Of a DNA stretch of 64,000 nt, positions 1-64,000 are shown piece by piece. How positions within the stretch are numbered: position 1 is the stretch's first letter; each line of letters starts with the position of its first letter. A program made the position numbers and the translations under genes. The stretch comes from Brevibacterium sp. ZH18 (lineage in GTDB: Bacteria; Actinomycetota; Actinomycetes; Actinomycetales; Brevibacteriaceae). Location: positions 62,001 to 126,000 of the forward strand of contig NZ_JALDSX010000002.1 in NCBI RefSeq assembly GCF_022748595.1, given 5' to 3'. The notes under the pieces were generated by a model. It made no database searches and had not been told where the DNA came from. It saw nothing but the letters and a program-made list of their open reading frames with translations.

Positions 1-147
1 GGTCACATAGCCGACATAGCCGGGGACGAGCGGCAGCACGCACGGAGACACGAAGGACACGAGTCCGGCCAGTGCGGCCGCACCCGCGGCAAGGATCAGC
101 GGCCCGTTGAGAACCGTCTGGGCGAAGTCCGCCCCGATCCCACTCAC
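1..147 (-). CDS. ccdA: Cytochrome c biogenesis protein CcdA (N-terminal part)
   Basis: Only the first 49 codons are in the window; the rest lies beyond base 1. The GTG start overlaps the TGA stop of the thioredoxin-like gene (GTGA), so the two are translationally coupled. The visible part has a hydrophobic first helix and the motif LVSFVSPCVLPLVPGYVGY, which is the family signature with the first membrane-embedded redox cysteine (SPCVLPLVP). CcdA is a polytopic membrane protein that carries electrons from cytoplasmic thioredoxin to extracytoplasmic thiol-disulfide proteins. The likely client here is the TlpA-like lipoprotein encoded just upstream, which would reduce apocytochrome c. Family assignment is firm from the motif; the downstream partners (ResB, CcsB) are expected but not visible. 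Confidence 0.93.
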   Translation of the reverse strand, partial: MSGIGADFAQTVLNGPLILAAGAAALAGLVSFVSPCVLPLVPGYVGYVT

Positions 148-839
148 TCCGCCTGCACGTCCTCGATGAGTCCCTTCAAGGTCGATTCGTCGACCTCGCC
201 GACGACACGGGCCGCGGCCCGGCCCTTGGCATCGAGGACGACGGTCGACGGCGTAGCCTGCGGCGGCAGGACTCCGGAGAGCAGGGCCACCATGTCGCCG
301 CTGCTGTCGAGCATATTCGGGTACGGGATCTGGTAGTTCGAGATGAAGGCGTTCGCCGCGGCCTTCTGGTCACGGACGTTGACGCCGAGGAACTGGACAT
401 CGTCGCCGAACTCCTCGGCCAGCGCCTTCAGCCCCGGCGCTTCCTTCCGGCACGGCGGGCAAGCCGCGTACCAGAGGTTGATGACGACCGTGGTGGGGCG
501 GATGTCGGCCAGCGACATCTTCTTCCCGTCGATCGTCGTGAAGTCGAGCTCCAGCGGATCACCGCGCTTGTCCTCAGCCACCTGCGACACCACGCCAGAC
601 CCGGAGACGTAGCCCTGGTCGGAGCCGGCCTGGTCGGCCAGCTTGTCGTTCTCGCTGCACGCGCTGAGGACGAATGCCGTGCCAGCGACCAGTCCGGTTA
701 GGACCGCACGCCGATTCATCGGATGGTGCCCGCTGGTCTGGTCGTGCAGGTCGTGCAGGTCGTGCTGGTCGCGTTGGTTGCGCTGGTTGTGCAGAGGGTC
801 CTGGGTGTGGCGGTTCAGCCGATCACGGCGGCGACTCAT
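144..839 (-). CDS. TlpA/ResA-like thioredoxin-fold lipoprotein
   Basis: Extracytoplasmic thiol-disulfide reductase, probably keeping apocytochrome c reduced together with CcdA. The thioredoxin-fold region follows a signal segment with twin arginines (MNRRAVLTG) and a lipobox ending LSAC, with the lipid cysteine at residue 61. The active site is WYAACPPC (Cys127, Cys130). The start used here overlaps the phosphatase stop as ATGA, like most junctions in this operon. However, residues 1-40 are a low-complexity His/Asp/Gln-rich stretch built from 9-bp repeats. A start at base 719 (Met41) would give a normal Tat-type lipoprotein signal of about 20 residues. Neither start has a strong ribosome binding site. 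Function confident, start uncertain. Confidence 0.88.
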   Translation of the reverse strand: MSRRRDRLNRHTQDPLHNQRNQRDQHDLHDLHDQTSGHHPMNRRAVLTGLVAGTAFVLSACSENDKLADQAGSDQGYVSGSGVVSQVAEDKRGDPLELDFTTIDGKKMSLADIRPTTVVINLWYAACPPCRKEAPGLKALAEEFGDDVQFLGVNVRDQKAAANAFISNYQIPYPNMLDSSGDMVALLSGVLPPQATPSTVVLDAKGRAAARVVGEVDESTLKGLIEDVQAE

Positions 840-1477
840 GCCCCTGCCACCGCTTGTCCGGGCTGCAGATCTGCGCAGATGCTCTCGTAACTCACGGATA
901 CCAGTGTGGACGAATCGAATGTGAAACTCGTGATAGAAGCCAGGTCACACTCGCGCTTTCGGGGGTCGTGGACGAGTCCGCGGCCCTCCCCCGCCAGTCG
1001 CGCCATCCAGATCGGCAGCTGATGGGAGACGATGACGCCCTCGGCATCGGGCCCATGCCCGACGAGCTTCGCGCGCAGGCTCGCCATAGCCGCCTGCATC
1101 CGCAGAACGATCTGGCGGTAGGGCTCGCCCCACGACGGGATGAGCGGGTTGTACAGTCGCACCAGGTTGCGCGGCTCAGCGAGCCTGCGCGCATTGAGCC
1201 TCTGCCCCTCGAAGGAGTTCGCGGCCTCGATCACGCGGTCATCGGTGAAGACCGGACGGTCGAGTGCCTCGTGCAGCGGGGTGATTGTCTGCTGCGCCCG
1301 CAGCAGCGGCGACGCCACGAGTTCGACGGGTTGTGTCGCGGCCGTGGCGAAGTGCTCGCCGACGCGTCGGGCCATCTCATGCCCACGCTCGGTCAGCCCG
1401 AAGTTGGGCAGTCGACCGTAGAGGATGCCCTCAGGGTTGTCGACCTCGCCGTGGCGGACCAGGTGGATCGTGGTCAT
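836..1477 (-). CDS. Histidine phosphatase family protein (phosphoglycerate mutase-like)
   Basis: A 213-residue protein of the histidine phosphatase superfamily. The N-terminus has the catalytic LVRHGE motif, with the phospho-accepting His at residue 9. A second conserved segment, SHQLPIWM, holds the second catalytic His. These enzymes remove phosphate from small molecules or proteins; the substrate cannot be read from the sequence. It overlaps hemL upstream (ATGA) and the thioredoxin-like gene downstream (ATGA), so it is co-translated within the heme operon. A member of this family next to hemL is common in actinobacteria, but its role there is not settled as far as I know. Confidence 0.87.
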
Positions 1478-2910
1478 GAGTTCGCTCCCTGCCCGCCGGA
1501 GGCTGCACCGGCCTTGCCGGACGCTGCAGCGGCGGCCTTAGCCGCTGCCGGCAGCGCCGCGACGATGCGTTCGAGGATCTCGTCGGTGTGCGCATAGGAG
1601 AGGAACCAGGATTCGAATGCGCTCGGCGGCATGTGGATGCCCTGATCGAGCATCGCGTTGAAGAACGCCGAGTACTGGTCCACGTTCTGGCTGCGCGCAT
1701 CGTCGTAGTTCACGACCTCGCGGTCGGTGAAGAAGACCGAGAACATCGAATTCGCCGACTGGATCGTATGCGCAACACCTTCGGCCTCCAGGCTCGCAGC
1801 GACGGCCGGGCGCAGGATGTCCGCTGCCCGACCGATGTGCGAGTACACGTCGAGTTCGGTCGTGAGCTTCAGCGTTGCCAGGCCGGCGGCCGTGGCGACC
1901 GGATTGCCCGAGAGTGTTCCTGCCTGGTAGACGGGACCGGAGGGCGCCAGATGGGCCATGACGTCGGCGCGGCCGCCGAAGGCTGCGGCCGGGAATCCGC
2001 CGCCCATGACCTTGCCGAAGGTGAACAGGTCGGCGGGACCTTCGGGGTAGCCCAGCGTCTCTGATTCGTAGCCGTACCAACCAGCGGCAGAGACTCGGAA
2101 CCCGGTCATCACCTCGTCGCTGATCATGAGTGCGCCGTTCGCCTTGGTCAGGCGGCGGATGGTGTTGGTGAAGCCGTCACGCGGGGGCACGATGCCCATG
2201 TTTCCGGGGCTCGCCTCGGTGATGACGCAGGCGATCTCATCGCCGTGCTCAGCGAAGACCTGCTCCAGGGCCGCCGCATCGTTGTAGGCCACGACGATCG
2301 TGTCCTGCGCCTGAGCGCCGGTGACGCCGGGGGTGTCCGGAAGAGAGAACGTGGCCAGACCGGACCCGGCCTGGGCCAGGAGCGAATCGACGTGTCCGTG
2401 GTAGCAACCGGCGAACTTCACGATCTTCGCCCGTCCCGTGTAGCCACGAGCCAGACGGATCGCGCTCATGGTCGCCTCGGTGCCAGAGGACACGAGCCGC
2501 ACCTGGTCGACAGGGTCGACGCGGGAGACGATCTCCTCGGCGAGTTCGACCTCACCGGTCGACGGGGTGCCGAAGGAGAATCCCTTGACTGCGGCTTCCT
2601 GCACGGCGGCGACCACCTCGGGGCGGGAGTGGCCCATGATCATGGGCCCCCACGAGCCGATGAGGTCGATGTAGTCGTTGCCGTCGACGTCGCGCAGCCA
2701 CGCTCCGGTCGCCGAGGTGATGAAGCGCGGGGTGCCGCCGACGGCCTTGAACGCGCGCACCGGCGAATTCACGCCGCCCGGGATCACGTGCTCAGCGCGG
2801 TCGAAGAGCGCAGCCGACTCCGCGGTGACAATCTTCGCGGTGGGAGTTGTCACGGTGGGAGTCGATGCGGTGGGAGTCGTCGCAGATTCTGAATTCGCCT
2901 GATCGCTCAT
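1474..2910 (-). CDS. hemL: Glutamate-1-semialdehyde 2,1-aminomutase
   Basis: PLP enzyme that converts glutamate-1-semialdehyde to 5-aminolevulinate, the second step of the C5 heme pathway. The start at 2910 (MSDQANSES) is preceded by a good AGGAGA site; upstream in-frame codons read as a shadow of the MarR gene. The protein has 478 residues, longer than the usual ~430 because of a Thr/Pro/Ala-rich N-terminal tail of about 30 residues. Core signatures include VNSPVRAF (48-55), [15 protein letters not shown] (141-155), the DEV aspartate around 265 and the PLP lysine at about 300 in [17 protein letters not shown]. It lies downstream of the hemAC, hemD and hemB genes, which supply and use its substrate and product. 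Confidence 0.97.
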
Positions 2911-2950
2911 GTGTTCTCCTGAAGTCGTCGGTGGTATCGGTGTCGGTGGG

Positions 2951-3427
2951 TCAGCAGGTCGGGTCGGCACCGACATCGCGCATGTGTCCGCTGACCTTCT
3001 CGAAGATGCGGCCCAGGGTCGCCATTTCCTCAGGCTCGAGCAGGTCGACGAGGTGGTCGCGGACTCCGGAGACATGTGTGGGGGCGGCCGCGGTCAGCAG
3101 CGTCCATCCGGCGTCGGTCATGACACAGTTCACGCCGCGACCGTCCTCGGGGATCGCCGAGCGTTCGAGAAGGCCCCTCTTCTCCATCCGAGCCACACAG
3201 TGCGTCAGACGCGAGCGCGACATCGTCGTATCAGAGGCGAGCAGGGCCATCCGCATCATCCGGTCATCGTGCTCACTCAGTCGCACGAGGATCTCATATT
3301 CGGGCATGCCGATCCCGTGCTTCTCACGCAGCTCCTTGTCGAGCTGGGCGGCCAAGAGCTGATGACCAGTGAGGTAGTTCCGCCAGGCCTTCTGGTCGAC
3401 GGTGCTCAGCCAGCGCGGCTCACTCAT
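2951..3427 (-). CDS. MarR-family winged-helix transcriptional regulator
   Basis: A 158-residue MarR-type regulator. The winged-helix part shows the family pattern, with a recognition-helix region around [21 protein letters not shown] and a wing segment [12 protein letters not shown]. The start overlaps the hemB stop as ATGA, placing the regulator inside the heme operon between hemB and hemL. That position suggests it controls heme genes or senses a product of the pathway, but the sequence shows neither a ligand site nor a confirmed operator. Its stop lies 40 bases before the hemL start codon region in the opposite reading order, so hemL follows it on the same transcript with its own RBS... 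specifically hemL is transcribed after this gene. Confidence 0.9.
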
Positions 3428-4479
3428 GCCCGCGCTCCGTTCGCGCCGCCGCTGCCCTGGTCGTTCGCGCCGCCGGCGTGTGTCCGGGCCGCGGCTTCGC
3501 CGTTGAGGCGCTGGGCGACCTCGGTGGCCCAGTAGGTCAGTATGGCGTCGGCGCCCGCGCGCTTGAACGCGATGAGCGACTCGTCGATCGCGCGCTCGCG
3601 TTCGATGGCACCGGCGGCGGCCGCGAATTCGATCATCGCATACTCCCCCGACACCTGGTACGTCCATACAGGCACCGGCGAATCGCAGGCCACCTCGGCG
3701 AGGACGTCGAGATACGGCAGGCCGGGCTTGACCATGACCACGTCGGCACCCTCAGCCAGGTCGAGGTCGAGCTCGCGCATAGCCTCGCGGCCATTCGCCG
3801 GATCCTGCTGGTAGCTCTTGCGGTCGCCCTTGAGCTCCGAGTCCACAGCCTCGCGGAAGGGCCCGTAGAACGCCGAGGCATACTTCGCGGTGTAGCCCAT
3901 GATGACGACGTCGGTGAACCCGGCAGCGTCGAGCGCTTCACGGCAGTACTCGACCTGTCCGTCCATCATGCCCGAGAGTCCGAGCACGTGCGCTCCGGCC
4001 TCGGCCTGGGCCAGCGCCATCGACGCGTAGCGGTCAAGAGTGGCATCGTTGTCGACTCCACCATCCGAGTCGAGAACTCCGCAGTGTCCGTGGGAGGTGA
4101 ATTCGTCGAGGCACAGGTCGGCCATGACCACGGTCGAGTCGCCGAACTCGTCACGCAGCAGCTTGAGACCTCTGTTGAGGATGCCCTCGGGAGCGTCTGC
4201 CTGGGAGCCGATCTCGTCCTTATGCTCGGGGATGCCGAAAAGCATGAGTCCCCCGACCCCAGCGGCCACAGCGTCCCGAGCCGCCTCCAGCAGAGAGTCC
4301 AGTGTGTGCTGGACGACGCCCGGCATGCCGGCCAACGGCACCGGCTCGCTCAGCGTCTCCTTGACGAACATGGGCAGGATGAGATCGGCAGGATGCAGCC
4401 TGACCTCGGACACGAGACGACGCAACGCCGGCGTGGTCCGCAGACGACGGGGGCGAACGGTTCCAGGGACCAATGACAT
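3424..4479 (-). CDS. hemB: Delta-aminolevulinic acid dehydratase (porphobilinogen synthase)
   Basis: Condenses two 5-aminolevulinate molecules into porphobilinogen. The 351-residue protein carries both Schiff-base lysines: Lys199 in [18 protein letters not shown] and Lys251 in [11 protein letters not shown]. The metal region reads [14 protein letters not shown], with an Asp where fully zinc-dependent enzymes have a second Cys; this pattern is usual for actinobacterial HemB. The start at 4479 (MSLVPGTV) lies one base after the hemD stop. The longer upstream reading is rejected because it runs back into hemD. It ends overlapping the MarR gene. Confidence 0.97.
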
Positions 4480-4480
4480 A

Positions 4481-6091
4481 TCAGGCCTTCTTTCTGCGGC
4501 GTTTCTGGCTGGGACGGGTCGGGGTGATCCCGGCCGCCACATCATCCTTACGTTGGGCCAGGGCGAATTCGACCAAACCGTCGATGAGTGAGGTGAGGTT
4601 GGCTTCCTCGGCGAGCACGTCGACGCGCAGTCCGTGCTCGGCTGCGGTGTTCGCGGTCGCCGGTCCGATGCAGCAGATCACCGAGGTAGGTGCCGGCTTT
4701 CCGGCGATTCCGACGAGGTTGCGCACCGTCGACGAGGATGTGAACAAGAACGCGTCGAAGTCGCCGGCCTTGATGGCCTCGCGGATCGGCGCAGGCGGCG
4801 GAGAGGCGCGGACGGTCCGGTAGGCCGTGACGTCATCGGGGTCCCAGCCCTTCTCGAGCAGTCCCGCCACGAGGACCTCTGTGGCGATGTCGGCACGCGG
4901 CAGCAGCACCGTGTTCATCGGGTCGATGTCGTCGACGTAGTCCGGCCAGGCCGCGGCGAGGCCGCGAGCCGAATGCTCACCATCGGGAACGAGGTCGGGG
5001 GTGATGCCCCAGTCGAGCAGCGATGCAGCGGTGCGACCGCCGACGGCCGCGACCTTGACACCGGAGAGTGATCGGGAGTCGAGGCCGAAGTCCTCGAACC
5101 ACATGCGCACGGCGCGCACCGCGTTGACCGAGGTGAAGCCGACCCATTCGTAGGAGCCGTCGACGAGGCCGCGAATGGCCTTCTCCATCTGCGTCGGGGT
5201 GCGCGGGGGCTGCACGGCGATCGTCGGCACGACCGTGCCGACAGCACCCAACTCACCGAGCGCCTCGGCGGTGGAAGTGCCCTGTTCCTTCGTCCGCGGG
5301 ATGAGGACCTGCCAGCCGAAGAGCGGTTTGGACTCGAACCAGCTGAGCTCACCCCGGGATTCCACACCTTGTCCCATGATGACCACCATACGATCTCCTC
5401 CGGACTGCGCCATCGCCAGCGCCTGCCGCAGCGTCGTTTCGACGCTCGCCTGATCGGTCGTGGAGATGCCCCATCCCAGGAGCACCTTCGTGTCTTCGTC
5501 CCAGCCGTCGTCGAGCAGTGCTCTGATCGCCTGCTCGTGGTCGGACGGGGCGCCTGTGAGCACATGGGTGGTGTTGCGGTGCAGGGAGACGTCGACGTGG
5601 GTCTGCGGTCCTGCCTCGATGAAGCGGACCGAACGGACCCGGTTCGTCGTCAGCGCGGTGCCGGTGAACGCCGAGGTGGCAGCGGAGAGTCCGACGCCCG
5701 GAACGATCTCGACGTCGACGTCGGCCTTGCGGCACACAGCAGCCTCGGCGGTCGTCGGGGTGAAGATGATTCCGTCGTCGGAGCTTAGCCGCACGACGGT
5801 CTTGTCGGGGCGAGCGAGCTCGGCGAGCTTGCGACCACGAGTCGAGGCGGTTGCCCCCAGCTGAGCCGCGTCGATGAGCTCGGCGGCCTGCGGGACGTAG
5901 GCGGTGACGATCTCCTGGTGCACGTGGGTGTCATAGACGACGAGTTCGGCGTTCGCGAGGATGTCGGCACCGCGCATCGTCATCAGACCTGCCTCGCCAG
6001 GACCGCTGCCGATGAACACGACGCGGGGTGAGACCGGCAGGAGTCTGCGCGGCTGAACCCGACCGGTCGTCGGGGAGTCGGGAGTCGTCAT
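4481..6091 (-). CDS. hemD: Uroporphyrinogen-III synthase with N-terminal SUMT-like domain
   Basis: A 536-residue two-part protein. Residues about 22-245 resemble uroporphyrinogen-III C-methyltransferase (SUMT): [23 protein letters not shown] and [15 protein letters not shown] match its SAM-binding loops. Residues about 258-515 are the HemD domain ([40 protein letters not shown]), which closes and inverts ring D of hydroxymethylbilane. In the SUMT part, the catalytic GGDP-type motif is replaced by [11 protein letters not shown] (102-112), so methyltransferase activity is doubtful. Fused, degenerate SUMT-HemD proteins are known in actinobacteria such as mycobacteria. The start overlaps the hemAC stop (ATGA). 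Confidence 0.93.
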
Positions 6092-8565
6092 ACCTGCTCC
6101 TGGGCCTTGACCGGGGTGAGGTGATCCGCCGAGGCGGTGGGATCGATTCCGAGCTGCATGAGCAGGTCCTCGGCAGCTGCGGTACCGAGCTCGTCGGCGA
6201 CGCGAGCGAGTTCCTTCCCGGCGATCGACAGCTGGTTCTCGTTGGCCGAGGCCAGATCGACGTCGGGCACCATCGGCAGCTCAGCGCTCAGATGGGTCCG
6301 TGCGAGGTTGCCGTCGTCGTCGGCCATGACTGCGTCGACGACGAAGCGGTCACCCTGGATCGTGGCAAGAGCACCGATCGGTGCCGAGCATCCGGCCTCT
6401 GCCCGGGACAGGATCGCACGTTCACAGGTGACCGCGAGGTCAGTCGTCTCGTCGTGGAGCCGGCGCAGGGCAGCGCGGACCTCGGCGTCATCGGCCATGA
6501 CCGTCTCGTCGAGGGCGTAGGGGCTGTCGGCACCGCGAGTCTCGATGGCCAGCGCTCCCTGTCCGGGTGCCGGCAACATCGTGTCGAAATCGAGGGAATC
6601 GGTGGCTTCGGCCAGGCGGCCGATGCGGCGAACTCCGGCAGCCGCGAGGACGACGGCGTCAAGGCGTCCGTCGCGCACATGGGCGATGCGGGTGTCGACG
6701 TTGCCCCGGACTCCGCGAACCTCGATGTCGGGGCGGGCGGCGCGCAGCTGGACTGCTCGCCTGGGTGATCCGGTGCCGACGACCGAGCCTGCGGGCAGGT
6801 CGGCGAGGCTGAGCCCGTCACGTCCGATGAGAACGTCGGCAGGATCGACGCGGGGCGGGATGGCCGCCATCTGGATGCCCGCCTCGGGGGTGGTGGGCAG
6901 GTCCTTGAGGGAGTGCACGGCGATATCGATCTTGCCCTGGTGCAGCGCCTGACGGACTGCGGAGACGAAGACTCCGGTACCGCCGAATCCGGTCAGGGGC
7001 GACATATTGACGTCGCCTTCGGTGACGACCTCGACGATCTCGATGCGCCACCCGGTCAGCGCGGCCAACTGGTGGGCGATGGCCGTGGACTGGGAGCGTG
7101 CAAGCTGCGACCGGCGGGTGCCCAAACGGATGGTGCGGCCCGTGAAGCGCTCGGGCTCGACGACGTCGAGGGTGTGGTCGGCGACCGGGCGGATGCCGTC
7201 GGCTTCGACATGGTTCGAGCTCGAGGCCGTGGCGACCTTCGTCTCGGGTTTCGCAATCGAGTGGGCGACCTTGTTCGTCGGCAGGTCGAAGAGCTGCATG
7301 AGCGCCTGAGCGTAGTCGACGTCCGAATCGGTCACGGACAGTTCCTTGACCTTGACGGTCGGCGTGTGGATGAGCTTCTCGGCCACACGGTGCAGAGACT
7401 TGCGGATCTCGCCGAAGGCCTTCTCGTCGACACCGTCGCCGAGCTTCTTCTCCAGACGCGCGGTCTCGGCGGCGAGGACGTCCTTGGCATGTGTCCGCAG
7501 GGCCGTGACCGTCGGGGCGACAGCACGTTCCTTGTTGCCGGACTCGATCTTGGCCAGTTCTTCGTCGATGATCGCGCGGACTGATTCGACGGTCTCGACG
7601 ACCGCGGTATCGCGCTGGTTGTCCGAACTCGTGAGCATGGTCCTGATCTCACCGAGGCCGAAGAGTGCGACGTGTTCGAACTCGCGCACGGACGGATCGA
7701 TGTCGTGAGGCAGGGCGAGGTCGACGAATGCCTTGTTGGCGGCGCCCTTGGAGTTCTGCGAGAGCCCGGCGACGATGTCGTCGCGGGTCACCACGACGGC
7801 ACGGGCGCCGGTGCAGGAGATGATCAGGTCCGCGTCGGCGATCTCTTCGGCCAGGATCCGCGAGGTGAGTTCGCGGGCTCGTCCGCCCACCTCGGCGACG
7901 AGGCGCTCGGCTTTGTCCAGGGTGCGGTTGAGCACCGTGATGTGGGCGACGCCTTCCTTGTGGAGTCCGGAGACGACGAGGCCTGACATCGCGCCCGCGC
8001 CGATGACAAGTGCGTTCGCGGCGCGCAGTGAGCCGATGTGCGCTGCCGATGCTTCCAGCGCCGCACTGAAGAGCGAACGCGCGACCTCGTCGAGCCCGGT
8101 CTCCGAGTGAGCGCGCTTACCCACGCGCAGACTCTGCTGCAGAGCGTGCGAGAGGTCGGAGGTCAGGGCTCCGGCAGAGAGTGACTCGGTGAAGGTCGAG
8201 CGCAGCTGACCGAGGATCTGGGCTTCGCCGATCGCCATCGAGTCGAGGCCGCAGGCCACCTTGAGCATGTGCGACATGGCTTGGGAATCGTAGTGGGCGT
8301 AGAAATGCCCGGCGATGTCCTGCCATTCCTTGTCGATCGAAGACACGAGTGCATTGCCGAGATCGGCGAGTCCGCCGTGGAAGGCTGTGACGTCGGCGAT
8401 GAGCTCGAGGCGGTTGCACGTCGAGAGAACCGCAAGGCCTTCGACGTTGTCACCGGCGAGAGCATCGTCGCGCAGGGCTCCGACCTCTCCGGCCCCGAAG
8501 GCGAGTGCGTCCAACATGTCGATCGGGGCCGACTGATGGGAAATGCCGAGAACCAAGAGAGTCAA
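6088..8565 (-). CDS. hemAC: Fused glutamyl-tRNA reductase / hydroxymethylbilane synthase
   Basis: One uninterrupted 825-residue frame joins two heme enzymes. Residues 1 to about 430 are glutamyl-tRNA reductase: catalytic Cys50 in LSTCNRLEL, GEAQILGQ at 113-120, and a Rossmann loop VIGAGAMSGL near 187. It reduces glutamyl-tRNA to glutamate-1-semialdehyde. After a polar linker (about 430-475), residues 476-825 are hydroxymethylbilane synthase: IRLGTRRSQLARSQ, HSLKDLPT, GTGSPRRAVQL, and the dipyrromethane-anchoring Cys726 in AEAGCSAPIGA. The two enzymes are normally separate adjacent genes, so this is a fusion of neighbours. The start is TTG, overlapping the rex stop (TTGA), with GAGGAG eight bases upstream. 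The step between the two halves needs HemL and HemB, encoded downstream. Confidence 0.95.
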   Translation of the reverse strand: MTLLVLGISHQSAPIDMLDALAFGAGEVGALRDDALAGDNVEGLAVLSTCNRLELIADVTAFHGGLADLGNALVSSIDKEWQDIAGHFYAHYDSQAMSHMLKVACGLDSMAIGEAQILGQLRSTFTESLSAGALTSDLSHALQQSLRVGKRAHSETGLDEVARSLFSAALEASAAHIGSLRAANALVIGAGAMSGLVVSGLHKEGVAHITVLNRTLDKAERLVAEVGGRARELTSRILAEEIADADLIISCTGARAVVVTRDDIVAGLSQNSKGAANKAFVDLALPHDIDPSVREFEHVALFGLGEIRTMLTSSDNQRDTAVVETVESVRAIIDEELAKIESGNKERAVAPTVTALRTHAKDVLAAETARLEKKLGDGVDEKAFGEIRKSLHRVAEKLIHTPTVKVKELSVTDSDVDYAQALMQLFDLPTNKVAHSIAKPETKVATASSSNHVEADGIRPVADHTLDVVEPERFTGRTIRLGTRRSQLARSQSTAIAHQLAALTGWRIEIVEVVTEGDVNMSPLTGFGGTGVFVSAVRQALHQGKIDIAVHSLKDLPTTPEAGIQMAAIPPRVDPADVLIGRDGLSLADLPAGSVVGTGSPRRAVQLRAARPDIEVRGVRGNVDTRIAHVRDGRLDAVVLAAAGVRRIGRLAEATDSLDFDTMLPAPGQGALAIETRGADSPYALDETVMADDAEVRAALRRLHDETTDLAVTCERAILSRAEAGCSAPIGALATIQGDRFVVDAVMADDDGNLARTHLSAELPMVPDVDLASANENQLSIAGKELARVADELGTAAAEDLLMQLGIDPTASADHLTPVKAQEQV

Positions 8566-9257
8566 TTCCTGTGCTCCTCAAAACCTGGATTGAGCGGTGC
8601 CGAATCGAGCGCCGAATAGTATGCAAGTACTTGCAGCTCACTGGCCAGATCGACTTGGTGCACGCGGACGGAGTCCGGGGCGTCGAGCACGGTGGGTGCG
8701 AAGTTCAGGATTCCGCGCACGCCTGCCTCAGCGGCGAGATGTGCCGCCGCGGGCGCGGCGTTGGCGGGAACTGCCATGACCACGAGGTCGATATTCTCGG
8801 GCCAGGTGGACAGTTCGGTGAGGTCGGAGACCGGCAACGACCCGATCATCGTTCCGATCTTGGCCTCATCGGTATCGAAGATTGCGGTGAGTCTGAGTCC
8901 GCGTCGTTTGAATCCGGCGTAGTCGGCCAGGGCTGAGCCCAAGCGTCCGGCGCCGATGATGGCCACGGTGCGCGCCCGGTCGAGACCGAGGAACGTACGC
9001 AGCGTGGAAGCCAGGTCCTGGCACGAATAGCCGACTCCGCGTCGGCCAGATCGTCCCAGTTGAGACAGGTCTTTGCGTAGCACTGACGAAGACACACCGC
9101 TGCGGGCCGCCAACGCCTCCGAGGAGATCGTCGACTGGCCGGTCGCAGCAATCGTCTCAATCGTCTGCAGATAAATCGGGAGTCGGGAGATGACGCGTTC
9201 GGGGACGTCCTTGCGAACGACACCCTCTATACCGTTGGCGGACAGAATCTCGCCCAC
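8562..9257 (-). CDS. rex: Redox-sensing transcriptional repressor Rex
   Basis: DNA-binding NADH/NAD+ sensor. The N-terminal winged helix reads RLPIYLQTIETI, then TISSEALAARSGVSSSVLRKDLSQLG (recognition helix). It is followed by the conserved GRRGVGYS and a Rossmann domain with GAGRLGSALADYAGF for NADH. The GTG start is fixed by an in-frame TAA directly upstream; a GAAGGAG lies 12 bases away, rather far. In Streptomyces and relatives Rex sits at the head of the heme genes and represses them and respiratory genes when NADH is low, so autoregulation of this operon is likely. It is translationally coupled to hemAC. Confidence 0.96.
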   Translation of the reverse strand: MGEILSANGIEGVVRKDVPERVISRLPIYLQTIETIAATGQSTISSEALAARSGVSSSVLRKDLSQLGRSGRRGVGYSCQDLASTLRTFLGLDRARTVAIIGAGRLGSALADYAGFKRRGLRLTAIFDTDEAKIGTMIGSLPVSDLTELSTWPENIDLVVMAVPANAAPAAAHLAAEAGVRGILNFAPTVLDAPDSVRVHQVDLASELQVLAYYSALDSAPLNPGFEEHRN

Positions 9258-9284
9258 TTAAACGTGTCACTCCTTCAATCGATC

Positions 9285-9530
9285 TCATGCGCCCAGAGCA
9301 TCGATGGCTCGGGACAGCCGGTCCTCGACCACTCGATGGAAGCTGTGCTGACGACCGTCGAGCAGGACGACCGGGACATCCCAGCCGTACTGTGCTGACA
9401 GATCGTCATCGGTGTCGATGTCGATTTCCGTCACTCTCACGTCTCTGCCCGCCACCACCTCGGTGATGGCGCTCCTGGCGGTTTCGCACAGGTGGCAGTC
9501 GGTGCGTGTGAGAAAAGTCAGTTCGACCAC
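9285..9530 (-). CDS. Glutaredoxin-like protein
   Basis: An 81-residue protein of the glutaredoxin/DUF836 type with CHLC (Cys12, Cys15) at the start of the first helix and WDVPVVLLDG as the cis-Pro loop. The GTG start at 9530 is chosen because GAGGAG stands six bases before it; a longer frame to 9557 lacks such a site and overlaps the terminator upstream. It probably reduces disulfides in the cytoplasm, with an unknown partner. A small glutaredoxin-like gene just before the heme genes is also seen in mycobacteria. It precedes rex by 27 bases and may be co-transcribed with the heme operon. Confidence 0.88.
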   Translation of the reverse strand: MVELTFLTRTDCHLCETARSAITEVVAGRDVRVTEIDIDTDDDLSAQYGWDVPVVLLDGRQHSFHRVVEDRLSRAIDALGA

Positions 9531-9558
9531 TGCACACTCCTCATCGGGCGACAACAAA

Positions 9559-9586
9559 CCCCGCCGAATTCAGATTCGAGCGGGGG
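9559..9586 (-). terminator. Intrinsic-type terminator after the 32-residue basic protein gene
   Basis: Inverted repeat of CCCCGC with GCGGGG plus an inner CGAAT/ATTCG pairing. Read on the minus strand it is followed by TTTGTTGT. It separates the short basic-protein gene from the glutaredoxin gene and argues against the longer glutaredoxin start at 9557. Confidence 0.6.
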
Positions 9587-9605
9587 CGTAGGACCTTTTC
9601 CGGTC

Positions 9606-9704
9606 TTACTTCTTGTTGCGACGCTGGTGACGTGTCTTGCGAAGCTGCTTACGGTGCTTCTTCTTCGACATACGCTTGCGGCGCTTCTTGATGACTGAGC
9701 CCAC
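9606..9704 (-). CDS. 32-residue basic protein (AURKAIP1/COX24-domain, ribosome-associated type)
   Basis: Very short gene: GTG start, 32 residues, about half Lys or Arg, beginning MGSVIKKRRKRMSKKKHRK. It matches the small actinobacterial family annotated as AURKAIP1/COX24-domain protein (Rv0500B in Mycobacterium tuberculosis, also between proC-side genes and hemA). Members have been linked to the ribosome, but I cannot confirm the role from sequence. An AAGGGG site lies upstream. It stands alone, with its own terminator downstream and a possible TAGAAT -10 box at 9772-9777 on the minus strand. Confidence 0.9.
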   Translation of the reverse strand: MGSVIKKRRKRMSKKKHRKQLRKTRHQRRNKK

Positions 9705-9875
9705 GCGGGTACCCCTTGTGATCGTCGGTGGAGGTGAACATCAGGTGCCCACCTATTGAACTAACCGTACAATTCTATCGCCTGGCCCGCTGCTTTCCCA
9801 AAACTGTGTCGAGATCCACAGCGCGGCGCACACGATCCCCGGATTGGCGGCGTCGTCGATCGACGGCAGCGCACG

Positions 9876-9938
9876 CACAGTCGGAGAAGTTGCCTGTTCA
9901 GTCAGAGAAGTTGCCGGCTCAGTCGAAGTAGGCGTCGA
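9876..9938. repeat. 21-bp tandem repeat spanning the acuC stop codon
   Basis: Three 21-bp units begin at 9876, 9897 and 9918; the first two agree at about 17 of 21 bases. The acuC stop (9919-9921) is in the last unit and a second in-frame TGA is exactly 21 bases further (9898-9900). Read through on the minus strand the frame gives FD, stop, AGNFSD, stop, TGNFSD. The tail of acuC therefore seems to have been copied downstream in frame. Confidence 0.8.
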
Positions 9939-11115
9939 GGCCGAAGAAGGGAAAGAGGTTCTTGCGGGTACCCATGATCGCGCGGTCGAGCTCGGACTCC
10001 GGATCGTAGCCGTTCGTCCACGGGGTGAACTCCCCGTCAAAGCCATCGGTCATCGACAGCGGCGCCTCCCGCCCGGTCTTCGTCTGCGCATAGTCGGCCC
10101 AGCGGCCGGGAATGCGGGCGGCAGGGTCGATGTCGCGTCCGGCTGAGATCGCGACCAGGTTCGTCCACGCGCGGGGCACGACGTCGATGATCGAGTAGCC
10201 GCCTCCCCCGGTGGCCAGCCATGTGCCCCCGGTGTGCTTCTCGGCGAGGTCGCGGACCCACTCAGTAGCCACGCGCATCGCGTCCACGCTCAGGCGCATA
10301 TGGGTCAGCGGGTCGCTGCGGTGCCCATCGCAGCCGTGCTGGGAGACGATGATCTGCGGGTCGAATCCTTCGACGATCGCCGGGATCGTCGCATCGAAGG
10401 CGCGCAGCCAGTCCCCATCGAGTGTGCGTGGGGGCAATGCGATGTTCGCCGCCGAGGCTGCTGCCCGCAGTCCCCCGATCTCGGCGGGGAAGCCGGAGCC
10501 GGGGAAGAGGAATTTGCCGGATTCGTGCATGGAGATCGTGAGCACGCGAGGGTCGTCCCAGAAGAACTTCTCCACCCCGTCCCCGTGGTGGGCGTCGAGG
10601 TCGATGTAGACGATGCGCTCATATCCGGCCTCGAGGAACTCCGTGATCGCGCCGGCGATGTCGTTGTAGACGCAGAATCCGCTCGCATAGTCGGGCATTG
10701 CGTGGTGCATGCCGCCCGTGAAGTTCACAGCACGACGGTAGCCGCCGGAGATGATCGACTGCGCTGCGTCGACCGAGCCCTGGAATAGCATCGCCGAGGC
10801 GGCGTGCATGTTCTCGAAGCTCGGCACGTCTTCGGTCCCGATTCCGTACTTCTTCGCCTCCTCATCGGTCAGCGATGCACTGGAACCCGCCTTCTTCACA
10901 GCCGCGATGAAGCCTTCGTCATGGAGCGCTGCGAGCTTGGCCTCGTCGACTTCGCTGACACCGTTGACGTGGACATTGTCGGCATCGAAGAGACCGAAGT
11001 CCATCGCCAGCTTCGCGGTCAGGTCGAGCCTGAGGGGATGCATGGGATGGCTGGGACCGAAGTTGTACCCGGTCACCGCTTCGTCCCAGACGACATAAAC
11101 ATCACTATCGGCCAT
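9919..11115 (-). CDS. acuC: Acetoin utilization protein AcuC (class I/II histone deacetylase family)
   Basis: A 398-residue deacetylase. It shows the family's metal and catalytic residues: GGMHHAMPDYASGFCVYND (tandem His), YIDLDAHHGDGVEKFFWDD (Asp/His zinc ligands) and SQHGCDGHRSDPLTH. AcuC removes acetyl groups from lysines, classically reactivating acetyl-CoA synthetase, so it fits the acetate and propionate genes elsewhere in the window. The start at 11115 (MADSDVYVVWDEAVTGY) is taken over one seven codons upstream because the family alignment begins near it. It is divergent from the potassium uptake genes. Confidence 0.94.
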   Translation of the reverse strand: MADSDVYVVWDEAVTGYNFGPSHPMHPLRLDLTAKLAMDFGLFDADNVHVNGVSEVDEAKLAALHDEGFIAAVKKAGSSASLTDEEAKKYGIGTEDVPSFENMHAASAMLFQGSVDAAQSIISGGYRRAVNFTGGMHHAMPDYASGFCVYNDIAGAITEFLEAGYERIVYIDLDAHHGDGVEKFFWDDPRVLTISMHESGKFLFPGSGFPAEIGGLRAAASAANIALPPRTLDGDWLRAFDATIPAIVEGFDPQIIVSQHGCDGHRSDPLTHMRLSVDAMRVATEWVRDLAEKHTGGTWLATGGGGYSIIDVVPRAWTNLVAISAGRDIDPAARIPGRWADYAQTKTGREAPLSMTDGFDGEFTPWTNGYDPESELDRAIMGTRKNLFPFFGLDAYFD

Positions 11116-11174
11116 GGGACCAATGCTATATGGCACAGCTCACTTGCGGAGATTCGGTGCCCGTGCGATCTACC

Positions 11175-12593
11175 ATGGTGCTTGTGCCAAAGAAATCCCA
11201 GCAGCGACTCGACCGGTTCTTGCGACCAGGCCGGTGGGTCCGCGACTTCGTCGACGACCTTGCCCTCGCCTCGCCTGCGCGTTTGGCGATCGGCTCGTTC
11301 GTTGCAGTCGTGATCCTCTTCGCGATCCTGCTCATGCTGCCCGCGAGCATGCGCGACCCAGGATCGGTCTCCGACTCCGAGCACATCGCCAATGCCGTCT
11401 TCGTGGCCGTCTCTGCGGTCTGTGTGACCGGCCTGACCCCGGTGGTGACGGAGAACTACTGGTCGGACTTCGGTGTCTCGGTCATCACCGCCGGCATCCA
11501 GGTCGGTGGCCTCGGCATCCTCACCCTCGCCTCGGTGCTGGGCATGGCGGTCTCCCGTCGACTGGGGGTCCGGCAGCGGCTCATCGCCCAGCAGGCCACG
11601 TCGGCGCTCAACTTGGGGCAGGTCGGCACACTTCTCAAAACCGTCGTCATCACGATCTTCACCGCCGAGGCGATCCTTGCGGTGCTGCTGTTCCCGCGGT
11701 TCCTCATCCGTGGAGCGAGCCTCGGCGACGCCGCCTGGTACTCGATCTTCTACTCCATCTCCTCGTTCAACAATGCCGGCTTCACGATCCACCCGGGCGG
11801 CGGCGCCTACTTCGCCTCCGATCCGTGGATCCTGTCGATGCTCATGCTCGGCGTCTTCGTCGGAGCACTGGGCTTTCCCGTCGTGCTCATGATCGCCATG
11901 CAATGGAACCGACCGAAGAAGTGGGACCTGCACACGAAGCTGACGCTGACGACGACGTCCCTGGTCCTGGCCGTCGGCCTGCTGCTCCTGCTCATCTTCG
12001 AGTCGGGTAACCCTGCCACCCTGGGTGATAAGAGCGCCGGCCACACATTCGTCGAGATCCTGTTCATGGCGGTCATGCCCCGTTCGGGAGGATTCTCGAC
12101 GATGGAGATCGCGGACATGAGCCAGTCCTCGCACCTGCTCATGGACATCATGATGTTCATCGGCGGCGGGTCCTCGTCCACAGCCGGCGGGATCAAGGTC
12201 ACGACCGTGGCGGTCCTGGTTCTGGCAGCCCTCGCCGAGGCTCGCGGACTGCAGGATGTCCACGTCTTCGGTCGGCGCCTGACGTCATCGACGATCAAGC
12301 TCTCGATCTCGATCCTGCTCACCGGTGCCACCATCGTCTTCATCGGGACTCTGCTGCTGCTCCAGATCAGCGCCGAACCCCTCGATCGAGTGCTGTTCGA
12401 GGTGATCTCTGCGTTCGGCACCGTGGGCTTGAGTTCAGGAGTCTCGGCCACCGCGCCAGTTCCGGGCCTGTATCTGCTGTCGGTGATCATGCTCATCGGC
12501 CGCCTGGGTACGATTACACTGGCGGCAGCCCTGTCCATGCAGGACACGGTGCGCCTGTACCGCTATCCCGAAGAAAGGCCGGTCGTTGGCTAA
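11175..12593 (+). CDS. ktrB: Ktr/Trk potassium uptake membrane subunit
   Basis: Polytopic membrane protein of the TrkH/KtrB family. Four pore-loop repeats are visible, for example VSAVCVTGLTPV, SSFNNAGFTIHP, VMPRSGGFSTMEI and ISAFGTVGLSSGV, the usual quasi-symmetric selectivity-filter segments. It moves K+ (with Na+ or H+) inward. The ATG at 11175 (MVLVPKKSQQ) is preferred to one at 11130, which sits only 15 bases from the divergent acuC start. The gene ends overlapping the KtrA gene by eight bases, so the two subunits are translated together. Confidence 0.95.
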   Translation: MVLVPKKSQQRLDRFLRPGRWVRDFVDDLALASPARLAIGSFVAVVILFAILLMLPASMRDPGSVSDSEHIANAVFVAVSAVCVTGLTPVVTENYWSDFGVSVITAGIQVGGLGILTLASVLGMAVSRRLGVRQRLIAQQATSALNLGQVGTLLKTVVITIFTAEAILAVLLFPRFLIRGASLGDAAWYSIFYSISSFNNAGFTIHPGGGAYFASDPWILSMLMLGVFVGALGFPVVLMIAMQWNRPKKWDLHTKLTLTTTSLVLAVGLLLLLIFESGNPATLGDKSAGHTFVEILFMAVMPRSGGFSTMEIADMSQSSHLLMDIMMFIGGGSSSTAGGIKVTTVAVLVLAALAEARGLQDVHVFGRRLTSSTIKLSISILLTGATIVFIGTLLLLQISAEPLDRVLFEVISAFGTVGLSSGVSATAPVPGLYLLSVIMLIGRLGTITLAAALSMQDTVRLYRYPEERPVVG

Positions 12594-13248
12594 CGAACAC
12601 TCTTCAATCCTGGTCATCGGACTCGGACGCTTCGGATCATCGACGGCCGCCACTCTGGCCAAGCTCGGTCGCGAGGTCATGGCGATCGAACACAGCGCCG
12701 AACTCGTCAAGGACTGGAGCGGAAAGCTCACCCACGTCGTCGAAGCCGACGCCACGAACATCGACGCCCTGCGACAGGTCGGAGCAGGTGACTTCTCCAC
12801 GGCCGTGGTCGGCATCGGCACCTCGATCGAGGACAGCGTGCTGACCACGGCGAACCTCGTCGACCTGGGCGTGGGCCAAGTGTGGGCGAAGGCGATCTCG
12901 CCCTCCCACGGCAAAATCCTCCACCGCATCGGCGCCCACCACGTCCTCTATCCTGAATCGGATGCCGGCAGGCGGGTCGCTCACCTCGTGAGCTCGCGGA
13001 TGATGGAGTACATCGAGTTCGATGAGGGCCACTTCGCAGTCGTGAAGATGCGTCCGCCGCGGGAGATCCAGGGCTTCACACTCAGCGAATCGGGTGTACG
13101 CGACAAATACGGTGTGACGATCGTCGGCATCAAGAGCCCGGGCCGCGACTTCACGTACGCCGAGCCCACGACCCGGGTGGGGAAGCAGGACCTGCTCATC
13201 GTCGCCGGACATGTGGAACTGCTTGGACGCTTCGCCGGGCGGCCGTAG
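12586..13248 (+). CDS. ktrA: Ktr/Trk potassium uptake regulatory subunit (RCK protein)
   Basis: A 220-residue cytoplasmic RCK protein with an N-terminal Rossmann fold (ILVIGLGRFGSSTAATLAKLG), an acidic residue at the end of the second strand (VMAIEHS) and a C-terminal RCK_C part. It binds nucleotides (ATP/ADP, NAD(H)) and gates the KtrB channel. The TTG start lies inside the ktrB end and follows AAGAAAGG. After it, about 100 bases without a gene contain two copies of GGCAGGGAGGC but no clear terminator. Confidence 0.94.
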   Translation: MANEHSSILVIGLGRFGSSTAATLAKLGREVMAIEHSAELVKDWSGKLTHVVEADATNIDALRQVGAGDFSTAVVGIGTSIEDSVLTTANLVDLGVGQVWAKAISPSHGKILHRIGAHHVLYPESDAGRRVAHLVSSRMMEYIEFDEGHFAVVKMRPPREIQGFTLSESGVRDKYGVTIVGIKSPGRDFTYAEPTTRVGKQDLLIVAGHVELLGRFAGRP

Positions 13249-13347
13249 AGGCACCTGTCTGGCAGGGAGGCACAGGTCGCTGGCCCGGCAGGGAGGCCGG
13301 CTCGGCCGAGAGGCTGGCCGGAGCAGCGTCCGAGCCGTAAGCAGTCT

Positions 13348-14109
13348 TCAGATCTGATCCGGTATTACCTCTCGCCAGAACAGTTTCTTGGGTGCGGGGT
13401 CGAGCTCAATCTCCGTCGTAGAGTCCTTGCCTGACAGAAGTTGTTCTCGTGCTTCCTTCATCATCGTGACCAGTCGCCTCTCGAGCTCGGCCAGGAACCA
13501 TTCGAGCGTCTCGTGCCTGCTGACCAGCGCGACTGACCGCCCCTTGACTTCGATTCCCGCATACTTGCCCCGCTCATTCGGGCCCAGGCGCGTGACTGGT
13601 GAGTCGAAGGGAAGTGTCGGCTCCTCACTGCCATTCATGTCACTGCCATTCATCTCACTGTCATTGAGCGGCAAGCCCTGTGAGAATTCGGTCAGGGCTT
13701 CACCGACGTGGTTCCATGAGCTGATCGCGTTCTCCAACCGGTGGACAAAGGACATCGTCACCGTCTCCAGTGTGTCGAAGCAGCGCTCTGGCAGGTCGTT
13801 CCAGCCGTCTGCCCCGAAGCTTGAGTCCAACCGCTCAAGCTCGTTGTCGGCCAGATCGAGGAAGTCCGGCCACAGTCGCTCAATCAGCTCCCTGCGACGC
13901 TCGAGCAGTTCCGCTTCACGCTCAAGCAGACTCGCGAGCTCATCGTCGATGGCACGGACATCACGGTCTTCGATGGGCAGATGGGCTGTGAGGGCATGAG
14001 CAGCTAACTGTGTCGCACGCAACCGCTCGAGCTTATTCAGCTCCGAGTGCACCGTCATGAGGGCGGAATGCAGGCGCGCCACTCGAAAGAACTGTTCGTT
14101 GTTGTTCAC
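13348..14109 (-). CDS. Protein of unknown function, coiled-coil rich
   Basis: I do not recognise this 253-residue protein. The N-terminal half is rich in Leu, Glu and Arg with heptad-like spacing (ARLHSALMTVHSELNKLERLRA; LLEREAELLERRRELIERLW), suggesting a coiled coil. A middle segment holds a five-residue repeat (MNGSD/MNGSE) made by 15-bp DNA repeats. The C-terminus (YAGIEVKGRSVALVSRHETLEWFLAELERRL) looks globular. There is no signal peptide or membrane segment. The GTG start at 14109 has GGAAAGAGAG upstream; the frame stays open to 14325, but that part crosses the symporter terminator. It stands alone between convergent ktrA and the symporter operon. Confidence 0.6.
   Translation of the reverse strand: MNNNEQFFRVARLHSALMTVHSELNKLERLRATQLAAHALTAHLPIEDRDVRAIDDELASLLEREAELLERRRELIERLWPDFLDLADNELERLDSSFGADGWNDLPERCFDTLETVTMSFVHRLENAISSWNHVGEALTEFSQGLPLNDSEMNGSDMNGSEEPTLPFDSPVTRLGPNERGKYAGIEVKGRSVALVSRHETLEWFLAELERRLVTMMKEAREQLLSGKDSTTEIELDPAPKKLFWREVIPDQI
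13628..13672. repeat. 15-bp in-frame repeat inside the unknown coiled-coil gene
   Basis: Roughly three units of the type tgccattcatgtcac follow one another and encode the NGSDM/NGSEM repeats. Being 15 bp long they keep the frame. Confidence 0.6.
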
Positions 14110-14245
14110 TGAGGCTCTCTTTCCGCCGACTCGCTGCGACTGCGCATCGTTGTGAAAAGAGTATGTCCCGGCACTGACACGGCCGGTTCGCACGAGGCGC
14201 CGCCCTGAACCGGTGAGCCCTGAACCGGACAGCGTTGCAGACAAC

Positions 14246-14279
14246 GACGGAGGGGACGGCCTCAGCCGCCCCCTCCGTC
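14246..14279 (-). terminator. Strong hairpin downstream of the symporter gene
   Basis: Fifteen-base arms GACGGAGGGG(G/A)CGGC with a four-base loop; on the minus strand the single mismatch becomes a G-U pair. It lies about 75 bases after the symporter stop and has no clear T tract, as is common in actinobacteria. Confidence 0.65.
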
Positions 14280-14354
14280 TGTGTGCCTCGAGGCCTGTGT
14301 ACCTCGCGCTGTCGTCGTCAGTCAAACGAATAACGATGCGAAGTGCACGTGGAA

Positions 14355-16001
14355 TCAGTGCTCAACAGCCTCCTCGGCGCCGAATCCCGTGTGCGCACGG
14401 ACATCCATCTCCGCCGCGAGCTCGGGACTCTCAACGGTTTTGTCGGTGATCGACGCGATCCAGCCGAGGATGAAGCCGAGCGGGATCGAGACGATTCCGG
14501 GATTCGACAGTGGGAAGAGCACGAAATCGGCGCCCGGGATCATCGCCGTCTCAGAGCCGGAGACGACCGGTGAGAACGCGATCAGCAGCATCGCCGATCC
14601 CAGACCACCGTAGATCGACCACACCGCACCGCGAGTGGTGAAGCGCTTCCAGAACAGCGAATAGATGATCGTCGGCAAGTTCGCACTGGCCGCGACTGCG
14701 AAGGCGAGCGCCACGAGGAACGCGATGTTCTGCCCTTGCACTCCGATGCCGCCGATGATCGCCACGGCACCGATGACGATGACCGTGCGACGCGCGATCT
14801 TGACTTCGGCATCGGGGTCTTCGACCTTGCCCTTCTTGATGACGCTCGCATAGATATCGTGCGCGAAGGACGCGGCTGCGGTGATCGCGAGGCCGGCAAC
14901 CACCGCGAGGATCGTCGCGAAGGCCACGGCTGAGATGAAGCCCATGAGCAGGGGCCCGCCGAGGTGGAGCGCCAGCAGCGGTGCCGCCGAATTCACTCCT
15001 CCCGGTGCGTTCTCAATCGCATCGGCACCCACGAGGGCTGCCGCACCGTATCCGAGGATGAGGGTGAACAGGTAGAACGCACCGATGAGCCAGATCGCCC
15101 AGACAACCGAACGACGAGCTTCCTTCGCCGAAGGCACCGTGTAGAAGCGCATCAGGACGTGCGGCAGGCCGGCGGTGCCAAGCACCAGAGCCAGTGCCAG
15201 GGAGATGAAGTCGAGCGGATTCTCACCGTACTTCTGACCGGGAGCCAGAATCGCTTCACCGACGCTCGAATTGTCCACTGCGGAAACGAGCAGCGTCGAG
15301 AGGTTGAACCCGTTGAGGGCGAGCACCCAGATGGTCATCGCGAAGGCGCCGAGGATGAGCAGGACCGCCTTGACGATCTGGACCCAAGTGGTTCCCTTCA
15401 TGCCGCCGACGAGCACGTAGACGATCATCAGCGCACCGACAACGGCGATGACCAGCGACTGTCCGATCTTGCCGTCGATGCCCATGAGCAGCGACACGAG
15501 GCCGCCTGCGCCAGCCATCTGTGCAAGGAGGTAGAAGAAGCAGACGGCCAGCGTCGACAGGGCTGCCGCCATCCGCACGGGGCGCTGCTTGAGCCGGAAC
15601 GACAGGACGTCGGCCATCGTGAACTTGCCCGTATTGCGCATCAGCTCCGCCACGATCAGCAGGGCGACGAGCCAGGCGACGAGGAAGCCGATCGAGTAGA
15701 GGAAGCCGTCGTAGCCGTTGACCGCGATGGCGCCGCAGATGCCGAGGAACGATGCCGCCGAGAGATAGTCACCGGAGATGGCGAAACCGTTCTGGGGTCC
15801 CGTGAACGATCGTCCGCCCGCGTAGTAGTCCGACGCCGACTTGTTGTTCCTGCTGGCGCGCAGAACGATGAACATCGTCACCGCGACGAACGCTGCGAAG
15901 ATCGTGATGTTGAGGACCGGGTTGTTCTCGACCTCGGTCACCCCTTGGGAGACGTGGTCGATGCCTGCGGCGAAGAAGTCGCCGATTGCCACTGTGCTCA
16001 T
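14355..16001 (-). CDS. actP: Sodium:solute symporter, ActP/MctC monocarboxylate type
   Basis: A 548-residue SSS-family transporter with about 13 hydrophobic segments. The sequence SASDYYAGGRSFTGPQNGFAISGDYLSAASFLGICG is the signature of cation/acetate symporters (ActP, and MctC of Corynebacterium, which takes up acetate, propionate and pyruvate). It is preceded by, and overlaps (ATGA), a DUF485 protein, the standard partner. A RamA-like regulator is divergent, supporting a role in carboxylate uptake. The substrate is inferred; acetate or propionate would suit the prp genes and acuC in the window. Confidence 0.93.
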   Translation of the reverse strand: MSTVAIGDFFAAGIDHVSQGVTEVENNPVLNITIFAAFVAVTMFIVLRASRNNKSASDYYAGGRSFTGPQNGFAISGDYLSAASFLGICGAIAVNGYDGFLYSIGFLVAWLVALLIVAELMRNTGKFTMADVLSFRLKQRPVRMAAALSTLAVCFFYLLAQMAGAGGLVSLLMGIDGKIGQSLVIAVVGALMIVYVLVGGMKGTTWVQIVKAVLLILGAFAMTIWVLALNGFNLSTLLVSAVDNSSVGEAILAPGQKYGENPLDFISLALALVLGTAGLPHVLMRFYTVPSAKEARRSVVWAIWLIGAFYLFTLILGYGAAALVGADAIENAPGGVNSAAPLLALHLGGPLLMGFISAVAFATILAVVAGLAITAAASFAHDIYASVIKKGKVEDPDAEVKIARRTVIVIGAVAIIGGIGVQGQNIAFLVALAFAVAASANLPTIIYSLFWKRFTTRGAVWSIYGGLGSAMLLIAFSPVVSGSETAMIPGADFVLFPLSNPGIVSIPLGFILGWIASITDKTVESPELAAEMDVRAHTGFGAEEAVEH

Positions 16002-16339
16002 GAGGCAGGTCCTTCCGACTGCTGCTGAAGGCGTTCACGGATCGCCGAGGCCGGCGGGTCGAGCTTCTTGTTCGCGAACGAGACGTAGAACATCGTGATC
16101 GCAAAGGTCGTTACGAACTGTAGGAGGCCGAGGATCAGCCCGAGATTGATTTCGCCGACGACTTTCGTTGCCATGAAGTCGTGTGCGTAGGTACTGAGGA
16201 TGACGTAGAGGAAGTACCACGCCATGAATCCGATCGACAGTGGGATCACCACTGAGAACCGCTTTCGCTTGAGTGCTTTGAACTCGGGGGTCTCCTCCTC
16301 AACGAGGAAATCGACCCGAGTGGTCACTGGTTCGGACAT
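15998..16339 (-). CDS. DUF485 family small membrane protein (YjcH-like)
   Basis: A 113-residue protein with two membrane segments (VIPLSIGFMAWYFLYVILSTYA and INLGLILGLLQFVTTFAITMFYVSFA). DUF485 proteins are encoded directly before ActP/MctC symporters and are thought to help their assembly or function. The start at 16339 (MSEPVTTRV) is favoured over one ten codons earlier by its position and the family N-terminus. It is coupled to the symporter by an ATGA overlap. Confidence 0.92.
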   Translation of the reverse strand: MSEPVTTRVDFLVEEETPEFKALKRKRFSVVIPLSIGFMAWYFLYVILSTYAHDFMATKVVGEINLGLILGLLQFVTTFAITMFYVSFANKKLDPPASAIRERLQQQSEGPAS

Positions 16340-16370
16340 GTTTTCTCCATTCGGACGTGCGTAGAACATC

Positions 16371-16386
16371 TGTGGTCTGAATCACA
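16371..16386. promoter_or_regulatory. CRP/GlxR-like operator between the symporter operon and its regulator
   Basis: The 16-mer TGTGGTCTGAATCACA matches the CRP/GlxR consensus TGTGA-N6-TCACA at all but one defined position in the arms. It lies 32 bases upstream of the DUF485 start and 64 bases before the LuxR-type gene. In Corynebacterium, GlxR controls acetate genes and ramA, so the location fits. No GlxR gene is in the window. Confidence 0.5.
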
Positions 16387-16449
16387 CAGCCTTAACCTAA
16401 CGCTCAGGTTGCGCTAGGGAATACCACCGAAAGTTGGTAGCTTATTCAC

Positions 16450-17331
16450 ATGGACGCCAAAGCTAAAGACTCACGGGCGCTCAAAGCCGAGACTCGTCGG
16501 CTCTTCGTCGAGGCCGTCGACTCTCTGCACCGGAGCGGGACCGGCGACGTCGTATTCGGAGGCATGGTCGATCAGGATGCAGTTGCCGTCGAGGCAGTGG
16601 CGGGCGCTGGAAACGATCTTCTCTCCTCGCTCATCGTCAGCACCGGACGCGGACTCGGCGGCCGAGCCATGACCGAAGGCACCCCGCAGCTGACCAGGGA
16701 CTACGGAATCGACCCCTTCATCACCCATCACTACGACGAAGCGGTGCTGGGTGAAGGGATCCAGGTCCTCATCGCTGTGCCGACTCTGCGCGGCGGCGAA
16801 GTCACAGGCATGGTCTACTGCGGCCACCGAAAAGGGTACGGTGCCGCTGCTCCGCAGACGAGTGACCTGGTCAAACGCGTCCGGCAGCTGTCAATTGATC
16901 TGGGCCAGCTCGGGCAGCCCCGACCGCGCGAGGAGCAGGTCGAACCTGAGCGTCTGTACTCCGACCTCGAGTCCTCGAGCAGGGAGGCTCTTCGCCGCAC
17001 CTATGCGGAGCTGCGCTCGATCCGTTCAGGCGTCGATGAGAACGAGATGCGTGAGCGGCTGACCGTAGTAGAGAATCGCCTGGCCGATATCCTCTCCGGG
17101 CACAATTCGGAACTGTTTCCGAACCTGACGCCCACTGTCAGCCTCTCCCCCAGGGAAACAGACATTCTCTCGCACGTGGCATTGGGCTGGTCGAATGCCC
17201 GGATCGCCGAGGGGCTGGGACTGCGGGAGTCGACCGTGAAGTCCTACCTGAATACGGCCATGGTCAAACTCTCGGCCGGCACCCGGCATGAAGCGGTGTC
17301 CATCGCGAGGTCGGCCGGGGCCCTCCCCTGA
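16450..17331 (+). CDS. RamA-like LuxR-family transcriptional regulator
   Basis: A 293-residue regulator with an N-terminal GAF-like sensor region (about 15-165), a coiled linker and a C-terminal LuxR helix-turn-helix: LSPRETDILSHVALGWSNARIAEGLGLRESTVKSYLNTAMVKL. The layout and length match RamA of Corynebacterium, which activates acetate and propionate metabolism genes. It is divergent from the symporter operon, with a CRP/GlxR-like site between, so control of that transporter is likely. The effector is unknown. It converges on proC with only 17 bases between the stops. Confidence 0.88.
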   Translation: MDAKAKDSRALKAETRRLFVEAVDSLHRSGTGDVVFGGMVDQDAVAVEAVAGAGNDLLSSLIVSTGRGLGGRAMTEGTPQLTRDYGIDPFITHHYDEAVLGEGIQVLIAVPTLRGGEVTGMVYCGHRKGYGAAAPQTSDLVKRVRQLSIDLGQLGQPRPREEQVEPERLYSDLESSSREALRRTYAELRSIRSGVDENEMRERLTVVENRLADILSGHNSELFPNLTPTVSLSPRETDILSHVALGWSNARIAEGLGLRESTVKSYLNTAMVKLSAGTRHEAVSIARSAGALP

Positions 17332-17348
17332 CCCAGGCTGTCGCGCTC

Positions 17349-18185
17349 TCAGCCGTTGATGACCTCGGAGTTCTCTTTCTCCATTTCGAGGGAACGGTAG
17401 CCTGCAGCCTGCGCGGCCGCCTCGGCGATATCGAAGAGCCCTGCGTCGATGAAGGTCTGCAGTCCGGCCAGCGTGGTGCCGCCCTTGCTGCTGACAGCCT
17501 GACGCTGTGCGCTCGGGTCCGGCTTCTCACTCAGGAGCCGGCCGGCTCCGTCCGCAGTGGCCACGACCATCTGTTTGGCGGTCTCCTCGCTCAGTCCCAT
17601 CTTCACGCCCGCGGCGATCATCGTTTCGGCGAGGAGGAAGAAGTAGGCCACTCCCGAACCGGAGATCCCTGTCATGGCGGGGATCTCGGATTCGTCCAGG
17701 GCCACGACGAGTCCAGCTCCGGACAGCAGGGTCCGCAGTGTGTCCACAGTGGTCTCGTCCACCTCGGCGGAGGGCGCGAGGGCGATGACGCCGTGCCCGA
17801 TGGAACTGGGAGTGTTGGGCATGATCCGCACGATCGGGTTCTTCGGCGCCAGCGTGGCCAGGTCCGTCATCGCGACACCGGCAGCCATCGACACCAGGAC
17901 TGTGTTCGCATCCAGGCTCGGGGCCAGGTCACGCACCGTATCGGCCATCATCCACGGCTTGACGCCGAGGAAGACGAAGTCCGCACCGGCGGCGGCCTTC
18001 TGATTGGCCTCGGCATCGTCTTCCAAGGAGGTGATGGTGGCACTCGGCAGATCCGCAGCGAGTCGCTTCGCCGAGGCGGCCGAATTGGTCGTCGCGCGAA
18101 CGTCGAGCTTCTCGTCAGCGCTCAGGATTCCCTTGATCAGTGCCGAGCCCATGTTTCCCGTGCCGATGGAGGCGATGGAGGTCAA
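17349..18185 (-). CDS. proC: Pyrroline-5-carboxylate reductase
   Basis: Final enzyme of proline synthesis; reduces pyrroline-5-carboxylate with NAD(P)H. The 278-residue protein begins with the Rossmann motif IASIGTGNMGSALIKG. It carries the family signature near the C-terminus (GISGSGVAYFFLLAETMIAAGVKMGLSEETAKQMV and SKGGTTLAGLQTF). It follows the TIM-barrel isomerase gene on the same strand by 45 bases. The proC-TIM barrel-Ppx neighbourhood resembles the mycobacterial region Rv0496-Rv0500, although the glp genes here separate the last member. Confidence 0.96.
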   Translation of the reverse strand: MTSIASIGTGNMGSALIKGILSADEKLDVRATTNSAASAKRLAADLPSATITSLEDDAEANQKAAAGADFVFLGVKPWMMADTVRDLAPSLDANTVLVSMAAGVAMTDLATLAPKNPIVRIMPNTPSSIGHGVIALAPSAEVDETTVDTLRTLLSGAGLVVALDESEIPAMTGISGSGVAYFFLLAETMIAAGVKMGLSEETAKQMVVATADGAGRLLSEKPDPSAQRQAVSSKGGTTLAGLQTFIDAGLFDIAEAAAQAAGYRSLEMEKENSEVING

Positions 18186-18230
18186 ATCAGACCTGCCTTT
18201 CTGTGGTGGTTCAGGTGGTGTGCGTTCTGA

Positions 18231-19250
18231 CTACGGTCTCTTGCTCGCACGTGTCTCACTGGTGCGCACATGGCTCGAGGCGTTGCGGTGGCGGTCCTCG
18301 GTCTCAAGCCCGAGGTGGGTGCGGGCGAAGGCCAGGGAGTCGGCGAGCATCTGCTCCCGGGTGGACTTCTTCGTCACGAAGCGTGTGTTGACTTCGACGA
18401 CGACGTCGCCGGACCAGTTGCGTTTGGCCAGAAGCTGCAGGGTCTCGGCCACGGGCATGGTACCGGCACCGGGGATCAGATGTTCGTCCTTGAGCGAACC
18501 AGAGCCGTCGGTGAGATGGACGTGGCGGAGTTTGTCGAAGATCTCCGACACGGTCTCGACGGCGTTCATTCCTGCTGTCGAAGCGTGGGAGAAGTCGAAG
18601 GTGAGGGCATCGTAGTCTTCGTCGAGGGGGTTCCAGTCGGGGTAGTAGACGAGGACCTCGCGCACGCCTGCGCGCCAGGGGTACATGTTCTCCACGGCGA
18701 GGACGACTCCGGTCTCCTCCGACACCTGCCGCACACCGTCGACGAAGCCCAGCGCGTATTCTCCCTGCCACCTGAAGGGCGGATGCAGGACCACAGTCTT
18801 GGCGCCGACCGACTTCGCGAGATTCGCGGTGATGCGCAGCTTCTCCCAATGGTCCTTGTGCAGGACTCGGGGCAGGAAGAGCAGCGTCGGTGCATGCAGG
18901 GACATGACCTCAAGGCCCGTTTCCGCAGCCAGACCGTTGATGAGGTCGACGTCGCGGGTCTCGGCATTGTGGGTGACCATGATCTCAACACCGTCGTAGC
19001 CGTGTTTGGCCGCTTGGGCGAAGGTCTCTGCCACGGTCATCGGGGACACCGAGGAGCTGGAGAGTCCGATTCGGATCTGGTGGTCCGAACTGTGCTGGGT
19101 CTCGTGGTCGTAGACCTCATGGCTGTCGAAGTACTCACGGTTGCGTCGCGAATTGGACCGCGCAGAATTCTTAGCGGTGTAGACCTTACGTGCTGACTTC
19201 GACCGTTTCGCCCTGCTCATCTCACCCAGTTTAGTCCTCGAAGATTTCAT
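18231..19250 (-). CDS. Sugar phosphate isomerase/epimerase family TIM-barrel protein
   Basis: Member of the xylose isomerase-like TIM-barrel superfamily. The barrel begins near residue 58 (IRIGLSSSSVSPMTVAETFAQAAKHGYDGVEIMV). It shows typical metal or active-site segments: LHAPTLLF, VLHPPFRWQ, LAVENMYPW, TFDFSHAS, HVHLTDGSGSLKDEHLIPGAG and VVVEVNTRF. Substrate unknown. About 55 residues before the barrel are basic and Ser-rich, which is unusual; the first ATG has GAGGG three bases upstream, and an alternative ATG at 19220 (MSRAKRSKS) would trim ten residues. The gene precedes proC. Confidence 0.85.
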   Translation of the reverse strand: MKSSRTKLGEMSRAKRSKSARKVYTAKNSARSNSRRNREYFDSHEVYDHETQHSSDHQIRIGLSSSSVSPMTVAETFAQAAKHGYDGVEIMVTHNAETRDVDLINGLAAETGLEVMSLHAPTLLFLPRVLHKDHWEKLRITANLAKSVGAKTVVLHPPFRWQGEYALGFVDGVRQVSEETGVVLAVENMYPWRAGVREVLVYYPDWNPLDEDYDALTFDFSHASTAGMNAVETVSEIFDKLRHVHLTDGSGSLKDEHLIPGAGTMPVAETLQLLAKRNWSGDVVVEVNTRFVTKKSTREQMLADSLAFARTHLGLETEDRHRNASSHVRTSETRASKRP

Positions 19251-19294
19251 ATTCCCTCAGAAAGCATAAGCCCTGAGGTCGCTAAGCTGGATCA

Positions 19295-19837
19295 ATGACT
19301 GATTTTCGAGTTCGCCGGGCCCGCGTCGATGATGCCGCCCCCATCGCCGACATCCACATCGCAGCGTGGACGACTGCCTATCGCGGCATCATGGCCGACG
19401 AGATCCTCGACTCCCTCGACCTCGACCGACAGACCGCTGGTTGGACCCGCAGCCTCAGCGATGAGACCAGCCCGATGTCGACGCTCGTCGCGGTGCAGGG
19501 ACAGCGTGTCCTCGGCTTCGGCGGGGTGTGCCCGCCCCGGGACACCGCCGAGGTGCTCAGCCAGCTTCCCGAGGCCTCCGGACTGGGACAGCTCGCGGCG
19601 ATCAATCTCCACCCAGAGGCGTTCGGCTCCGGCGCCGGAGCGCTTCTCCTCCACGCTTTGGAGGACGAGCTGCAGGCCCTGGGGTTCACCCGCGCCTATC
19701 TCATGGTCGCCGAAGGCAACGACCGGGCGATGCGCTTCTATGCCAAACACGGCTGGCACCGCACGGAGATCACCCACGTCTTCGACGGAGTGTCCCCGGC
19801 GGTGCCAGAGCGCATGTTCACGATCAACCTCGGCTGA
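19295..19837 (+). CDS. GNAT family N-acetyltransferase
   Basis: A 180-residue single-domain acetyltransferase. The acetyl-CoA loop reads LHPEAFGSGAGALLLHALEDEL and the C-terminal strand reads MRFYAKHGWHRT. The N-terminus FRVRRARVDDAAPIADIHIAAWTTAYRGIM is typical of a large subgroup acting on small molecules or ribosomal proteins. Substrate unknown. It is divergent from the TIM-barrel gene, with about 45 bases between, and convergent with glpK. Confidence 0.87.
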   Translation: MTDFRVRRARVDDAAPIADIHIAAWTTAYRGIMADEILDSLDLDRQTAGWTRSLSDETSPMSTLVAVQGQRVLGFGGVCPPRDTAEVLSQLPEASGLGQLAAINLHPEAFGSGAGALLLHALEDELQALGFTRAYLMVAEGNDRAMRFYAKHGWHRTEITHVFDGVSPAVPERMFTINLG

Positions 19838-19872
19838 GGCCCACCTCGGCGAGGTACGGCCTCGACCGAAGG

Positions 19873-21405
19873 TCAGCCGTAGAGTTCTTCGACGTCCTCG
19901 TCGACCCAGTTCTTCGACTTCTCGACGGCCTTGTTCCACAGGCGGTAGGCGCGAGCGACCTTGTCCTCGTCCATCGACGGCAGCCAGCGCTTGTCCTCGC
20001 GCCAGTTGTTCTTCACGTCCTCCTCGCCGTTCCAGAACTTCACCGCGATGCCCGCGGCGTAGGCCGCACCCAGGGCCGTGGTCTCGACGACCTCGGGACG
20101 GATGACGGGCACGCCGAGGAGGTCGGCCTGGAACTGCATGAGCGTTTCGTTGGCGACCATGCCGCCGTCGACCTTGAGCTCGGTGAGCTTGACACCCGAA
20201 TCGAGATCCATTGCATCCAGGACCTCACGGGACTGGAACGCCACCGATTCGAGAGCCGCACGCGCGATGTGGTTTTTGTTGACATAGCGGGTCAGACCCA
20301 CCATCACACCACGGGCGTCAGACTCCCAGTGCGGGGCGAAGAGCCCGGAGAAGGCAGGCACGATGTAGCAGCCACCGTTGTCATCGACGTTCTTCGCAAG
20401 CGTCTCGACTTCGGGAGCCTCGGAGATGATTCCGAAGTTGTCACGCAGCCACTGCACGAGTGATCCTGTGACCGCCACGGAGCCTTCGAGGGCGTAGACA
20501 GCCTCGGCGTCGCCGATCTTGTAGGCCACGGTCGTCAGCAGACCGTTCTTGCTGGCCACGGGCTCATTGCCGGTGTTGATGAGCATGAAGTTGCCGGTGC
20601 CGTAGGTGTTCTTGGCCTGGCCCTTCTCGAAGCACGCCTGACCGAAGGTCGCCGCCTGCTGGTCGCCGAGGATGCCGCAGATCGGGGTGTCGATGATGAG
20701 GCCGTTCTTGGCGCCGTAGCCGTACACCTCCGAACAGGACTTGATCTCCGGGAGCATCGAGACGGGGATGCCCATGTCGCCGGCGATCTCCTCGTTCCAG
20801 TCCAGGCTCTTGACGTTCATGAGCATCGTGCGCGAGGCGTTCGTGACGTCGGTGACGTGGACTCCGCCGTTGACGCCGCCGGTGAGGTTCCAGAGAACCC
20901 AGGTGTCCATGGTCCCGAAGAGCAGTTCGCCGGCTTCAGCGGACTCCTTGACGCCCTCGACGTTGTCGAAGATCCACTTGGCCTTCGGTCCGGCGAAGTA
21001 CGTCGCCAGGGGCAGGCCGACACGTTCCTTGTACTTGTCGGGCCCTTCGTCTCCGGCGAGTTCTTCGCAGATCTTCTGGGTCCGTGTGTCCTGCCAGACG
21101 ATGGCGTTGTAGACGGGTTTTCCGGTGTTCTTGTTCCAGATGACCGTGGTCTCACGCTGATTCGTGATGCCCACACCCTCGAGCTGGTGGCGGTTGATGT
21201 CGGCACGGGTCAGGGCCTGACCGATCGCCTCATTCGTGTTCCTGATGATCTCCAGCGGGTCGTGTTCGACCCAGCCGGCGCGGGGGAAGATCTGTTCGTG
21301 CTCGAGCTGGCCCGAGGACACGATCTGCCCGTCGTGGTTGAAGACGATGGCCCGCGACGAGGTGGTTCCCTGGTCGACGGCGAGGATGAACTTTTCCTGA
21401 CTCAT
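19873..21405 (-). CDS. glpK: Glycerol kinase
   Basis: Phosphorylates glycerol to glycerol-3-phosphate with ATP. The 510-residue FGGY kinase shows [16 protein letters not shown] at the N-terminus, [15 protein letters not shown], and [15 protein letters not shown] around the middle. The C-terminal phosphate-binding part includes [25 protein letters not shown]. It is the last gene of glpD-glpF-glpK, 62 bases after the glpF stop. Length and motifs are complete. Confidence 0.97.
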
Positions 21406-21439
21406 GCTGACTCCTATGTCGAGGTGATGCTGTGGATTG

Positions 21440-21479
21440 CTGGTGACTCAGACGAGGGTCTGATGGCTCAGACGAAGGC
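21440..21479. repeat. 20-bp tandem repeat spanning the glpF stop codon
   Basis: Two 20-bp units (ctggtgactcagacgagggt and ctgatggctcagacgaaggc) match at 16 positions. The glpF stop is in the second; a matching TGA lies exactly 20 bases downstream in the gene's direction, in a different frame. Confidence 0.7.
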
Positions 21480-22190
21480 TCGGGAAAGCAGACCGGCGAT
21501 GATGGCGCCGACCAGGGGCCCGGCGATCGGGACCCACGAATAGGCCCAGTCCGAGCTGCCTTTGTTCGGGATGGGCAGCAGTGCGTGGACGATGCGGGGG
21601 CCGAGGTCACGTGCCGGGTTGATCGCGTAGCCGGTGGGGCCGCCCAAGGAGGCGCCGATGGCGACGACGAGGAGGCCGACTGCCAGTGGTCCCAGCTTGT
21701 CGGGGGTTCCGCCGAAGAGCAGGATGACGAACACGAGGACGAATGTGGCGATGACCTCGGTGACGAAGTTCCAGCCGTAGCTGCGGATCTCAGGACCGGT
21801 CGAGAAGGTTCCTAGGATGTTGCCGGCGTCCTTCTCCTCGTCGTAGTGCTTCTTGTACACAGCCCAGGCGAGGACCGCACCGATCATGGCGCCGATCATC
21901 TCGGCCGCGAGATAGGCGACGGTGTTGACGAAGTTGACCGGAATGCCGTCCGCGTATTCCGGTGCTCCGCTCGCGAGGATGCCGAAGGTCACCGCCGGGT
22001 TGAGGTGCGCTCCGGTCTTGAATGCGACGAAGACACCGGCGAAGACTGCGAGGCCCCAGCCGAACGAGATGAGGAGCCAGCCCCCTCCGTTGCCCTTCGT
22101 CTTGCCCAGAACCACATTGGCGACCACGCCGACGCCGAGCAGCATGAGCATCGCCGTTCCGCCGATCTCATAAAGGAAAATAGTACCCAT
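21468..22190 (-). CDS. glpF: Glycerol uptake facilitator (MIP family)
   Basis: Aquaglyceroporin, 240 residues, with six membrane segments and both pore NPA motifs: HLNPAVTFG in the first half and AINPARDLGPR in the second. The Asp after the second NPA is typical of glycerol-conducting members. It lets glycerol diffuse in for GlpK. It lies between glpD and glpK on one strand. Confidence 0.96.
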   Translation of the reverse strand: MGTIFLYEIGGTAMLMLLGVGVVANVVLGKTKGNGGGWLLISFGWGLAVFAGVFVAFKTGAHLNPAVTFGILASGAPEYADGIPVNFVNTVAYLAAEMIGAMIGAVLAWAVYKKHYDEEKDAGNILGTFSTGPEIRSYGWNFVTEVIATFVLVFVILLFGGTPDKLGPLAVGLLVVAIGASLGGPTGYAINPARDLGPRIVHALLPIPNKGSSDWAYSWVPIAGPLVGAIIAGLLSRAFV

Positions 22191-22227
22191 ATCTCACAAA
22201 CTCCTATGTCTGTCCTGCTTCTCGGAT

Positions 22228-23949
22228 TTACGGTTTCGGTGTTTCCTCGACGAGTGCCGCAGCTGCGGCATCGTCGTGGGTGGATTCGGCGGCGATCTGT
22301 GCGTCGACGTGAGCATTGAAGTCAGCGATCTCCTTCGCCTCCCGCTCATCGTCCCACCCGAGGATCGGGGCGGCGATCGCGGCGACCGCCTCGGCGGCGC
22401 TCTTCCCCCGGTCCCGGACCTCGTAGTTCAGCCGCATCCGCCGCTCGAGGATGTCGGCAAGATGGACGGCACCCTCCGAGGCTGCTGCGTAGTGAGCCTC
22501 GACGCGCAGGTAGCGCTCTGCCCCGGTCAGAGGCCGACCGAGATCAGGGTTCTCGTCGACGAGATCGAGGATGTCCTCGACGAGGGTTCCGTAGCGGCGG
22601 ATGAGCCGCTTGACACGATCTTCGTCCCACCCGTATTTCTCGGCGATGCCAGCTTGTCCGCGTCTCACAGCACCAACGCCTTGGGCGCCGAGCAGCGGAA
22701 CCGATTCGGTCAGTGAGCGACGGTCCTTCGCATCGTCGCCGAGGGCGAAGTCGACGGCGTCTTCGGCCATCACCCGATAGGTCGTGTACTTTCCACCGGC
22801 GATCGCAGACAAGCCGGGTTCGACCTCCATCACCGTGTGCTCGCGGGAGACCTTCGTCGACGCCTGTCCCTTCTTGGCTACCGGCTGGAGCAGCGGGCGC
22901 AGACCCGAGTAGACGCCGATGACATCATCGCGCGTCAGCTTCTCCGCCAGAATCGCATTTGCGTGCTTGAGCAGGTAGTCGATATCGTCCGACGTCGCCA
23001 CCGGCGCATCGACATCCTGGTCCCACGGTGTGTCGGTGGTGCCGATGACCCAGTAGCCCTCCCACGGAATGACGAAGAGCACGGACTTCTCGGTCTTCGA
23101 GATGATGCCGGTTCCCGGGTCAGCCTTGATCTTGTCCTGATCGACCGTGATGTGCACGCCTTTCGACGCCAACACCTTCAGACCGGCGTCGGCCTTGGCC
23201 AGGTCCTGCTGCTCCTCGGTCCAGACGCCCCCGGCGAGGATCGTGCGGCGGGCGTGGATGTCGAACTCGCGGCCGGTCATCTCATCTCGGGCACGGACGC
23301 CGGAGACCCTATCGCCGTCGTGAAGGTAATCGATGACGGACACGTGGTTTGCCGCTGCCGCACCGTAGCTCGCGGCCGAGCGGATCAAGGTCATGACAAA
23401 GCGCGCGTCGTCGACCTTCGCGTCGTAGTATTCGAGCGCGCCGACGGCCGCATCATCGGCCAGCCCCGGGAAGTGCGCGGTCAGAGCCTTCTTGCCCAGG
23501 TGGCGGTGCATCGGCACAGCGCGTTTGCGCCCCGGCCGAGTCGCCATCGTGTCGTAGAGGAGAACGCCGGAGCCGATGAAGGCCCGGTCGATGAGGCGGT
23601 GTTCGAAGGGAAAGACGAAGGCGACTGGCTCCACCAAGTGCGGGGCCGTGTGCTGGAGGAGGAGATCGCGTTCCTTGAGCGCCTCGGCCACGAGCTTGAA
23701 GTCGAGCATCTCGAGGTAGCGCAGCCCGCCGTGCATGAGCTTCGATGACCGTGAGGATGTGCCCGAGGCCCAGTCCTTCGCATCGACGACGCCGACATTG
23801 AGCCCGCGCGTCGCCGCATCGAAGGCCGATCCGGCGCCGGTGACACCACCACCGACGACGAAGACGTCGAGCGGGTCGCTCGGCGTCGTAGATTCGAGGG
23901 TGTGCAGGGCTTCATCGCGGAACGATGGGGAGAGTTCGCCATTTTGCAT
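22228..23949 (-). CDS. glpD: Aerobic glycerol-3-phosphate dehydrogenase
   Basis: FAD enzyme oxidising glycerol-3-phosphate to dihydroxyacetone phosphate at the membrane and passing electrons to quinone. The 573-residue protein has the FAD-binding DVFVVGGGVTGAGSAFDAATRGLNVGVVDA and SSRSSKLMHGGLRYLE, characteristic of GlpD/GlpA. The start at 23949 (MQNGELSPSF) follows AAGGA at a long spacing; an earlier ATG (MVDEGNEQH) is possible. First gene of the glpD-F-K cluster; a CRP-like half-symmetric site lies about 75 bases upstream. Confidence 0.95.
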   Translation of the reverse strand: MQNGELSPSFRDEALHTLESTTPSDPLDVFVVGGGVTGAGSAFDAATRGLNVGVVDAKDWASGTSSRSSKLMHGGLRYLEMLDFKLVAEALKERDLLLQHTAPHLVEPVAFVFPFEHRLIDRAFIGSGVLLYDTMATRPGRKRAVPMHRHLGKKALTAHFPGLADDAAVGALEYYDAKVDDARFVMTLIRSAASYGAAAANHVSVIDYLHDGDRVSGVRARDEMTGREFDIHARRTILAGGVWTEEQQDLAKADAGLKVLASKGVHITVDQDKIKADPGTGIISKTEKSVLFVIPWEGYWVIGTTDTPWDQDVDAPVATSDDIDYLLKHANAILAEKLTRDDVIGVYSGLRPLLQPVAKKGQASTKVSREHTVMEVEPGLSAIAGGKYTTYRVMAEDAVDFALGDDAKDRRSLTESVPLLGAQGVGAVRRGQAGIAEKYGWDEDRVKRLIRRYGTLVEDILDLVDENPDLGRPLTGAERYLRVEAHYAAASEGAVHLADILERRMRLNYEVRDRGKSAAEAVAAIAAPILGWDDEREAKEIADFNAHVDAQIAAESTHDDAAAAALVEETPKP

Positions 23950-24020
23950 ATGCTGTTCGTTTCCTTCGTCGACCATGGCAGACCGGTGGGCCGTCAATCA
24001 TTATTGCGCCCCCTTGCACG

Positions 24021-24036
24021 TGTGAGTGCGATCAGG
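24021..24036. promoter_or_regulatory. Possible CRP/GlxR-like site upstream of glpD
   Basis: TGTGAGTGCGATCAGG keeps the full left arm TGTGA and TCA of the right arm of the CRP/GlxR consensus. It lies upstream of glpD, where catabolite control would be expected. The right arm is incomplete, so the call is weak. Confidence 0.3.
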
Positions 24037-24098
24037 GGCCGTTGAGAAAAACCTAGCAGAGAACCTTCAGGTAAGGGCTCGTTCGTCGTCGGCGCTGC

Positions 24099-25064
24099 TC
24101 ACACCAGCTCCACGCGCATCGCCGATGACATCTCGGCAGAGTCGAGCAGATCGAGCTTGCGCATGATGATGCCCTCACGCAGCGCCCATGGGGAGATGTT
24201 CATGACGTTGACGTCGAAGATCGTGAACGCCGCCTCGGCGACGATGGCTCCGGCGAGCACCTGGCCGGCACGGGCCTGGGACACTCCTGGCAACGTCGCC
24301 CTCTCCTCCGGTGTGCGGGCGGCAAGAGTGTCGATGATCCCCGCGAGATCACGGCGGAAGAGTTTGCGCGGAGCGTAGATGCCGTCCCCGCTGGGAGCGG
24401 CCCCGGCGATCCGGGCCAGCGAACGAAAGGTCTTCGACGACCCCACCACCTGATCGGCGGTGCCCACGCGGTTGATCTTGCCGGCGATGCGGCCGATCTG
24501 AGATCGGGCGTATTTGCGCAGCTCATGGATGTCATCCGCGCTGGGCAGCGGATCGGGGAGGAAGTCCGAGTAGGTGCGTCCGGCACCCAAGGGCACGGAC
24601 ACCGCTGCCTGCGGGTACTCGTCCTGTCCGGCTGCGATCTCGAGCGATCCGCCGCCGATGTCGAAGAGCAGGATCTTGCCTGCCGACCATCCGAACCAGC
24701 GACGGGCGGCGAGGAACGTCACCCGCGCCTCGTCCTTGCCGGACATGACATTGAGGGTCACTCCCAGCTGAGCGTTGATCGATTCGATGAGCTCGCTGCC
24801 GTTCGGGGCATCCCTGACCGCCGAGGTGGCGAAGGCCAGGATCTGCTCCGATCCCTGATCTTCGGCGATCTCGACAGCCTCGGCGATGAAGTTGTGAAGC
24901 TTCTCCTGGCCCTCGGCGTCGATGTATCCGTCATCGCCGAGGTGCTCGGCCAGACGCAGGATCTCTTTGTGGGAGGTGGCGGGCAGGGGCGGGGCTCCGA
25001 CGTGAGCGTCGACCACGAGGAGGTGGACGCTGTTGGACCCGATATCGAGGACTGCTAGGCGCAT
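24099..25064 (-). CDS. Ppx/GppA family phosphatase (exopolyphosphatase-like)
   Basis: A 321-residue actin-fold phosphatase. The phosphate-1 loop is MRLAVLDIGSNSVHLLVVD and the second is LLFDIGGGSLEIA. Short members of this family in actinobacteria (Rv0496-like) hydrolyse polyphosphate, and related enzymes act on (p)ppGpp; the C-terminal extra domains of long Ppx enzymes are absent. It stands alone between the enoyl-CoA hydratase gene and the glp genes, with a short AT-richer leader upstream. Confidence 0.92.
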   Translation of the reverse strand: MRLAVLDIGSNSVHLLVVDAHVGAPPLPATSHKEILRLAEHLGDDGYIDAEGQEKLHNFIAEAVEIAEDQGSEQILAFATSAVRDAPNGSELIESINAQLGVTLNVMSGKDEARVTFLAARRWFGWSAGKILLFDIGGGSLEIAAGQDEYPQAAVSVPLGAGRTYSDFLPDPLPSADDIHELRKYARSQIGRIAGKINRVGTADQVVGSSKTFRSLARIAGAAPSGDGIYAPRKLFRRDLAGIIDTLAARTPEERATLPGVSQARAGQVLAGAIVAEAAFTIFDVNVMNISPWALREGIIMRKLDLLDSAEMSSAMRVELV

Positions 25065-25115
25065 TCGCTCAGTTTAACCTCAGATATCGGCGCAGTCCTA
25101 TACATTCGATAAGTC

Positions 25116-25907
25116 CTACGCGTCGGCCCAGTCAGTGGCGCGGAAGCCGAATTCGGGCGGGCGCTTCGCGAAGAACGCCTCCTGGCCGCGGGCGATCTCT
25201 GCTCGGTAAGCCTGGTCGAGCCACTGCGGCGGGTCTGCATCCTCCGTCAGCTGCCCGTCGAGGACGGCCTTCGAACCGACCTGGCTCAGGCGGGAGAGTC
25301 CGACGATCTTCTCCCCCATCGCCTGTGCCGAGGCCAGCGGAGTCTCGGAGACCTCGTGGAAGAAGCCGAGCTCGCGCATCGTCTCGAATTTCACGATCGA
25401 GGCGGTGACCAGCAGGTATCTGGCCCAGGAGTCACCGAGCACGGTGGCCAGGCGGCGAGTTGGTCCCGGTGGGTAGACGAGGCCGAGTTTCGCCGCAGTG
25501 ACGCCGAAGATCGAACCGGGGGCCGCGATGCGGATATCGCAGGCCGCTGCGATCTCGGTGCCGCCGCCGACGCAGTTGCCGGTGATGGCGGCGATGGTCG
25601 CGGTGCGCGCATTGGCCACGGCCGCCTCGGCGGTGGAGTTGAGGTCCCAGAAATCATCCAAGGGAACATTGAGGTCCGCAATGTCGGACCCGGCGGAGAA
25701 GTGCCCCGCCGCTCCGGTGATCACCAGTGCGCCGATCGAGTCGTCGGCGTCGACGCCGGCGATGATCTCCGGCAGTGCCCGCCACATCGGGCGGGAGATG
25801 GCATTGCGCTTTTCGGGCCGATCAATGACGAGGGTTCCGACTCCACCGGAGACGGTGAAGTCGAAACCCTCGAGATCGACCGGACGGTAGGTGCCGTCAA
25901 CGGTCAT
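25116..25907 (-). CDS. Enoyl-CoA hydratase/isomerase family protein
   Basis: A 263-residue crotonase-fold protein. Oxyanion-hole segments are PEKRNAISRPMWRALPE and AGHFSAGSDIADL; the second strand-helix is GNCVGGGTEIAAACDIRIAA. The position of the usual second catalytic Glu reads YPPGPTRRLATVLG, so simple hydratase activity is uncertain. These proteins act on acyl-CoA thioesters. It follows prpC by about 40 bases on the same strand, which may link it to propionyl-CoA use, but no sequence feature proves that. Confidence 0.87.
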   Translation of the reverse strand: MTVDGTYRPVDLEGFDFTVSGGVGTLVIDRPEKRNAISRPMWRALPEIIAGVDADDSIGALVITGAAGHFSAGSDIADLNVPLDDFWDLNSTAEAAVANARTATIAAITGNCVGGGTEIAAACDIRIAAPGSIFGVTAAKLGLVYPPGPTRRLATVLGDSWARYLLVTASIVKFETMRELGFFHEVSETPLASAQAMGEKIVGLSRLSQVGSKAVLDGQLTEDADPPQWLDQAYRAEIARGQEAFFAKRPPEFGFRATDWADA

Positions 25908-25947
25908 GTGTCATGCCTTTCAGCTGTGACTATAAAGCGGTGGCGAT

Positions 25948-27069
25948 TCAGCCCCGGTTGTCCGGGACCTCGCGCTGTTCCTCACCGTCGTAGGCGCTCA
26001 GCGGTCGGATCAGGGCGTTGTTCGCCTGCTGCTCCATGATGTGAGCGGTCCAGCCGGTGATGCGGGCCATGACGAAGATCGGTGTGAACTGATCGGTGTC
26101 GAAGCCCATGAGGTGGTACGCCGGACCCGACGGGTAGTCGAGGTTCGGGTAGATTCCCTTGCGGCCGACGAAGTCCTCTTCGAAGGCGTTGTAGAGATCA
26201 AGGAGATCGGTTGCACCCTTGGCTTCGACCATGTCCTCGAAGGCCTTGCGCATGGTCGGGACGCGCGAGTCGCCGTTCTTGTAGACACGGTGTCCGAAGC
26301 CCATGATTTTGGCCTTCTTCGCCAGTGCATCGTCGATCCATGCCGAAGCCTTGTCAGCGGTGCCGACTTCTTCGAGCATCGCCATGACAGCCTCATTGGC
26401 ACCACCGTGCAGGGGTCCCTTGAGGGCACCGACGCCACCGGCGACGGCCGAGTACAGGTCAGACGTCGTCGAGGTGATGACACGGGTGGTGAACGTCGAA
26501 GCGTTGAACGAGTGCTCCGCGTAGAGGATCATCGAGATGTCAAAGCAGCGCACGACCTCCTCGGCGGGAACCTCGTCGAAGACCATCTTGAAGAAGTTCG
26601 CGGCGTAGCCGAGGTCCTTCGTCGGTGCGACGGGGTCGAGTCCGTGGCGACGGCGGTGGTCGATGGCCACGATCGTGGGCAGCTGGGCGTAGAGACGCTC
26701 GGCCTTGGCCAGGTTGGCCTCTTCGCCTTCGACGTCAGCCTCAGGATCGACAGCGCCGAGGTAGGCCACGGCCGTCTGCACGACGTGCATCGGGTGGCAG
26801 TCCTTGGGCAGGTCGAGGATGAGCTGGACGAGCTTGTCGTCGATGCCGCGCTGAGCACGCTCACGGGACTTGAACTCCTCGAGCTGAGCCTCGTTCGGGA
26901 GCTCACCGTTCCAGATCAGGTAGGCGACGTCTTCGAAGTTGCGCTTGGCAGCGAGTTCCTGGACGGGGTACCCGCGGTAGGTCAGCGAGTTCGTTTCCTG
27001 GACTACCTTCGAAACGGCCGTGGTGTCGACGACGACGCCCGCAAGACCTTTTTTGATTTCTTCGGTCAC
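25948..27069 (-). CDS. prpC: 2-methylcitrate synthase
   Basis: Citrate-synthase-fold enzyme, 373 residues, that joins propionyl-CoA and oxaloacetate. Catalytic segments are present: AEHSFNASTFTTRV (His), GPLHGGANEAVM (His) and MGFGHRVYKNGDSRVP, with the Asp in the late segment FVMARITGWTAHIMEQ nearby. The sequence is the short type I/II methylcitrate synthase form, and the neighbours prpB and prpD fix the pathway. It overlaps the prpB stop (ATGA). Confidence 0.95.
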   Translation of the reverse strand: MTEEIKKGLAGVVVDTTAVSKVVQETNSLTYRGYPVQELAAKRNFEDVAYLIWNGELPNEAQLEEFKSRERAQRGIDDKLVQLILDLPKDCHPMHVVQTAVAYLGAVDPEADVEGEEANLAKAERLYAQLPTIVAIDHRRRHGLDPVAPTKDLGYAANFFKMVFDEVPAEEVVRCFDISMILYAEHSFNASTFTTRVITSTTSDLYSAVAGGVGALKGPLHGGANEAVMAMLEEVGTADKASAWIDDALAKKAKIMGFGHRVYKNGDSRVPTMRKAFEDMVEAKGATDLLDLYNAFEEDFVGRKGIYPNLDYPSGPAYHLMGFDTDQFTPIFVMARITGWTAHIMEQQANNALIRPLSAYDGEEQREVPDNRG

Positions 27070-27971
27070 TGGTGACCCTCCTGTGAAAAGTTGAATACGG
27101 CTGCGTCAAAATCGTTGTACGCAGCGTAGTCGATCGTGTCGTAGAGGTCCGCACGGGTCTGCATTCCCTCGAGCAGGTCCACCTGGGTGCCCTGGTCGCG
27201 AATGGTCTGCAGGCCCGATTTGATCGCACCCATGGCGAGACGCAGAGTTGTGACCGGGTAGATCACGACTTTGACTCCGACGTTCGCCAACTGCTCGGTC
27301 GTGAACAGTTCGCTCTTTCCGAATTCTGTCATGTTCGCCAAAATCGGAACATCCACGCTGCTGGCGAATTTCTCGAATTCGCTCAGGTCCCGCATGGCTT
27401 CGGGGAAGATCAGGTCCGCTCCGGCGTCGACATAGGCCTTCGCGCGGTCGATCGCCGCGTCGAGTCCTTCGCCTGCACGGGAATCGGTGCGGGCGCTGAT
27501 GACGAAGTTCTCATCTCGACGCCCCTTGACGGCGGCTTTGATGCGCTTGCTCATCTCAGCAGCAGTGACAACCTCTTTGCCGTCGAGGTGGCCGCAGCGC
27601 TTCGGGTTGACCTGATCCTCGAGGTGCATCCCCGAGATTCCGGCGTCTTCGAATTCCTGGATGGTGCGTGCCACGTTCATTGCTTCGCCCCAGCCGGTGT
27701 CGGCGTCGATGAAGGTCGGCAGGTTCGTCACCCGGGCGATGTTGCGTCCGTGATCGGCCACCTCGGTGAGTGTGGTCAGTCCGATATCGGGCAGGCCCAT
27801 GGCTGCGGAGAAGGCACCGCCGGAGATGTAGACGCCCTCGAATCCGGTCTGCTCGATGATCTGAGCGTTGATCGGATTGATGGCACCGGGGAACTGGACG
27901 ATCTTGTCGCCGGCGAGGAGCTCACGGAATTTCGCGCGGCGCTCGGCCGGTGTTGCGGTTGCCCCCAACAT
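27066..27971 (-). CDS. prpB: 2-methylisocitrate lyase
   Basis: Splits 2-methylisocitrate into pyruvate and succinate. The 301-residue TIM-barrel protein shows the ICL/PEPM family residues: YISGGAFSAAMGLPDIGL, DADTGWGEAMNV, the catalytic Cys in HLEDQVNPKRCGHLDGKEV, and ISARTDSRAGEGLDAAIDRA. The gene shares one base with the prpD stop (TGATG) and overlaps prpC. Confidence 0.96.
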   Translation of the reverse strand: MLGATATPAERRAKFRELLAGDKIVQFPGAINPINAQIIEQTGFEGVYISGGAFSAAMGLPDIGLTTLTEVADHGRNIARVTNLPTFIDADTGWGEAMNVARTIQEFEDAGISGMHLEDQVNPKRCGHLDGKEVVTAAEMSKRIKAAVKGRRDENFVISARTDSRAGEGLDAAIDRAKAYVDAGADLIFPEAMRDLSEFEKFASSVDVPILANMTEFGKSELFTTEQLANVGVKVVIYPVTTLRLAMGAIKSGLQTIRDQGTQVDLLEGMQTRADLYDTIDYAAYNDFDAAVFNFSQEGHQ

Positions 27972-29467
27972 CAGAAGATGCCCTTCGAACCGGTGTGCTC
28001 GAGTCCGTCGACGGTGAAGCTGAGTTCGGCAACACCCTTGGCGTCGAGGTTCTCGAGGTTCTCGGCCAGGTCGATGAAGCGGGTCTGCTCGGCACCGGTG
28101 AGGATGCCTTCGGACAGGGTCTTGAACTTCTCGATGTAGTTCGCGCGGGCGAAGGGACGGGCACCGAAGGGGTGTGCGTCGGCCACGGCGATCTCGTCGA
28201 CGAGTGTCGAACCGTCTTCGAATTCGATCTCCACGCGGCCGCCGAAGGCCTTCTCATTGGGATCGGTCGAGTGGTAACGGCGCGTCCACTCCTTGTCTTC
28301 GGTGGTCTCGATCTTGTGCCACAGCTTCACGGTTTCGGGGCGCCCGGCACGCTCGGGTGCGTAGGAGCGCTCGTGGTGCCAGCCCTGATCCTCCATGGCC
28401 ACGGCGAAGATGTACATGATCGAGTGGTCGAGGGTCTCGCGGCTGGCCTTGGGATCCATCTTCTGCGGATCGTTGGCGCCGGTGCCGATGACGTTGTGCG
28501 TGTGGTGCGAGGTGTGGATGACGATGCGCTTGATCTTCGTCAGGTCCTCGATCTCGCCGCCGAGCTTGCGGGCGAGGTCGATGAGCGCCTGCGCCTGGTA
28601 CTCGGCCGAGTGTTCCTTGGTGTAGGTGTCGAGGATCGCGCGCTTGGCCTCACCCTTGCCGGGCAGAGGAATCGTGTAGCGGGCTTCAGGACCAGAGAGG
28701 ATCCAGGCGATGAAGCCGTCTTCGCCTTCGTAGATCGGGTTGGGAGCGCCTTCGCCGCGCATCGCACGGTCGACTGCTTCGACGGCCATCTTGCCGGCGA
28801 ATGCGGGAGCATGCGCCTTCCAGGACGAGATCTCGCCCTTGCGGGACTGACGGGTCGCGGTGGTCACGTGCAGGGCCTGCTGGATCGCCTGGAAGGTGAC
28901 TTCGGTGTCGAGTCCGAGCATGGCGCCGATGCCGGCGGCCGCCGACGGGCCGAGGTGGGCGACGTGGTCGATCTTGTGCTCGTGCAGGCACATTCCCTTG
29001 ACCAGGTCGACCTGGATCTCATAGCCGGTGGCGATGCCGTTGATGAGGTCCTTGCCATTGATGCCCTTGTGCTGAGCAACGGCGAGGACCGGCGGGATGT
29101 TGTCGCCGGGGTGCGAGTACTCGGCGGCGAGGAAGGTGTCATGGAAGTCGAGCTCACGCACGGCCACACCGTTGGCCCAGGCTGCCCATTCCGGGGAGAA
29201 GTGCTCGCCCAGGGGCAGGCCGAAGACTGTTGCACCGGGTGTGTACGGGTGGGTCTGCGCCTGCTCGCGAGCGTGCAGCGGGGCCGAGCGGCGCACCGAA
29301 GCGGCTGCCACGGAGGCATTGTCGATGACGCGGTTGATCACCATTTCGGTGACCTCTGAATCCACCGGAGTCGGGTCTGAGGCGACCTCTGCGATCTTCC
29401 AGGCGAGTTGGTCTTCGCGAGCCAGGTTCTCTGAGCTCTTGTGCGTGCGGACTTCATGATCGATCAT
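27971..29467 (-). CDS. prpD: 2-methylcitrate dehydratase
   Basis: MmgE/PrpD family dehydratase of the methylcitrate cycle, 498 residues, acting without an iron-sulfur cluster. Recognisable segments include [56 protein letters not shown] and [22 protein letters not shown]. The ATG at 29467 has AAGGGG seven bases upstream. First gene of prpDBC; no PrpR-type regulator is next to it, so control may come from elsewhere. Confidence 0.96.
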
Positions 29468-29522
29468 GGTTAACCCCTTCAAACGTCCTTGACCGTTCAG
29501 GTCTGAGAGTGGCTGACACAAC

Positions 29523-29538
29523 TGTAGGCTACGTCACT
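29523..29538. promoter_or_regulatory. Possible CRP/GlxR-like site upstream of prpD
   Basis: TGTAGGCTACGTCACT fits TGTGA-NNTANN-TCACA at 9 of 12 defined positions, including the central TA. It lies about 55 bases upstream of the prpD start. Weak call from pattern matching alone. Confidence 0.3.
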
Positions 29539-29688
29539 TCACTGTCACGGTCTGGCCAGAATTTTATCTCGACATCAAGATACTTTACCCGACCGGTCCT
29601 GCCTCCGACCAGTGGGCTGCTCTGAAGTTCTGCGGAATGGGAATCCGGACCTCTTCTGCCACGGATCACGATGTGGGACGATGGCATC

Positions 29689-30228
29689 ATGACTCGCACT
29701 GCCCTTGACTTCGACGAGAACTGGTTCGGCGACGAGGAGTTCGCCCGGTTGCGCCGACGCATCCCGATCCCCTATGTCAACGCCGTTCCCGTCCGGGTCG
29801 GAGAATCCGGAACTGTCGAGCGCATCGGTCTGCTTCTGCGCAGCCTCGACGATGGCACGCTGGGTCGTGAGGTCGTGGGCGGACGCATCCGCTTCCACGA
29901 GAGCATCCGCGCGGCGCTCATGCGGCACGCGGAGAATGACCTCGGGCCGATGGCTCTGCCGGTCATCCCGCCGGCGATCGCGCCCTTCCACATCGCTGAG
30001 TATTTCCCCACCGAGGGCTCGTCTCTGCTCCACGATCCGAGACAGCACGCGATCTCGATGTGCTTCATCCTGGAAGTGCGCGGCGAATGCACGCCCCGCG
30101 CGGACGCACTCAGCCTCGACTGGCTGACTCCGGAGGAGACGCTGAGCCCCGAAATCACCAGCGAACTCTGCCACGGTCAGGAACACGTCCTCCGCTACGC
30201 CCTGGCCCACATGGGCTTCGCGATCTGA
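29689..30228 (+). CDS. Nudix-like DUF4916 protein
   Basis: A 179-residue protein resembling the actinobacterial DUF4916 family, a Nudix-fold group. The region VPVRVGESGTVERIGLLLRSLDDGTLGREVVGGRIRFHESIRAALMRHAENDLG corresponds to the fold's core, with the Nudix helix altered: the usual REUXEEXGU residues are not fully kept, so hydrolase activity is unclear. The ATG at 29689 is chosen over one six codons earlier as the family begins near it. It stands alone before the TPP riboswitch. Confidence 0.72.
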   Translation: MTRTALDFDENWFGDEEFARLRRRIPIPYVNAVPVRVGESGTVERIGLLLRSLDDGTLGREVVGGRIRFHESIRAALMRHAENDLGPMALPVIPPAIAPFHIAEYFPTEGSSLLHDPRQHAISMCFILEVRGECTPRADALSLDWLTPEETLSPEITSELCHGQEHVLRYALAHMGFAI

Positions 30229-30262
30229 GAGCCTCCAGCGCCCTGCTGTACAGTGGGTGCCA

Positions 30263-30355
30263 CGACAGGGGAGCGCCGAAAGGGGCGCTGAGAGTGCAGA
30301 TGAAGCTGCAGACCCTCGAACCTGATGCGGTTAGCACCGCCGAAGGAAGTCGAGA
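30263..30355 (+). ncRNA. TPP riboswitch (THI element)
   Basis: Contains the conserved parts in order: ACAGGGGAGC at the 5' side, GCGCTGAGAG in the pyrimidine-sensor arm, then CAGACCCTCGAACCTGAT, GCGGTTAGCACCGCCGAAGGAAGT in the pyrophosphate arm region. This is the THI box that binds thiamine pyrophosphate. The ykoE start follows at 30389 with GGAGG-like sequence close to the switch end, so translation control by hiding the RBS is likely. It would shut down thiamine-precursor import when TPP is plentiful. Confidence 0.96.
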
Positions 30356-30388
30356 CTCTTCTACCCCTCCTTGATTTGAGGAGGCACA

Positions 30389-31018
30389 ATGCCGAACACG
30401 ACCGCGCCGTCACCCACCGCAAAGTCCACACCACCCCACACTCTGGCCCCGCTGACGAAGAAGTGGCGTGTGGTCGACTACGTCGTCACCGCCGTCCTCG
30501 GCATCGCGGTCGGACTCATCTTCTGGGTCCTGGCACTGAGCTGGAAGGTCCTCGAACTCGGGTTCCAGGCTTTCCCTCCCTCGATCGGCCTCATCGCCGG
30601 ACTCTGGGTCCTCGCCGGTCCGCTCGCAGGGATCATCATCCGCAAACCCGGCGCAGCACTGCTGTGCGAGATGATCGCCGCCATCGTCGAAGCGGTCCTC
30701 GGCTCCCACTTCGGTGCCACCGTCCTACTCTCCGGGCTCGTCCAAGGGCTCGGTGCCGAACTCATCTTCGCCGCCTTCGGCTACCGCCGCTTCAGCCTGT
30801 GGGTCACAAGCCTGTCCGGCCTGCTGGCCGCGGCATTCATGTCCGTGAGCGAGAACATCATGTACAACGCCGCCTGGCAGTTCAGCTTCCAGGCCGCCTA
30901 CACCGTGTGCGCGATCATCTCCGGCATCGTCATCTCGGGCATCGGCGCGTGGTACGCCTACCGAGCGATTGCTCGGACCGGGGCGCTGAGCTCCTTTGCC
31001 TCCGGTCGACTGCGCTGA
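30389..31018 (+). CDS. ykoE: ECF transporter substrate-binding subunit YkoE
   Basis: Membrane S-component of the YkoEDC energy-coupling factor transporter, which imports a thiamine precursor (hydroxymethylpyrimidine) or thiamine. The 209-residue protein has about six hydrophobic segments after a polar N-terminus. It shows family segments such as GSHFGATVLLSGLVQGLGAELIFAAFGYRRFS. The TPP riboswitch directly upstream confirms the thiamine link. The ATPase gene follows 13 bases after its stop. Confidence 0.94.
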   Translation: MPNTTAPSPTAKSTPPHTLAPLTKKWRVVDYVVTAVLGIAVGLIFWVLALSWKVLELGFQAFPPSIGLIAGLWVLAGPLAGIIIRKPGAALLCEMIAAIVEAVLGSHFGATVLLSGLVQGLGAELIFAAFGYRRFSLWVTSLSGLLAAAFMSVSENIMYNAAWQFSFQAAYTVCAIISGIVISGIGAWYAYRAIARTGALSSFASGRLR

Positions 31019-31031
31019 GAGGCCCGCGCTG

Positions 31032-32510
31032 ATGGCTCTGCCGATTCGCGCAGACTCGTTCTCGTGGCGTCATGCCGATCGCGAAGAAACCGCTGTCGGA
31101 CCCCTCGATCTCAACATCGCGGCAGGTGAGAAGGTGCTTCTCCTCGGTCCGTCCGGAGCGGGAAAGTCGACGCTGCTGCACGCGATCGCCGGCGTCCTGC
31201 CCGCCGAGTCCGGAGAGGCGGGCGGTGAGCTTCTCGTCGGCGACGCTCCACCTGACCCTCGCCGAGGTGAGATCGGGCTGGTCCTCCAAGATCCCGATTC
31301 GCAGGTGATCTTCTCCCGCGTCGGCGACGATGTCGCCTTCGGAATGGAGAACCTGGGACTGCCCGCCGAGGACATCGAGTCCCGCATCACCACGTCGCTG
31401 GCGGCGCTGGGCCTCGACCTCCCGCCCGAGCATCCGACGGCTGCTCTGTCCGGCGGACAGAAGCAGCGCTTGGCGCTGGCAGGGATCCACGCGATGTCAC
31501 CGCAGGTCATCGTCCTCGACGAACCGACAGCCAACATCGATCCGGACTCCGCCGCAGCTGTCCGTGACACTGTCCTCGACACCCAAGCCGCCACCTCGGC
31601 GACGATGATCATCGTCGAACACCGGGTCGGGCTGTGGCTCGATCACGTGGACCACGTGATCGTCCTCGGTCGCGAAGGAGTGGTCGCTCAAGGGCCGCCG
31701 AGGCGGGTCTTCGGTGATCCGGAACTGTCCCAGGTGCTGGTTGAGTGTGGAATCTGGGTGCCTGAAGCAGCGGGGCCGCGAGTGACATCGCCCGGGGTGC
31801 CGTCTGGAGCAGAAGCGCTCCCCCGCACCAACGGCGAGGTCGTGCTGACGACAGAGCGCCTCGGCGTGGCTCGTCCGGGAGCGAAGGTTCCCGCGACGAC
31901 CGGCCTCGACCTGCGCATTCAGGCAGGTGAGGCAGTGGGCATCGTGGGCGCCAACGGTGCCGGGAAGTCCACAACTGCTCTGACCCTGGCGGGTCTCATC
32001 CCGGAATTCGACGGCGAAGTGCACGCGTCCGGCACCCTCCGCGGTGGGGCGAAGCATGCTCGCCCGTATCGGTGGGCCTCGGCATTTCTGGCTCCGCGCA
32101 TCGGGATGGTCTTTCAGGAGCCCGAGCATCAGTTCCTGCGCTCAACCGTCTCCGCCGAGCTGGCACTGGGCCCGCACCTAGCCGGATGGTCGCGTGCCGA
32201 AGTCGACGACCGCGTTGCCGAACTGCTCGACGTGCTGGGTTTGGAATCGGTCGCCGATGCCCACCCACAGGGCCTCTCCGGTGGGGAGAAGCGTCGCCTG
32301 TCGGTCGCCGCCATGATGGCCCCGCGGCCGCGGGTGCTCATCGTCGATGAGCCCACGTTCGGTCAGGATGCCCTCACGTGGGCCGGGCTGGTCGAGCAGT
32401 TCATCGACATCCTCACCCGCGGGTCGGCGGTCGTCGCGGTCAGTCACGATCATGCGTTCCTCGATGCGATCGGAGCGCGCCGGGTAGAGGTGGGTGAGCG
32501 CATTGAGTGA
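31032..32510 (+). CDS. ykoD: ECF transporter double ATPase subunit YkoD
   Basis: A 492-residue protein with two ABC ATPase domains in tandem. The first has Walker A GPSGAGKST, Q-loop LVLQDPDSQV, signature LSGGQKQRLALAG and Walker B VIVLDEPTA. The second has GANGAGKST, VFQEPEHQ, LSGGEKRRLSVAA and LIVDEPTFGQD. It powers YkoE import. The ATG at 31032 follows ykoE closely; an in-frame start 12 codons upstream lies within ykoE and lacks an RBS. It ends overlapping ykoC. Confidence 0.95.
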   Translation: MALPIRADSFSWRHADREETAVGPLDLNIAAGEKVLLLGPSGAGKSTLLHAIAGVLPAESGEAGGELLVGDAPPDPRRGEIGLVLQDPDSQVIFSRVGDDVAFGMENLGLPAEDIESRITTSLAALGLDLPPEHPTAALSGGQKQRLALAGIHAMSPQVIVLDEPTANIDPDSAAAVRDTVLDTQAATSATMIIVEHRVGLWLDHVDHVIVLGREGVVAQGPPRRVFGDPELSQVLVECGIWVPEAAGPRVTSPGVPSGAEALPRTNGEVVLTTERLGVARPGAKVPATTGLDLRIQAGEAVGIVGANGAGKSTTALTLAGLIPEFDGEVHASGTLRGGAKHARPYRWASAFLAPRIGMVFQEPEHQFLRSTVSAELALGPHLAGWSRAEVDDRVAELLDVLGLESVADAHPQGLSGGEKRRLSVAAMMAPRPRVLIVDEPTFGQDALTWAGLVEQFIDILTRGSAVVAVSHDHAFLDAIGARRVEVGERIE

Positions 32511-33375
32511 GCACACTCTGCAGCACTCCTACTCCGCCGGTTCCGCCGGTCCCGCTGGTTCCGCCGAGGTCACCGTTCAGGATCCCGGTCAGCTCATTCC
32601 CGTGGTGCGCTCGACGGCTCTGGTCAGATGCAATCCGCTGACGAAGATCGCCGTGGCGCTCATCCTCATGGTCGGCGCCCTGCTGAGCATCGATCTGGTC
32701 TCGGCCGGGATCGTCCTCGCGTTCACCCTTGTTAGTCTGCCCGTCACCGGTCTCGATCTGCTGGCCGCGCTCAAACGGCTGTGGTTCCTTCCGGTGGGTG
32801 CGCTGCTCGCAGCTTGGGGCACGGCGATCCTCGCGGAGAAGACCGGTGCTGTCGTCATCGACGTCGGACCGATCCTCATGACGACCGGGTCCCTTGACGC
32901 GGCGGCCGCGATCTTCGTCCGCGCCCTGGCGCTGGCGATTCCGCTCATCGTGCTCGCGTCGACGATTGACCCACGCGACCTCTCAGATGCCCTGATTCAG
33001 CATCTTCGACTGCCCGAGGTGGTCGTCGTGTCGGTGCTCGCGGCGTCCCGGCTGCTCGGTCTGCTCGTCACCGAATGGCAGACGCTGTCGATGGCCCGGC
33101 GGGCCAGAGGCGTGGCTGGTGGTTCGCTCGTGCGGCGCACCAGCAGTCTGTTCGGTGGGATCTTCGTACTACTGGTCCAGTCGATACGGCGCGGGACCAC
33201 TCTGGCGATGGCCATGGAGGGCCGGGCATTCGGTCGTCCCGGTCGCACGTGGCGCAGACGGTCGACGTTCGCCGGACGGGATCTGGTGGCCATCGTGGCC
33301 TCGCTGGGAGTGTGTGTGGCGGCGATCGTCTCAGCGCACCTGTTGGGCACGTGGAACCCGATCATCGGCGGGTAG
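32494..33375 (+). CDS. ykoC: ECF transporter transmembrane coupling subunit YkoC
   Basis: EcfT-type membrane subunit of 293 residues linking the ATPase to YkoE. It has several hydrophobic segments and the coupling-helix motif MARRARGVAG plus AMEGRAFGRPGRTW, matching the Ala-Arg-Gly EcfT motifs. The GTG start at 32494 overlaps ykoD by 17 bases; a TTG at 32503 is an alternative. The N-terminal 20 residues include Gly-Ser-Ala repeats coded by a 9-bp repeated DNA stretch. Its TAG stop is inside the repeat array of the next, convergent gene. Confidence 0.92.
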   Translation: MSALSEHTLQHSYSAGSAGPAGSAEVTVQDPGQLIPVVRSTALVRCNPLTKIAVALILMVGALLSIDLVSAGIVLAFTLVSLPVTGLDLLAALKRLWFLPVGALLAAWGTAILAEKTGAVVIDVGPILMTTGSLDAAAAIFVRALALAIPLIVLASTIDPRDLSDALIQHLRLPEVVVVSVLAASRLLGLLVTEWQTLSMARRARGVAGGSLVRRTSSLFGGIFVLLVQSIRRGTTLAMAMEGRAFGRPGRTWRRRSTFAGRDLVAIVASLGVCVAAIVSAHLLGTWNPIIGG

Positions 33376-33432
33376 TGGTCAGGACTGATTGATGAAGGCT
33401 CAGACCTGCTTCACGGAGTTTCAGACTTGCTT
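33370..33432. repeat. 21-bp tandem repeat spanning the stop of the SRPBCC-like gene
   Basis: Three 21-bp units begin at 33370, 33391 and 33412. In-frame TGA codons (minus strand) occur at 33421, 33400 and 33379, exactly 21 bases apart. Read through, the tail is KQV, stop, NSVKQV, stop, AFINQS, stop, so the last coding residues recur after the stop. The farthest unit also contains the ykoC stop from the other strand. Confidence 0.85.
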
Positions 33433-33999
33433 GATGAGATCTTTGAGGAAGGCGCGCCAATCCTCGAGAGCCTCGGCGCTCATCAGCTTCGAGGCCGTGA
33501 CGACGAGGACCGATTTCTCGCCGGACTTCGAATCGGACTTCGAGCCGGATTTCGGGGCCGCCTTCGACTCAGCCGCGGCTTCGATCTTGCTGCCGTCGGC
33601 GAGATTCGCACGCCAGAAGGAGCGCTTCGGCGTCTCGGACGTGCGCGGTTCCCCGTCGAGGTCGACGCCGTTCATAGAGCCATCGACGAGTTCTGCGAAG
33701 CTCCTGACCACCTCGGTGCGCTCCCCCGCCACAGTGCGTGAGACCGCGACGTCGAAGGTTCCGTCGGCCCGCTGGCCGGGCACACGTGAACCGATCTCCT
33801 GCTCATAGGCGATGACGGCGCCTTGGACCCACCAGCCGTGCTTCTCCACGACCCCCTCGAACTGCGGGTAGAGGGCGTCGGCGAGTTCCTTATGACTCGC
33901 CGACGTCCCACCAGCCGCTTCGAGGCGGGCCCTGGTGTCCGCCCAGGGTTCGCCGAGTGCCTTCTCGATCGCCGCCACATTCATCGCTTTGGTCGCCAT
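33421..33999 (-). CDS. SRPBCC-like small protein
   Basis: A 192-residue protein with an N-terminal helical part (AAIEKALGEPWADTRARLEAAG). The region around WWVQGAVIAYEQEIGSRVPGQRADGTFDVAVSRTV and the tail ASKLMSAEALEDWRAFLKDLI resemble bacterial SRPBCC proteins with an N-terminal DUF4287-like part. That likeness is from memory of the pattern, not a search. A Lys/Ser-rich segment (KAAPKSGSKSDSKSGEKS) sits between. Function unknown; probably cytoplasmic. The last codons lie in a 21-bp tandem repeat. Confidence 0.65.
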   Translation of the reverse strand: MATKAMNVAAIEKALGEPWADTRARLEAAGGTSASHKELADALYPQFEGVVEKHGWWVQGAVIAYEQEIGSRVPGQRADGTFDVAVSRTVAGERTEVVRSFAELVDGSMNGVDLDGEPRTSETPKRSFWRANLADGSKIEAAAESKAAPKSGSKSDSKSGEKSVLVVTASKLMSAEALEDWRAFLKDLIKQV

Positions 34000-34055
34000 G
34001 AATGAAGTCTAGGCAACTATTGCCCACCCGTGAATGTTCAGCGGGCAGACAGGCC

Positions 34056-34376
34056 TCAGTCGACCTGAAGCTCGCCCATCTCGTCCCAGCCTTCGCCGTC
34101 GATCTTGCGGGAGATGATCTTCGGCGTCGACACCAGGTGCGGGCGCATGGCCTCGAGGCCGGCGGCGAAGTGGTCGCTCTTGACGTGTGGTTCTGCCCCT
34201 TCATCGGTGAACGCTTCGACGAGGACGAACTCGTTGTCCTTCTCCAGGCTCTTCGACCACTCGAACCACAGGTTGCCCGGTTCCGAACGCGTCGCCTCGG
34301 TGAAGGTGCGCACCGCCTCGGGGAACTCATCGACGCTCTCGGGCTTCACGTCATACTTCACAACGATGAAGATCAT
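34056..34376 (-). CDS. Antibiotic biosynthesis monooxygenase-fold (ABM) protein
   Basis: A 106-residue dimeric alpha-beta barrel type protein: MIFIVVKYDVKPESVDEFPEAVRTFTEATRSEPGNLWFEWSKS, then EFVLVEAFTDEGAEPHVKSDHFAAGL. The Glu-Pro-Gly-Asn-Leu segment and late His-region are usual in putative quinol monooxygenases of the YgiN type. The start at 34376 gives the family N-terminus (MIFIVVKY). Substrate unknown; monocistronic. Confidence 0.82.
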   Translation of the reverse strand: MIFIVVKYDVKPESVDEFPEAVRTFTEATRSEPGNLWFEWSKSLEKDNEFVLVEAFTDEGAEPHVKSDHFAAGLEAMRPHLVSTPKIISRKIDGEGWDEMGELQVD

Positions 34377-34441
34377 GGACTGACCTCTTTCTCTTCGGTG
34401 ATGAATTGTCGGCTCCAGCAAATCATATTCGCTGCCCCTGC

Positions 34442-34473
34442 TTCACACACGCTCGGTTTCAGACGCGCTCGGC
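34442..34473. repeat. 16-bp tandem repeat spanning the methyltransferase stop codon
   Basis: Two 16-bp units (ttcacacacgctcggt and ttcagacgcgctcggc) match at 13 positions; the stop at 34459-34461 recurs 16 bases downstream in the gene's direction. Confidence 0.65.
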
Positions 34474-35061
34474 GATGAGCACGAGGAAATCGCTGTCCGG
34501 CTCATAGGGGTGGAGTTCCCAGGTGGAGAGTTTGAGGCTGACGAGCATCCCGGTCGACTTCACATCGTCGACGAAGTCTGCGAAGTCGTAGCCGCGTCCG
34601 GCACCGAAGCCAGCGACGAAGCGTCCACCCGGCTTGAGCGTCGTCTTGATGTTCGCCAGGGTCTGCTGCCGCGATGCCGGGTCAAGGAAGGACAACACGT
34701 TGCCGGCGCAGAAGGCCACGTCGATGTCGGTGATGTTCGCGGCCGAGTAGTCGAACACCGCGAGATCTCCCGTTTGCCATTCGCCGCTCGGGAAGTCCTC
34801 TTCTGCGACGGAGATGAGGAACTCGTCGAGGTCGACGCCGTAGACCGTATGGCCTTCCTTGATTAGCTGCCCTCCGGCGCGACCCGTGCCGCAGCCGGCG
34901 TCGAGGATGCGCGCCCCGCGCGGTGCCATCGCATTGACGAACCGCGCCTCTCCCCCGATGTCGTGGCCGGCGGCCACGAGCTTCCTCCACCGGTCCGCAT
35001 AGTTCGCGGAGTGGTCGGGGTTGGTCTCACGGATGCGGTTCCACTGATGATCGAAGCTCAT
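34459..35061 (-). CDS. Class I SAM-dependent methyltransferase
   Basis: A 200-residue Rossmann-type methyltransferase. Motif I is ARILDAGCGTGRAGGQLIKEG, motif II VYGVDLDEFLISVA, and motif IV DVAFCAGNVLSFLD. The substrate is not evident. It is divergent neither from nor clearly coupled to its neighbours; the LysR-type gene starts upstream on the same strand with 22 bases between stop and start. Confidence 0.88.
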   Translation of the reverse strand: MSFDHQWNRIRETNPDHSANYADRWRKLVAAGHDIGGEARFVNAMAPRGARILDAGCGTGRAGGQLIKEGHTVYGVDLDEFLISVAEEDFPSGEWQTGDLAVFDYSAANITDIDVAFCAGNVLSFLDPASRQQTLANIKTTLKPGGRFVAGFGAGRGYDFADFVDDVKSTGMLVSLKLSTWELHPYEPDSDFLVLIAERV

Positions 35062-35083
35062 GGCCCCATCCTAGGACGGATCC

Positions 35084-35959
35084 TCACTCGAAGACCTCGG
35101 CCACCACCTCGGCGACGGCCGTGACCGGATCCGATGGGTCGGGTGAGATCAGCACGATGATCTCCCGTCCGCCCGCCTCGGCGACGGGATGAAGCGTCAC
35201 CCCGGCCCCACCCATCGACATCATGATCGGGGTTGCGAGCGTCAGGCCCAGGCCCGTGCCCGCCAGGGCGAGCGCGACGGCGGTGTCCGTGACGATGTGG
35301 GTCTCCTTCGCGGCGATCCCCAGCGCCGAGGTGGCCAGTCGCATCGCTCGACCGAAGAGTTCTTCGGCAGGGGGCAGGATCCAATCCGCCTCTGCCAAAT
35401 CGTCGGGCGTCGGTCGGGGCATCCCGGCGGGAGTCACGATGCCGAAGTCCTCCTCGGCCACGGTCGTCCATGTCAATCCGCGCATCGGGGGCAGCGGCAC
35501 TGCCGGATAGTTGATTCCGATCCCTAAGTCGATCGCCCCTTCGATGACCGCAGAGGACATGGTCTCGACGTTGATCTCACGGGCTCGGACTTCGATGTGC
35601 GGATGCCTCTGCCCGAGCAGGCGCACAATCGCCGGAAGCGCAGTCGTCGACGCCGACCCGAATACGCCGAGGGTCACGATCGCCTCACTGCGGAAGTCTC
35701 GCCCCATCATCGCCATCTCCGCCTGCTTCTGTGCGGCGAGGATGTTGCGGGCGCGCGGAAGCAGCGTTCGGCCGGCCTCCGTGAGGACCAGCCCCCTGCC
35801 TCGGCGGCGGAAGAGCTCGGCACCGACGCTGCGACGCAGCGCTGTCACGTGCTGGGACACCGCGCCGATGCTGTAGCCCAGCTGATCAGCGGCCCGGGTC
35901 ATCGAACCGCGCTCAGCGACGGTGACGAAGGTCTGCAGCTGCCCGAGTGTCCATGCCAT
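35084..35959 (-). CDS. LysR-family transcriptional regulator
   Basis: A 291-residue LysR regulator. The N-terminal helix-turn-helix reads LQTFVTVAERGSMTRAADQLGYSIGAVSQHVTALRRSVGAELFRRRGRG. A substrate-binding-protein-like effector domain follows. It is divergent from the FAD oxidase and aldehyde dehydrogenase genes, the usual layout for a LysR activator of a small catabolic operon. The effector is probably an intermediate of that pathway. An inverted repeat in the shared promoter is a candidate operator. Confidence 0.92.
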   Translation of the reverse strand: MAWTLGQLQTFVTVAERGSMTRAADQLGYSIGAVSQHVTALRRSVGAELFRRRGRGLVLTEAGRTLLPRARNILAAQKQAEMAMMGRDFRSEAIVTLGVFGSASTTALPAIVRLLGQRHPHIEVRAREINVETMSSAVIEGAIDLGIGINYPAVPLPPMRGLTWTTVAEEDFGIVTPAGMPRPTPDDLAEADWILPPAEELFGRAMRLATSALGIAAKETHIVTDTAVALALAGTGLGLTLATPIMMSMGGAGVTLHPVAEAGGREIIVLISPDPSDPVTAVAEVVAEVFE

Positions 35960-35982
35960 GAGGACAGACTAGCTGTTTTAAC

Positions 35983-35995
35983 GTTTTCTAAAAAC
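35983..35995. promoter_or_regulatory. Inverted repeat in the LysR / FAD-oxidase intergenic region
   Basis: GTTTTCTAAAAAC has five-base inverted arms around CTA. It lies 24 bases upstream of the LysR start and about 100 bases before the oxidase gene, in AT-rich DNA, and could be the LysR operator. Confidence 0.4.
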
Positions 35996-36093
35996 ATCGT
36001 TCACGAACTCTCTCTTGTCCTTAAATGTGAGGGGAAGCACAATGGGCATAGATGGCGTCGACGAGGATGCCTGGACCAACAGTGAGGTGGAGC

Positions 36094-37329
36094 GTGGACG
36101 ACACAGCACCAGCGAACAGCACATCATCCGCGAGCACTGCGACCCCCACAGGTGCCCCGGCACCGGAACACGCCGAGGTGGTCATCATCGGGGCGGGCGT
36201 GATGGGGGCCGCGATCGCCTACCAACTCGCCGACCGCGGGGTCGAGGACATCGTCCTCGTCGAACGCGACTCTCCCGGATCAGGGTCGACGTCGAAGGCC
36301 GCCGGCGGAGTCAGGACCCAGTTCTCCGACGAGGTCAACATCGCCTTGGCCACGCGCAGCCTCGAGGTCCTGCGGAACTTCGAAGCCGACTTCGGCATCG
36401 ACATCGATCTCGTGAGCAACGGCTACCTGTTCCTCCTCGACTCCGCCGAGGCGGCTGAGACCTTCGCCGCCAACGTCGCCCTCCAGCAGAGCATGGGCCT
36501 TGACTCCCGGATGCTCGACGTCGATGAGATCAAGGAGCTGGCCCCTTTCGTCAACACCGAGGGACTCGTCGCCGGGGCCTTCAATCCGGGCGACGGCCAC
36601 TGCACACCCGAGGCTGTCGTGTCCGGGTATGTCACTGCGGCCAGGAACAAGGGTGTGCGCGTGCTCAAGAACTGCGAGGTGACGGGCATTGAGTCGAGCG
36701 GCGGGGCGAGCCGGACTGTGACGTCCGTGATCACGACGAAGGGCACCATCGAATGCTCACAGATCGTCTGCGCCGCTGGAGCCTGGTCCGGCCTCATCGG
36801 CGAGATGGCAGGCGTCGATCTTCCGGTGAGGCCCCTGCGCCGCGAGATCATGGTCAGCGAACCCGTCGATGAAGAGACACTGGGCATCGACCTGTCGCGA
36901 ATGCCCTTCACCATCGACTTCTCGACGAGCTTCTACGTCCACCCCGAAGGCCCAGGACTCCTCTTCGGTTGCCCCGACGAGACGGATGTGTGGGAGTTCG
37001 ACGACAAACGCAGCCCCGACTGGCTGCCCACGCTGGCCGAACTCATCGAATCCCGGGCTCCGGGGCTGGGCGACGTCGAGGTCAAGCGCGGCTGGGCGGG
37101 CCTCTACGAGATGACGCCCGATCACAATGCGCTCATCGGCCAGGCCGCCGAACTCGACGGGTTCTTCTACGCCTGCGGGTTCTCCGGCCACGGCTTCCTC
37201 ATGGGGCCAGCCGTCGGCGAGGTCGTCGCCGACCTGATGACCGGCCGCACACCGTTCGTCGATGTCACACCACTCGACAAACGCCGCTTCTCCACGACGG
37301 GACTGCGCAAGGAGCTCAACATCGTCTGA
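36094..37329 (+). CDS. FAD-dependent amine/amino acid oxidase (sarcosine or pipecolate oxidase type)
   Basis: DAO-family flavoprotein of about 411 residues. The FAD motif is EVVIIGAGVMGAAIAYQLADRGVEDIVLVERD; the C-terminal motif is GLYEMTPDHNALIG and FYACGFSGHGFLMGPAVGEVVADLM, as in sarcosine oxidase beta and L-pipecolate oxidase. Next to an ALDH7-type dehydrogenase, oxidation of L-pipecolate (AmaA-like) is the best guess; other cyclic imino or secondary amino acids are possible. The GTG at 36094 follows GAGG at good spacing; an ATG at 36052 in frame has no nearby RBS. Confidence 0.85.
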   Translation: MDDTAPANSTSSASTATPTGAPAPEHAEVVIIGAGVMGAAIAYQLADRGVEDIVLVERDSPGSGSTSKAAGGVRTQFSDEVNIALATRSLEVLRNFEADFGIDIDLVSNGYLFLLDSAEAAETFAANVALQQSMGLDSRMLDVDEIKELAPFVNTEGLVAGAFNPGDGHCTPEAVVSGYVTAARNKGVRVLKNCEVTGIESSGGASRTVTSVITTKGTIECSQIVCAAGAWSGLIGEMAGVDLPVRPLRREIMVSEPVDEETLGIDLSRMPFTIDFSTSFYVHPEGPGLLFGCPDETDVWEFDDKRSPDWLPTLAELIESRAPGLGDVEVKRGWAGLYEMTPDHNALIGQAAELDGFFYACGFSGHGFLMGPAVGEVVADLMTGRTPFVDVTPLDKRRFSTTGLRKELNIV

Positions 37330-37439
37330 GCACCCAGCCCCGCAGACCCGTCAACCACTAGAACCCACAACCCACCACTGCATTTCACGCACAGCTCTTC
37401 ACACACACCGCACCAGACAGAACAGCGAAAGGACCGCAC

Positions 37440-38978
37440 ATGACTGCACTGCCCACCGACCAGGCCATCACCGATCTCCTCACCTCAGGACTCACCGCAT
37501 GTGGCGTCGACACCTCCGTCCTGACAGCCGGTTCCAGCGCGGCAGCCAGCCTGCCCGCGCGGTCACCGATCACAGGCCAGAGCCTCGGCGAGCTTGCCGC
37601 GGATACGAAGGAGACCGCCGCGGCGAAGATCTCAGCGGCTGCGAAGGCCTTCGATGCCTGGCGTGATGTCCCCGCCCCCGTGCGCGGCCAGCTGGTCCAG
37701 CGCTGGGGTCAGCTGCTGGGCGAGCACAAGGAGGACCTCGCGAAGATCATCACGGTCGAGGCCGGCAAGACTCCGTCCGAAGCGGCCGGTGAGGTCCAGG
37801 AGATGATCGACGTCTGCGAATACGCCCTGGGACAGTCCCGACAGCTGTGGGGCAAGACGATGCCCAGCGAACGCCCCGGTCACCGGCTGATGGAGACCTG
37901 GCACCCGCTCGGCGTCGTCGGGGTCATCTCCGCGTTCAACTTCCCCGTCGCCGTGTACTCCTGGAACACGGCCTTGGCGTTGGTCGCCGGTGATTCGGTC
38001 GTGTGGAAGCCCTCGGAGAACGCCGTACTCGCGGCCCTGGGCGCGCAGTCGCTGCTGGTCCGGGCCGCCGCCGAGGTGGGGGCACCGGAGGATCTCACGC
38101 CCATCCTCGTCGGCGGCCGTGACATCGGCGACCTCATGGTCCGTGACGAGCGCGTGGCCTTGGTCTCGGCGACGGGTTCGGTGCGGATGGGCCGTGAGGT
38201 CGGTCCTGTCGTGGCGGAGCGGTTCGGAAAGGTCCTCCTCGAGCTCGGCGGCAACAATGGTGCGATCGTCGCCCCGAGCGCCGACATCGACCTGGCACTG
38301 CGTGGTGTCGTCTTCGCTGCGGCCGGCACCGCTGGCCAGCGCTGCACGACGCTGCGACGCCTCATCGTCCATGAGTCGATCGCCGATGATTTCGTCGACA
38401 AGATCGTCGCGGCGTACAAGACGTTGAGCATCGGTTCGCCCACCGAGGATGGAGTCCTCGTCGGTCCGCTCATCAACGAAGGCTCGTTTGAGGCAATGCA
38501 GTCAGCTCTCAAACAGGCTGAGTCCGAAGGCGGTACGGTGCTCTGCGGGGGCGCTCGCGTCCTCGACGATGAGCGCCCTGATGCCCACTATGTCGAGCCG
38601 GCGGTCGTGCGGATGCCCAGCCAAACCTCGGTGATGGAGTCCGAGACGTTCGCCCCGATCCTCTATGTCGTGACCTATTCGGACCTCGACGAGGCGCTGG
38701 CCATCCACAATGGTGTGCCCCAGGGCTTGTCCTCGGCGATCTTCACATCGGAGTTGGCAGAGTCGGAGAAGTTCCTGTCGCGCTCGGACTGTGGCATCGC
38801 CAACGTCAACATCGGCACGTCCGGTGCGGAAATCGGCGGTGCGTTCGGCGGTGAGAAGGAGACCGGCGGCGGCCGCGAGTCCGGCACTGATTCTTGGAAG
38901 GCCTACATGCGTCAGGCCACGAACACGATCAACTACTCGGGTGAGCTGCCGTTGGCTCAGGGAGTCGAGTTCCTCTGA
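37440..38978 (+). CDS. amaB: ALDH7-type aldehyde dehydrogenase (piperidine-6-carboxylate dehydrogenase)
   Basis: A 512-residue NAD(P)-dependent dehydrogenase. Catalytic Glu lies in LLELGGNNGAIV and catalytic Cys in AAAGTAGQRCTTLRRLIVHESI; the GGNNGA and TAGQRCTT forms, with ISAFNFPVAVYSWN, are characteristic of ALDH7 (antiquitin) and bacterial L-piperidine-6-carboxylate/aminoadipate-semialdehyde dehydrogenase. It would oxidise the product of the neighbouring FAD oxidase to 2-aminoadipate. It is separated from that gene by 110 bases and followed by a terminator. Confidence 0.9.
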   Translation: MTALPTDQAITDLLTSGLTACGVDTSVLTAGSSAAASLPARSPITGQSLGELAADTKETAAAKISAAAKAFDAWRDVPAPVRGQLVQRWGQLLGEHKEDLAKIITVEAGKTPSEAAGEVQEMIDVCEYALGQSRQLWGKTMPSERPGHRLMETWHPLGVVGVISAFNFPVAVYSWNTALALVAGDSVVWKPSENAVLAALGAQSLLVRAAAEVGAPEDLTPILVGGRDIGDLMVRDERVALVSATGSVRMGREVGPVVAERFGKVLLELGGNNGAIVAPSADIDLALRGVVFAAAGTAGQRCTTLRRLIVHESIADDFVDKIVAAYKTLSIGSPTEDGVLVGPLINEGSFEAMQSALKQAESEGGTVLCGGARVLDDERPDAHYVEPAVVRMPSQTSVMESETFAPILYVVTYSDLDEALAIHNGVPQGLSSAIFTSELAESEKFLSRSDCGIANVNIGTSGAEIGGAFGGEKETGGGRESGTDSWKAYMRQATNTINYSGELPLAQGVEFL

Positions 38979-39001
38979 GCCGCCTCGGCTAACTCGGAAT
39001 T

Positions 39002-39028
39002 CGGGCGTCGGCTTTTGGCCGGCGCCCG
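39002..39028 (+). terminator. Terminator after the ALDH7 gene
   Basis: Eleven-base arms CGGGCGTCGGC and GCCGGCGCCCG (one G-U pair) around a TTTTG loop, followed by CTTTCTG. It ends the oxidase-dehydrogenase unit 24 bases after its stop. Confidence 0.75.
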
Positions 39029-39218
39029 CTTTCTGTGCTCGAGGAGCAGGGCAACGAGCCGTCCGCATACTTCGGAACCTACCTTGAGGCAAGACGCCTT
39101 GCAATGATTCCTGCTCGCAGCTGTCTGGTTGATCACGGAAAGACAGGACGACCGACACGGAACAAGCGCGAACGACTAAAGTTGGCTATGAGCGTTTGAA
39201 GACCGAAGGAGAACACCT

Positions 39219-39986
39219 GTGATTGAGCTGAAGACACCCGCCGAGATCGAGAAGATGGCGGTGACCGGCCGATTCGTCGCAAAGACACTGGCTGAACTGT
39301 CTGAGCTCGCAGAACCGGGCATGAACATCATGCACCTGGAGCAGCGGGCCCGGACGCTCATCAAGGATGCCGGTGCCGAGTCCTGCTACTGGGACTATGC
39401 TCCGTCCTTCGGTGATGGCCCCTTCCGCAACGTCATCTGCCTCTCTGTCAACGACGGCGTCCTCCACGGCAAGCCGCACGACTACGTGATGAAGGACGGC
39501 GACCTGCTGACCCTGGACTTCGCTGTGTCGATCAACGGCTGGGTCGCCGATGCCGCACGCTCGGTCATCGTCGGCGACGGCACCGACGAGGACCAGCGCC
39601 TCATCGACTCCACTTGGTCGGGACTCGAAGCCGGCATCTCTGCCGCACAGCCGGGCAACCGCCTCGGCGACATCTCCAAGGCCATCGGCGACGTCGCTGA
39701 TGAACAGCGCATCCCTGTCAACCTCGACTTCGGTGGACACGGCCTCGGTCATACGATGCACGAGGATCCGCACGTGGCCAATCGCGGCAAGGGCGGGCGC
39801 GGCCTCGTGCTCAAGCCAGGTCTGACCCTGGCGATCGAGCCATGGTGGTCATTCACTTCGAAGAAGCTCTCCGTCGACAAGGACGGCTGGACTCTGCGCT
39901 TGGCCGACGGCTCGAACGGCGCGCACTCAGAGAACACCATCGCCATCACCGAGGACGGACCACGGGTGCTGACAACCCTGGACTGA
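39219..39986 (+). CDS. map: Type I methionine aminopeptidase
   Basis: Removes the initiator methionine from nascent proteins. The 255-residue protein has the five metal ligands expected: DFAVSINGWVADAARS (two Asp), GHGLGHTMHEDPHV (His), IEPWW (Glu) and AHSENTIAITEDG (Glu). The GTG start follows GAAGGAG at seven bases. It has its own promoter region after the upstream terminator and is followed by a perfect hairpin. Confidence 0.96.
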   Translation: MIELKTPAEIEKMAVTGRFVAKTLAELSELAEPGMNIMHLEQRARTLIKDAGAESCYWDYAPSFGDGPFRNVICLSVNDGVLHGKPHDYVMKDGDLLTLDFAVSINGWVADAARSVIVGDGTDEDQRLIDSTWSGLEAGISAAQPGNRLGDISKAIGDVADEQRIPVNLDFGGHGLGHTMHEDPHVANRGKGGRGLVLKPGLTLAIEPWWSFTSKKLSVDKDGWTLRLADGSNGAHSENTIAITEDGPRVLTTLD

Positions 39987-40001
39987 TGTCTGCGAACAGC
40001 A

Positions 40002-40042
40002 CAATCGGGCTTCCGACGAATGATTCGTCGGAAGCCCGATTG
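40002..40042. terminator. Perfect 19-bp hairpin after map
   Basis: Arms CAATCGGGCTTCCGACGAA and its exact complement around a TGA loop; no T tract on either side. It lies 15 bases after the map stop and is probably a terminator working without U residues. The tip CCGACGAATGATTCGTCGG is identical to that of the hairpin after lsr2. Confidence 0.75.
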
Positions 40043-40078
40043 CGTGTGGAGTCCTCGCCGGTGGAGGACAATGACGGG

Positions 40079-40573
40079 ATGAGCGTGACGATCCGAAACA
40101 TGACGGACGGTGACTGGCCCGCAGTGGAGCGCATATATGCGGCAGGGATCGCCGGCGGCAGCGCAACTTTCGCCTCGGATCCACCGACGAAGCAGGATTT
40201 CTTTGCAACGAGGATCGCGGGACTCGATCTCATCGCCGAGGTCGACGGCAGCGTCCTGGGCTGGGCGGCGGCCACACCGACCTCTGATCGCGACGTCTAT
40301 CGTGGCGTCATCGAGCACTCCGTCTACGTCGATCCCCGCGCGGCAGGTCAAGGACTCGGCTCGGCTCTTCTCGAATCGCTCATCGAACACTCCAATGACC
40401 TGGGATTCTGGATGTTGCAGGCCTCCATCCTGCCCGAGAACACCGCCAGCCTCCACCTGCACGATAAGGCTGGCTTCCGACGAGTCGGCCGCCGAGAACG
40501 CATCGGCTACATGACCTTCGGCCCTCACGCCGGGACCTGGTGCGACACGATCCTCGTCGAAAAGCGTCTCTGA
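40079..40573 (+). CDS. GNAT acetyltransferase, phosphinothricin acetyltransferase-like
   Basis: A 164-residue acetyltransferase closely resembling the PAT/Bar and MddA-like group: VTIRNMTDGDWPAVERIYAAGIAGGSATF, then EHSVYVDPRAAGQGLGSALLESLIEHS and LQASILPENTASLHLHDKAGFRRVGRRERIGY. Chromosomal members often act on methionine sulfoximine-type amino acids; the substrate is not certain. The start at 40079 has GGAGG upstream; the long open frame before it crosses the map terminator hairpin and is rejected. Confidence 0.88.
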   Translation: MSVTIRNMTDGDWPAVERIYAAGIAGGSATFASDPPTKQDFFATRIAGLDLIAEVDGSVLGWAAATPTSDRDVYRGVIEHSVYVDPRAAGQGLGSALLESLIEHSNDLGFWMLQASILPENTASLHLHDKAGFRRVGRRERIGYMTFGPHAGTWCDTILVEKRL

Positions 40574-40602
40574 AGCTCATTCGGTCGCCACCGCAAGCTC
40601 GT

Positions 40603-40632
40603 GTCAGCGAATTTCATGTCAGCGAATTTCAT
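40603..40632. repeat. 15-bp direct repeat upstream of radA
   Basis: GTCAGCGAATTTCAT occurs twice head to tail, between the acetyltransferase stop and the radA start, and is followed by a third GTCAG. Function unknown; it could also alter the radA leader length. Confidence 0.75.
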
Positions 40633-40659
40633 GTCAGAGCCACGTGCCAGAATCGACGT

Positions 40660-42012
40660 ATGTCTTTCACCTGCACCGAATGCGGCTATTCAACCGTCAA
40701 ATGGCTGGGTCGCTGCCCTGAATGCCAAGCCTGGGGCACTCTCGAAGAGAAGGGTGCAGGCAAGACCTCGGTCAAGACGAAGGTCAAGAAGTCCAGTGGT
40801 GCGAAGTCGATCAATCAAGTCGACTCCTCGCAGGCGCAGGCTCGAACGACTTTCGTCAGTGAGTTCGACAGAGTCCTCGGAGGCGGCATCGTCCCCGGCG
40901 CTGTCGTCCTTCTGTCGGGTGAACCCGGTGTCGGAAAGTCCACACTCCTGCTCGACGTCGCCGCCCGCGTGGCCAAATTCGGGGCCAAGGTCCTCTACGT
41001 CACCGGAGAAGAATCCGCCGGTCAGGTGCGCCTGCGCGCCGAGAGGATCAACGCCCTTGAGGACTCACTGCTCCTGGCCGCCGAAACCGACTTGGGCGCC
41101 GTATTGGGAATGATCGAGGCCGAGGCTCCGGAGATGCTCGTCGTCGACTCCATTCAGACTCTCGCTTCCTCAGAGATCGATGGAGTGCCCGGCGGTGTCA
41201 CCCAGGTTCGAGAGGTCGCTGCGGCACTCATCCGCGAGGCCAAAGCCCGATCGTTGCCGACGGTCCTCGTCGGACACATCACGAAGGATGGAACCATTGC
41301 GGGCCCCAGGCTTCTCGAGCACCTCGTCGACGTCGTCTGCACCTTCGAAGGCGAGCGGCACTCACGCCTGCGCATGCTGCGAGCCGTGAAGAACCGCTTC
41401 GGACCCACCGATGACGTCGGCTGCTTCGACATGGAGGAGAACGGCATCAAGAGCCTCGAGGACCCCTCCGGCCTCTTCCTCTCTCGCAGCGGCAGCAATC
41501 CTCCGGGAACCTGCCTCACGGTGACGCAGGAGGGCAAACGCCCACTTCTCGTCGAAGTCCAGTCCCTCATCACCGAATCCGCAGGAGGGCAGTCCAGGCG
41601 GTCGGTCTCCGGCGTGGACTCGTCCCGTGTGGCTATGATGCTGGCTGTCCTGAGCCAGAAGATCGGAAACATCAGCCTCGCGAAGAGCGACGTCTTCACC
41701 GCGACCGTCGGCGGCGCGAAACTCTCCGAGCCGGCCAGCGACCTAGCCATCTGCCTCTCTCTGGCCTCGGCCGCGAGGGACAAGTCCATGGCCGCGAAAT
41801 TCGTCGCAATCGGAGAGATCAGCCTGTCAGGAGAGATACGCAACGTGCCCAACCTCGGTCAACGACTCAACGAGGCGGCCCGACTCGGCATCACCCATGC
41901 GATCGTCGCTCACGGCGCACTGCGCAACGTTGCCACTCCAGGCAACATGCGCGTCAAGGAATGCGAGCACGTCTCCGAAGCTGTCGATCTACTCCTCGGC
42001 GGTAACGATTGA
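40660..42012 (+). CDS. radA: DNA repair protein RadA
   Basis: RecA-like helicase for branch migration in recombinational repair, 450 residues. It has the N-terminal zinc finger (CTECGYSTVKWLGRCPECQAWG), Walker A GEPGVGKST, and the RadA-specific KNRFG motif. A Lon-protease-like C-terminal domain follows (SDLAICLSLASAARDKSMAAKFVAIGEISLSGEIR). The ATG at 40660 gives the family N-terminus MSFTC; the longer frame upstream is not needed. Confidence 0.97.
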   Translation: MSFTCTECGYSTVKWLGRCPECQAWGTLEEKGAGKTSVKTKVKKSSGAKSINQVDSSQAQARTTFVSEFDRVLGGGIVPGAVVLLSGEPGVGKSTLLLDVAARVAKFGAKVLYVTGEESAGQVRLRAERINALEDSLLLAAETDLGAVLGMIEAEAPEMLVVDSIQTLASSEIDGVPGGVTQVREVAAALIREAKARSLPTVLVGHITKDGTIAGPRLLEHLVDVVCTFEGERHSRLRMLRAVKNRFGPTDDVGCFDMEENGIKSLEDPSGLFLSRSGSNPPGTCLTVTQEGKRPLLVEVQSLITESAGGQSRRSVSGVDSSRVAMMLAVLSQKIGNISLAKSDVFTATVGGAKLSEPASDLAICLSLASAARDKSMAAKFVAIGEISLSGEIRNVPNLGQRLNEAARLGITHAIVAHGALRNVATPGNMRVKECEHVSEAVDLLLGGND

Positions 42013-42057
42013 AAGGTTTTTCGGGACTTCTGCACTGAAATGGCGCATCCTTGATGC

Positions 42058-42450
42058 ATGACCACGACAGTATTTCCGGCATTTCGAACCACGGACGCCG
42101 GCGCCACGACCGATCTCCTGGTCACGCTCGGATTCACTGAGCGCCTGACCGTCAGGGACGAGGAAGACCCGTCCGTCGTCGTCCACGCAGAATATGCGCT
42201 CGGCGATGATGGCGGCATCATGTTCGGCTCCATCCGTCACGACGGGTCTGCCCTTGACAGCGTGGGTGGAACCTCGATCTATGTCGTCGTTGACACCGAA
42301 CGGGAAGTCGACCGGCTCTACGAGGCGATCATCGATCTGGGCCATGCGATCGTCCGACCGGTGGCGACCCAGCCTCACGGCGGACGGGAATTCGACTTCA
42401 GAGACCACGACGGGAATTCCTGGGGCGTCGGCTCCTACCGCGGGGCCTAA
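42058..42450 (+). CDS. VOC superfamily (glyoxalase-like) protein
   Basis: A 130-residue single VOC domain: VFPAFRTTDAGATTDLLVTLGFTERLTV, a central EYALGDDGGIMFGSI, then DVDRLYEAIIDLGHAIVRPVATQPHGGREFDFRDHDGNSWGVG. The pattern matches PhnB/glyoxalase-like proteins with metal or small-ligand binding. Substrate unknown. It follows radA by 45 bases on the same strand. Confidence 0.83.
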   Translation: MTTTVFPAFRTTDAGATTDLLVTLGFTERLTVRDEEDPSVVVHAEYALGDDGGIMFGSIRHDGSALDSVGGTSIYVVVDTEREVDRLYEAIIDLGHAIVRPVATQPHGGREFDFRDHDGNSWGVGSYRGA

Positions 42451-42542
42451 GAAGCCAGCAGCCGCTCAGGTCGTGCAGGCCACTCATCCGGTGACACCGC
42501 CTGCCACTGCGGCGACTCATGCTGCCTCAGCCGTGCCACGGA

Positions 42543-43328
42543 TCAGTCTTTCGGCGACGCCGAATCGGACGGCTTCTTGGCGTCCTTCTTCTCTTCAGCC
42601 TTTTTCGACTCTTCGGCCTTCTTCGACTCTTCCGCCTTCTTCTCCTTGGCCTTGGCCGCGTTGGACTTCTCAAGCTCGAACTTCACGGGCTTGCTCTCCA
42701 TGTCGCCGAGTTTGACGACGAGGTCATACTCCCCCGGGCCGAACTCCTTGTTCGTCCTGTTGCAGTTCTTGTCGACCTGGATCCGATTCCACTTGAACTG
42801 CGCAGTCTTCTTCGACTCCGGCGCGAATTCGGTCGAGGCTTCTGCGTTCTCATCCTCATCAGCAGCACAGAACTTCGAGGACCAGACGACATCGCCGCCC
42901 TTCTCAACCAGGAACTCCTGCTCCTTGGTGCCAACCTCGATCAGACAGGTCGCGGTGTGCTGATTGGCGATGACCATTTCGAACTCAGGCTGCGCGTCCT
43001 CTTTGAAGCTCTTCTTGTTCACCTTGGCGCTGAGCTCGACCTTATCGTCGGGACATTTTCCGCTCGCAGCCTTCTCATCGGGCACCGGTGCCGCAGCCGC
43101 GGTCGAAGCCGCCGGAGTGCTCTCCGACGCAGCTTCTTCGCCACCACCGCCTCCGATGGCCTTGACGATTCCGACGACTCCGAACACGAGCAGCGCGACC
43201 ACCACTGCGGCCAGGGCCAGTATTGTGTAGCGGCGCCGACGGTACACGTGCGCAGGCAGCTTCCCGCTAGACTGGCGGGGCGCCTTGGCACCGTTCTTCG
43301 GCTGCGAACCACGATTGGAAGGAGTCAT
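42543..43328 (-). CDS. Membrane-anchored protein with Lys/Glu-rich tail (function unknown)
   Basis: I do not recognise a function. The 261-residue protein has a basic cytoplasmic start, one membrane segment (YTILALAAVVVALLVFGVVGIVKAI, about 35-58), an Ala/Ser/Pro linker and an exported domain with four Cys (KCPDDK, ATCLIEVG, SKFCAADE, DKNCNRTN). The C-terminal tail repeats KKAEESKKAEESKKAEEKK, which may form a helix. The domain looks like a small beta-sandwich of the type found in actinobacterial cell-envelope proteins. The start at 43328 (MTPSNRGSQ) is chosen. It converges with the VOC gene and is divergent from mutY. Confidence 0.7.
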   Translation of the reverse strand: MTPSNRGSQPKNGAKAPRQSSGKLPAHVYRRRRYTILALAAVVVALLVFGVVGIVKAIGGGGGEEAASESTPAASTAAAAPVPDEKAASGKCPDDKVELSAKVNKKSFKEDAQPEFEMVIANQHTATCLIEVGTKEQEFLVEKGGDVVWSSKFCAADEDENAEASTEFAPESKKTAQFKWNRIQVDKNCNRTNKEFGPGEYDLVVKLGDMESKPVKFELEKSNAAKAKEKKAEESKKAEESKKAEEKKDAKKPSDSASPKD

Positions 43329-43364
43329 CGCTTTGAGCCTAGGCCGAAGCGATTGAGCATCCAA

Positions 43365-44453
43365 ATGACACACCGGACACCCACCGAATCGAGATCATCG
43401 GGCGCTGATTGCCAGTTCCCTCCGGTTGCCGCAGACAACGTCGAACGGGTACGCAGGACCATCATCTCCTGGTTCGAATCCGCTGCACGTCCCCTGCCAT
43501 GGCGTGATCCGGACACAAGCGCGTGGGCGATCCTGGTCAGCGAGATCATGTCCCAGCAGACTCCGGTCTCCCGAGTTGAACCGCGGTGGCGCGAATGGAT
43601 GGACAAATGGCCCACTCCCGTCGACCTGGCACGTGCCCCCACCGCCGAGGTGCTCCATCGTTGGGATCGCCTCGGCTATCCCCGCCGGGCCCTGCGTCTA
43701 CAGGAAGCAGCCCGAGTGATCGCCGACGAGCTCGACGGTCAGGTACCCCAGACTGCAGTTGAACTCTCACAACTTCCCGGCATCGGTTCGTACACCGCAG
43801 CCGCTGTGGCGTCTTTCGCCCACGGTGAGCGCACCACAGTCCTCGACACCAACGTGCGCAGAGTCCTGATCCGGCTCTTCGCCGGCCGCGAGCGTCCTAC
43901 GCCCTCACCTGGGCGGCGCGAGACAGAGTGGGCGGCCCAGTTCGTCCCCGAGCGGGACCACGTGAAGTGGAATGCGGGAATCATGGAGTTCGGCGCGCTC
44001 GTATGCACATCGCGAAACCCGCAGTGCGATGACTGCCCACTCAACGACATCTGCGCATGGCAACAGGCAGGACGTCCCGCCTCGGCGGTGAAGCGCACGA
44101 CCCAGAAATGGGCTGGGACGGATCGACAGCTGCGCGGCGCCATCATGGACGTCCTCAAATCGGCGCACGCGGAGAATGCCGCGAACGAGGAGAGAACAGG
44201 CCACAGGAAGAGCACAAGGCTCGAGGAGACAGGGAACGGACTGCCGGACGCCGTCTCGATTGACCTGTTCGTGGCCCCCACGTCCCAGATCGACCCCGAT
44301 CTGCTCGACTCTCTGGGCCAAGCCACATCAGATTCGCTGTCGACGATGCGCAACCTCACCGCGGACTCCACCCGGGTGTCGCGTCTCATCGCGGACCTCG
44401 TCGACGACGGACTCGCTGAACGCCACCAGGACTCGCTCAGCCTTCCGCGCTGA
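43365..44453 (+). CDS. mutY: A/G-specific adenine glycosylase
   Basis: Removes adenine mispaired with 8-oxoguanine or guanine. The glycosylase core begins RRTIISWFESAARPLPWRDPDTSAWAILVSEIMSQQTPVSRV, with catalytic Glu in EIMSQQT, the helix-hairpin-helix LPGIGSYTAAAVASFA and Asp in TVLDTNVRR. The iron-sulfur cluster Cys pattern CX6CX2CX5C (CTSRNPQCDDCPLNDIC) is intact. About 100 residues follow that do not look like the usual MutT-like domain; the 362 total exceeds common actinobacterial MutY. The ATG at 43365 starts near the divergent gene; longer open frame upstream is antisense to it. Confidence 0.93.
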   Translation: MTHRTPTESRSSGADCQFPPVAADNVERVRRTIISWFESAARPLPWRDPDTSAWAILVSEIMSQQTPVSRVEPRWREWMDKWPTPVDLARAPTAEVLHRWDRLGYPRRALRLQEAARVIADELDGQVPQTAVELSQLPGIGSYTAAAVASFAHGERTTVLDTNVRRVLIRLFAGRERPTPSPGRRETEWAAQFVPERDHVKWNAGIMEFGALVCTSRNPQCDDCPLNDICAWQQAGRPASAVKRTTQKWAGTDRQLRGAIMDVLKSAHAENAANEERTGHRKSTRLEETGNGLPDAVSIDLFVAPTSQIDPDLLDSLGQATSDSLSTMRNLTADSTRVSRLIADLVDDGLAERHQDSLSLPR

Positions 44454-44503
44454 TACGCAGTCCTGCCGGACGCGGTCCAGTGCCGCCTTCGTCCCGGCCC
44501 CGC

Positions 44504-44557
44504 AATCGGCGAGGTGTCAGTATTCGGCGAGGTGCCGGCAATCGGCGAGGTGTCAGC
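44504..44557. repeat. 18-bp tandem repeat beside the ArgA-like gene stop
   Basis: Three 18-bp units (aatcggcgaggtgtcagt type) begin at 44504, 44522 and 44540, directly next to the stop at 44559-44561. Two of the three carry TGAC on the minus strand. Confidence 0.8.
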
Positions 44558-44558
44558 C

Positions 44559-45143
44559 TCACAGATACTTGATCATGCGGGAGTTGCCCAGCGTATTGGG
44601 CTTGACTCTGGCCAGGTCGAGGAACTCGGCGACGCCTTCATCCGCGGAATGCAGCAGCTCGATGTAGACCTCCGGCGAGACCGGGATGCCCTTGATCGGC
44701 TCGAACCCCAAAGAGCCGAAGAAACCGGTCTCAAAAGTCAGACAGAAGACTCTGTCGACACCGATCGCCACGGCATCGGCAAGCAGCTGCCTGATGAGGG
44801 CCTTGCCCACTCCCCTGCCGCGATAGTCCGGCGATGTGGCAACAGTGCGCGCCTCTGCGAGGTCCGACCAGATAACGTGAAGAGCCCCGCACCCAGCAAG
44901 GATCTCAGAACCGTCCGGCTGCGGATCGACCACCAGCCAGAACTCCTGCAGCGTCTCGAAGTAGGTGACAGTGTCCTTCGCCAGCAGGATACGTTCCTCT
45001 GCCAAGGGCGCGACCAGCGCTTCGATTCCCTTGACGTCACTCGTCCGTGCCCGCCGCATGTACAGACCGCTCGGCAGCCCATGTCTGAGGTGGTGATCTT
45101 CAGAGATCTGGGCATGGTCGAAGTCTGGAGGCGTTGAGGTCAT
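44559..45143 (-). CDS. Amino-acid N-acetyltransferase (ArgA-like GNAT)
   Basis: A 194-residue GNAT protein resembling the short actinobacterial N-acetylglutamate synthase (Rv2747 type): MRRARTSDVKGIEALVAPLAEERILLAKDTVTYFETLQEFWLVVD, acetyl-CoA loop TSPDYRGRGVGKALIRQLLADA, then FCLTFETGFFGSLGFEPI. It would make N-acetylglutamate for arginine synthesis. The start at 45143 is six codons inside the first possible ATG; both are feasible. The gene follows clpC, beyond a terminator. Confidence 0.85.
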   Translation of the reverse strand: MTSTPPDFDHAQISEDHHLRHGLPSGLYMRRARTSDVKGIEALVAPLAEERILLAKDTVTYFETLQEFWLVVDPQPDGSEILAGCGALHVIWSDLAEARTVATSPDYRGRGVGKALIRQLLADAVAIGVDRVFCLTFETGFFGSLGFEPIKGIPVSPEVYIELLHSADEGVAEFLDLARVKPNTLGNSRMIKYL

Positions 45144-45206
45144 GGCCTCATTCAACACCATGCCGTGCCTGCGAGAAAAAGGCGTGGAAGCGTGCGGACA
45201 TGAAGA

Positions 45207-45243
45207 AGCCCGGAGACTCAGCTGCTTGCTGTGTCTCCGGGCT
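45207..45243 (-). terminator. Terminator after clpC
   Basis: Eleven-base perfect arms AGCCCGGAGAC/GTCTCCGGGCT, a T-T mismatch, four more pairs (CAGC/GCTG) and a five-base loop, followed on the minus strand by TCTTC. It lies between clpC and the ArgA-like gene. Confidence 0.8.
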
Positions 45244-45279
45244 CGCTTCAGTGCACCGACGTCTCAGTGGCCTCGTGGC

Positions 45280-47838
45280 TCAGGAAGTCGAACTTCCCGA
45301 ACCGTTGCCGCCGCCGTTCGATCCGGCGCCGGCGAGTTCGCCGGAGTCAGAATCGTCCGAGCTGGTGAGTGCCAAGCTCTCGGTCTCCACGCCCTCGAAC
45401 GTGAATTCCGCCGTCTTGCCCTCGCCCTTGATGTCGATCTTGATCGTCTGACCGCTGCCGATCTCCTTGAACAGGATCTTCTCGGACAGGTTGTCCTCGA
45501 TCTCGAGCTGAATGGTCCGACGCAGTGGTCGGGCACCCAGAACCGGATCGTAGCCGCGGTCAGCCAGCAGGCTCTTGGCCGCATCGGTGAGTTCGACCTT
45601 CATGCCCTGGTCAGCCAGACGCTCGTCGAGCCGTCCGAGGAACAGGTCGACGATCTGAAGGATCTCTTCCTTGCCCAGCTGCGGGAACACGATCGTGTCA
45701 TCGACGCGGTTGAGGAACTCAGGCCGGAAGTGCTGCTTGAGCTCTTCGTTGACCTTCTGCTTCATCCGCTCGTAGTTGTTGTTCGTAGCTCCCTCGATCT
45801 GGAAGCCCATCTGCTGACCACTGGACACCTCGCGGGTACCCAGGTTCGTGGTCATGATGATGATGGTGTTCTTGAAGTCGACCTCACGACCCTGCGAGTC
45901 GGTCAGGCGACCATCCTCGAGGATCTGCAGGAGCGAGTTGAAGATGTCCGAGTGTGCCTTCTCGACTTCGTCAAAGAGGACCACCGAGAACGGCTTGCGA
46001 CGGACCTTCTCCGTCAGCTGACCGCCCTCTTCGTAGCCCACGTATCCCGGAGGCGAACCAAACAGTCGCGAGACCGTGTGCTTCTCGGAGTACTCCGACA
46101 TGTCCAGGCTGATGAGGGAATCCTCATCACCGAACAGGAACTCGGACAAGGCCTTTGCGAGCTCGGTCTTGCCGACACCCGTGGGGCCGGCGAAGATGAA
46201 CGAGCCCGAAGGGCGCTTCGGATCCTTCAGACCCGCACGGGTCCGGCGGATCGCACGGGAAATCGACTTGACTGCGTCGTTCTGCCCGATGATGCGCTTG
46301 TGGAGTTCATCTTCCATCCGCAGCAGTCGCGAGGACTCTTCCTCGGTGAGCTTGAAGATCGGGATTCCGGTGGCCGCAGCCAGCACCTCGGCGATCAGGT
46401 CAGCATCGACGACTGCCGATGTGTCCTTGCCGCTCTTGCGCCAGGCTTCGGTCTGGTCATCCTTGTCCTGCTGCAGCTTCATCTCGGAGTCGCGCTCGGA
46501 GGCAGCCAGCTCAAAGTCCTGAGCATCGATGGCGGCTTCCTTGCGGTGACGAGCCTCGAGGATCTTCTCTTCCAGGTCGCGCACCTCCTGCGGCACAGAC
46601 AGACGCGAGATGCGCAGCTTCGCTCCCGCTTCGTCGATGAGGTCGATCGCCTTATCCGGCAGGTACCGGTCGTTGACGTAGCGATCGGACATGTTCACGG
46701 CAGCTGCAAGTGCACCTTCCGTGATCGTCACCTTGTGGTGTGCCTCGTACTTGTCACGCAGACCCTTGAGGATCTCGATCGAATGCGCCAGCGAAGGCTC
46801 CGGAACCTGGATCGGCTGGAACCGGCGCTCGAGTGCGGCATCCTTCTCGATGTGCTTGCGGTACTCGTCGAGCGTTGTGGCACCGATGGTCTGCAGCTCA
46901 CCGCGGGCCAGCATGGGCTTGAGGATCGAAGCCGCATCGATGGCGCCTTCGGCCGCACCCGCACCGACCAGGGTATGGATCTCGTCGATGAAGAGGATGA
47001 TGTCTCCGCGTGTGCGGATCTCCTTGAGCACCTTCTTCAGACGTTCCTCGAAGTCACCGCGGTAGCGGGAGCCGGCCACCAGTGAACCGAGGTCCAGGGT
47101 GTAGAGCTGCTTGCCTTCGAGGATCTCCGGCACCTCGCCGTTGACAATCGCCTGTGCCAGTCCTTCGACCACTGCGGTCTTACCGACACCGGGTTCACCG
47201 ATGAGGACCGGGTTGTTCTTCGTGCGGCGGGACAGGATCTGCATCACGCGCTGCATCTGCTCGTGACGTCCGATGACCGGATCCAGCTTGCCCTCACGGG
47301 CGGCTGCGGTCAGGTTCGTACCGAACTGGTCGAGGACCAATGAGCCGGATGGCGTACCTTCTTCACGGCCGCCGGCGGCGACGGGCTCTTTGCCCTGGTA
47401 TCCCGACAGAAGCTTGATGACTTCCTGACGGACCCGTCCCAGGTCTGCACCCAGCTTGACGAGCACCTGCGCGGCGACACCTTCGCCCTCACGAATCAGA
47501 CCGAGCAGGATGTGCTCGGTTCCGATGTAGCTGTGTCCCAGCTGCAGAGCCTCACGGAGGCTGAGCTCGAGGACCTTCTTCGCACGCGGAGTGAACGGGA
47601 TGTGCCCGCTCGGCGCCTGCTGGCCCTGGCCGATGATCTCCTGCACCTGATCGCGCACCTGCTCAAGGGAGATATCCATTCCCTCGAGTGCTTTGGCTGC
47701 CAGGCCTTCACCCTCATGGATCAGGCCGAGCAGGATGTGCTCGGTTCCGATGTAGTTATGTTTGAGTAGTTTGGCTTCTTCCTGGGCCAGCACCACCACA
47801 CGGCGTGCTCGGTCAGTGAACCGCTCGAACATATTCAC
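45280..47838 (-). CDS. clpC: ATP-dependent Clp protease ATP-binding subunit ClpC
   Basis: HSP100 unfoldase of 852 residues that feeds substrates to ClpP. It has two N-terminal Clp repeats ([17 protein letters not shown] and [17 protein letters not shown]), a first AAA+ domain with GEPGVGKT, a middle coiled-coil region and a second AAA+ domain with GPTGVGKT. The end is a Gly/Asn/Ser-rich tail ([16 protein letters not shown]). A strong GAGGAGGGTG site precedes the ATG. Order lysS-small gene-lsr2-clpC is typical of actinobacteria. Confidence 0.98.
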
Positions 47839-47896
47839 CCTCCTCGGTCTTGTTATTCTTTAGAGCCTAACGACCATTGCCCACGATCTATTGCAC

Positions 47897-47916
47897 GTTT
47901 CGCCATCAGCCGAAAC
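47897..47916. promoter_or_regulatory. Inverted repeat in the clpC leader
   Basis: GTTTCG-N8-CGAAAC, within 60-80 bases of the clpC start. Flanking sequence also contains CCTAACG/CGTTAGG and GCCCAC/GTGGGC complementary pairs that cross each other, allowing alternative folds or protein binding (for example ClgR, which controls clp genes in actinobacteria; its consensus is not clearly matched). Confidence 0.35.
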
Positions 47917-48007
47917 CGTTAGGCTGTGGGCGAAATTCACTGTTTCCGCCGAAGAACGGCCTCGACGGAGCCTGTGCGTCGCCTCGGAACAAGGTTCCTC
48001 CGCCACC

Positions 48008-48127
48008 CGATCAGCAAAACGGTCGGCGAAACGGTCAGCGAAGCGACCGGCAAAACGGTCAGCGAAGCGAACGGCAAACTGGTCGGCGAAGCGACCGGCG
48101 AAACGACCAGCGAAGCGACCAGAGCGC
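48008..48127. repeat. Ten 12-bp tandem units between lsr2 and clpC
   Basis: Units of the form CGRYCRGCRAAR (for example cggtcggcgaaa, cggtcagcgaag, cgaccggcgaaa) repeat without gaps ten times. Variation is almost all A/G or C/T, at fixed positions. The period is a multiple of three, so reading frames stay open across it. Confidence 0.85.
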
Positions 48128-48473
48128 AAGGCAGACGGCCAGCCCGATCAAGCCCACGAAGAGTGAGTAAAAGGACGGTTGCCGAATCGTCACTCCACGG
48201 GAGACATATATCCGAGATAGAGACATATCAGCCGATATCGTTTCCGATGAGATCCTCATGAACGGCCATTTTCACGCCTGAACAATTGTTCCCCACAGCA
48301 GACCACACAGCGACCTGAGGCCATTTCATCAGCATCCTCTAATACTGGTTGAACCTGTGATCACTTCGCCTCGGGCTCAAAGCGAATTAGAGATTGGCCG
48401 ATGCCAGACCTTTCATCGGAAATAGCCCGGCGCGAATATGACTGGTGACCCCGAATGCCGGTAGCACAAAACA

Positions 48474-48508
48474 CTGAAGGACCGACGAATGATTCGTCGG
48501 TCCTTCAG
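48474..48508 (-). terminator. Perfect 16-bp hairpin after lsr2
   Basis: Arms CTGAAGGACCGACGAA and exact complement around TGA. Shares the 19-base tip CCGACGAATGATTCGTCGG with the hairpin after map. It lies 20 bases beyond the lsr2 stop in the gene's direction, with no clear U tract. Confidence 0.75.
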
Positions 48509-48527
48509 AATTGCAAGTGCGGCTCGA

Positions 48528-48866
48528 TCAGCTTTCTGCTGCCTCGTAAGCCTGGACGATCTCCAACGGGATCCGTCCGCGATCACCGAGCTGGTAGCCA
48601 TTGGCCTGTGCCCACTCGCGGATCTTAGCGGTATCACGCTTCGGACCGGCAGTGGAACCCGATCCTGCACGGCGCCCACGCCCACCGGGATTGGCTACCC
48701 GGCGAGCCTTGGCGATGAATGGAGCGAATGTTTCACGGAGCTTTTCAGCATTCTCAGACGAAAGCTCGAGTTCGTAAGTGCCTTGGTCGAGGCTGAAGCG
48801 CACAGTTTCCGATGCTTCAGAGCCGTCGAAATCATCCGTGAGAACGAGTCGCATCTCCCTTGCCAT
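48528..48866 (-). CDS. lsr2: Lsr2 nucleoid-associated protein
   Basis: H-NS-like DNA bridging protein of 112 residues, silencing AT-rich DNA in actinobacteria. The N-terminal dimer domain reads MAREMRLVLTDDFDGSEASETVRFSLDQGTYELELS. The C-terminal DNA-binding domain has IREWAQANGYQLGDRGRIPLEIVQAY with the Arg-Gly-Arg hook that enters the minor groove. The ATG at 48866 follows AAAGAG; it lies inside the end of the small membrane protein gene, so translation is coupled. Confidence 0.97.
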   Translation of the reverse strand: MAREMRLVLTDDFDGSEASETVRFSLDQGTYELELSSENAEKLRETFAPFIAKARRVANPGGRGRRAGSGSTAGPKRDTAKIREWAQANGYQLGDRGRIPLEIVQAYEAAES

Positions 48867-49077
48867 GTTCACTCTTTTCATATTCAGAAGTTTTTGTCGG
48901 AGTAAGCTTAACATCCGATTCGCCGTTAACGCCCAATTCGTTAACTTCATTTTCCGAATAGAATTTATCGATCTGTTCGCGCTCGGTTCTGTCGGCACGA
49001 AGAATGTTTCGCATCACATACCAGAACAGCAGTCCGACACAGATTGACGGCAACAGCGCCTTGATGAGATCCAACAT
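48832..49077 (-). CDS. Small membrane protein between lysS and lsr2
   Basis: An 81-residue protein with one N-terminal membrane segment (MLDLIKALLPSICVGLLFWYVMRNI) and a charged cytoplasmic tail starting RADRTEREQIDKFYSENE. Small proteins with this opening are common in front of lsr2 in Micrococcales; no function is known to me. The RBS GGAGGG overlaps the lysS stop region, and the gene overlaps lsr2 by 35 bases. Confidence 0.82.
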   Translation of the reverse strand: MLDLIKALLPSICVGLLFWYVMRNILRADRTEREQIDKFYSENEVNELGVNGESDVKLTPTKTSEYEKSEHGKGDATRSHG

Positions 49078-49081
49078 AAAC

Positions 49082-50641
<1,560 letters not shown>

Positions 50642-50739
50642 GACATCTAGGCTACCGCGACCGCCCCCTGTGGTGGAATTCGCCTCCCCTGCCCACCGTC
50701 GAACATCTCCAGTCGTTCGAGACTGTCGATCCGTCGAGC

Positions 50740-51630
50740 TCAGTCGAGGGACGACAGGATCTCCTGTGCCTGGACATCGGTGATCCGCCCCAGGCTCACC
50801 GCCTTCGCCGTGGTCGAGCGAGCCAGCGCGATGTAGCTGTTGCGCGTGGCCGGGTTGGAGACGCTGAGACTGTATTCGCTCAACGCAGCCAAGTGCGCGG
50901 CAATCGTGCCCACGTCTCCCCTGCTGACCGGTCCGGTCAGAGCCCTCGACCCGTTCTGCAGCGTGTTCGACACGCTCGCGTCGACCAGTGCGGTGAGCAC
51001 GCGGGAGGGATCACCGACCCCCGCCTCGGCGAGCATGTCCATGGCTTCGCTGATGATCGTGATCGAATGGTTCGACGCATGGGTGATCGCCGCATGGTAG
51101 AGCGGACGGTCCGCCTCGGCGATCTCGATCGGCTCGCCTCCCATCTCCACTACGAGGGCCTCCCCCACGGGACGGATCGGGGCCGGGGCGGTGACGGCGA
51201 TCGTCGCCTGACGCAGGCGCGGCAGATCGACGGTCGTGCCCGTGAACGACAGCGACGGATGCAGTGCGATCGGCAGGGCACCGAGGCGGGTCCCGGCTTC
51301 CAGCACATCCGTGCCGTATCTGCCGGAACAGTGGACGAGGATCTGCCCCGCGTGGATACGTCCGACGGTGGCCAAACCGCTGACCAGCGACTCGATCTCG
51401 TCATCGGGCACAGCCACGAGCAGGAGCTCAGCTCGTTCGGCGACGTCGTCCGGAGGCAGGATCGGTACGCCCGGGAGCATCTCCTCAGCCCGTTCGCGAC
51501 TCTGCGCCGAGGTGGCGCTGACACCGATGATCGCATGACCGGCCTCGCGCCAGGCCGCGCCGATGGTCGCTCCGACCTTGCCGCAGCCGATGATCCCGAT
51601 CCCCAGGCGGGGTGCTTCGTCCTGGCTCAT
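50740..51630 (-). CDS. Rossmann-like/DUF2520 protein
   Basis: A 296-residue protein with a Rossmann N-domain ([31 protein letters not shown]) and a helical DUF2520 C-domain ([35 protein letters not shown]). This family resembles F420-dependent NADP reductases and imine/ketopantoate reductases; in actinobacteria it is usually next to panC and has been proposed to act in pantothenate or coenzyme synthesis. panC is not adjacent here. The ATG overlaps the PH-domain gene stop (ATGA), which fixes the start. Confidence 0.86.
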
Positions 51631-53405
51631 CGCCGCTCCTCCTTGGCCGCACGGGCCTCCTCGTCGAACTTCTGTCGTGCCAGTCGTGTGCGCTCCGAAT
51701 GCTCGGCGAAGAATCTCTTCGCCTCGTCGACGCTCTGGTGGGTCACTCGCGGATCGATCGGTCCCGCCGTCGAATGCACATCGACGGTAGCCAGCCCGAG
51801 CTTCCGCATCAGCGGTCCCTGGCGGTACCTCATCGACTGCACTCTGACATGCGGCACGAAGTCGACGCGGCGATCGAGCACCCCCAGGCGCAGGATGAGG
51901 AGGGACCCGGTCAGGGCGTAGGCGCGTCGCTTCCACGCCAACGGATCGATGATTCTCGAAGACCGCGGCTGGTCGTGGAACAGTGCCTCTGCTGACGGCG
52001 CCAGTGGGTCCTCGGACTTCCTGTCGTACATGGCCGTGCGGACGAGGGTGTCTGCCCGGATGCCCTCCGGCAGCTGCGGGTCGGGCAGCGCCAGACCGAC
52101 CATGAGCAGAGCCTGGTCGATGTCGCCGACCGGCAGCAGCAGGTTCGACTCACCCGATCCCCCGGCGCTGGCGATGTTGTATTCGGCCTTCCACCATCCG
52201 GCCCAGCGCCACAGCAGCGGCTGGTGGAGGCTCACGGCCTGGAGCCGATCGAGTGGGATGACCTTGCGCGAGGTGGAGAAGAGTCCGTGGTTGACGGCAA
52301 GACCGTGCTCGTCGAGGCGGACGACGAAGTTCGCGTTGTCGAGATTCTTCCGAAACACGGAGAAGGCCGCGAAGATGCCGGGCAGCACACCCACGAGCAT
52401 CGGGATGAAGGCCTCCGTGATGCCCATTGCCAGCAGCACGATCGCGACCGCGATGACCAGGAGGACGACGAGGACAGAGATGATCGTCTCTGATTTGAGC
52501 AGGGAGGAGACGACGACTCGGTGGACCGGAACGCGGATGATCTCTCCCTCCCGGCCGATCCTCGGTGAGAGATTGTACGGTGCCAGAAGCTCGCCGAGGC
52601 TGTTCTCAGCTTCGTGCGAGACGTCTTCAGCCATCGCGCCGAGCCGTTTGCTCAGGCGCACGCCGAGGCTGTCGTCGCGTCGTTCGGGCACCGAATGATC
52701 GATGCCCGGCTTCTCCCTTTCGGCGACCGGATCGAGCACCTGTGCAGCACCGCCGTCGACGGGATCTTCCGTATCGCCGATTGCGGACGCAGGACCCGTG
52801 CCGAGCCGTTCGACACCCGGGGCAGCCTCGGCGGACTGTTGGTTCTGGCCCGACTGCTTCTTCGCTTTGACCGCGGCGAGGAGTTCGTCGCGCAGCTCCT
52901 CGGCGCGCTTCTTCGACAGGTATTTGAGCGAGATGTTCGAGTCGGTTCCGCCGGCCACGTCGAAGACGAGCTCGGCCATGCCCATGAGCCGGGGCAGCAG
53001 CTTCTGCTGCAGGTCGATTGACTGGACGCGGTCCAGCCGAGCCTTGCGCTGCTTCTTCGACAGCAGTCCGCGACGGTAGTAGATGGCCTCGGCGTCGACG
53101 CGATAGCCCATCACTCGCCAGGCCAGCCAGCTGAACAGTGCCGTCAGCAGCAGGACGAGCACGATTGCGCCGACGCCGGCGAGGATGACGAGCGGGTGGG
53201 TGCGCAGCCAGCCGGCGAACCCGAGATCGACACCGTCACCGGTGGCCAGGCCCTCGATCGCGTTCTGCACGAAGTTCTGCAGCCCGTAGGCGGCCGCGAC
53301 GAAGATGGCGACCAGGACACCCAGACTCTCGAGAATCGGAGTCAGAGGGTGGACACGATGCCAGACCTCGGGCGCCGAGGGATCGCTGAGTTTCTCATCC
53401 GCCAT
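51627..53405 (-). CDS. PH-domain membrane protein (YdbT-like)
   Basis: A 592-residue protein with several membrane segments (LTPILESLGVLVAIFVAAAYGL; VILAGVGAIVLVLLLTALFSWLAW; a pair around ISVLVVLLVIAVAIVLLAMGI) and three bacterial PH (bPH2/YdbT) domains. Each domain shows the family pattern of a YRRGLLSKKQRKARLDRVQSIDLQQ type strand. In Bacillus, YdbST confers resistance to a yeast-like antimicrobial; here the job is unknown. Ala/Glu-rich charged linkers lie between domains. A GTG two codons upstream (53411) is an alternative start overlapping the next stop. Confidence 0.87.
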   Translation of the reverse strand: MADEKLSDPSAPEVWHRVHPLTPILESLGVLVAIFVAAAYGLQNFVQNAIEGLATGDGVDLGFAGWLRTHPLVILAGVGAIVLVLLLTALFSWLAWRVMGYRVDAEAIYYRRGLLSKKQRKARLDRVQSIDLQQKLLPRLMGMAELVFDVAGGTDSNISLKYLSKKRAEELRDELLAAVKAKKQSGQNQQSAEAAPGVERLGTGPASAIGDTEDPVDGGAAQVLDPVAEREKPGIDHSVPERRDDSLGVRLSKRLGAMAEDVSHEAENSLGELLAPYNLSPRIGREGEIIRVPVHRVVVSSLLKSETIISVLVVLLVIAVAIVLLAMGITEAFIPMLVGVLPGIFAAFSVFRKNLDNANFVVRLDEHGLAVNHGLFSTSRKVIPLDRLQAVSLHQPLLWRWAGWWKAEYNIASAGGSGESNLLLPVGDIDQALLMVGLALPDPQLPEGIRADTLVRTAMYDRKSEDPLAPSAEALFHDQPRSSRIIDPLAWKRRAYALTGSLLILRLGVLDRRVDFVPHVRVQSMRYRQGPLMRKLGLATVDVHSTAGPIDPRVTHQSVDEAKRFFAEHSERTRLARQKFDEEARAAKEERR

Positions 53406-53407
53406 GG

Positions 53408-53908
53408 TCACAGGCCTGCCAGGTTCGCCTGGCCCAGCCCGGCGAGGCTGTCGCGCAGACGGTCGGCCTCGGCGCGCGGCAGTCCGGGAATCGTGGCATC
53501 GGTCGATGCCGAAGCAGTGTGGAGTTTGACCGTGGCGAGGCCGAACATGCGGTCGATGGGACCCGCGTCGACGTCGACGAACTGCAGTCGTCCGTAGGGA
53601 ACGACCGTGGCCTTGTGGAACATGATTCCGCGACGGACGAGGAGGTCGTCTTCCCTCTCCGCGTAGCCGATGGCTCTGGCCTGGCGCAGGATGATGACGA
53701 TGAGGACGACACTGAACGCGACGAGAGCTGCCCAGATCGCGTGCAGCCACGGCAGCTCGGCTGTGTAGATGATCGCGAAGACCAGGGCCACGACGATCAT
53801 CGGAACAAGGATCGTCAGCGAGGCGATGGTCTCCTTGAGGCCGTATTTAGGACTGACCCTGTTGAAGTCCGCGTCCATTCCGTTCAGGTAGTTGAAATCA
53901 TGGCTCAT
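53408..53908 (-). CDS. PH-domain membrane protein (YdbS-like)
   Basis: A 166-residue protein with two membrane segments (ASLTILVPMIVVALVFAIIYTA and LHAIWAALVAFSVVLIVIIL) followed by a bPH2 domain (EDDLLVRRGIMFHKATVVPYGRLQFVDVDAGPIDRMFGLATVKLHTAS). It pairs with the larger YdbT-like protein, with which it is coupled, and probably forms a membrane complex. The start overlaps the DUF3180 stop (ATGA). Confidence 0.88.
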   Translation of the reverse strand: MSHDFNYLNGMDADFNRVSPKYGLKETIASLTILVPMIVVALVFAIIYTAELPWLHAIWAALVAFSVVLIVIILRQARAIGYAEREDDLLVRRGIMFHKATVVPYGRLQFVDVDAGPIDRMFGLATVKLHTASASTDATIPGLPRAEADRLRDSLAGLGQANLAGL

Positions 53909-54366
53909 GCTGTTTCGGCTCCTGGAGGATCTTGGGGAGGGAGGACACAGAACCCTTCGACGATGAGTCCGACGATCATCAGGGCCGCGGCCGAGATTAC
54001 CGCGAAGAGCATGCCAGCGGCCAAATCGTTGCGGAAGCCGGGAGCGGACAGGAAGTAGTAGCCTGCGTTGCCCAGGTACCAACCCGCCAATCCGGCTCCG
54101 GTCAGAGCACTTGCCTTGGCCATGACGGCCACGCGGGCCGCCTGGAGCGGGTCGATCTCCTTCGTGCGGTCCCCGTCGTTCCAGCGTTTGATCGGCCAGC
54201 CGAGCACCAGCAGAATCGCTGCGAGCACGAGCATTCCGATGATGGCGAACCACGGCAGACCCGGTAAGGAGAATCCCTGGCTTTCGAGCAGCACATTGAC
54301 CACCGGTGCCAGTACGGCACCGATGACGGCCCAGATGACGAGAGTGCCCGACGCGGTTCGCTGCAT
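53905..54366 (-). CDS. DUF3180 family membrane protein
   Basis: A 153-residue protein with four hydrophobic segments: GTLVIWAVIGAVLAPVVNVLL, WFAIIGMLVLAAILLVLGW, a shorter one at ALTGAGLAGWYLGNAGYYF, and GMLFAVISAAALMIVGLIVEG. DUF3180 genes follow folK in most actinobacteria, and their function is unknown. The gene is 28 bases downstream of folBK and coupled to the PH-domain genes. Confidence 0.9.
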   Translation of the reverse strand: MQRTASGTLVIWAVIGAVLAPVVNVLLESQGFSLPGLPWFAIIGMLVLAAILLVLGWPIKRWNDGDRTKEIDPLQAARVAVMAKASALTGAGLAGWYLGNAGYYFLSAPGFRNDLAAGMLFAVISAAALMIVGLIVEGFCVLPPQDPPGAETA

Positions 54367-54394
54367 AGCTCCCAGTCTCTCAAATCACAGGCAC

Positions 54395-55324
54395 CTATGG
54401 TGCCGTGATTCGCCTGATTTCCTGGTCGTCGACTTCGGCGAGTGCCGCAGTCAGCGATCGTCGACCAGTTGGGGTGAGGATTTCCGTGTCGCCGACGAGC
54501 TCGGCCCAGGGTGCGAGCACGAAGGCACGCTCATGGGCTCGCGGATGCGGCAGGGTCAGTGTCGGTGAGTCACAGACCAGTTCGTCGGATCCGGTACCGA
54601 AGCGGATGAGGTCGATGTCGAGAGTCCGCGGCCCCCAGCGCAGCTCACGGGTCCGGCCACAGGCGACCTCGATGCCCTGTGCCACGGCCAGCAGCTCGTT
54701 GGCCGGCAGACTCGTGGACACGATGAGTCCCAGGTTGAGGAAGTCGTTCTGCTCGACCCCGCCCCAGGGCGCAGTGCGATAGAACGATGACCGCTTGGCC
54801 ACGGTGATCCGGGGATGCCGATCGAGCGCCTCGACCGCTTGGTCGAGGGTGTCCTTGGCCTCGCCGAGGTTGGCCCCCAGATTGAGGTACGCCTCGGTTT
54901 CCGTCGGCTCGGGTTGCGCCCGGGAGCGTACGACACCGACGCTGACGTCGTTGAAGCTGCGTTGGATCGGAGCACCGGGCTTGTGCACGACGACTTCGGC
55001 AAGGTCGGCCACGGTCAGGCAGTGGTCGGCGATGTGCTCGGCGAGAGTCTCGATGAGGTCGAACGTATTGTCTTCGACGATGTGGGCGACAGCTTCGGCC
55101 AGTTCACCGTAGTGAATGGTGTCCGCGATGGCATCCGATGCCGCGGCCCGAGCGACCGAGGTGTGGAGGACGACGTCGATGACGAAGTCCTGGCCCTCTC
55201 GCTTCTCGAAGTCGAAGACACCGTGGTTGCCGCGGACTGTCAGCCCGCGCAGCTCGATGCGATCGGGATGCGTCTGAGGGGTGCCAGTGGGTCGAGCCGA
55301 AGGCTCAGCGTTAGCGCCCATCAT
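54395..55324 (-). CDS. folK: Fused dihydroneopterin aldolase / HPPK
   Basis: Bifunctional folate enzyme of 309 residues. Residues about 22-130 are FolB (IELRGLTVRGNHGVFDFEKREGQDFVIDVVL; the catalytic Lys in VVVHKPGAPI). Residues about 143-300 are HPPK (LNLGANLGEAKDTLDQAV; YRTAPWGGVEQNDFLNLGL; RWGPRTLDIDLIRFG; LPHPRAHERAFVLAPW). It makes 6-hydroxymethyl-dihydropterin and pyrophosphorylates it. Fusion of these two steps is well known. It overlaps the folP stop (ATGA). Confidence 0.95.
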   Translation of the reverse strand: MMGANAEPSARPTGTPQTHPDRIELRGLTVRGNHGVFDFEKREGQDFVIDVVLHTSVARAAASDAIADTIHYGELAEAVAHIVEDNTFDLIETLAEHIADHCLTVADLAEVVVHKPGAPIQRSFNDVSVGVVRSRAQPEPTETEAYLNLGANLGEAKDTLDQAVEALDRHPRITVAKRSSFYRTAPWGGVEQNDFLNLGLIVSTSLPANELLAVAQGIEVACGRTRELRWGPRTLDIDLIRFGTGSDELVCDSPTLTLPHPRAHERAFVLAPWAELVGDTEILTPTGRRSLTAALAEVDDQEIRRITAP

Positions 55325-56211
55325 GCTCGGCCCTCGAGTCCTGGAGTATGAGCCGTGACGGCGCCGATGACCTTGCAGGCGATCACCGACGTCGCCGGAT
55401 CGTGCACGCGCACGGCCCAGGCCCCGGCCTGAGCCGAGAGCCCCGAGATGGCAGCGGTCGCCTGATCCTTCGCTGCCTCCTCGGCGAGGTTCGGATCCTC
55501 CGGCGAGAGCAGCGTCGAGATGAAGCGCTTGCGACTGGCGGCCACGAGCAGTCGATGGTCGAGGCTCACGAACTCATCGAGGGCGGCAAGGATCTGCCAG
55601 TTGTGCTCAGCGTTCTTCGAGAACCCCAGCCCCGGGTCGAGGATGATGTTCTTCGGCTCGACACCGACGGTGATCGCTTCGTCGATGCGCGTCTTCAGCT
55701 CGGAGATCACCTCGGCGACGACGTCGTCGTAGTGGAAGGTGGCCGAAGCCCGGTCGAGGTATCCACGCCAGTGCATGAGGACGACGGGAGCACCGGATTC
55801 CGCTGCCACGGTGAGCATCGACGGATCCGACAGCCCTGCCGAGACGTCGTTGATGATGTGGGCGCCGGCGGCCAACGATGCCTCAGCAACTCGGGCACGC
55901 ATCGTGTCGACGCTGATCACAGCATTGGCGGCGGCCAACTCTCGGACGACGGGCACGACTCGGCGCAGTTCCTCCGCTTCGTCGACGCGTACCGATCCCG
56001 GACGGGTCGATTCCCCGCCGACGTCGATGATGTCAGCGCCAGCGGCCAGGAGTTCGAGACCATGCGCCACGGCCCGGCCATGGTCGAAGTAGCGCCCTCC
56101 GTCGGAGAACGAGTCAGGGGTGACGTTGAGGACGCCCATGATCTTCATACGCTCTGGATTCGCCTTCGCTGGTTTCGACATGGCTGGTTCAGACATGGCT
56201 GGTTCAGACAT
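55321..56211 (-). CDS. folP: Dihydropteroate synthase
   Basis: Joins pABA to the pterin pyrophosphate. The 296-residue TIM barrel has MGVLNVTPDSFSDGGRYFDH, DVGGESTRPGS, and the active-site regions NDVSAGLSDP and DPGLGFSKN; RKRFIS-type loop reads VAASRKRFIST. The first ten residues are a repeat, MSEPAMSEPA followed by MSKPA, so ATG codons at 56211, 56196 and 56181 are all possible starts. The folE stop lies 11 bases upstream. Confidence 0.95.
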   Translation of the reverse strand: MSEPAMSEPAMSKPAKANPERMKIMGVLNVTPDSFSDGGRYFDHGRAVAHGLELLAAGADIIDVGGESTRPGSVRVDEAEELRRVVPVVRELAAANAVISVDTMRARVAEASLAAGAHIINDVSAGLSDPSMLTVAAESGAPVVLMHWRGYLDRASATFHYDDVVAEVISELKTRIDEAITVGVEPKNIILDPGLGFSKNAEHNWQILAALDEFVSLDHRLLVAASRKRFISTLLSPEDPNLAEEAAKDQATAAISGLSAQAGAWAVRVHDPATSVIACKVIGAVTAHTPGLEGRA

Positions 56212-56224
56212 GGCTGGCCTCTCA
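56181..56224. repeat. 15-bp tandem repeat at the folE end and folP start
   Basis: Two exact 15-bp copies of TGGCTGGTTCAGACA (plus strand) plus a third, altered copy that reaches the folE stop at 56222-56224. On the coding strand each unit carries CTGA followed by CCAGCCATG, so the DNA provides both the folE stop and repeated folP start codons. Confidence 0.8.
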
Positions 56225-56845
56225 GCCCCGCATGATCAGGCTCATGGCCTCGGCCCGGGAGGCAGTTTCGCGCAGTTGACCGCGGACCGCCGACGTGATG
56301 GTCGAGGCACCAGGTTTGCGCACACCTCGCATGGTCATGCACAGGTGCTCGGCCTCGACGACGACGATAACGCCGCGTGGTTCGAGATGTTCGACGAGCG
56401 CATCGGCGATCTGCGTCGTCAGCCGCTCCTGAACCTGTGGCCTCCGAGCGTAGATCTCGACGAGTCGAGCCAACTTGGACAGACCCGTGACTTTGCCGGT
56501 CTTACTGGGGATGTAGCCGACGTGAGCGACTCCGTGGAAGGGCACAAGGTGGTGCTCGCACATCGAATACAGGTCGATGTCACGCACGAGGACCATCTCC
56601 TCGTGGCTGATGTCGAAGGTCACGCCGAGGACGTCAGCCGGATCCCGATGGAGTCCGGCGAAGACCTCTTCATAGGCGCGGGCGACTCTGGCCGGTGTCT
56701 CCACCAAGCCTTCGCGGTCAGGATCCTCGCCGACGGCGATGAGGATCTCACGAATCGCTGCTGCGATCCGCGGCTGATCGACCAGGTTCCCGGTGCCTTC
56801 AGGGGCCTCTCCGAGTACTGCAGACACATTGTCGATTTCGGACAT
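56222..56845 (-). CDS. folE: GTP cyclohydrolase I
   Basis: First enzyme of folate (pterin) synthesis, 207 residues. Zinc ligands and active site are [25 protein letters not shown] and [17 protein letters not shown]; the fold pattern [17 protein letters not shown] precedes. Complete. It shares one base with the ftsH stop (TGATG) and is followed by folP. Confidence 0.97.
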
Positions 56846-58968
56846 CAGTATCCGTTTCCTCTCCCGTCATCGGGATTCTGGGGCCCACTCGGTCCTGTCG
56901 GACCGTTGGGGTCGATGGGTCCTGTCGGGTTGTGCGGGACCTGAGGGCCGTTGGACCCTGTCGGACCTGCACCCGGGATGTCAGTCGTGTCGACTCCCGA
57001 ATGTCCCTGGCCGTAGCCGCCGCGGTCACCGCTGAGTGGAGCCGGAGGATCGATGGGACCACGCTCGGAGACAGGGCGTTCGTCGTTGGCCAGCCACACA
57101 TCGCGGGTGGGGCGTTTGACGATAGGTTCGAAGATCACAGCCAGTGCCGCCTGGTCGAGGGTCTCCCGCTCGAGCAGCTGATAGGCCAGGTTGTCGAGGA
57201 CGTCGCGGTTGTGAGTCAGTGCCCAATAGGCATCGGCATGGGCGGCATCGATGATATTGCGAACCTCACGGTCGATCGACGACAGGGTCGAATCGCCGTA
57301 CTCGTCGCCGCCGCCGTAGCCGCGACCGGCGAACGGCTCGGACTGGTCGTCGCCGATCTTGACCATGCCCAGCTTCTCGCTCATGCCGTACTGGGTGACC
57401 ATCTTCCGTGCGATGTTCGTCGCCTTCTCGATGTCGTTGCTGGCGCCGGTGGTGGGATCGTGGAAGACGACTTCCTCGGCTACACGACCGCCCATGGCGT
57501 AGGCCAACTGGTCGAGCAGTTCGTTGCGGGTCGTCGAGTACTTGTCCTCGCTGGGCAACACCATGGTGTAGCCCAGTGCCCGACCGCGGGGAAGAATGGT
57601 GACCTTCGTGACCGGGTCGGTCTGGTTCATAGCCGCTGCGACCAGCGCGTGCCCACCTTCGTGGTATGCGGTGATGAGGCGTTCCTTGTCGTTCATCAGG
57701 CGGGTCCGCTTCTGCGGTCCTGCGATGACTCGGTCGATCGCCTCGTCGAGGATGCGGTTGTCGATGACCTTCGAGTTCTCACGTGCGGTCAGCAGGGCTG
57801 CCTCGTTGAGGACGTTGGCCAGGTCCGCGCCCGAGAAGCCCGGGGTGCGCTTGGCGACCTGTCCCAGATCGACGTCGGGGGCAAACGGCTTGCCTTCGGC
57901 GTGAACCTGAAGGATGTGCTGGCGACCCTTCATGTCCGGGGCCTCGACAGGGATCTGCCGGTCGAAGCGGCCAGGGCGCAGAAGCGCCGGATCGAGTACG
58001 TCGGGACGGTTGGTCGCGGCGATGAGGATGACGTTGGTCTTGACATCGAAGCCGTCCATCTCAACGAGGAGCTGGTTGAGCGTCTGTTCGCGCTCATCGT
58101 GACCGCCGCCCATGCCTGCGCCGCGCTGACGGCCGACAGCGTCGATCTCGTCGATGAAGATGATGCAGGGAGCGTTGGTCTTGGCCTGCTCGAACAGGTC
58201 GCGCACACGGGACGCACCGACGCCGACGTACATCTCGACGAAGTCCGAGCCCGAGATGGAGTAGAAGGGCACGCCGGCCTCGCCGGCCACGGCCTTTGCC
58301 AGCAGGGTCTTACCTGTACCGGGCTGACCGTAGAGCAGAACGCCCTTGGGGATCTTCGCTCCCACGGCCTTGAACTTCTCCGGTTCGGCCAGGAATTCCT
58401 TGATCTCCTCGAGCTCTTCGAGTGCCTCGTCGACGCCGGCGACATCCTTGAACGTGATGTCGGGGTTTTCTTTGTTGACGAGCTTCGCCTTCGATTTGCC
58501 GAAGTTCATCATCTTCCCGCCGGACATCTGCGAGATGAGGAACCAGAACACAACGAAGATGATGACGAACGGGATCAGCGTGCCCAGCAGTGACATCAGC
58601 CAGCTCTGCTTGGGCACCTCATCGGTGAATCCCTGGCTGGGCTTCGCGGTGTCGACAGCCTTGACGATCTGGTCGCCGCGCTGCTCGACGTAGTAGAACT
58701 GGACCTTCTTGCCGAAGTCCTTGCCCTCGATCTTCAGATCCTTCTTCAGGGTCAGATCGACGCGCTGGTCGGTGTCGACGATCTTGGCCTGCTCGACCTG
58801 CTTGTCATTCAGCAGTTTGAGACCCTGCTCCGTGTCGATCTGGCTGAATCCGGTGCGGCTGAAGAGAAGAGCGCCGATGGACACTACGAGCAGTGCCATC
58901 ACGATCCAGATCAGGGGGCCTTTCGTCGCCTTGTTGAGCAGTGGGCGACGCTTATTCGACTCGGCCAT
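56845..58968 (-). CDS. ftsH: ATP-dependent zinc metalloprotease FtsH
   Basis: Membrane AAA+ protease of 707 residues. Two membrane segments (about 18-37 and 123-148) flank the extracytoplasmic part. The AAA domain has GQPGTGKT at 214-221, [15 protein letters not shown] and arginine-finger region [11 protein letters not shown]. The protease zinc motif is HEGGH (436-440), where many FtsH have HEAGH. The last 55 residues are Gly/Pro/Asn-rich repeats of the [11 protein letters not shown] type, probably disordered. It degrades misfolded membrane proteins. hpt lies upstream across a repeat-filled spacer. Confidence 0.97.
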
Positions 58969-59140
58969 AAGTCCTCTCAGGAAAAAGATGTGGGTAACCT
59001 GTCCAGGCTACCGAGGCTGCCTGGGAACATCCCCCACAGCCTAGTACCTCGCACTGACATAGCTCGAATGCGTCCGGTTTTGTTCCCGACCTGCGCAAGG
59101 TGTCAGGAAATGCGAGGGACGCTCGGGCACAATCCTCAGC

Positions 59141-59280
59141 TGCAGACGGACTGCGTCAGCTGTAAACGGACAGCGCCAGCTGCAGACGTGCTGCGTCAGC
59201 TGTCAACGGACAGCGTCAGCTGTAGACGTGCTGCGTCAGCTGTCAACGGACAGCGTCAGCTGTAGACGTGCTGCGCGAGT
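59141..59280. repeat. Seven 20-bp tandem units at the hpt 3' end
   Basis: Seven gapless 20-bp units start at 59141, 59161, 59181, 59201, 59221, 59241 and 59261. Two unit types alternate in the nearer five: tgtagacgtgctgcgtcagc and tgtcaacggacagcgtcagc. Every unit carries a CAGCTG across its junction. The hpt stop (59256-59258) and last coding residues (QHVYS) lie in the final two units, and TGA recurs every 20 bases downstream. Confidence 0.92.
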
Positions 59281-59807
59281 GTCGCGACGAACGGAACGTT
59301 GCGGTACTTCTCCGCGTAGTCGAGTCCGTAGCCGATGACGAATTCGTTGGGCACGTCGAAGCCGACGTATTTGACGTCGATGTCGACCTTGACGGCCTCC
59401 GGCTTACGCAGCATCGTGCAGATTTCGACGGTGGCGGCGCCGCGGGAGCGCAGGTTCTGGACCAGCCAGGACAGGGTGAGTCCCGAGTCGATGATGTCTT
59501 CGACGATGAGCACATGACGGTCGGAGAGGTCGGTGTCGAGGTCCTTGAGGATGCGCACGACTCCAGAGGACTTGGTTCCGGAACCGTACGAGGAGACGGC
59601 CATCCAGTCCATCGTCACCGGCGAGTGCAGTGCGCGCGCCAGGTCGGCCATGACCATGACGGCACCCTTGAGGACACCGACGAGCAGGATGTCCTTGCCC
59701 TTGTAGTCTTCATCGATGGCGGCTGCCAGTTCAACGAGTCGTGCGGCTATCTGTTCTTCCGAGACGAGTACTTTTTCGATGTCATTGCCGAGATCGTTGA
59801 TGTCCAC
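59256..59807 (-). CDS. hpt: Hypoxanthine phosphoribosyltransferase
   Basis: Purine salvage enzyme, 183 residues, converting hypoxanthine or guanine to nucleotides with PRPP. The PRPP loop is VLIVEDIIDSGLTLSWL; GVLKGAVMVMADLARAL and SYGSGTKSSGVVRIL are family segments. The GTG at 59807 has GAGGAG at 11 bases and gives the usual N-terminus (DINDLGNDIEKVLVSEEQI); a GTG at 59858 adds 17 residues with no clear RBS. In most actinobacteria it directly follows tilS, but here a transporter/amidohydrolase pair intervenes. Confidence 0.94.
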   Translation of the reverse strand: MDINDLGNDIEKVLVSEEQIAARLVELAAAIDEDYKGKDILLVGVLKGAVMVMADLARALHSPVTMDWMAVSSYGSGTKSSGVVRILKDLDTDLSDRHVLIVEDIIDSGLTLSWLVQNLRSRGAATVEICTMLRKPEAVKVDIDVKYVGFDVPNEFVIGYGLDYAEKYRNVPFVATLAQHVYS

Positions 59808-59963
59808 AGGTGTCGGTTCTCCTCGCTTGGGGTGGGGTGTGCTCCCATTATGGTTCACTATCGACCTGAGGTGCCACTGCGAACGTCTCGACAGCCGAAG
59901 TCAACGTCATTCGCCGGACTTGACCGCGTCCTCCGCGGCCCGGTTCAACCTGCGTGAACACCA

Positions 59964-60027
59964 GAGCTCGAGGTCACCGAGGTTCGAGGTTGTCAGGACT
60001 CGAGGTCACCGGGGCTCAAAGTCACCG
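59964..60027. repeat. 16-bp tandem repeat spanning the MFS gene stop
   Basis: Four 16-bp units (gagctcgaggtcaccg type) begin at 59964, 59980, 59996 and 60012. The stop at 60022-60024 is in the last; identical TGACs recur at 16-base steps, with one unit shifted. Confidence 0.8.
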
Positions 60028-61293
60028 GTGTTCGGCCAGCTCCTCGTCGACCGTTCCCGGCGAGGCGGCGAGGAATCCGGTCACGCCCATGAGCGCCGAG
60101 ACCCCGACCATGAGCGACAGCGGGACTGACCATCCCCCGCTGAACCCGAGCAGTCCACCGACAGCCAACGGCCCGATTGCGGCCAGCACATACCCCGAGG
60201 ACTGAACGAACGCCGAGGTCCGCGCGGTGACAGAGACGTCGCGCGTGCGTCCGGTGATAAGGGCGAGCGCGGCGGGGAAGGCGAACCCGCCGTAGGACAG
60301 CAGGATCGCCCAGAGCACTGGGGTCGCAGCGGGAGCCAAGAGAAGCCCGAGATAGCCCAGAACAGCACTGACTGCGAACGTGACCAGGAAGAATCGGGGC
60401 AGAATGCTGCGCATGATGATCTGCGGGGCGAGGAATCCGCCGGGCAGGCCACCGAGGGTGACGATCGTGAGCATGAGGCCGGCCAGCACCGGGTCGAGAC
60501 CGGCATCCCGGTAGACCTGCGGCAACCAACCGAACTGCACGTAGGCGTTGGCGGACTGCAGGCCGAAGAACATGGCCATGTACATGGCCTTGCGTGAGGT
60601 GAAGATATGCCGCCGAGGCGGTGCCACCTCGTGCGACTCGGGTGCACGCTGGCGCAGGTTGGGAACCGATCCAGCCAATCTCAGCACGATCCAGGTCACG
60701 AGTGCCCCGACGGGAACGAGCGCCCAGACGCCGAGGCCGATGCGCCAGTCATCGAAATGACCGGCGATCGGAGCTGTGAGCAGGGCAGGGAACATCGCGC
60801 CCAGACCCAGAGAGACGGTGAAGGCTGTCGCCCCGAGACTTGGCCGGTCGGGGAAGCGTGTCTTCACATAGACAGGCAGGATGACGTTGCCGATCGACAT
60901 GCCTGCCAAGGCGACCACGGTCAGACCGGCGAAGCCGAGCCACTGATCAGTGAGCACACGCCCACCGACTCCGACGATGACGAATGAACAGGCGATGACA
61001 AGGGAGGCGAACAGTCCCACGCGTCTGAGCACGGGCACAGCGATGAATCCGCAGATCGCGAAGACCATGCCCGGAAGCGCGGTAAGCAGACCGGTCTGCC
61101 ACTCGAGGAGTGAGTACGCGGTCTTGAGTTCCGAGAGGACGGGCCCGAGCGACGATGCCGCCGGACGCAGCGAGGAGGCGATGAGGATGAGGCAGATGAG
61201 TGCGAGCACATCGAGACCTCTGCCGGTGCGATGTCCTGGCAGGGCGTTGGGCCTCTGTTCAGCAGGGAGTGCGCTCTCGGGCTGGGAACTCAT
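60022..61293 (-). CDS. MFS transporter (CynX/NimT-like)
   Basis: A 423-residue major facilitator with about 12 hydrophobic segments. The start (VLALICLILIASSLRPAASSLGPVLSELKTAYSL) and VFAICGFIAVPVLRRVGL fit the cyanate/nitroimidazole (CynX/NimT) subgroup. The exact substrate is unknown. It is divergent from an amidohydrolase gene, with a palindrome between, so the transporter may import that enzyme's substrate, such as a pyrimidine-like compound. Confidence 0.85.
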   Translation of the reverse strand: MSSQPESALPAEQRPNALPGHRTGRGLDVLALICLILIASSLRPAASSLGPVLSELKTAYSLLEWQTGLLTALPGMVFAICGFIAVPVLRRVGLFASLVIACSFVIVGVGGRVLTDQWLGFAGLTVVALAGMSIGNVILPVYVKTRFPDRPSLGATAFTVSLGLGAMFPALLTAPIAGHFDDWRIGLGVWALVPVGALVTWIVLRLAGSVPNLRQRAPESHEVAPPRRHIFTSRKAMYMAMFFGLQSANAYVQFGWLPQVYRDAGLDPVLAGLMLTIVTLGGLPGGFLAPQIIMRSILPRFFLVTFAVSAVLGYLGLLLAPAATPVLWAILLSYGGFAFPAALALITGRTRDVSVTARTSAFVQSSGYVLAAIGPLAVGGLLGFSGGWSVPLSLMVGVSALMGVTGFLAASPGTVDEELAEHR

Positions 61294-61364
61294 GGCTTCA
61301 TCCTGTCAGACGGGTGTTCAGCCGTCGGCATCTGGTCGGGTCGACTCGTGCATGCGGCCTCGCT

Positions 61365-61378
61365 AACGGTATACCGTT
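61365..61378. promoter_or_regulatory. Palindromic operator candidate between the MFS and amidohydrolase genes
   Basis: AACGGTATACCGTT is a perfect 14-base palindrome in the 150-base divergent promoter region. GGTATACC-type sites are typical of GntR-family regulators, but no regulator gene is adjacent. Confidence 0.55.
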
Positions 61379-61443
61379 TGAGGCGGACGTGCTTCGACTC
61401 GAATCGCGATGCACACAAAGCCGACAACTGAGAACCGAGGACG

Positions 61444-62766
61444 ATGATGACCATTCTCCGCAATGTGCGACTTGCTCCCACCCGCCACGACGATCCAGCA
61501 GCCGACGTCGAGATCGAGAACGGCCGCTTCACTCGGTTCACGCCGACCGTGCCCCAGACTGGTCCAACGCAGGCCGATTCAACGCAGACAGACCCAGCAC
61601 GGGTTGAGTCGAAGGCGGCAGGTTCGGCAGCGGCAGGGTCGGTCGGGTCCCAACCAGACGTGATCGACGGGGCCGGTCGGGTACTGCTGCCCAGCCTCGG
61701 CGATGTCCATGCCCATCTCGACTCCAATCGGATGGGTCAGACGTTCCGCCCGCACACCGCGGACGGGAGCCTGCACGGTCTGATCATGAACGACCGCGCC
61801 AATTGGCGCGACGGCGAGCGCAGCGTGAGAGACCAGGCGGCGTTCGCCACCGCTGTGATCATCGCTTCGGGCGGCACACGGATCCGCTCGCATGCGCAGA
61901 TCGATGCCGACTGCGGGCTCGAACGATTCACCGGCGTCCGCGATGCGCTGGCTGCTCACGCCGATGTTCTCGACTCGCAGATCGTGGCCTTCCCACAGGC
62001 GGGAATCGTCCGCGAGTCCGAGGTCAGAGACCTCCTCGATGCGGCGTTGAGCGAGGGTGCCGATCTCGTCGGCGGGCTCGATCCGCTCCAGTACGACCGG
62101 GATCCGGTCGCTCACCTCGATGTCGTCTTCGGACTCGCTGAGAAGCACGGTAAAGGCATCGACATCCATCTCCACGAACGCGGCACTGCAGGAGTCTTCT
62201 CCTTCGAGGAGATCGCTGCCCGGACGAAGGCGCACGGCATGGAGGGGCGAGTCACGATCTCGCATGCCTTCGCACTGAGCTCGAACCCGGACGCAGAGGT
62301 CGAGCGGATGGCCGACCTCATCGCCGAGGCGGGGATCTCCCTGACAACGGTGGCACCGCAGAACGGAGTCCTGCCGCAGCGGGTCCTCGCCGATCGCGAG
62401 GTCACACTCGGACTCGGCGAGGACGGACAGCGCGACTATTGGAGCCCCTACGGCGACGGCGACCTGCTGCGGCGGACCTGGCAGCTGGCCTTCACGAACG
62501 GCTTCCGCCGCGACGCGGACATCGCAGACTGCCTGGACATCGCCTCCCGCGGCGGTGCCAGGGTGATGGCCGGAGCTCGCCCCGATGGAACCTCGCTGAA
62601 ACAGGACGCCCGCTTCGGCCTCGGTGTCGGGGCGCCTGCGGACTTCGTGCTGCTCGAGGCCGACACGGTCACCTCGGCGATCATGGACTGCCCCGCCGGC
62701 CGCGATGTGTTCAAGGCGGGACGACTGGTGGCCTCCCACGGTGAACTCATCGGCGGAATGCGCTGA
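61444..62766 (+). CDS. Amidohydrolase, cytosine deaminase-like
   Basis: A 440-residue metal-dependent hydrolase. Metal ligands fit the family: SLGDVHAHLDSNRMG (HxH), GIDIHLHERG (His), TISHAFALSS (His) and LGEDGQRDYWSPYGDGDLL (Asp region). The closest subgroup is cytosine deaminase / N-isopropylammelide type enzymes, which deaminate ring compounds. A disordered Thr/Gln/Ala segment (residues about 35-70) interrupts the N-terminal part. The first two codons are both ATG; either may be the start. It pairs with the divergent MFS gene. Confidence 0.86.
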   Translation: MMTILRNVRLAPTRHDDPAADVEIENGRFTRFTPTVPQTGPTQADSTQTDPARVESKAAGSAAAGSVGSQPDVIDGAGRVLLPSLGDVHAHLDSNRMGQTFRPHTADGSLHGLIMNDRANWRDGERSVRDQAAFATAVIIASGGTRIRSHAQIDADCGLERFTGVRDALAAHADVLDSQIVAFPQAGIVRESEVRDLLDAALSEGADLVGGLDPLQYDRDPVAHLDVVFGLAEKHGKGIDIHLHERGTAGVFSFEEIAARTKAHGMEGRVTISHAFALSSNPDAEVERMADLIAEAGISLTTVAPQNGVLPQRVLADREVTLGLGEDGQRDYWSPYGDGDLLRRTWQLAFTNGFRRDADIADCLDIASRGGARVMAGARPDGTSLKQDARFGLGVGAPADFVLLEADTVTSAIMDCPAGRDVFKAGRLVASHGELIGGMR

Positions 62767-62789
62767 GGCAAGTGGCCTTCAGCCCCGAG

Positions 62790-62831
62790 CCGGCGTCAGC
62801 AAGCGGGCGTCAGCAAGCCGGCGTCAGCGGG
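62790..62831. repeat. 14-bp tandem repeat spanning the tilS stop
   Basis: Three 14-bp units (ccggcgtcagcaag type) begin at 62790, 62804 and 62818. The stop at 62824-62826 is in the last, and TGAs recur at 62810 and 62796, exactly 14 bases apart. Confidence 0.85.
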
Positions 62832-63933
62832 CCTTGGCCGCGAGCTGGAACAGCAGGCGCCCGCGCCCCACGACCGCCTCGGTGTCACCGGGCAGCGACA
62901 GCCGTTCGCGAGCCCCACGACCCGAGTCCCCACGATCCGAGGCCCCGCCGGCTGATCCCGCCTGAGCGCGGATGAGCGCGCACAGTTCGGCGACGCGCGC
63001 TGCGCCGACGTTCTGCGCGGGGACGCCGACCGAGACGAGCCACTCTCGCACGACGCGAGAGAGGATGGCGTCATCCAAGTCGAGCAGCGATTCCAGCGCT
63101 ATGTCGGTGCGGCCGCGAACCTCGACAGCAACCGCCTCGGCGGACCGTTCGAGGAAGTCCGCGTCGGCTCGGCACAGATCGGCGGTGCGGGCGAGGTTCG
63201 CGGTGATGGGCTGGCCCAGATCGGTCTCGAGGGTGGCCAGGAGTCTCCGGGCACGAACCCGGGCGAATGCGCCGTTGGCATTCATCGGGTCGTGCCAGAC
63301 CTCGACACCTTGCGCCCGGCACGAGGCTGCCGTCATCGCCCGCTCGAGCCCGAGCAGCGGCCGCACCACCCTGCCCGTGACCGGCGACATCCCTGCCAAT
63401 GACCGGGTCCCCGAGCCTCTCATCAGCCCCAACAGCACGGTCTCAGCCTGGTCGCTCTGCGTGTGTGCGGTGAGGATCCAGTCTGCGCCGTGGACGATTC
63501 TGGCGGATTCCAGCGCAGCATAGCGAGCATCTCGGGCGGCAGCTTCGATGCCTTCGTCGCCGGCCGAGACCGTGATGGCGGCGACTTCGGCGGGAACACC
63601 CCAGGACTCGGCGATGGACACGACCCTGGCGGCCACCTGGGGTGACGCCTCCTGCAGCCCGTGGTCGACGGTCACTGCTCGTGCATCGACCTCGCCGCGA
63701 CGGTGGAGGAATGCGCACGCGTGCAGCAGCGCCATCGAGTCCGCTCCCCCGGAGACCGCCACGATGACACGAGAGGTCTCTGACGAGGGCGCAGCTGCGA
63801 TCGACGCCATCTGCTGTCGGAGCGCGGTGCGGATCGCAGCGCTGGCCGGATCCAGGCTCGGGCGCTGCGGCTGTCGCCGGCTGCCGCTGCCCGTGCCGGA
63901 CTCCGTGCCGGTATCGCCCTCAGCCATGGACAC
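62824..63933 (-). CDS. tilS: tRNA(Ile)-lysidine synthase
   Basis: Modifies C34 of tRNA-Ile(CAU) to lysidine so that it reads AUA. The 369-residue protein has the PP-loop SGGADSMALLHA (about 60-71) and segments typical of TilS: LTAHTQSDQAETVLLGLMRGSGTRSLAGM and WHDPMNANGAFARVRAR. The GTG at 63933 is used; an ATG two codons later (63927) is equally possible. The gene overlaps the end of the next upstream gene by about 14 bases. Confidence 0.95.
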   Translation of the reverse strand: MSMAEGDTGTESGTGSGSRRQPQRPSLDPASAAIRTALRQQMASIAAAPSSETSRVIVAVSGGADSMALLHACAFLHRRGEVDARAVTVDHGLQEASPQVAARVVSIAESWGVPAEVAAITVSAGDEGIEAAARDARYAALESARIVHGADWILTAHTQSDQAETVLLGLMRGSGTRSLAGMSPVTGRVVRPLLGLERAMTAASCRAQGVEVWHDPMNANGAFARVRARRLLATLETDLGQPITANLARTADLCRADADFLERSAEAVAVEVRGRTDIALESLLDLDDAILSRVVREWLVSVGVPAQNVGAARVAELCALIRAQAGSAGGASDRGDSGRGARERLSLPGDTEAVVGRGRLLFQLAAKAR

Positions 63934-64000
63934 GGTCGAGCCACAGCTGCGGTGTGAGGATCTCCTCGCTCGTCGGAAGATTCTCGGGCGAAGAGTAGAT
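63920..64000 (-). CDS. C-terminal end of a metalloprotease-like (DUF2342) protein
   Basis: Only the last 26 residues are in the window (ending TPQLWLDRVHG), enough for position but not a firm family call. In related actinobacteria a zinc-dependent metalloprotease of the DUF2342 family or a D-Ala-D-Ala carboxypeptidase precedes tilS; the assignment is from this usual gene order, with no motif visible. It overlaps the tilS start. Confidence 0.45.
   Translation of the reverse strand: MYSSPENLPTSEEILTPQLWLDRVHG

Follow-up and report, generated by a model that had tools for sequence, protein, structure and literature searches.

Short tandem arrays with gene-specific units at and beyond stop codons in a Brevibacterium genome

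Short tandem duplications arising by slipped-strand events or through microhomology are local direct copies that expand and turn over, and they are constrained by the reading frame when they fall within genes. Mycobacterial interspersed repetitive units are tandemly arranged at gene ends or close to them, vary in copy number, and form a dispersed family of related sequences.

Non-coding tandem repeats of bacteria, including Actinobacteria, were described by Subirana and Messeguer (2021; PMC8161180), with units of 20-21 nt or 52 nt and a variable sequence. Direct repeats in the Beggiatoaceae are built from one 7-bp word, TAACTGA, and lie mostly ahead of start codons; 13 sets overlap the stop of the upstream gene, and their presence at ORF ends is ascribed to the stops that the repeat holds in all frames (PMC4679880). 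A survey of prokaryote satellites reports longer units in Methanosarcina that are usually multiples of three and reads them as protein repeats (PMC6749651).

We analysed a 64,000-nucleotide stretch of the Brevibacterium sp. ZH18 genome (the window), in which a first-pass annotation had described seven genes whose last codons and TGA stop form one unit of a short tandem repeat continuing downstream. The arrays found here and in further samples of this genome resemble the repeats of Subirana and Messeguer in being non-coding and species-specific (glpF excepted, whose repeat is common to the congener G038) and in differing in sequence from array to array. Unlike those repeats, which have fixed unit lengths and mostly contain a common short word, the 85 intergenic arrays have units of 10-43 bp whose lengths peak broadly at 14-18 (11/85 at 20-21; finder limit 45), and few units share words. 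The Beggiatoaceae repeats are likewise tandem and hold stop codons, but they share one word and lie mostly ahead of starts, whereas here the units are gene-specific and the arrays densest at 3′ ends. With the mycobacterial units the arrays share a tandem structure at or near gene ends but not membership of a related dispersed family, since the hpt array region has one match across the 3.82-Mb genome and the units of different genes show no relationship (at least 9 bases are common to 27 of 3570 unit pairs, against 11 after shuffling). A dispersed, MIRU-like element was rejected on the same grounds, in agreement with the first-pass description of the units as gene-specific. The local duplication, turnover and frame constraint are those of slipped-strand or microhomology duplications, and what sets the arrays apart from ordinary short duplications is their unusual frequency in one lineage, with no enzyme defect found among five repair families scored for presence.

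The arrays thus belong with known non-coding tandem repeats and duplications, and are unusually dense in this genome. Among the titles and abstract openings listed from one open-access library, no description of gene-specific arrays spanning stop codons was found. A puzzling visual pattern thereby becomes a measurable quantity, namely the frequency with which bacterial non-coding DNA gains and keeps short duplications, and the arrays could act as strain markers.

Repeats at gene ends within the window

Arrays were defined as ungapped self-matches at offsets of 10-45 bp. In a separate tail-copy test, a copy of the gene tail was sought in the next 90 bases and compared with 2000 dinucleotide shuffles, 13 window genes being tested individually. 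All seven repeats of the first-pass annotation could be traced, but only acuC, hpt and tilS have the stop within an array by the self-match criterion. Against shuffled sequence, the repeats at hpt, the methyltransferase gene 34459-35061, the 192-amino-acid gene 33421-33999 and glpF stood out (p ≤ 0.012), while those at the MFS gene (p = 0.097), acuC (p = 0.10) and tilS (p = 0.37) did not. Overall, acuC, hpt and tilS are clear, the 34459, 33421 and glpF repeats are weaker but pass the shuffle test, and the MFS repeat is marginal. All the named genes lie on the minus strand, as had been noted, because 39 of the 55 called window genes do; sample-wide, the stop-covering arrays divide into 13 plus and 12 minus.

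Direct reading, TRF and the self-match finder agree on the three clear arrays. At acuC, a 21-bp array of 2.2 copies (9878..9924, minus strand) runs from the last codons into the 3′ flank across the stop at 9919-9921, and the tail-copy p of 0.10 became 0.11 in a smaller rerun. The 14-bp array of tilS (62788..62828, minus strand; 2.9 copies) lies at the stop at 62824-62826 and was not significant in the tail-copy test with 2000 shuffles. Both arrays are clear, yet only their first 5-6 bases are intragenic. The 3′ array of hpt (59136..59275, minus strand; 20/40 bp; tail-copy p = 0.0005) has seven 20-bp units, of which unit 1 is the last 20 bases of the gene; two variants alternate to give a 40-bp higher-order unit, and the seventh is a mixture of them. 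These seven alternating units with a mixed last one suggest that the hpt array grew by stepwise expansion. On direct reading, one of the two unit variants is self-complementary and able to pair.

The remaining four repeats, again on the minus strand, are less regular. Gene 33421-33999 has a diverged 21-bp tail repeat at its stop (33379..33441), recognized by direct reading, with a tail-copy p of 0.0055 (0.020 in a 200-shuffle rerun); the product had been called SRPBCC-like, a label that found no support as the protein has no Pfam match at E 0.001. For the methyltransferase gene, TRF was the only finder to report the 16-bp repeat at the stop (34442..34472; 1.9 copies; tail-copy p = 0.0015, and 0.010 with 200 shuffles). 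The two-copy 20-bp repeat of glpF (21448..21487), at the stop at 21468-21470, was seen by direct reading (tail-copy p = 0.012); like the 33421 repeat it consists of two or three diverged copies, and both are absent from the TRF list. At the MFS transporter gene 60022-61293, TRF alone reported a weak 16-bp array at the stop (59966..60027; 68% matches).

As the first-pass annotation had proposed, readthrough at the acuC or 33421 stop would add residues in frame: on direct reading these would be the decoded stop plus six residues, followed by the next TGA. Two further arrays had been listed as close variants, which they are not. The 18-bp array beside the GNAT acetyltransferase (ArgA-like) gene 44559-45161 (44502..44557, minus strand; TRF and self-match finder) starts 7 bp past the stop. 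The 15-bp array that lies between folE and the conserved part of folP (56154..56217, minus strand; TRF, self-match finder and direct reading) begins 5 bp past the folE stop and, read directly in frame, encodes, where the folP ORF 55321-56211 begins, MSEPA repeats in which ATG recurs; this makes it a start-side rather than a stop repeat. Elsewhere in the window, a TPP riboswitch at 30257-30365 is the only Rfam match at gathering scores.

Abundance and history of the arrays among relatives

To place the window in context, this genome was sampled over 480 kb in 22 stretches (the window, L042 and L064-L083; 19 contigs shorter than 1.4 kb were omitted). For comparison we took 400 kb from the congener G038 and 200 kb from each of two genomes in other families of the order, G019 and G028. 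To these were added stretches of 20 kb (shorter in two cases) surrounding ftsH in 40 further congeners, a set that represents one homologous region only and brings the congeners covered, with G038, to 41 of 56. A further set held the best 80 hpt loci listed for a collection of named records, mostly actinobacterial and including two Brevibacterium and one titled Spirochaetaceae. The two Brevibacterium loci are the nearest of the 80 to the hpt of this genome (91% and 85%), the other 78 reaching 78% at most. Stops and genes were called with our own simple codon-usage caller, which makes some errors.

An excess over chance was evident in this genome. Of 379 called stops, 25 lay inside an array with 10-45 bp units, compared with 0 in each of five dinucleotide-shuffled sets (200-base windows), so that the overlap with stops emphasized by the first-pass annotation holds against shuffled sequence. 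Tail-copy scores of at least 12 occurred at 13/373 gene ends, where shuffles expect 0.0, and at 4/332 intragenic control places; for the congeners, a set that for this test includes the window part and L089, the figures were 2/680 gene ends versus 7/607 inside genes. Stops inside arrays numbered 4/339 in G038, 10/168 in G019, 0/143 in G028, 1/653 in the homologous stretches of the 40 congeners and 19/1223 in the 80 loci, and 2 of the 14 stops were covered in the matching part of the window (45001-64000). By Fisher's test, this genome differed from the congeners (p = 1.4e-10), from G038 (p = 1.9e-4) and from the 80 loci (p = 1.7e-6).

The difference resides in intergenic DNA. Intergenic arrays per kb amounted to 1.02 here, 0.22 in G038, 0.27 in the congeners, 0.56 in G019, 0.08 in G028 and 0.34 in the 80 loci, and nearly perfect ones to 0.29, 0.07, 0.05, 0.20, 0.02 and 0.12, respectively. 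Coding arrays differed little across sets (0.10-0.17 per kb): this genome had 0.128, G038 0.102 and the 40 congeners 0.105, against 0.030, 0.029 and 0.014 when nearly perfect ones alone are counted. These results show that this genome is an outlier among its congeners, with about four times more arrays, and it offers a natural test of what determines the rate at which 10-40 bp stretches are duplicated in Actinobacteria. Unit length followed the reading frame within genes: all 51 coding arrays of this genome had a unit that is a multiple of three, and the one exception outside it was 1/15 coding arrays in G028. The intergenic arrays of this genome gave remainders 0/1/2 of 37/23/25.

The orthologue survey started from 45 query genes, namely the 25 covered by an array, 16 with an array no more than 15 bp past the stop and 4 named by the first-pass annotation. 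For 21 of the 45, an orthologue could be read in the 40 congener stretches or in G038, which provided 204 stops; five genes (hpt, folE, tilS, MFS and one in L067) account for 188 of them. Of the 204, two were covered, one in a tilS orthologue and one at glpF in G038, and two more had an array just past the stop. The two-copy repeat of glpF is near-identical in G038 and is therefore neither specific to this genome nor new there. At hpt, 11 relatives keep the tail CAGCACGTCTACAGCTGA without an array, and the array here consists of repeats of that tail. It was absent from those 11 relatives and at 41 relative stops (overlapping sets). Judged from these tails, the array is the derived state at hpt.

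For acuC we compared the 30 best loci from 57 genomes, 29 of which were readable, this genome included. Tail copies of 23 bp were present in 6 of the 28 readable relatives (p < 0.01), with three copies in G058 and G006; in G058 the tail and the first copy carry the same variant base. A 21-bp array of unrelated sequence occurs in G064. On a tree of the 29 rows the tail copies need 3 changes, 2 of them forced by well-supported branches. The acuC copies may thus reflect either one origin with losses or repeated gains. Of the 17 relatives readable at the 33421 gene, four have other arrays: one of 21 bp, unrelated in sequence, covers the stop in G042, and one of 17 bp lies at it in G045, G008 and G007. 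The stop of the methyltransferase gene 34459 is not covered by an array in any of 29 relatives. In the comparison with relatives that the first-pass annotation had called for, presence, copy number or unit therefore vary, glpF being the near-identical case; the comparison is one between species.

Placement around stops and possible origins

Coverage by arrays was 0.038 per base in the last 20 coding bases, 0.109 at 0-20 bp and 0.149 at 20-40 bp past the stop, and 0.111-0.095 from 40 to 100 bp. In co-directional gaps it was flat, at 0.089-0.108, to 100 bp past stops and fell to 0.013 in the 20 bp before starts; in convergent gaps it was 0.150 and then 0.201 across the first 40 bp, followed by 0.112-0.141 to 120 bp. 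Density per kb was 3.02 in convergent, 1.07 in co-directional and 0.70 in divergent gaps, and many arrays of the 480-kb sample sit wholly past the stop. We then placed arrays at random in the flanks of those stops, 262 of the 379, that had a free flank of 10 bp or more (flank up to 120 bp, the 30 bp ahead of the next start excluded). Covered stops numbered 21 against 14.2 expected (1.5-fold), with 13 versus 9.3 in convergent gaps (P = 0.10) and 8 versus 4.9 in co-directional gaps (P = 0.09); a 60-bp flank gave 13 versus 9.3 and 8 versus 6.0. The 80 loci yielded 14 versus 12.9 (convergent 7 versus 7.9, co-directional 7 versus 5.0), and G019 yielded 9 versus 4.1 (convergent 5 versus 3.1, co-directional 4 versus 1.0; P = 0.008).

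These results indicate that the stop itself is not special. The repeats had been presented as a feature tied to the stop, but coverage stays high to 100 bp downstream and overlap with stops is near that of random placement, which comes close to arrays being no more frequent at stops than elsewhere in intergenic DNA. Arrays may nevertheless have a mild preference for gene ends, because their left ends are about two-fold denser within some 20 bp of the stop (0.0024-0.0040 per bp from -18 to +20 bp versus 0.0010-0.0018 from +21 to +120).

We consider it likely that the arrays stem from recurrent short tandem duplication, raised in this lineage and tolerated as long as the first stop preserves the protein. 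A stretch of 10-45 bp would be duplicated in place, either through slippage during replication or through the repair of staggered breaks by end joining. Slippage or microhomology, suggested in the first-pass annotation, stays a candidate cause. A filter, visible as a pattern in the arrays, would then let duplications inside genes survive only as multiples of three and make them rare just ahead of starts. A duplication containing a stop would leave the first stop, and hence the protein, unchanged, and stop-spanning duplications would be tolerated because that stop stays in place. An existing array could then expand, decay or be replaced by another in other species, as seen at a few loci. The frame rule, the densities by gap type, the dip before starts, the near-expected overlap with stops, the derived state of hpt and the turnover at acuC and 33421 are consistent with such tolerance; counting against it are the roughly doubled density of left ends at the stop, the raised coverage in the first 40 bp of convergent gaps, the 1.5-fold stop overlap here, the co-directional excess in G019, the glpF repeat common to G038 and the one exception to the frame rule in G028.

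The denser left ends at the stop would fit a mutational hotspot at gene ends, caused for example by transcription end or head-on collisions, in which duplications are made preferentially at tails, and the differing arrays that the 3′ ends of acuC and 33421 carry in differing species, like the 9 stop-covering arrays at eligible stops in G019 where 4.1 are expected, point the same way. The 80 mostly actinobacterial loci, however, are at expectation, the excess here is modest and may reflect functional sequence further downstream, and neither the methyltransferase gene in 29 relatives nor hpt at 41 relative stops has an array. We therefore regard as unlikely that tails with their stops are copied repeatedly at some of the same loci across species through an event of transcription end or replication, with this lineage in high gear; were gene tails true hotspots, transcription ends would be linked to mutation. 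Terminators are commonly located 20-40 bp past stops, which is where coverage is maximal, and this, the density peak in convergent gaps and the self-pairing hpt unit variant would suit arrays acting in RNA to end or protect the transcript. Array flanks are, if anything, less structured than others (z below -2 in 12% of 26 versus 32% of 151; P = 0.07), leaving hairpin terminators unsupported; units are unrelated between genes, orthologues mostly lack arrays (2/204 stops, 188 from five genes), and no Rfam match at gathering scores falls at an array. A role in 3′-end processing, raised in the first-pass annotation, is accordingly very improbable.

Still harder to credit is the suggestion that arrays are kept for their repeated TGA, in one or several frames, as backup stops catching readthrough or frameshifted ribosomes. 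TGA is retained in 28/35 downstream copies, and unit lengths not divisible by three do place stops in other frames, but other triplets are retained almost equally (351/476; P = 0.55), the remainders 0/1/2 of unit length at stop-covering arrays are 10/7/8, as they would be without selection, and many arrays lie entirely downstream. Selection for additional stops was tested in bacteria by Ho and Hurst (2019), who report no evidence for it (PMC6764699).

Under the tolerated-duplication reading, this genome would make or retain several times more duplications than its congeners. A plain rise in mutation rate should raise coding arrays as well, whose density is barely raised here, and weaker selection on non-coding DNA is thus as possible as a higher mutation rate. 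Actinobacteria mostly lack MutS-type mismatch repair. Scoring presence across 57 genomes of the genus, we found no loss of a repair gene among five families that would set this genome apart: Ku is present in 39/57, including this genome and the low-array G038, the PolA-type 5′ nuclease, NucS and SbcC are each in 57/57, and exonuclease VII is in 56/57, this genome included. Among 26 young perfect duplications, excess homology at the ends, which slippage would leave and end joining would not, was mixed, being 0 in 7 and 2-13 in 19, values confounded by remnants of third copies.

Stop-covering arrays in a second genome

Tandem arrays containing a stop codon were also numerous in G019, which belongs to a different family within the same order; they were found there at 10 of 168 stops in the 200 kb sampled (stretches L104-L113). 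On the co-directional side, in the gaps downstream of a stop between same-strand neighbours, the arrays of G019 favoured gene tails more strongly in the placement test.

Repeats at or near gene starts

Direct reading of the minus-strand folP ORF revealed a 15-bp array at its start (56154-56217), which gives several start codons in succession and encodes MSEPA, MSEPA and MSKPA in frame. The matching stretch was short and lacked the repeat in the 3 relatives compared. A perfect 15-bp repeat of 2.4 copies with ATGs in frame was also seen at 40602-40637, directly ahead of a called gene that, judging by its zinc-finger start, resembles radA.

Other arrays and a riboswitch

A 24-bp array of about 4 copies (48011-48120) precedes the large minus-strand ORF 45280-47838, in a region without a called gene; in one frame it would read as GRFADRFA-like repeats. 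Another 15-bp array (13625-13665), within ORF 13348-14325, reads as MNGSD/MNGSE repeats in a minus frame. Separately, an Rfam match (62.9 bits) placed a plus-strand TPP riboswitch at 30257-30365, preceding plus-strand ORFs with starts near 30325-30389.
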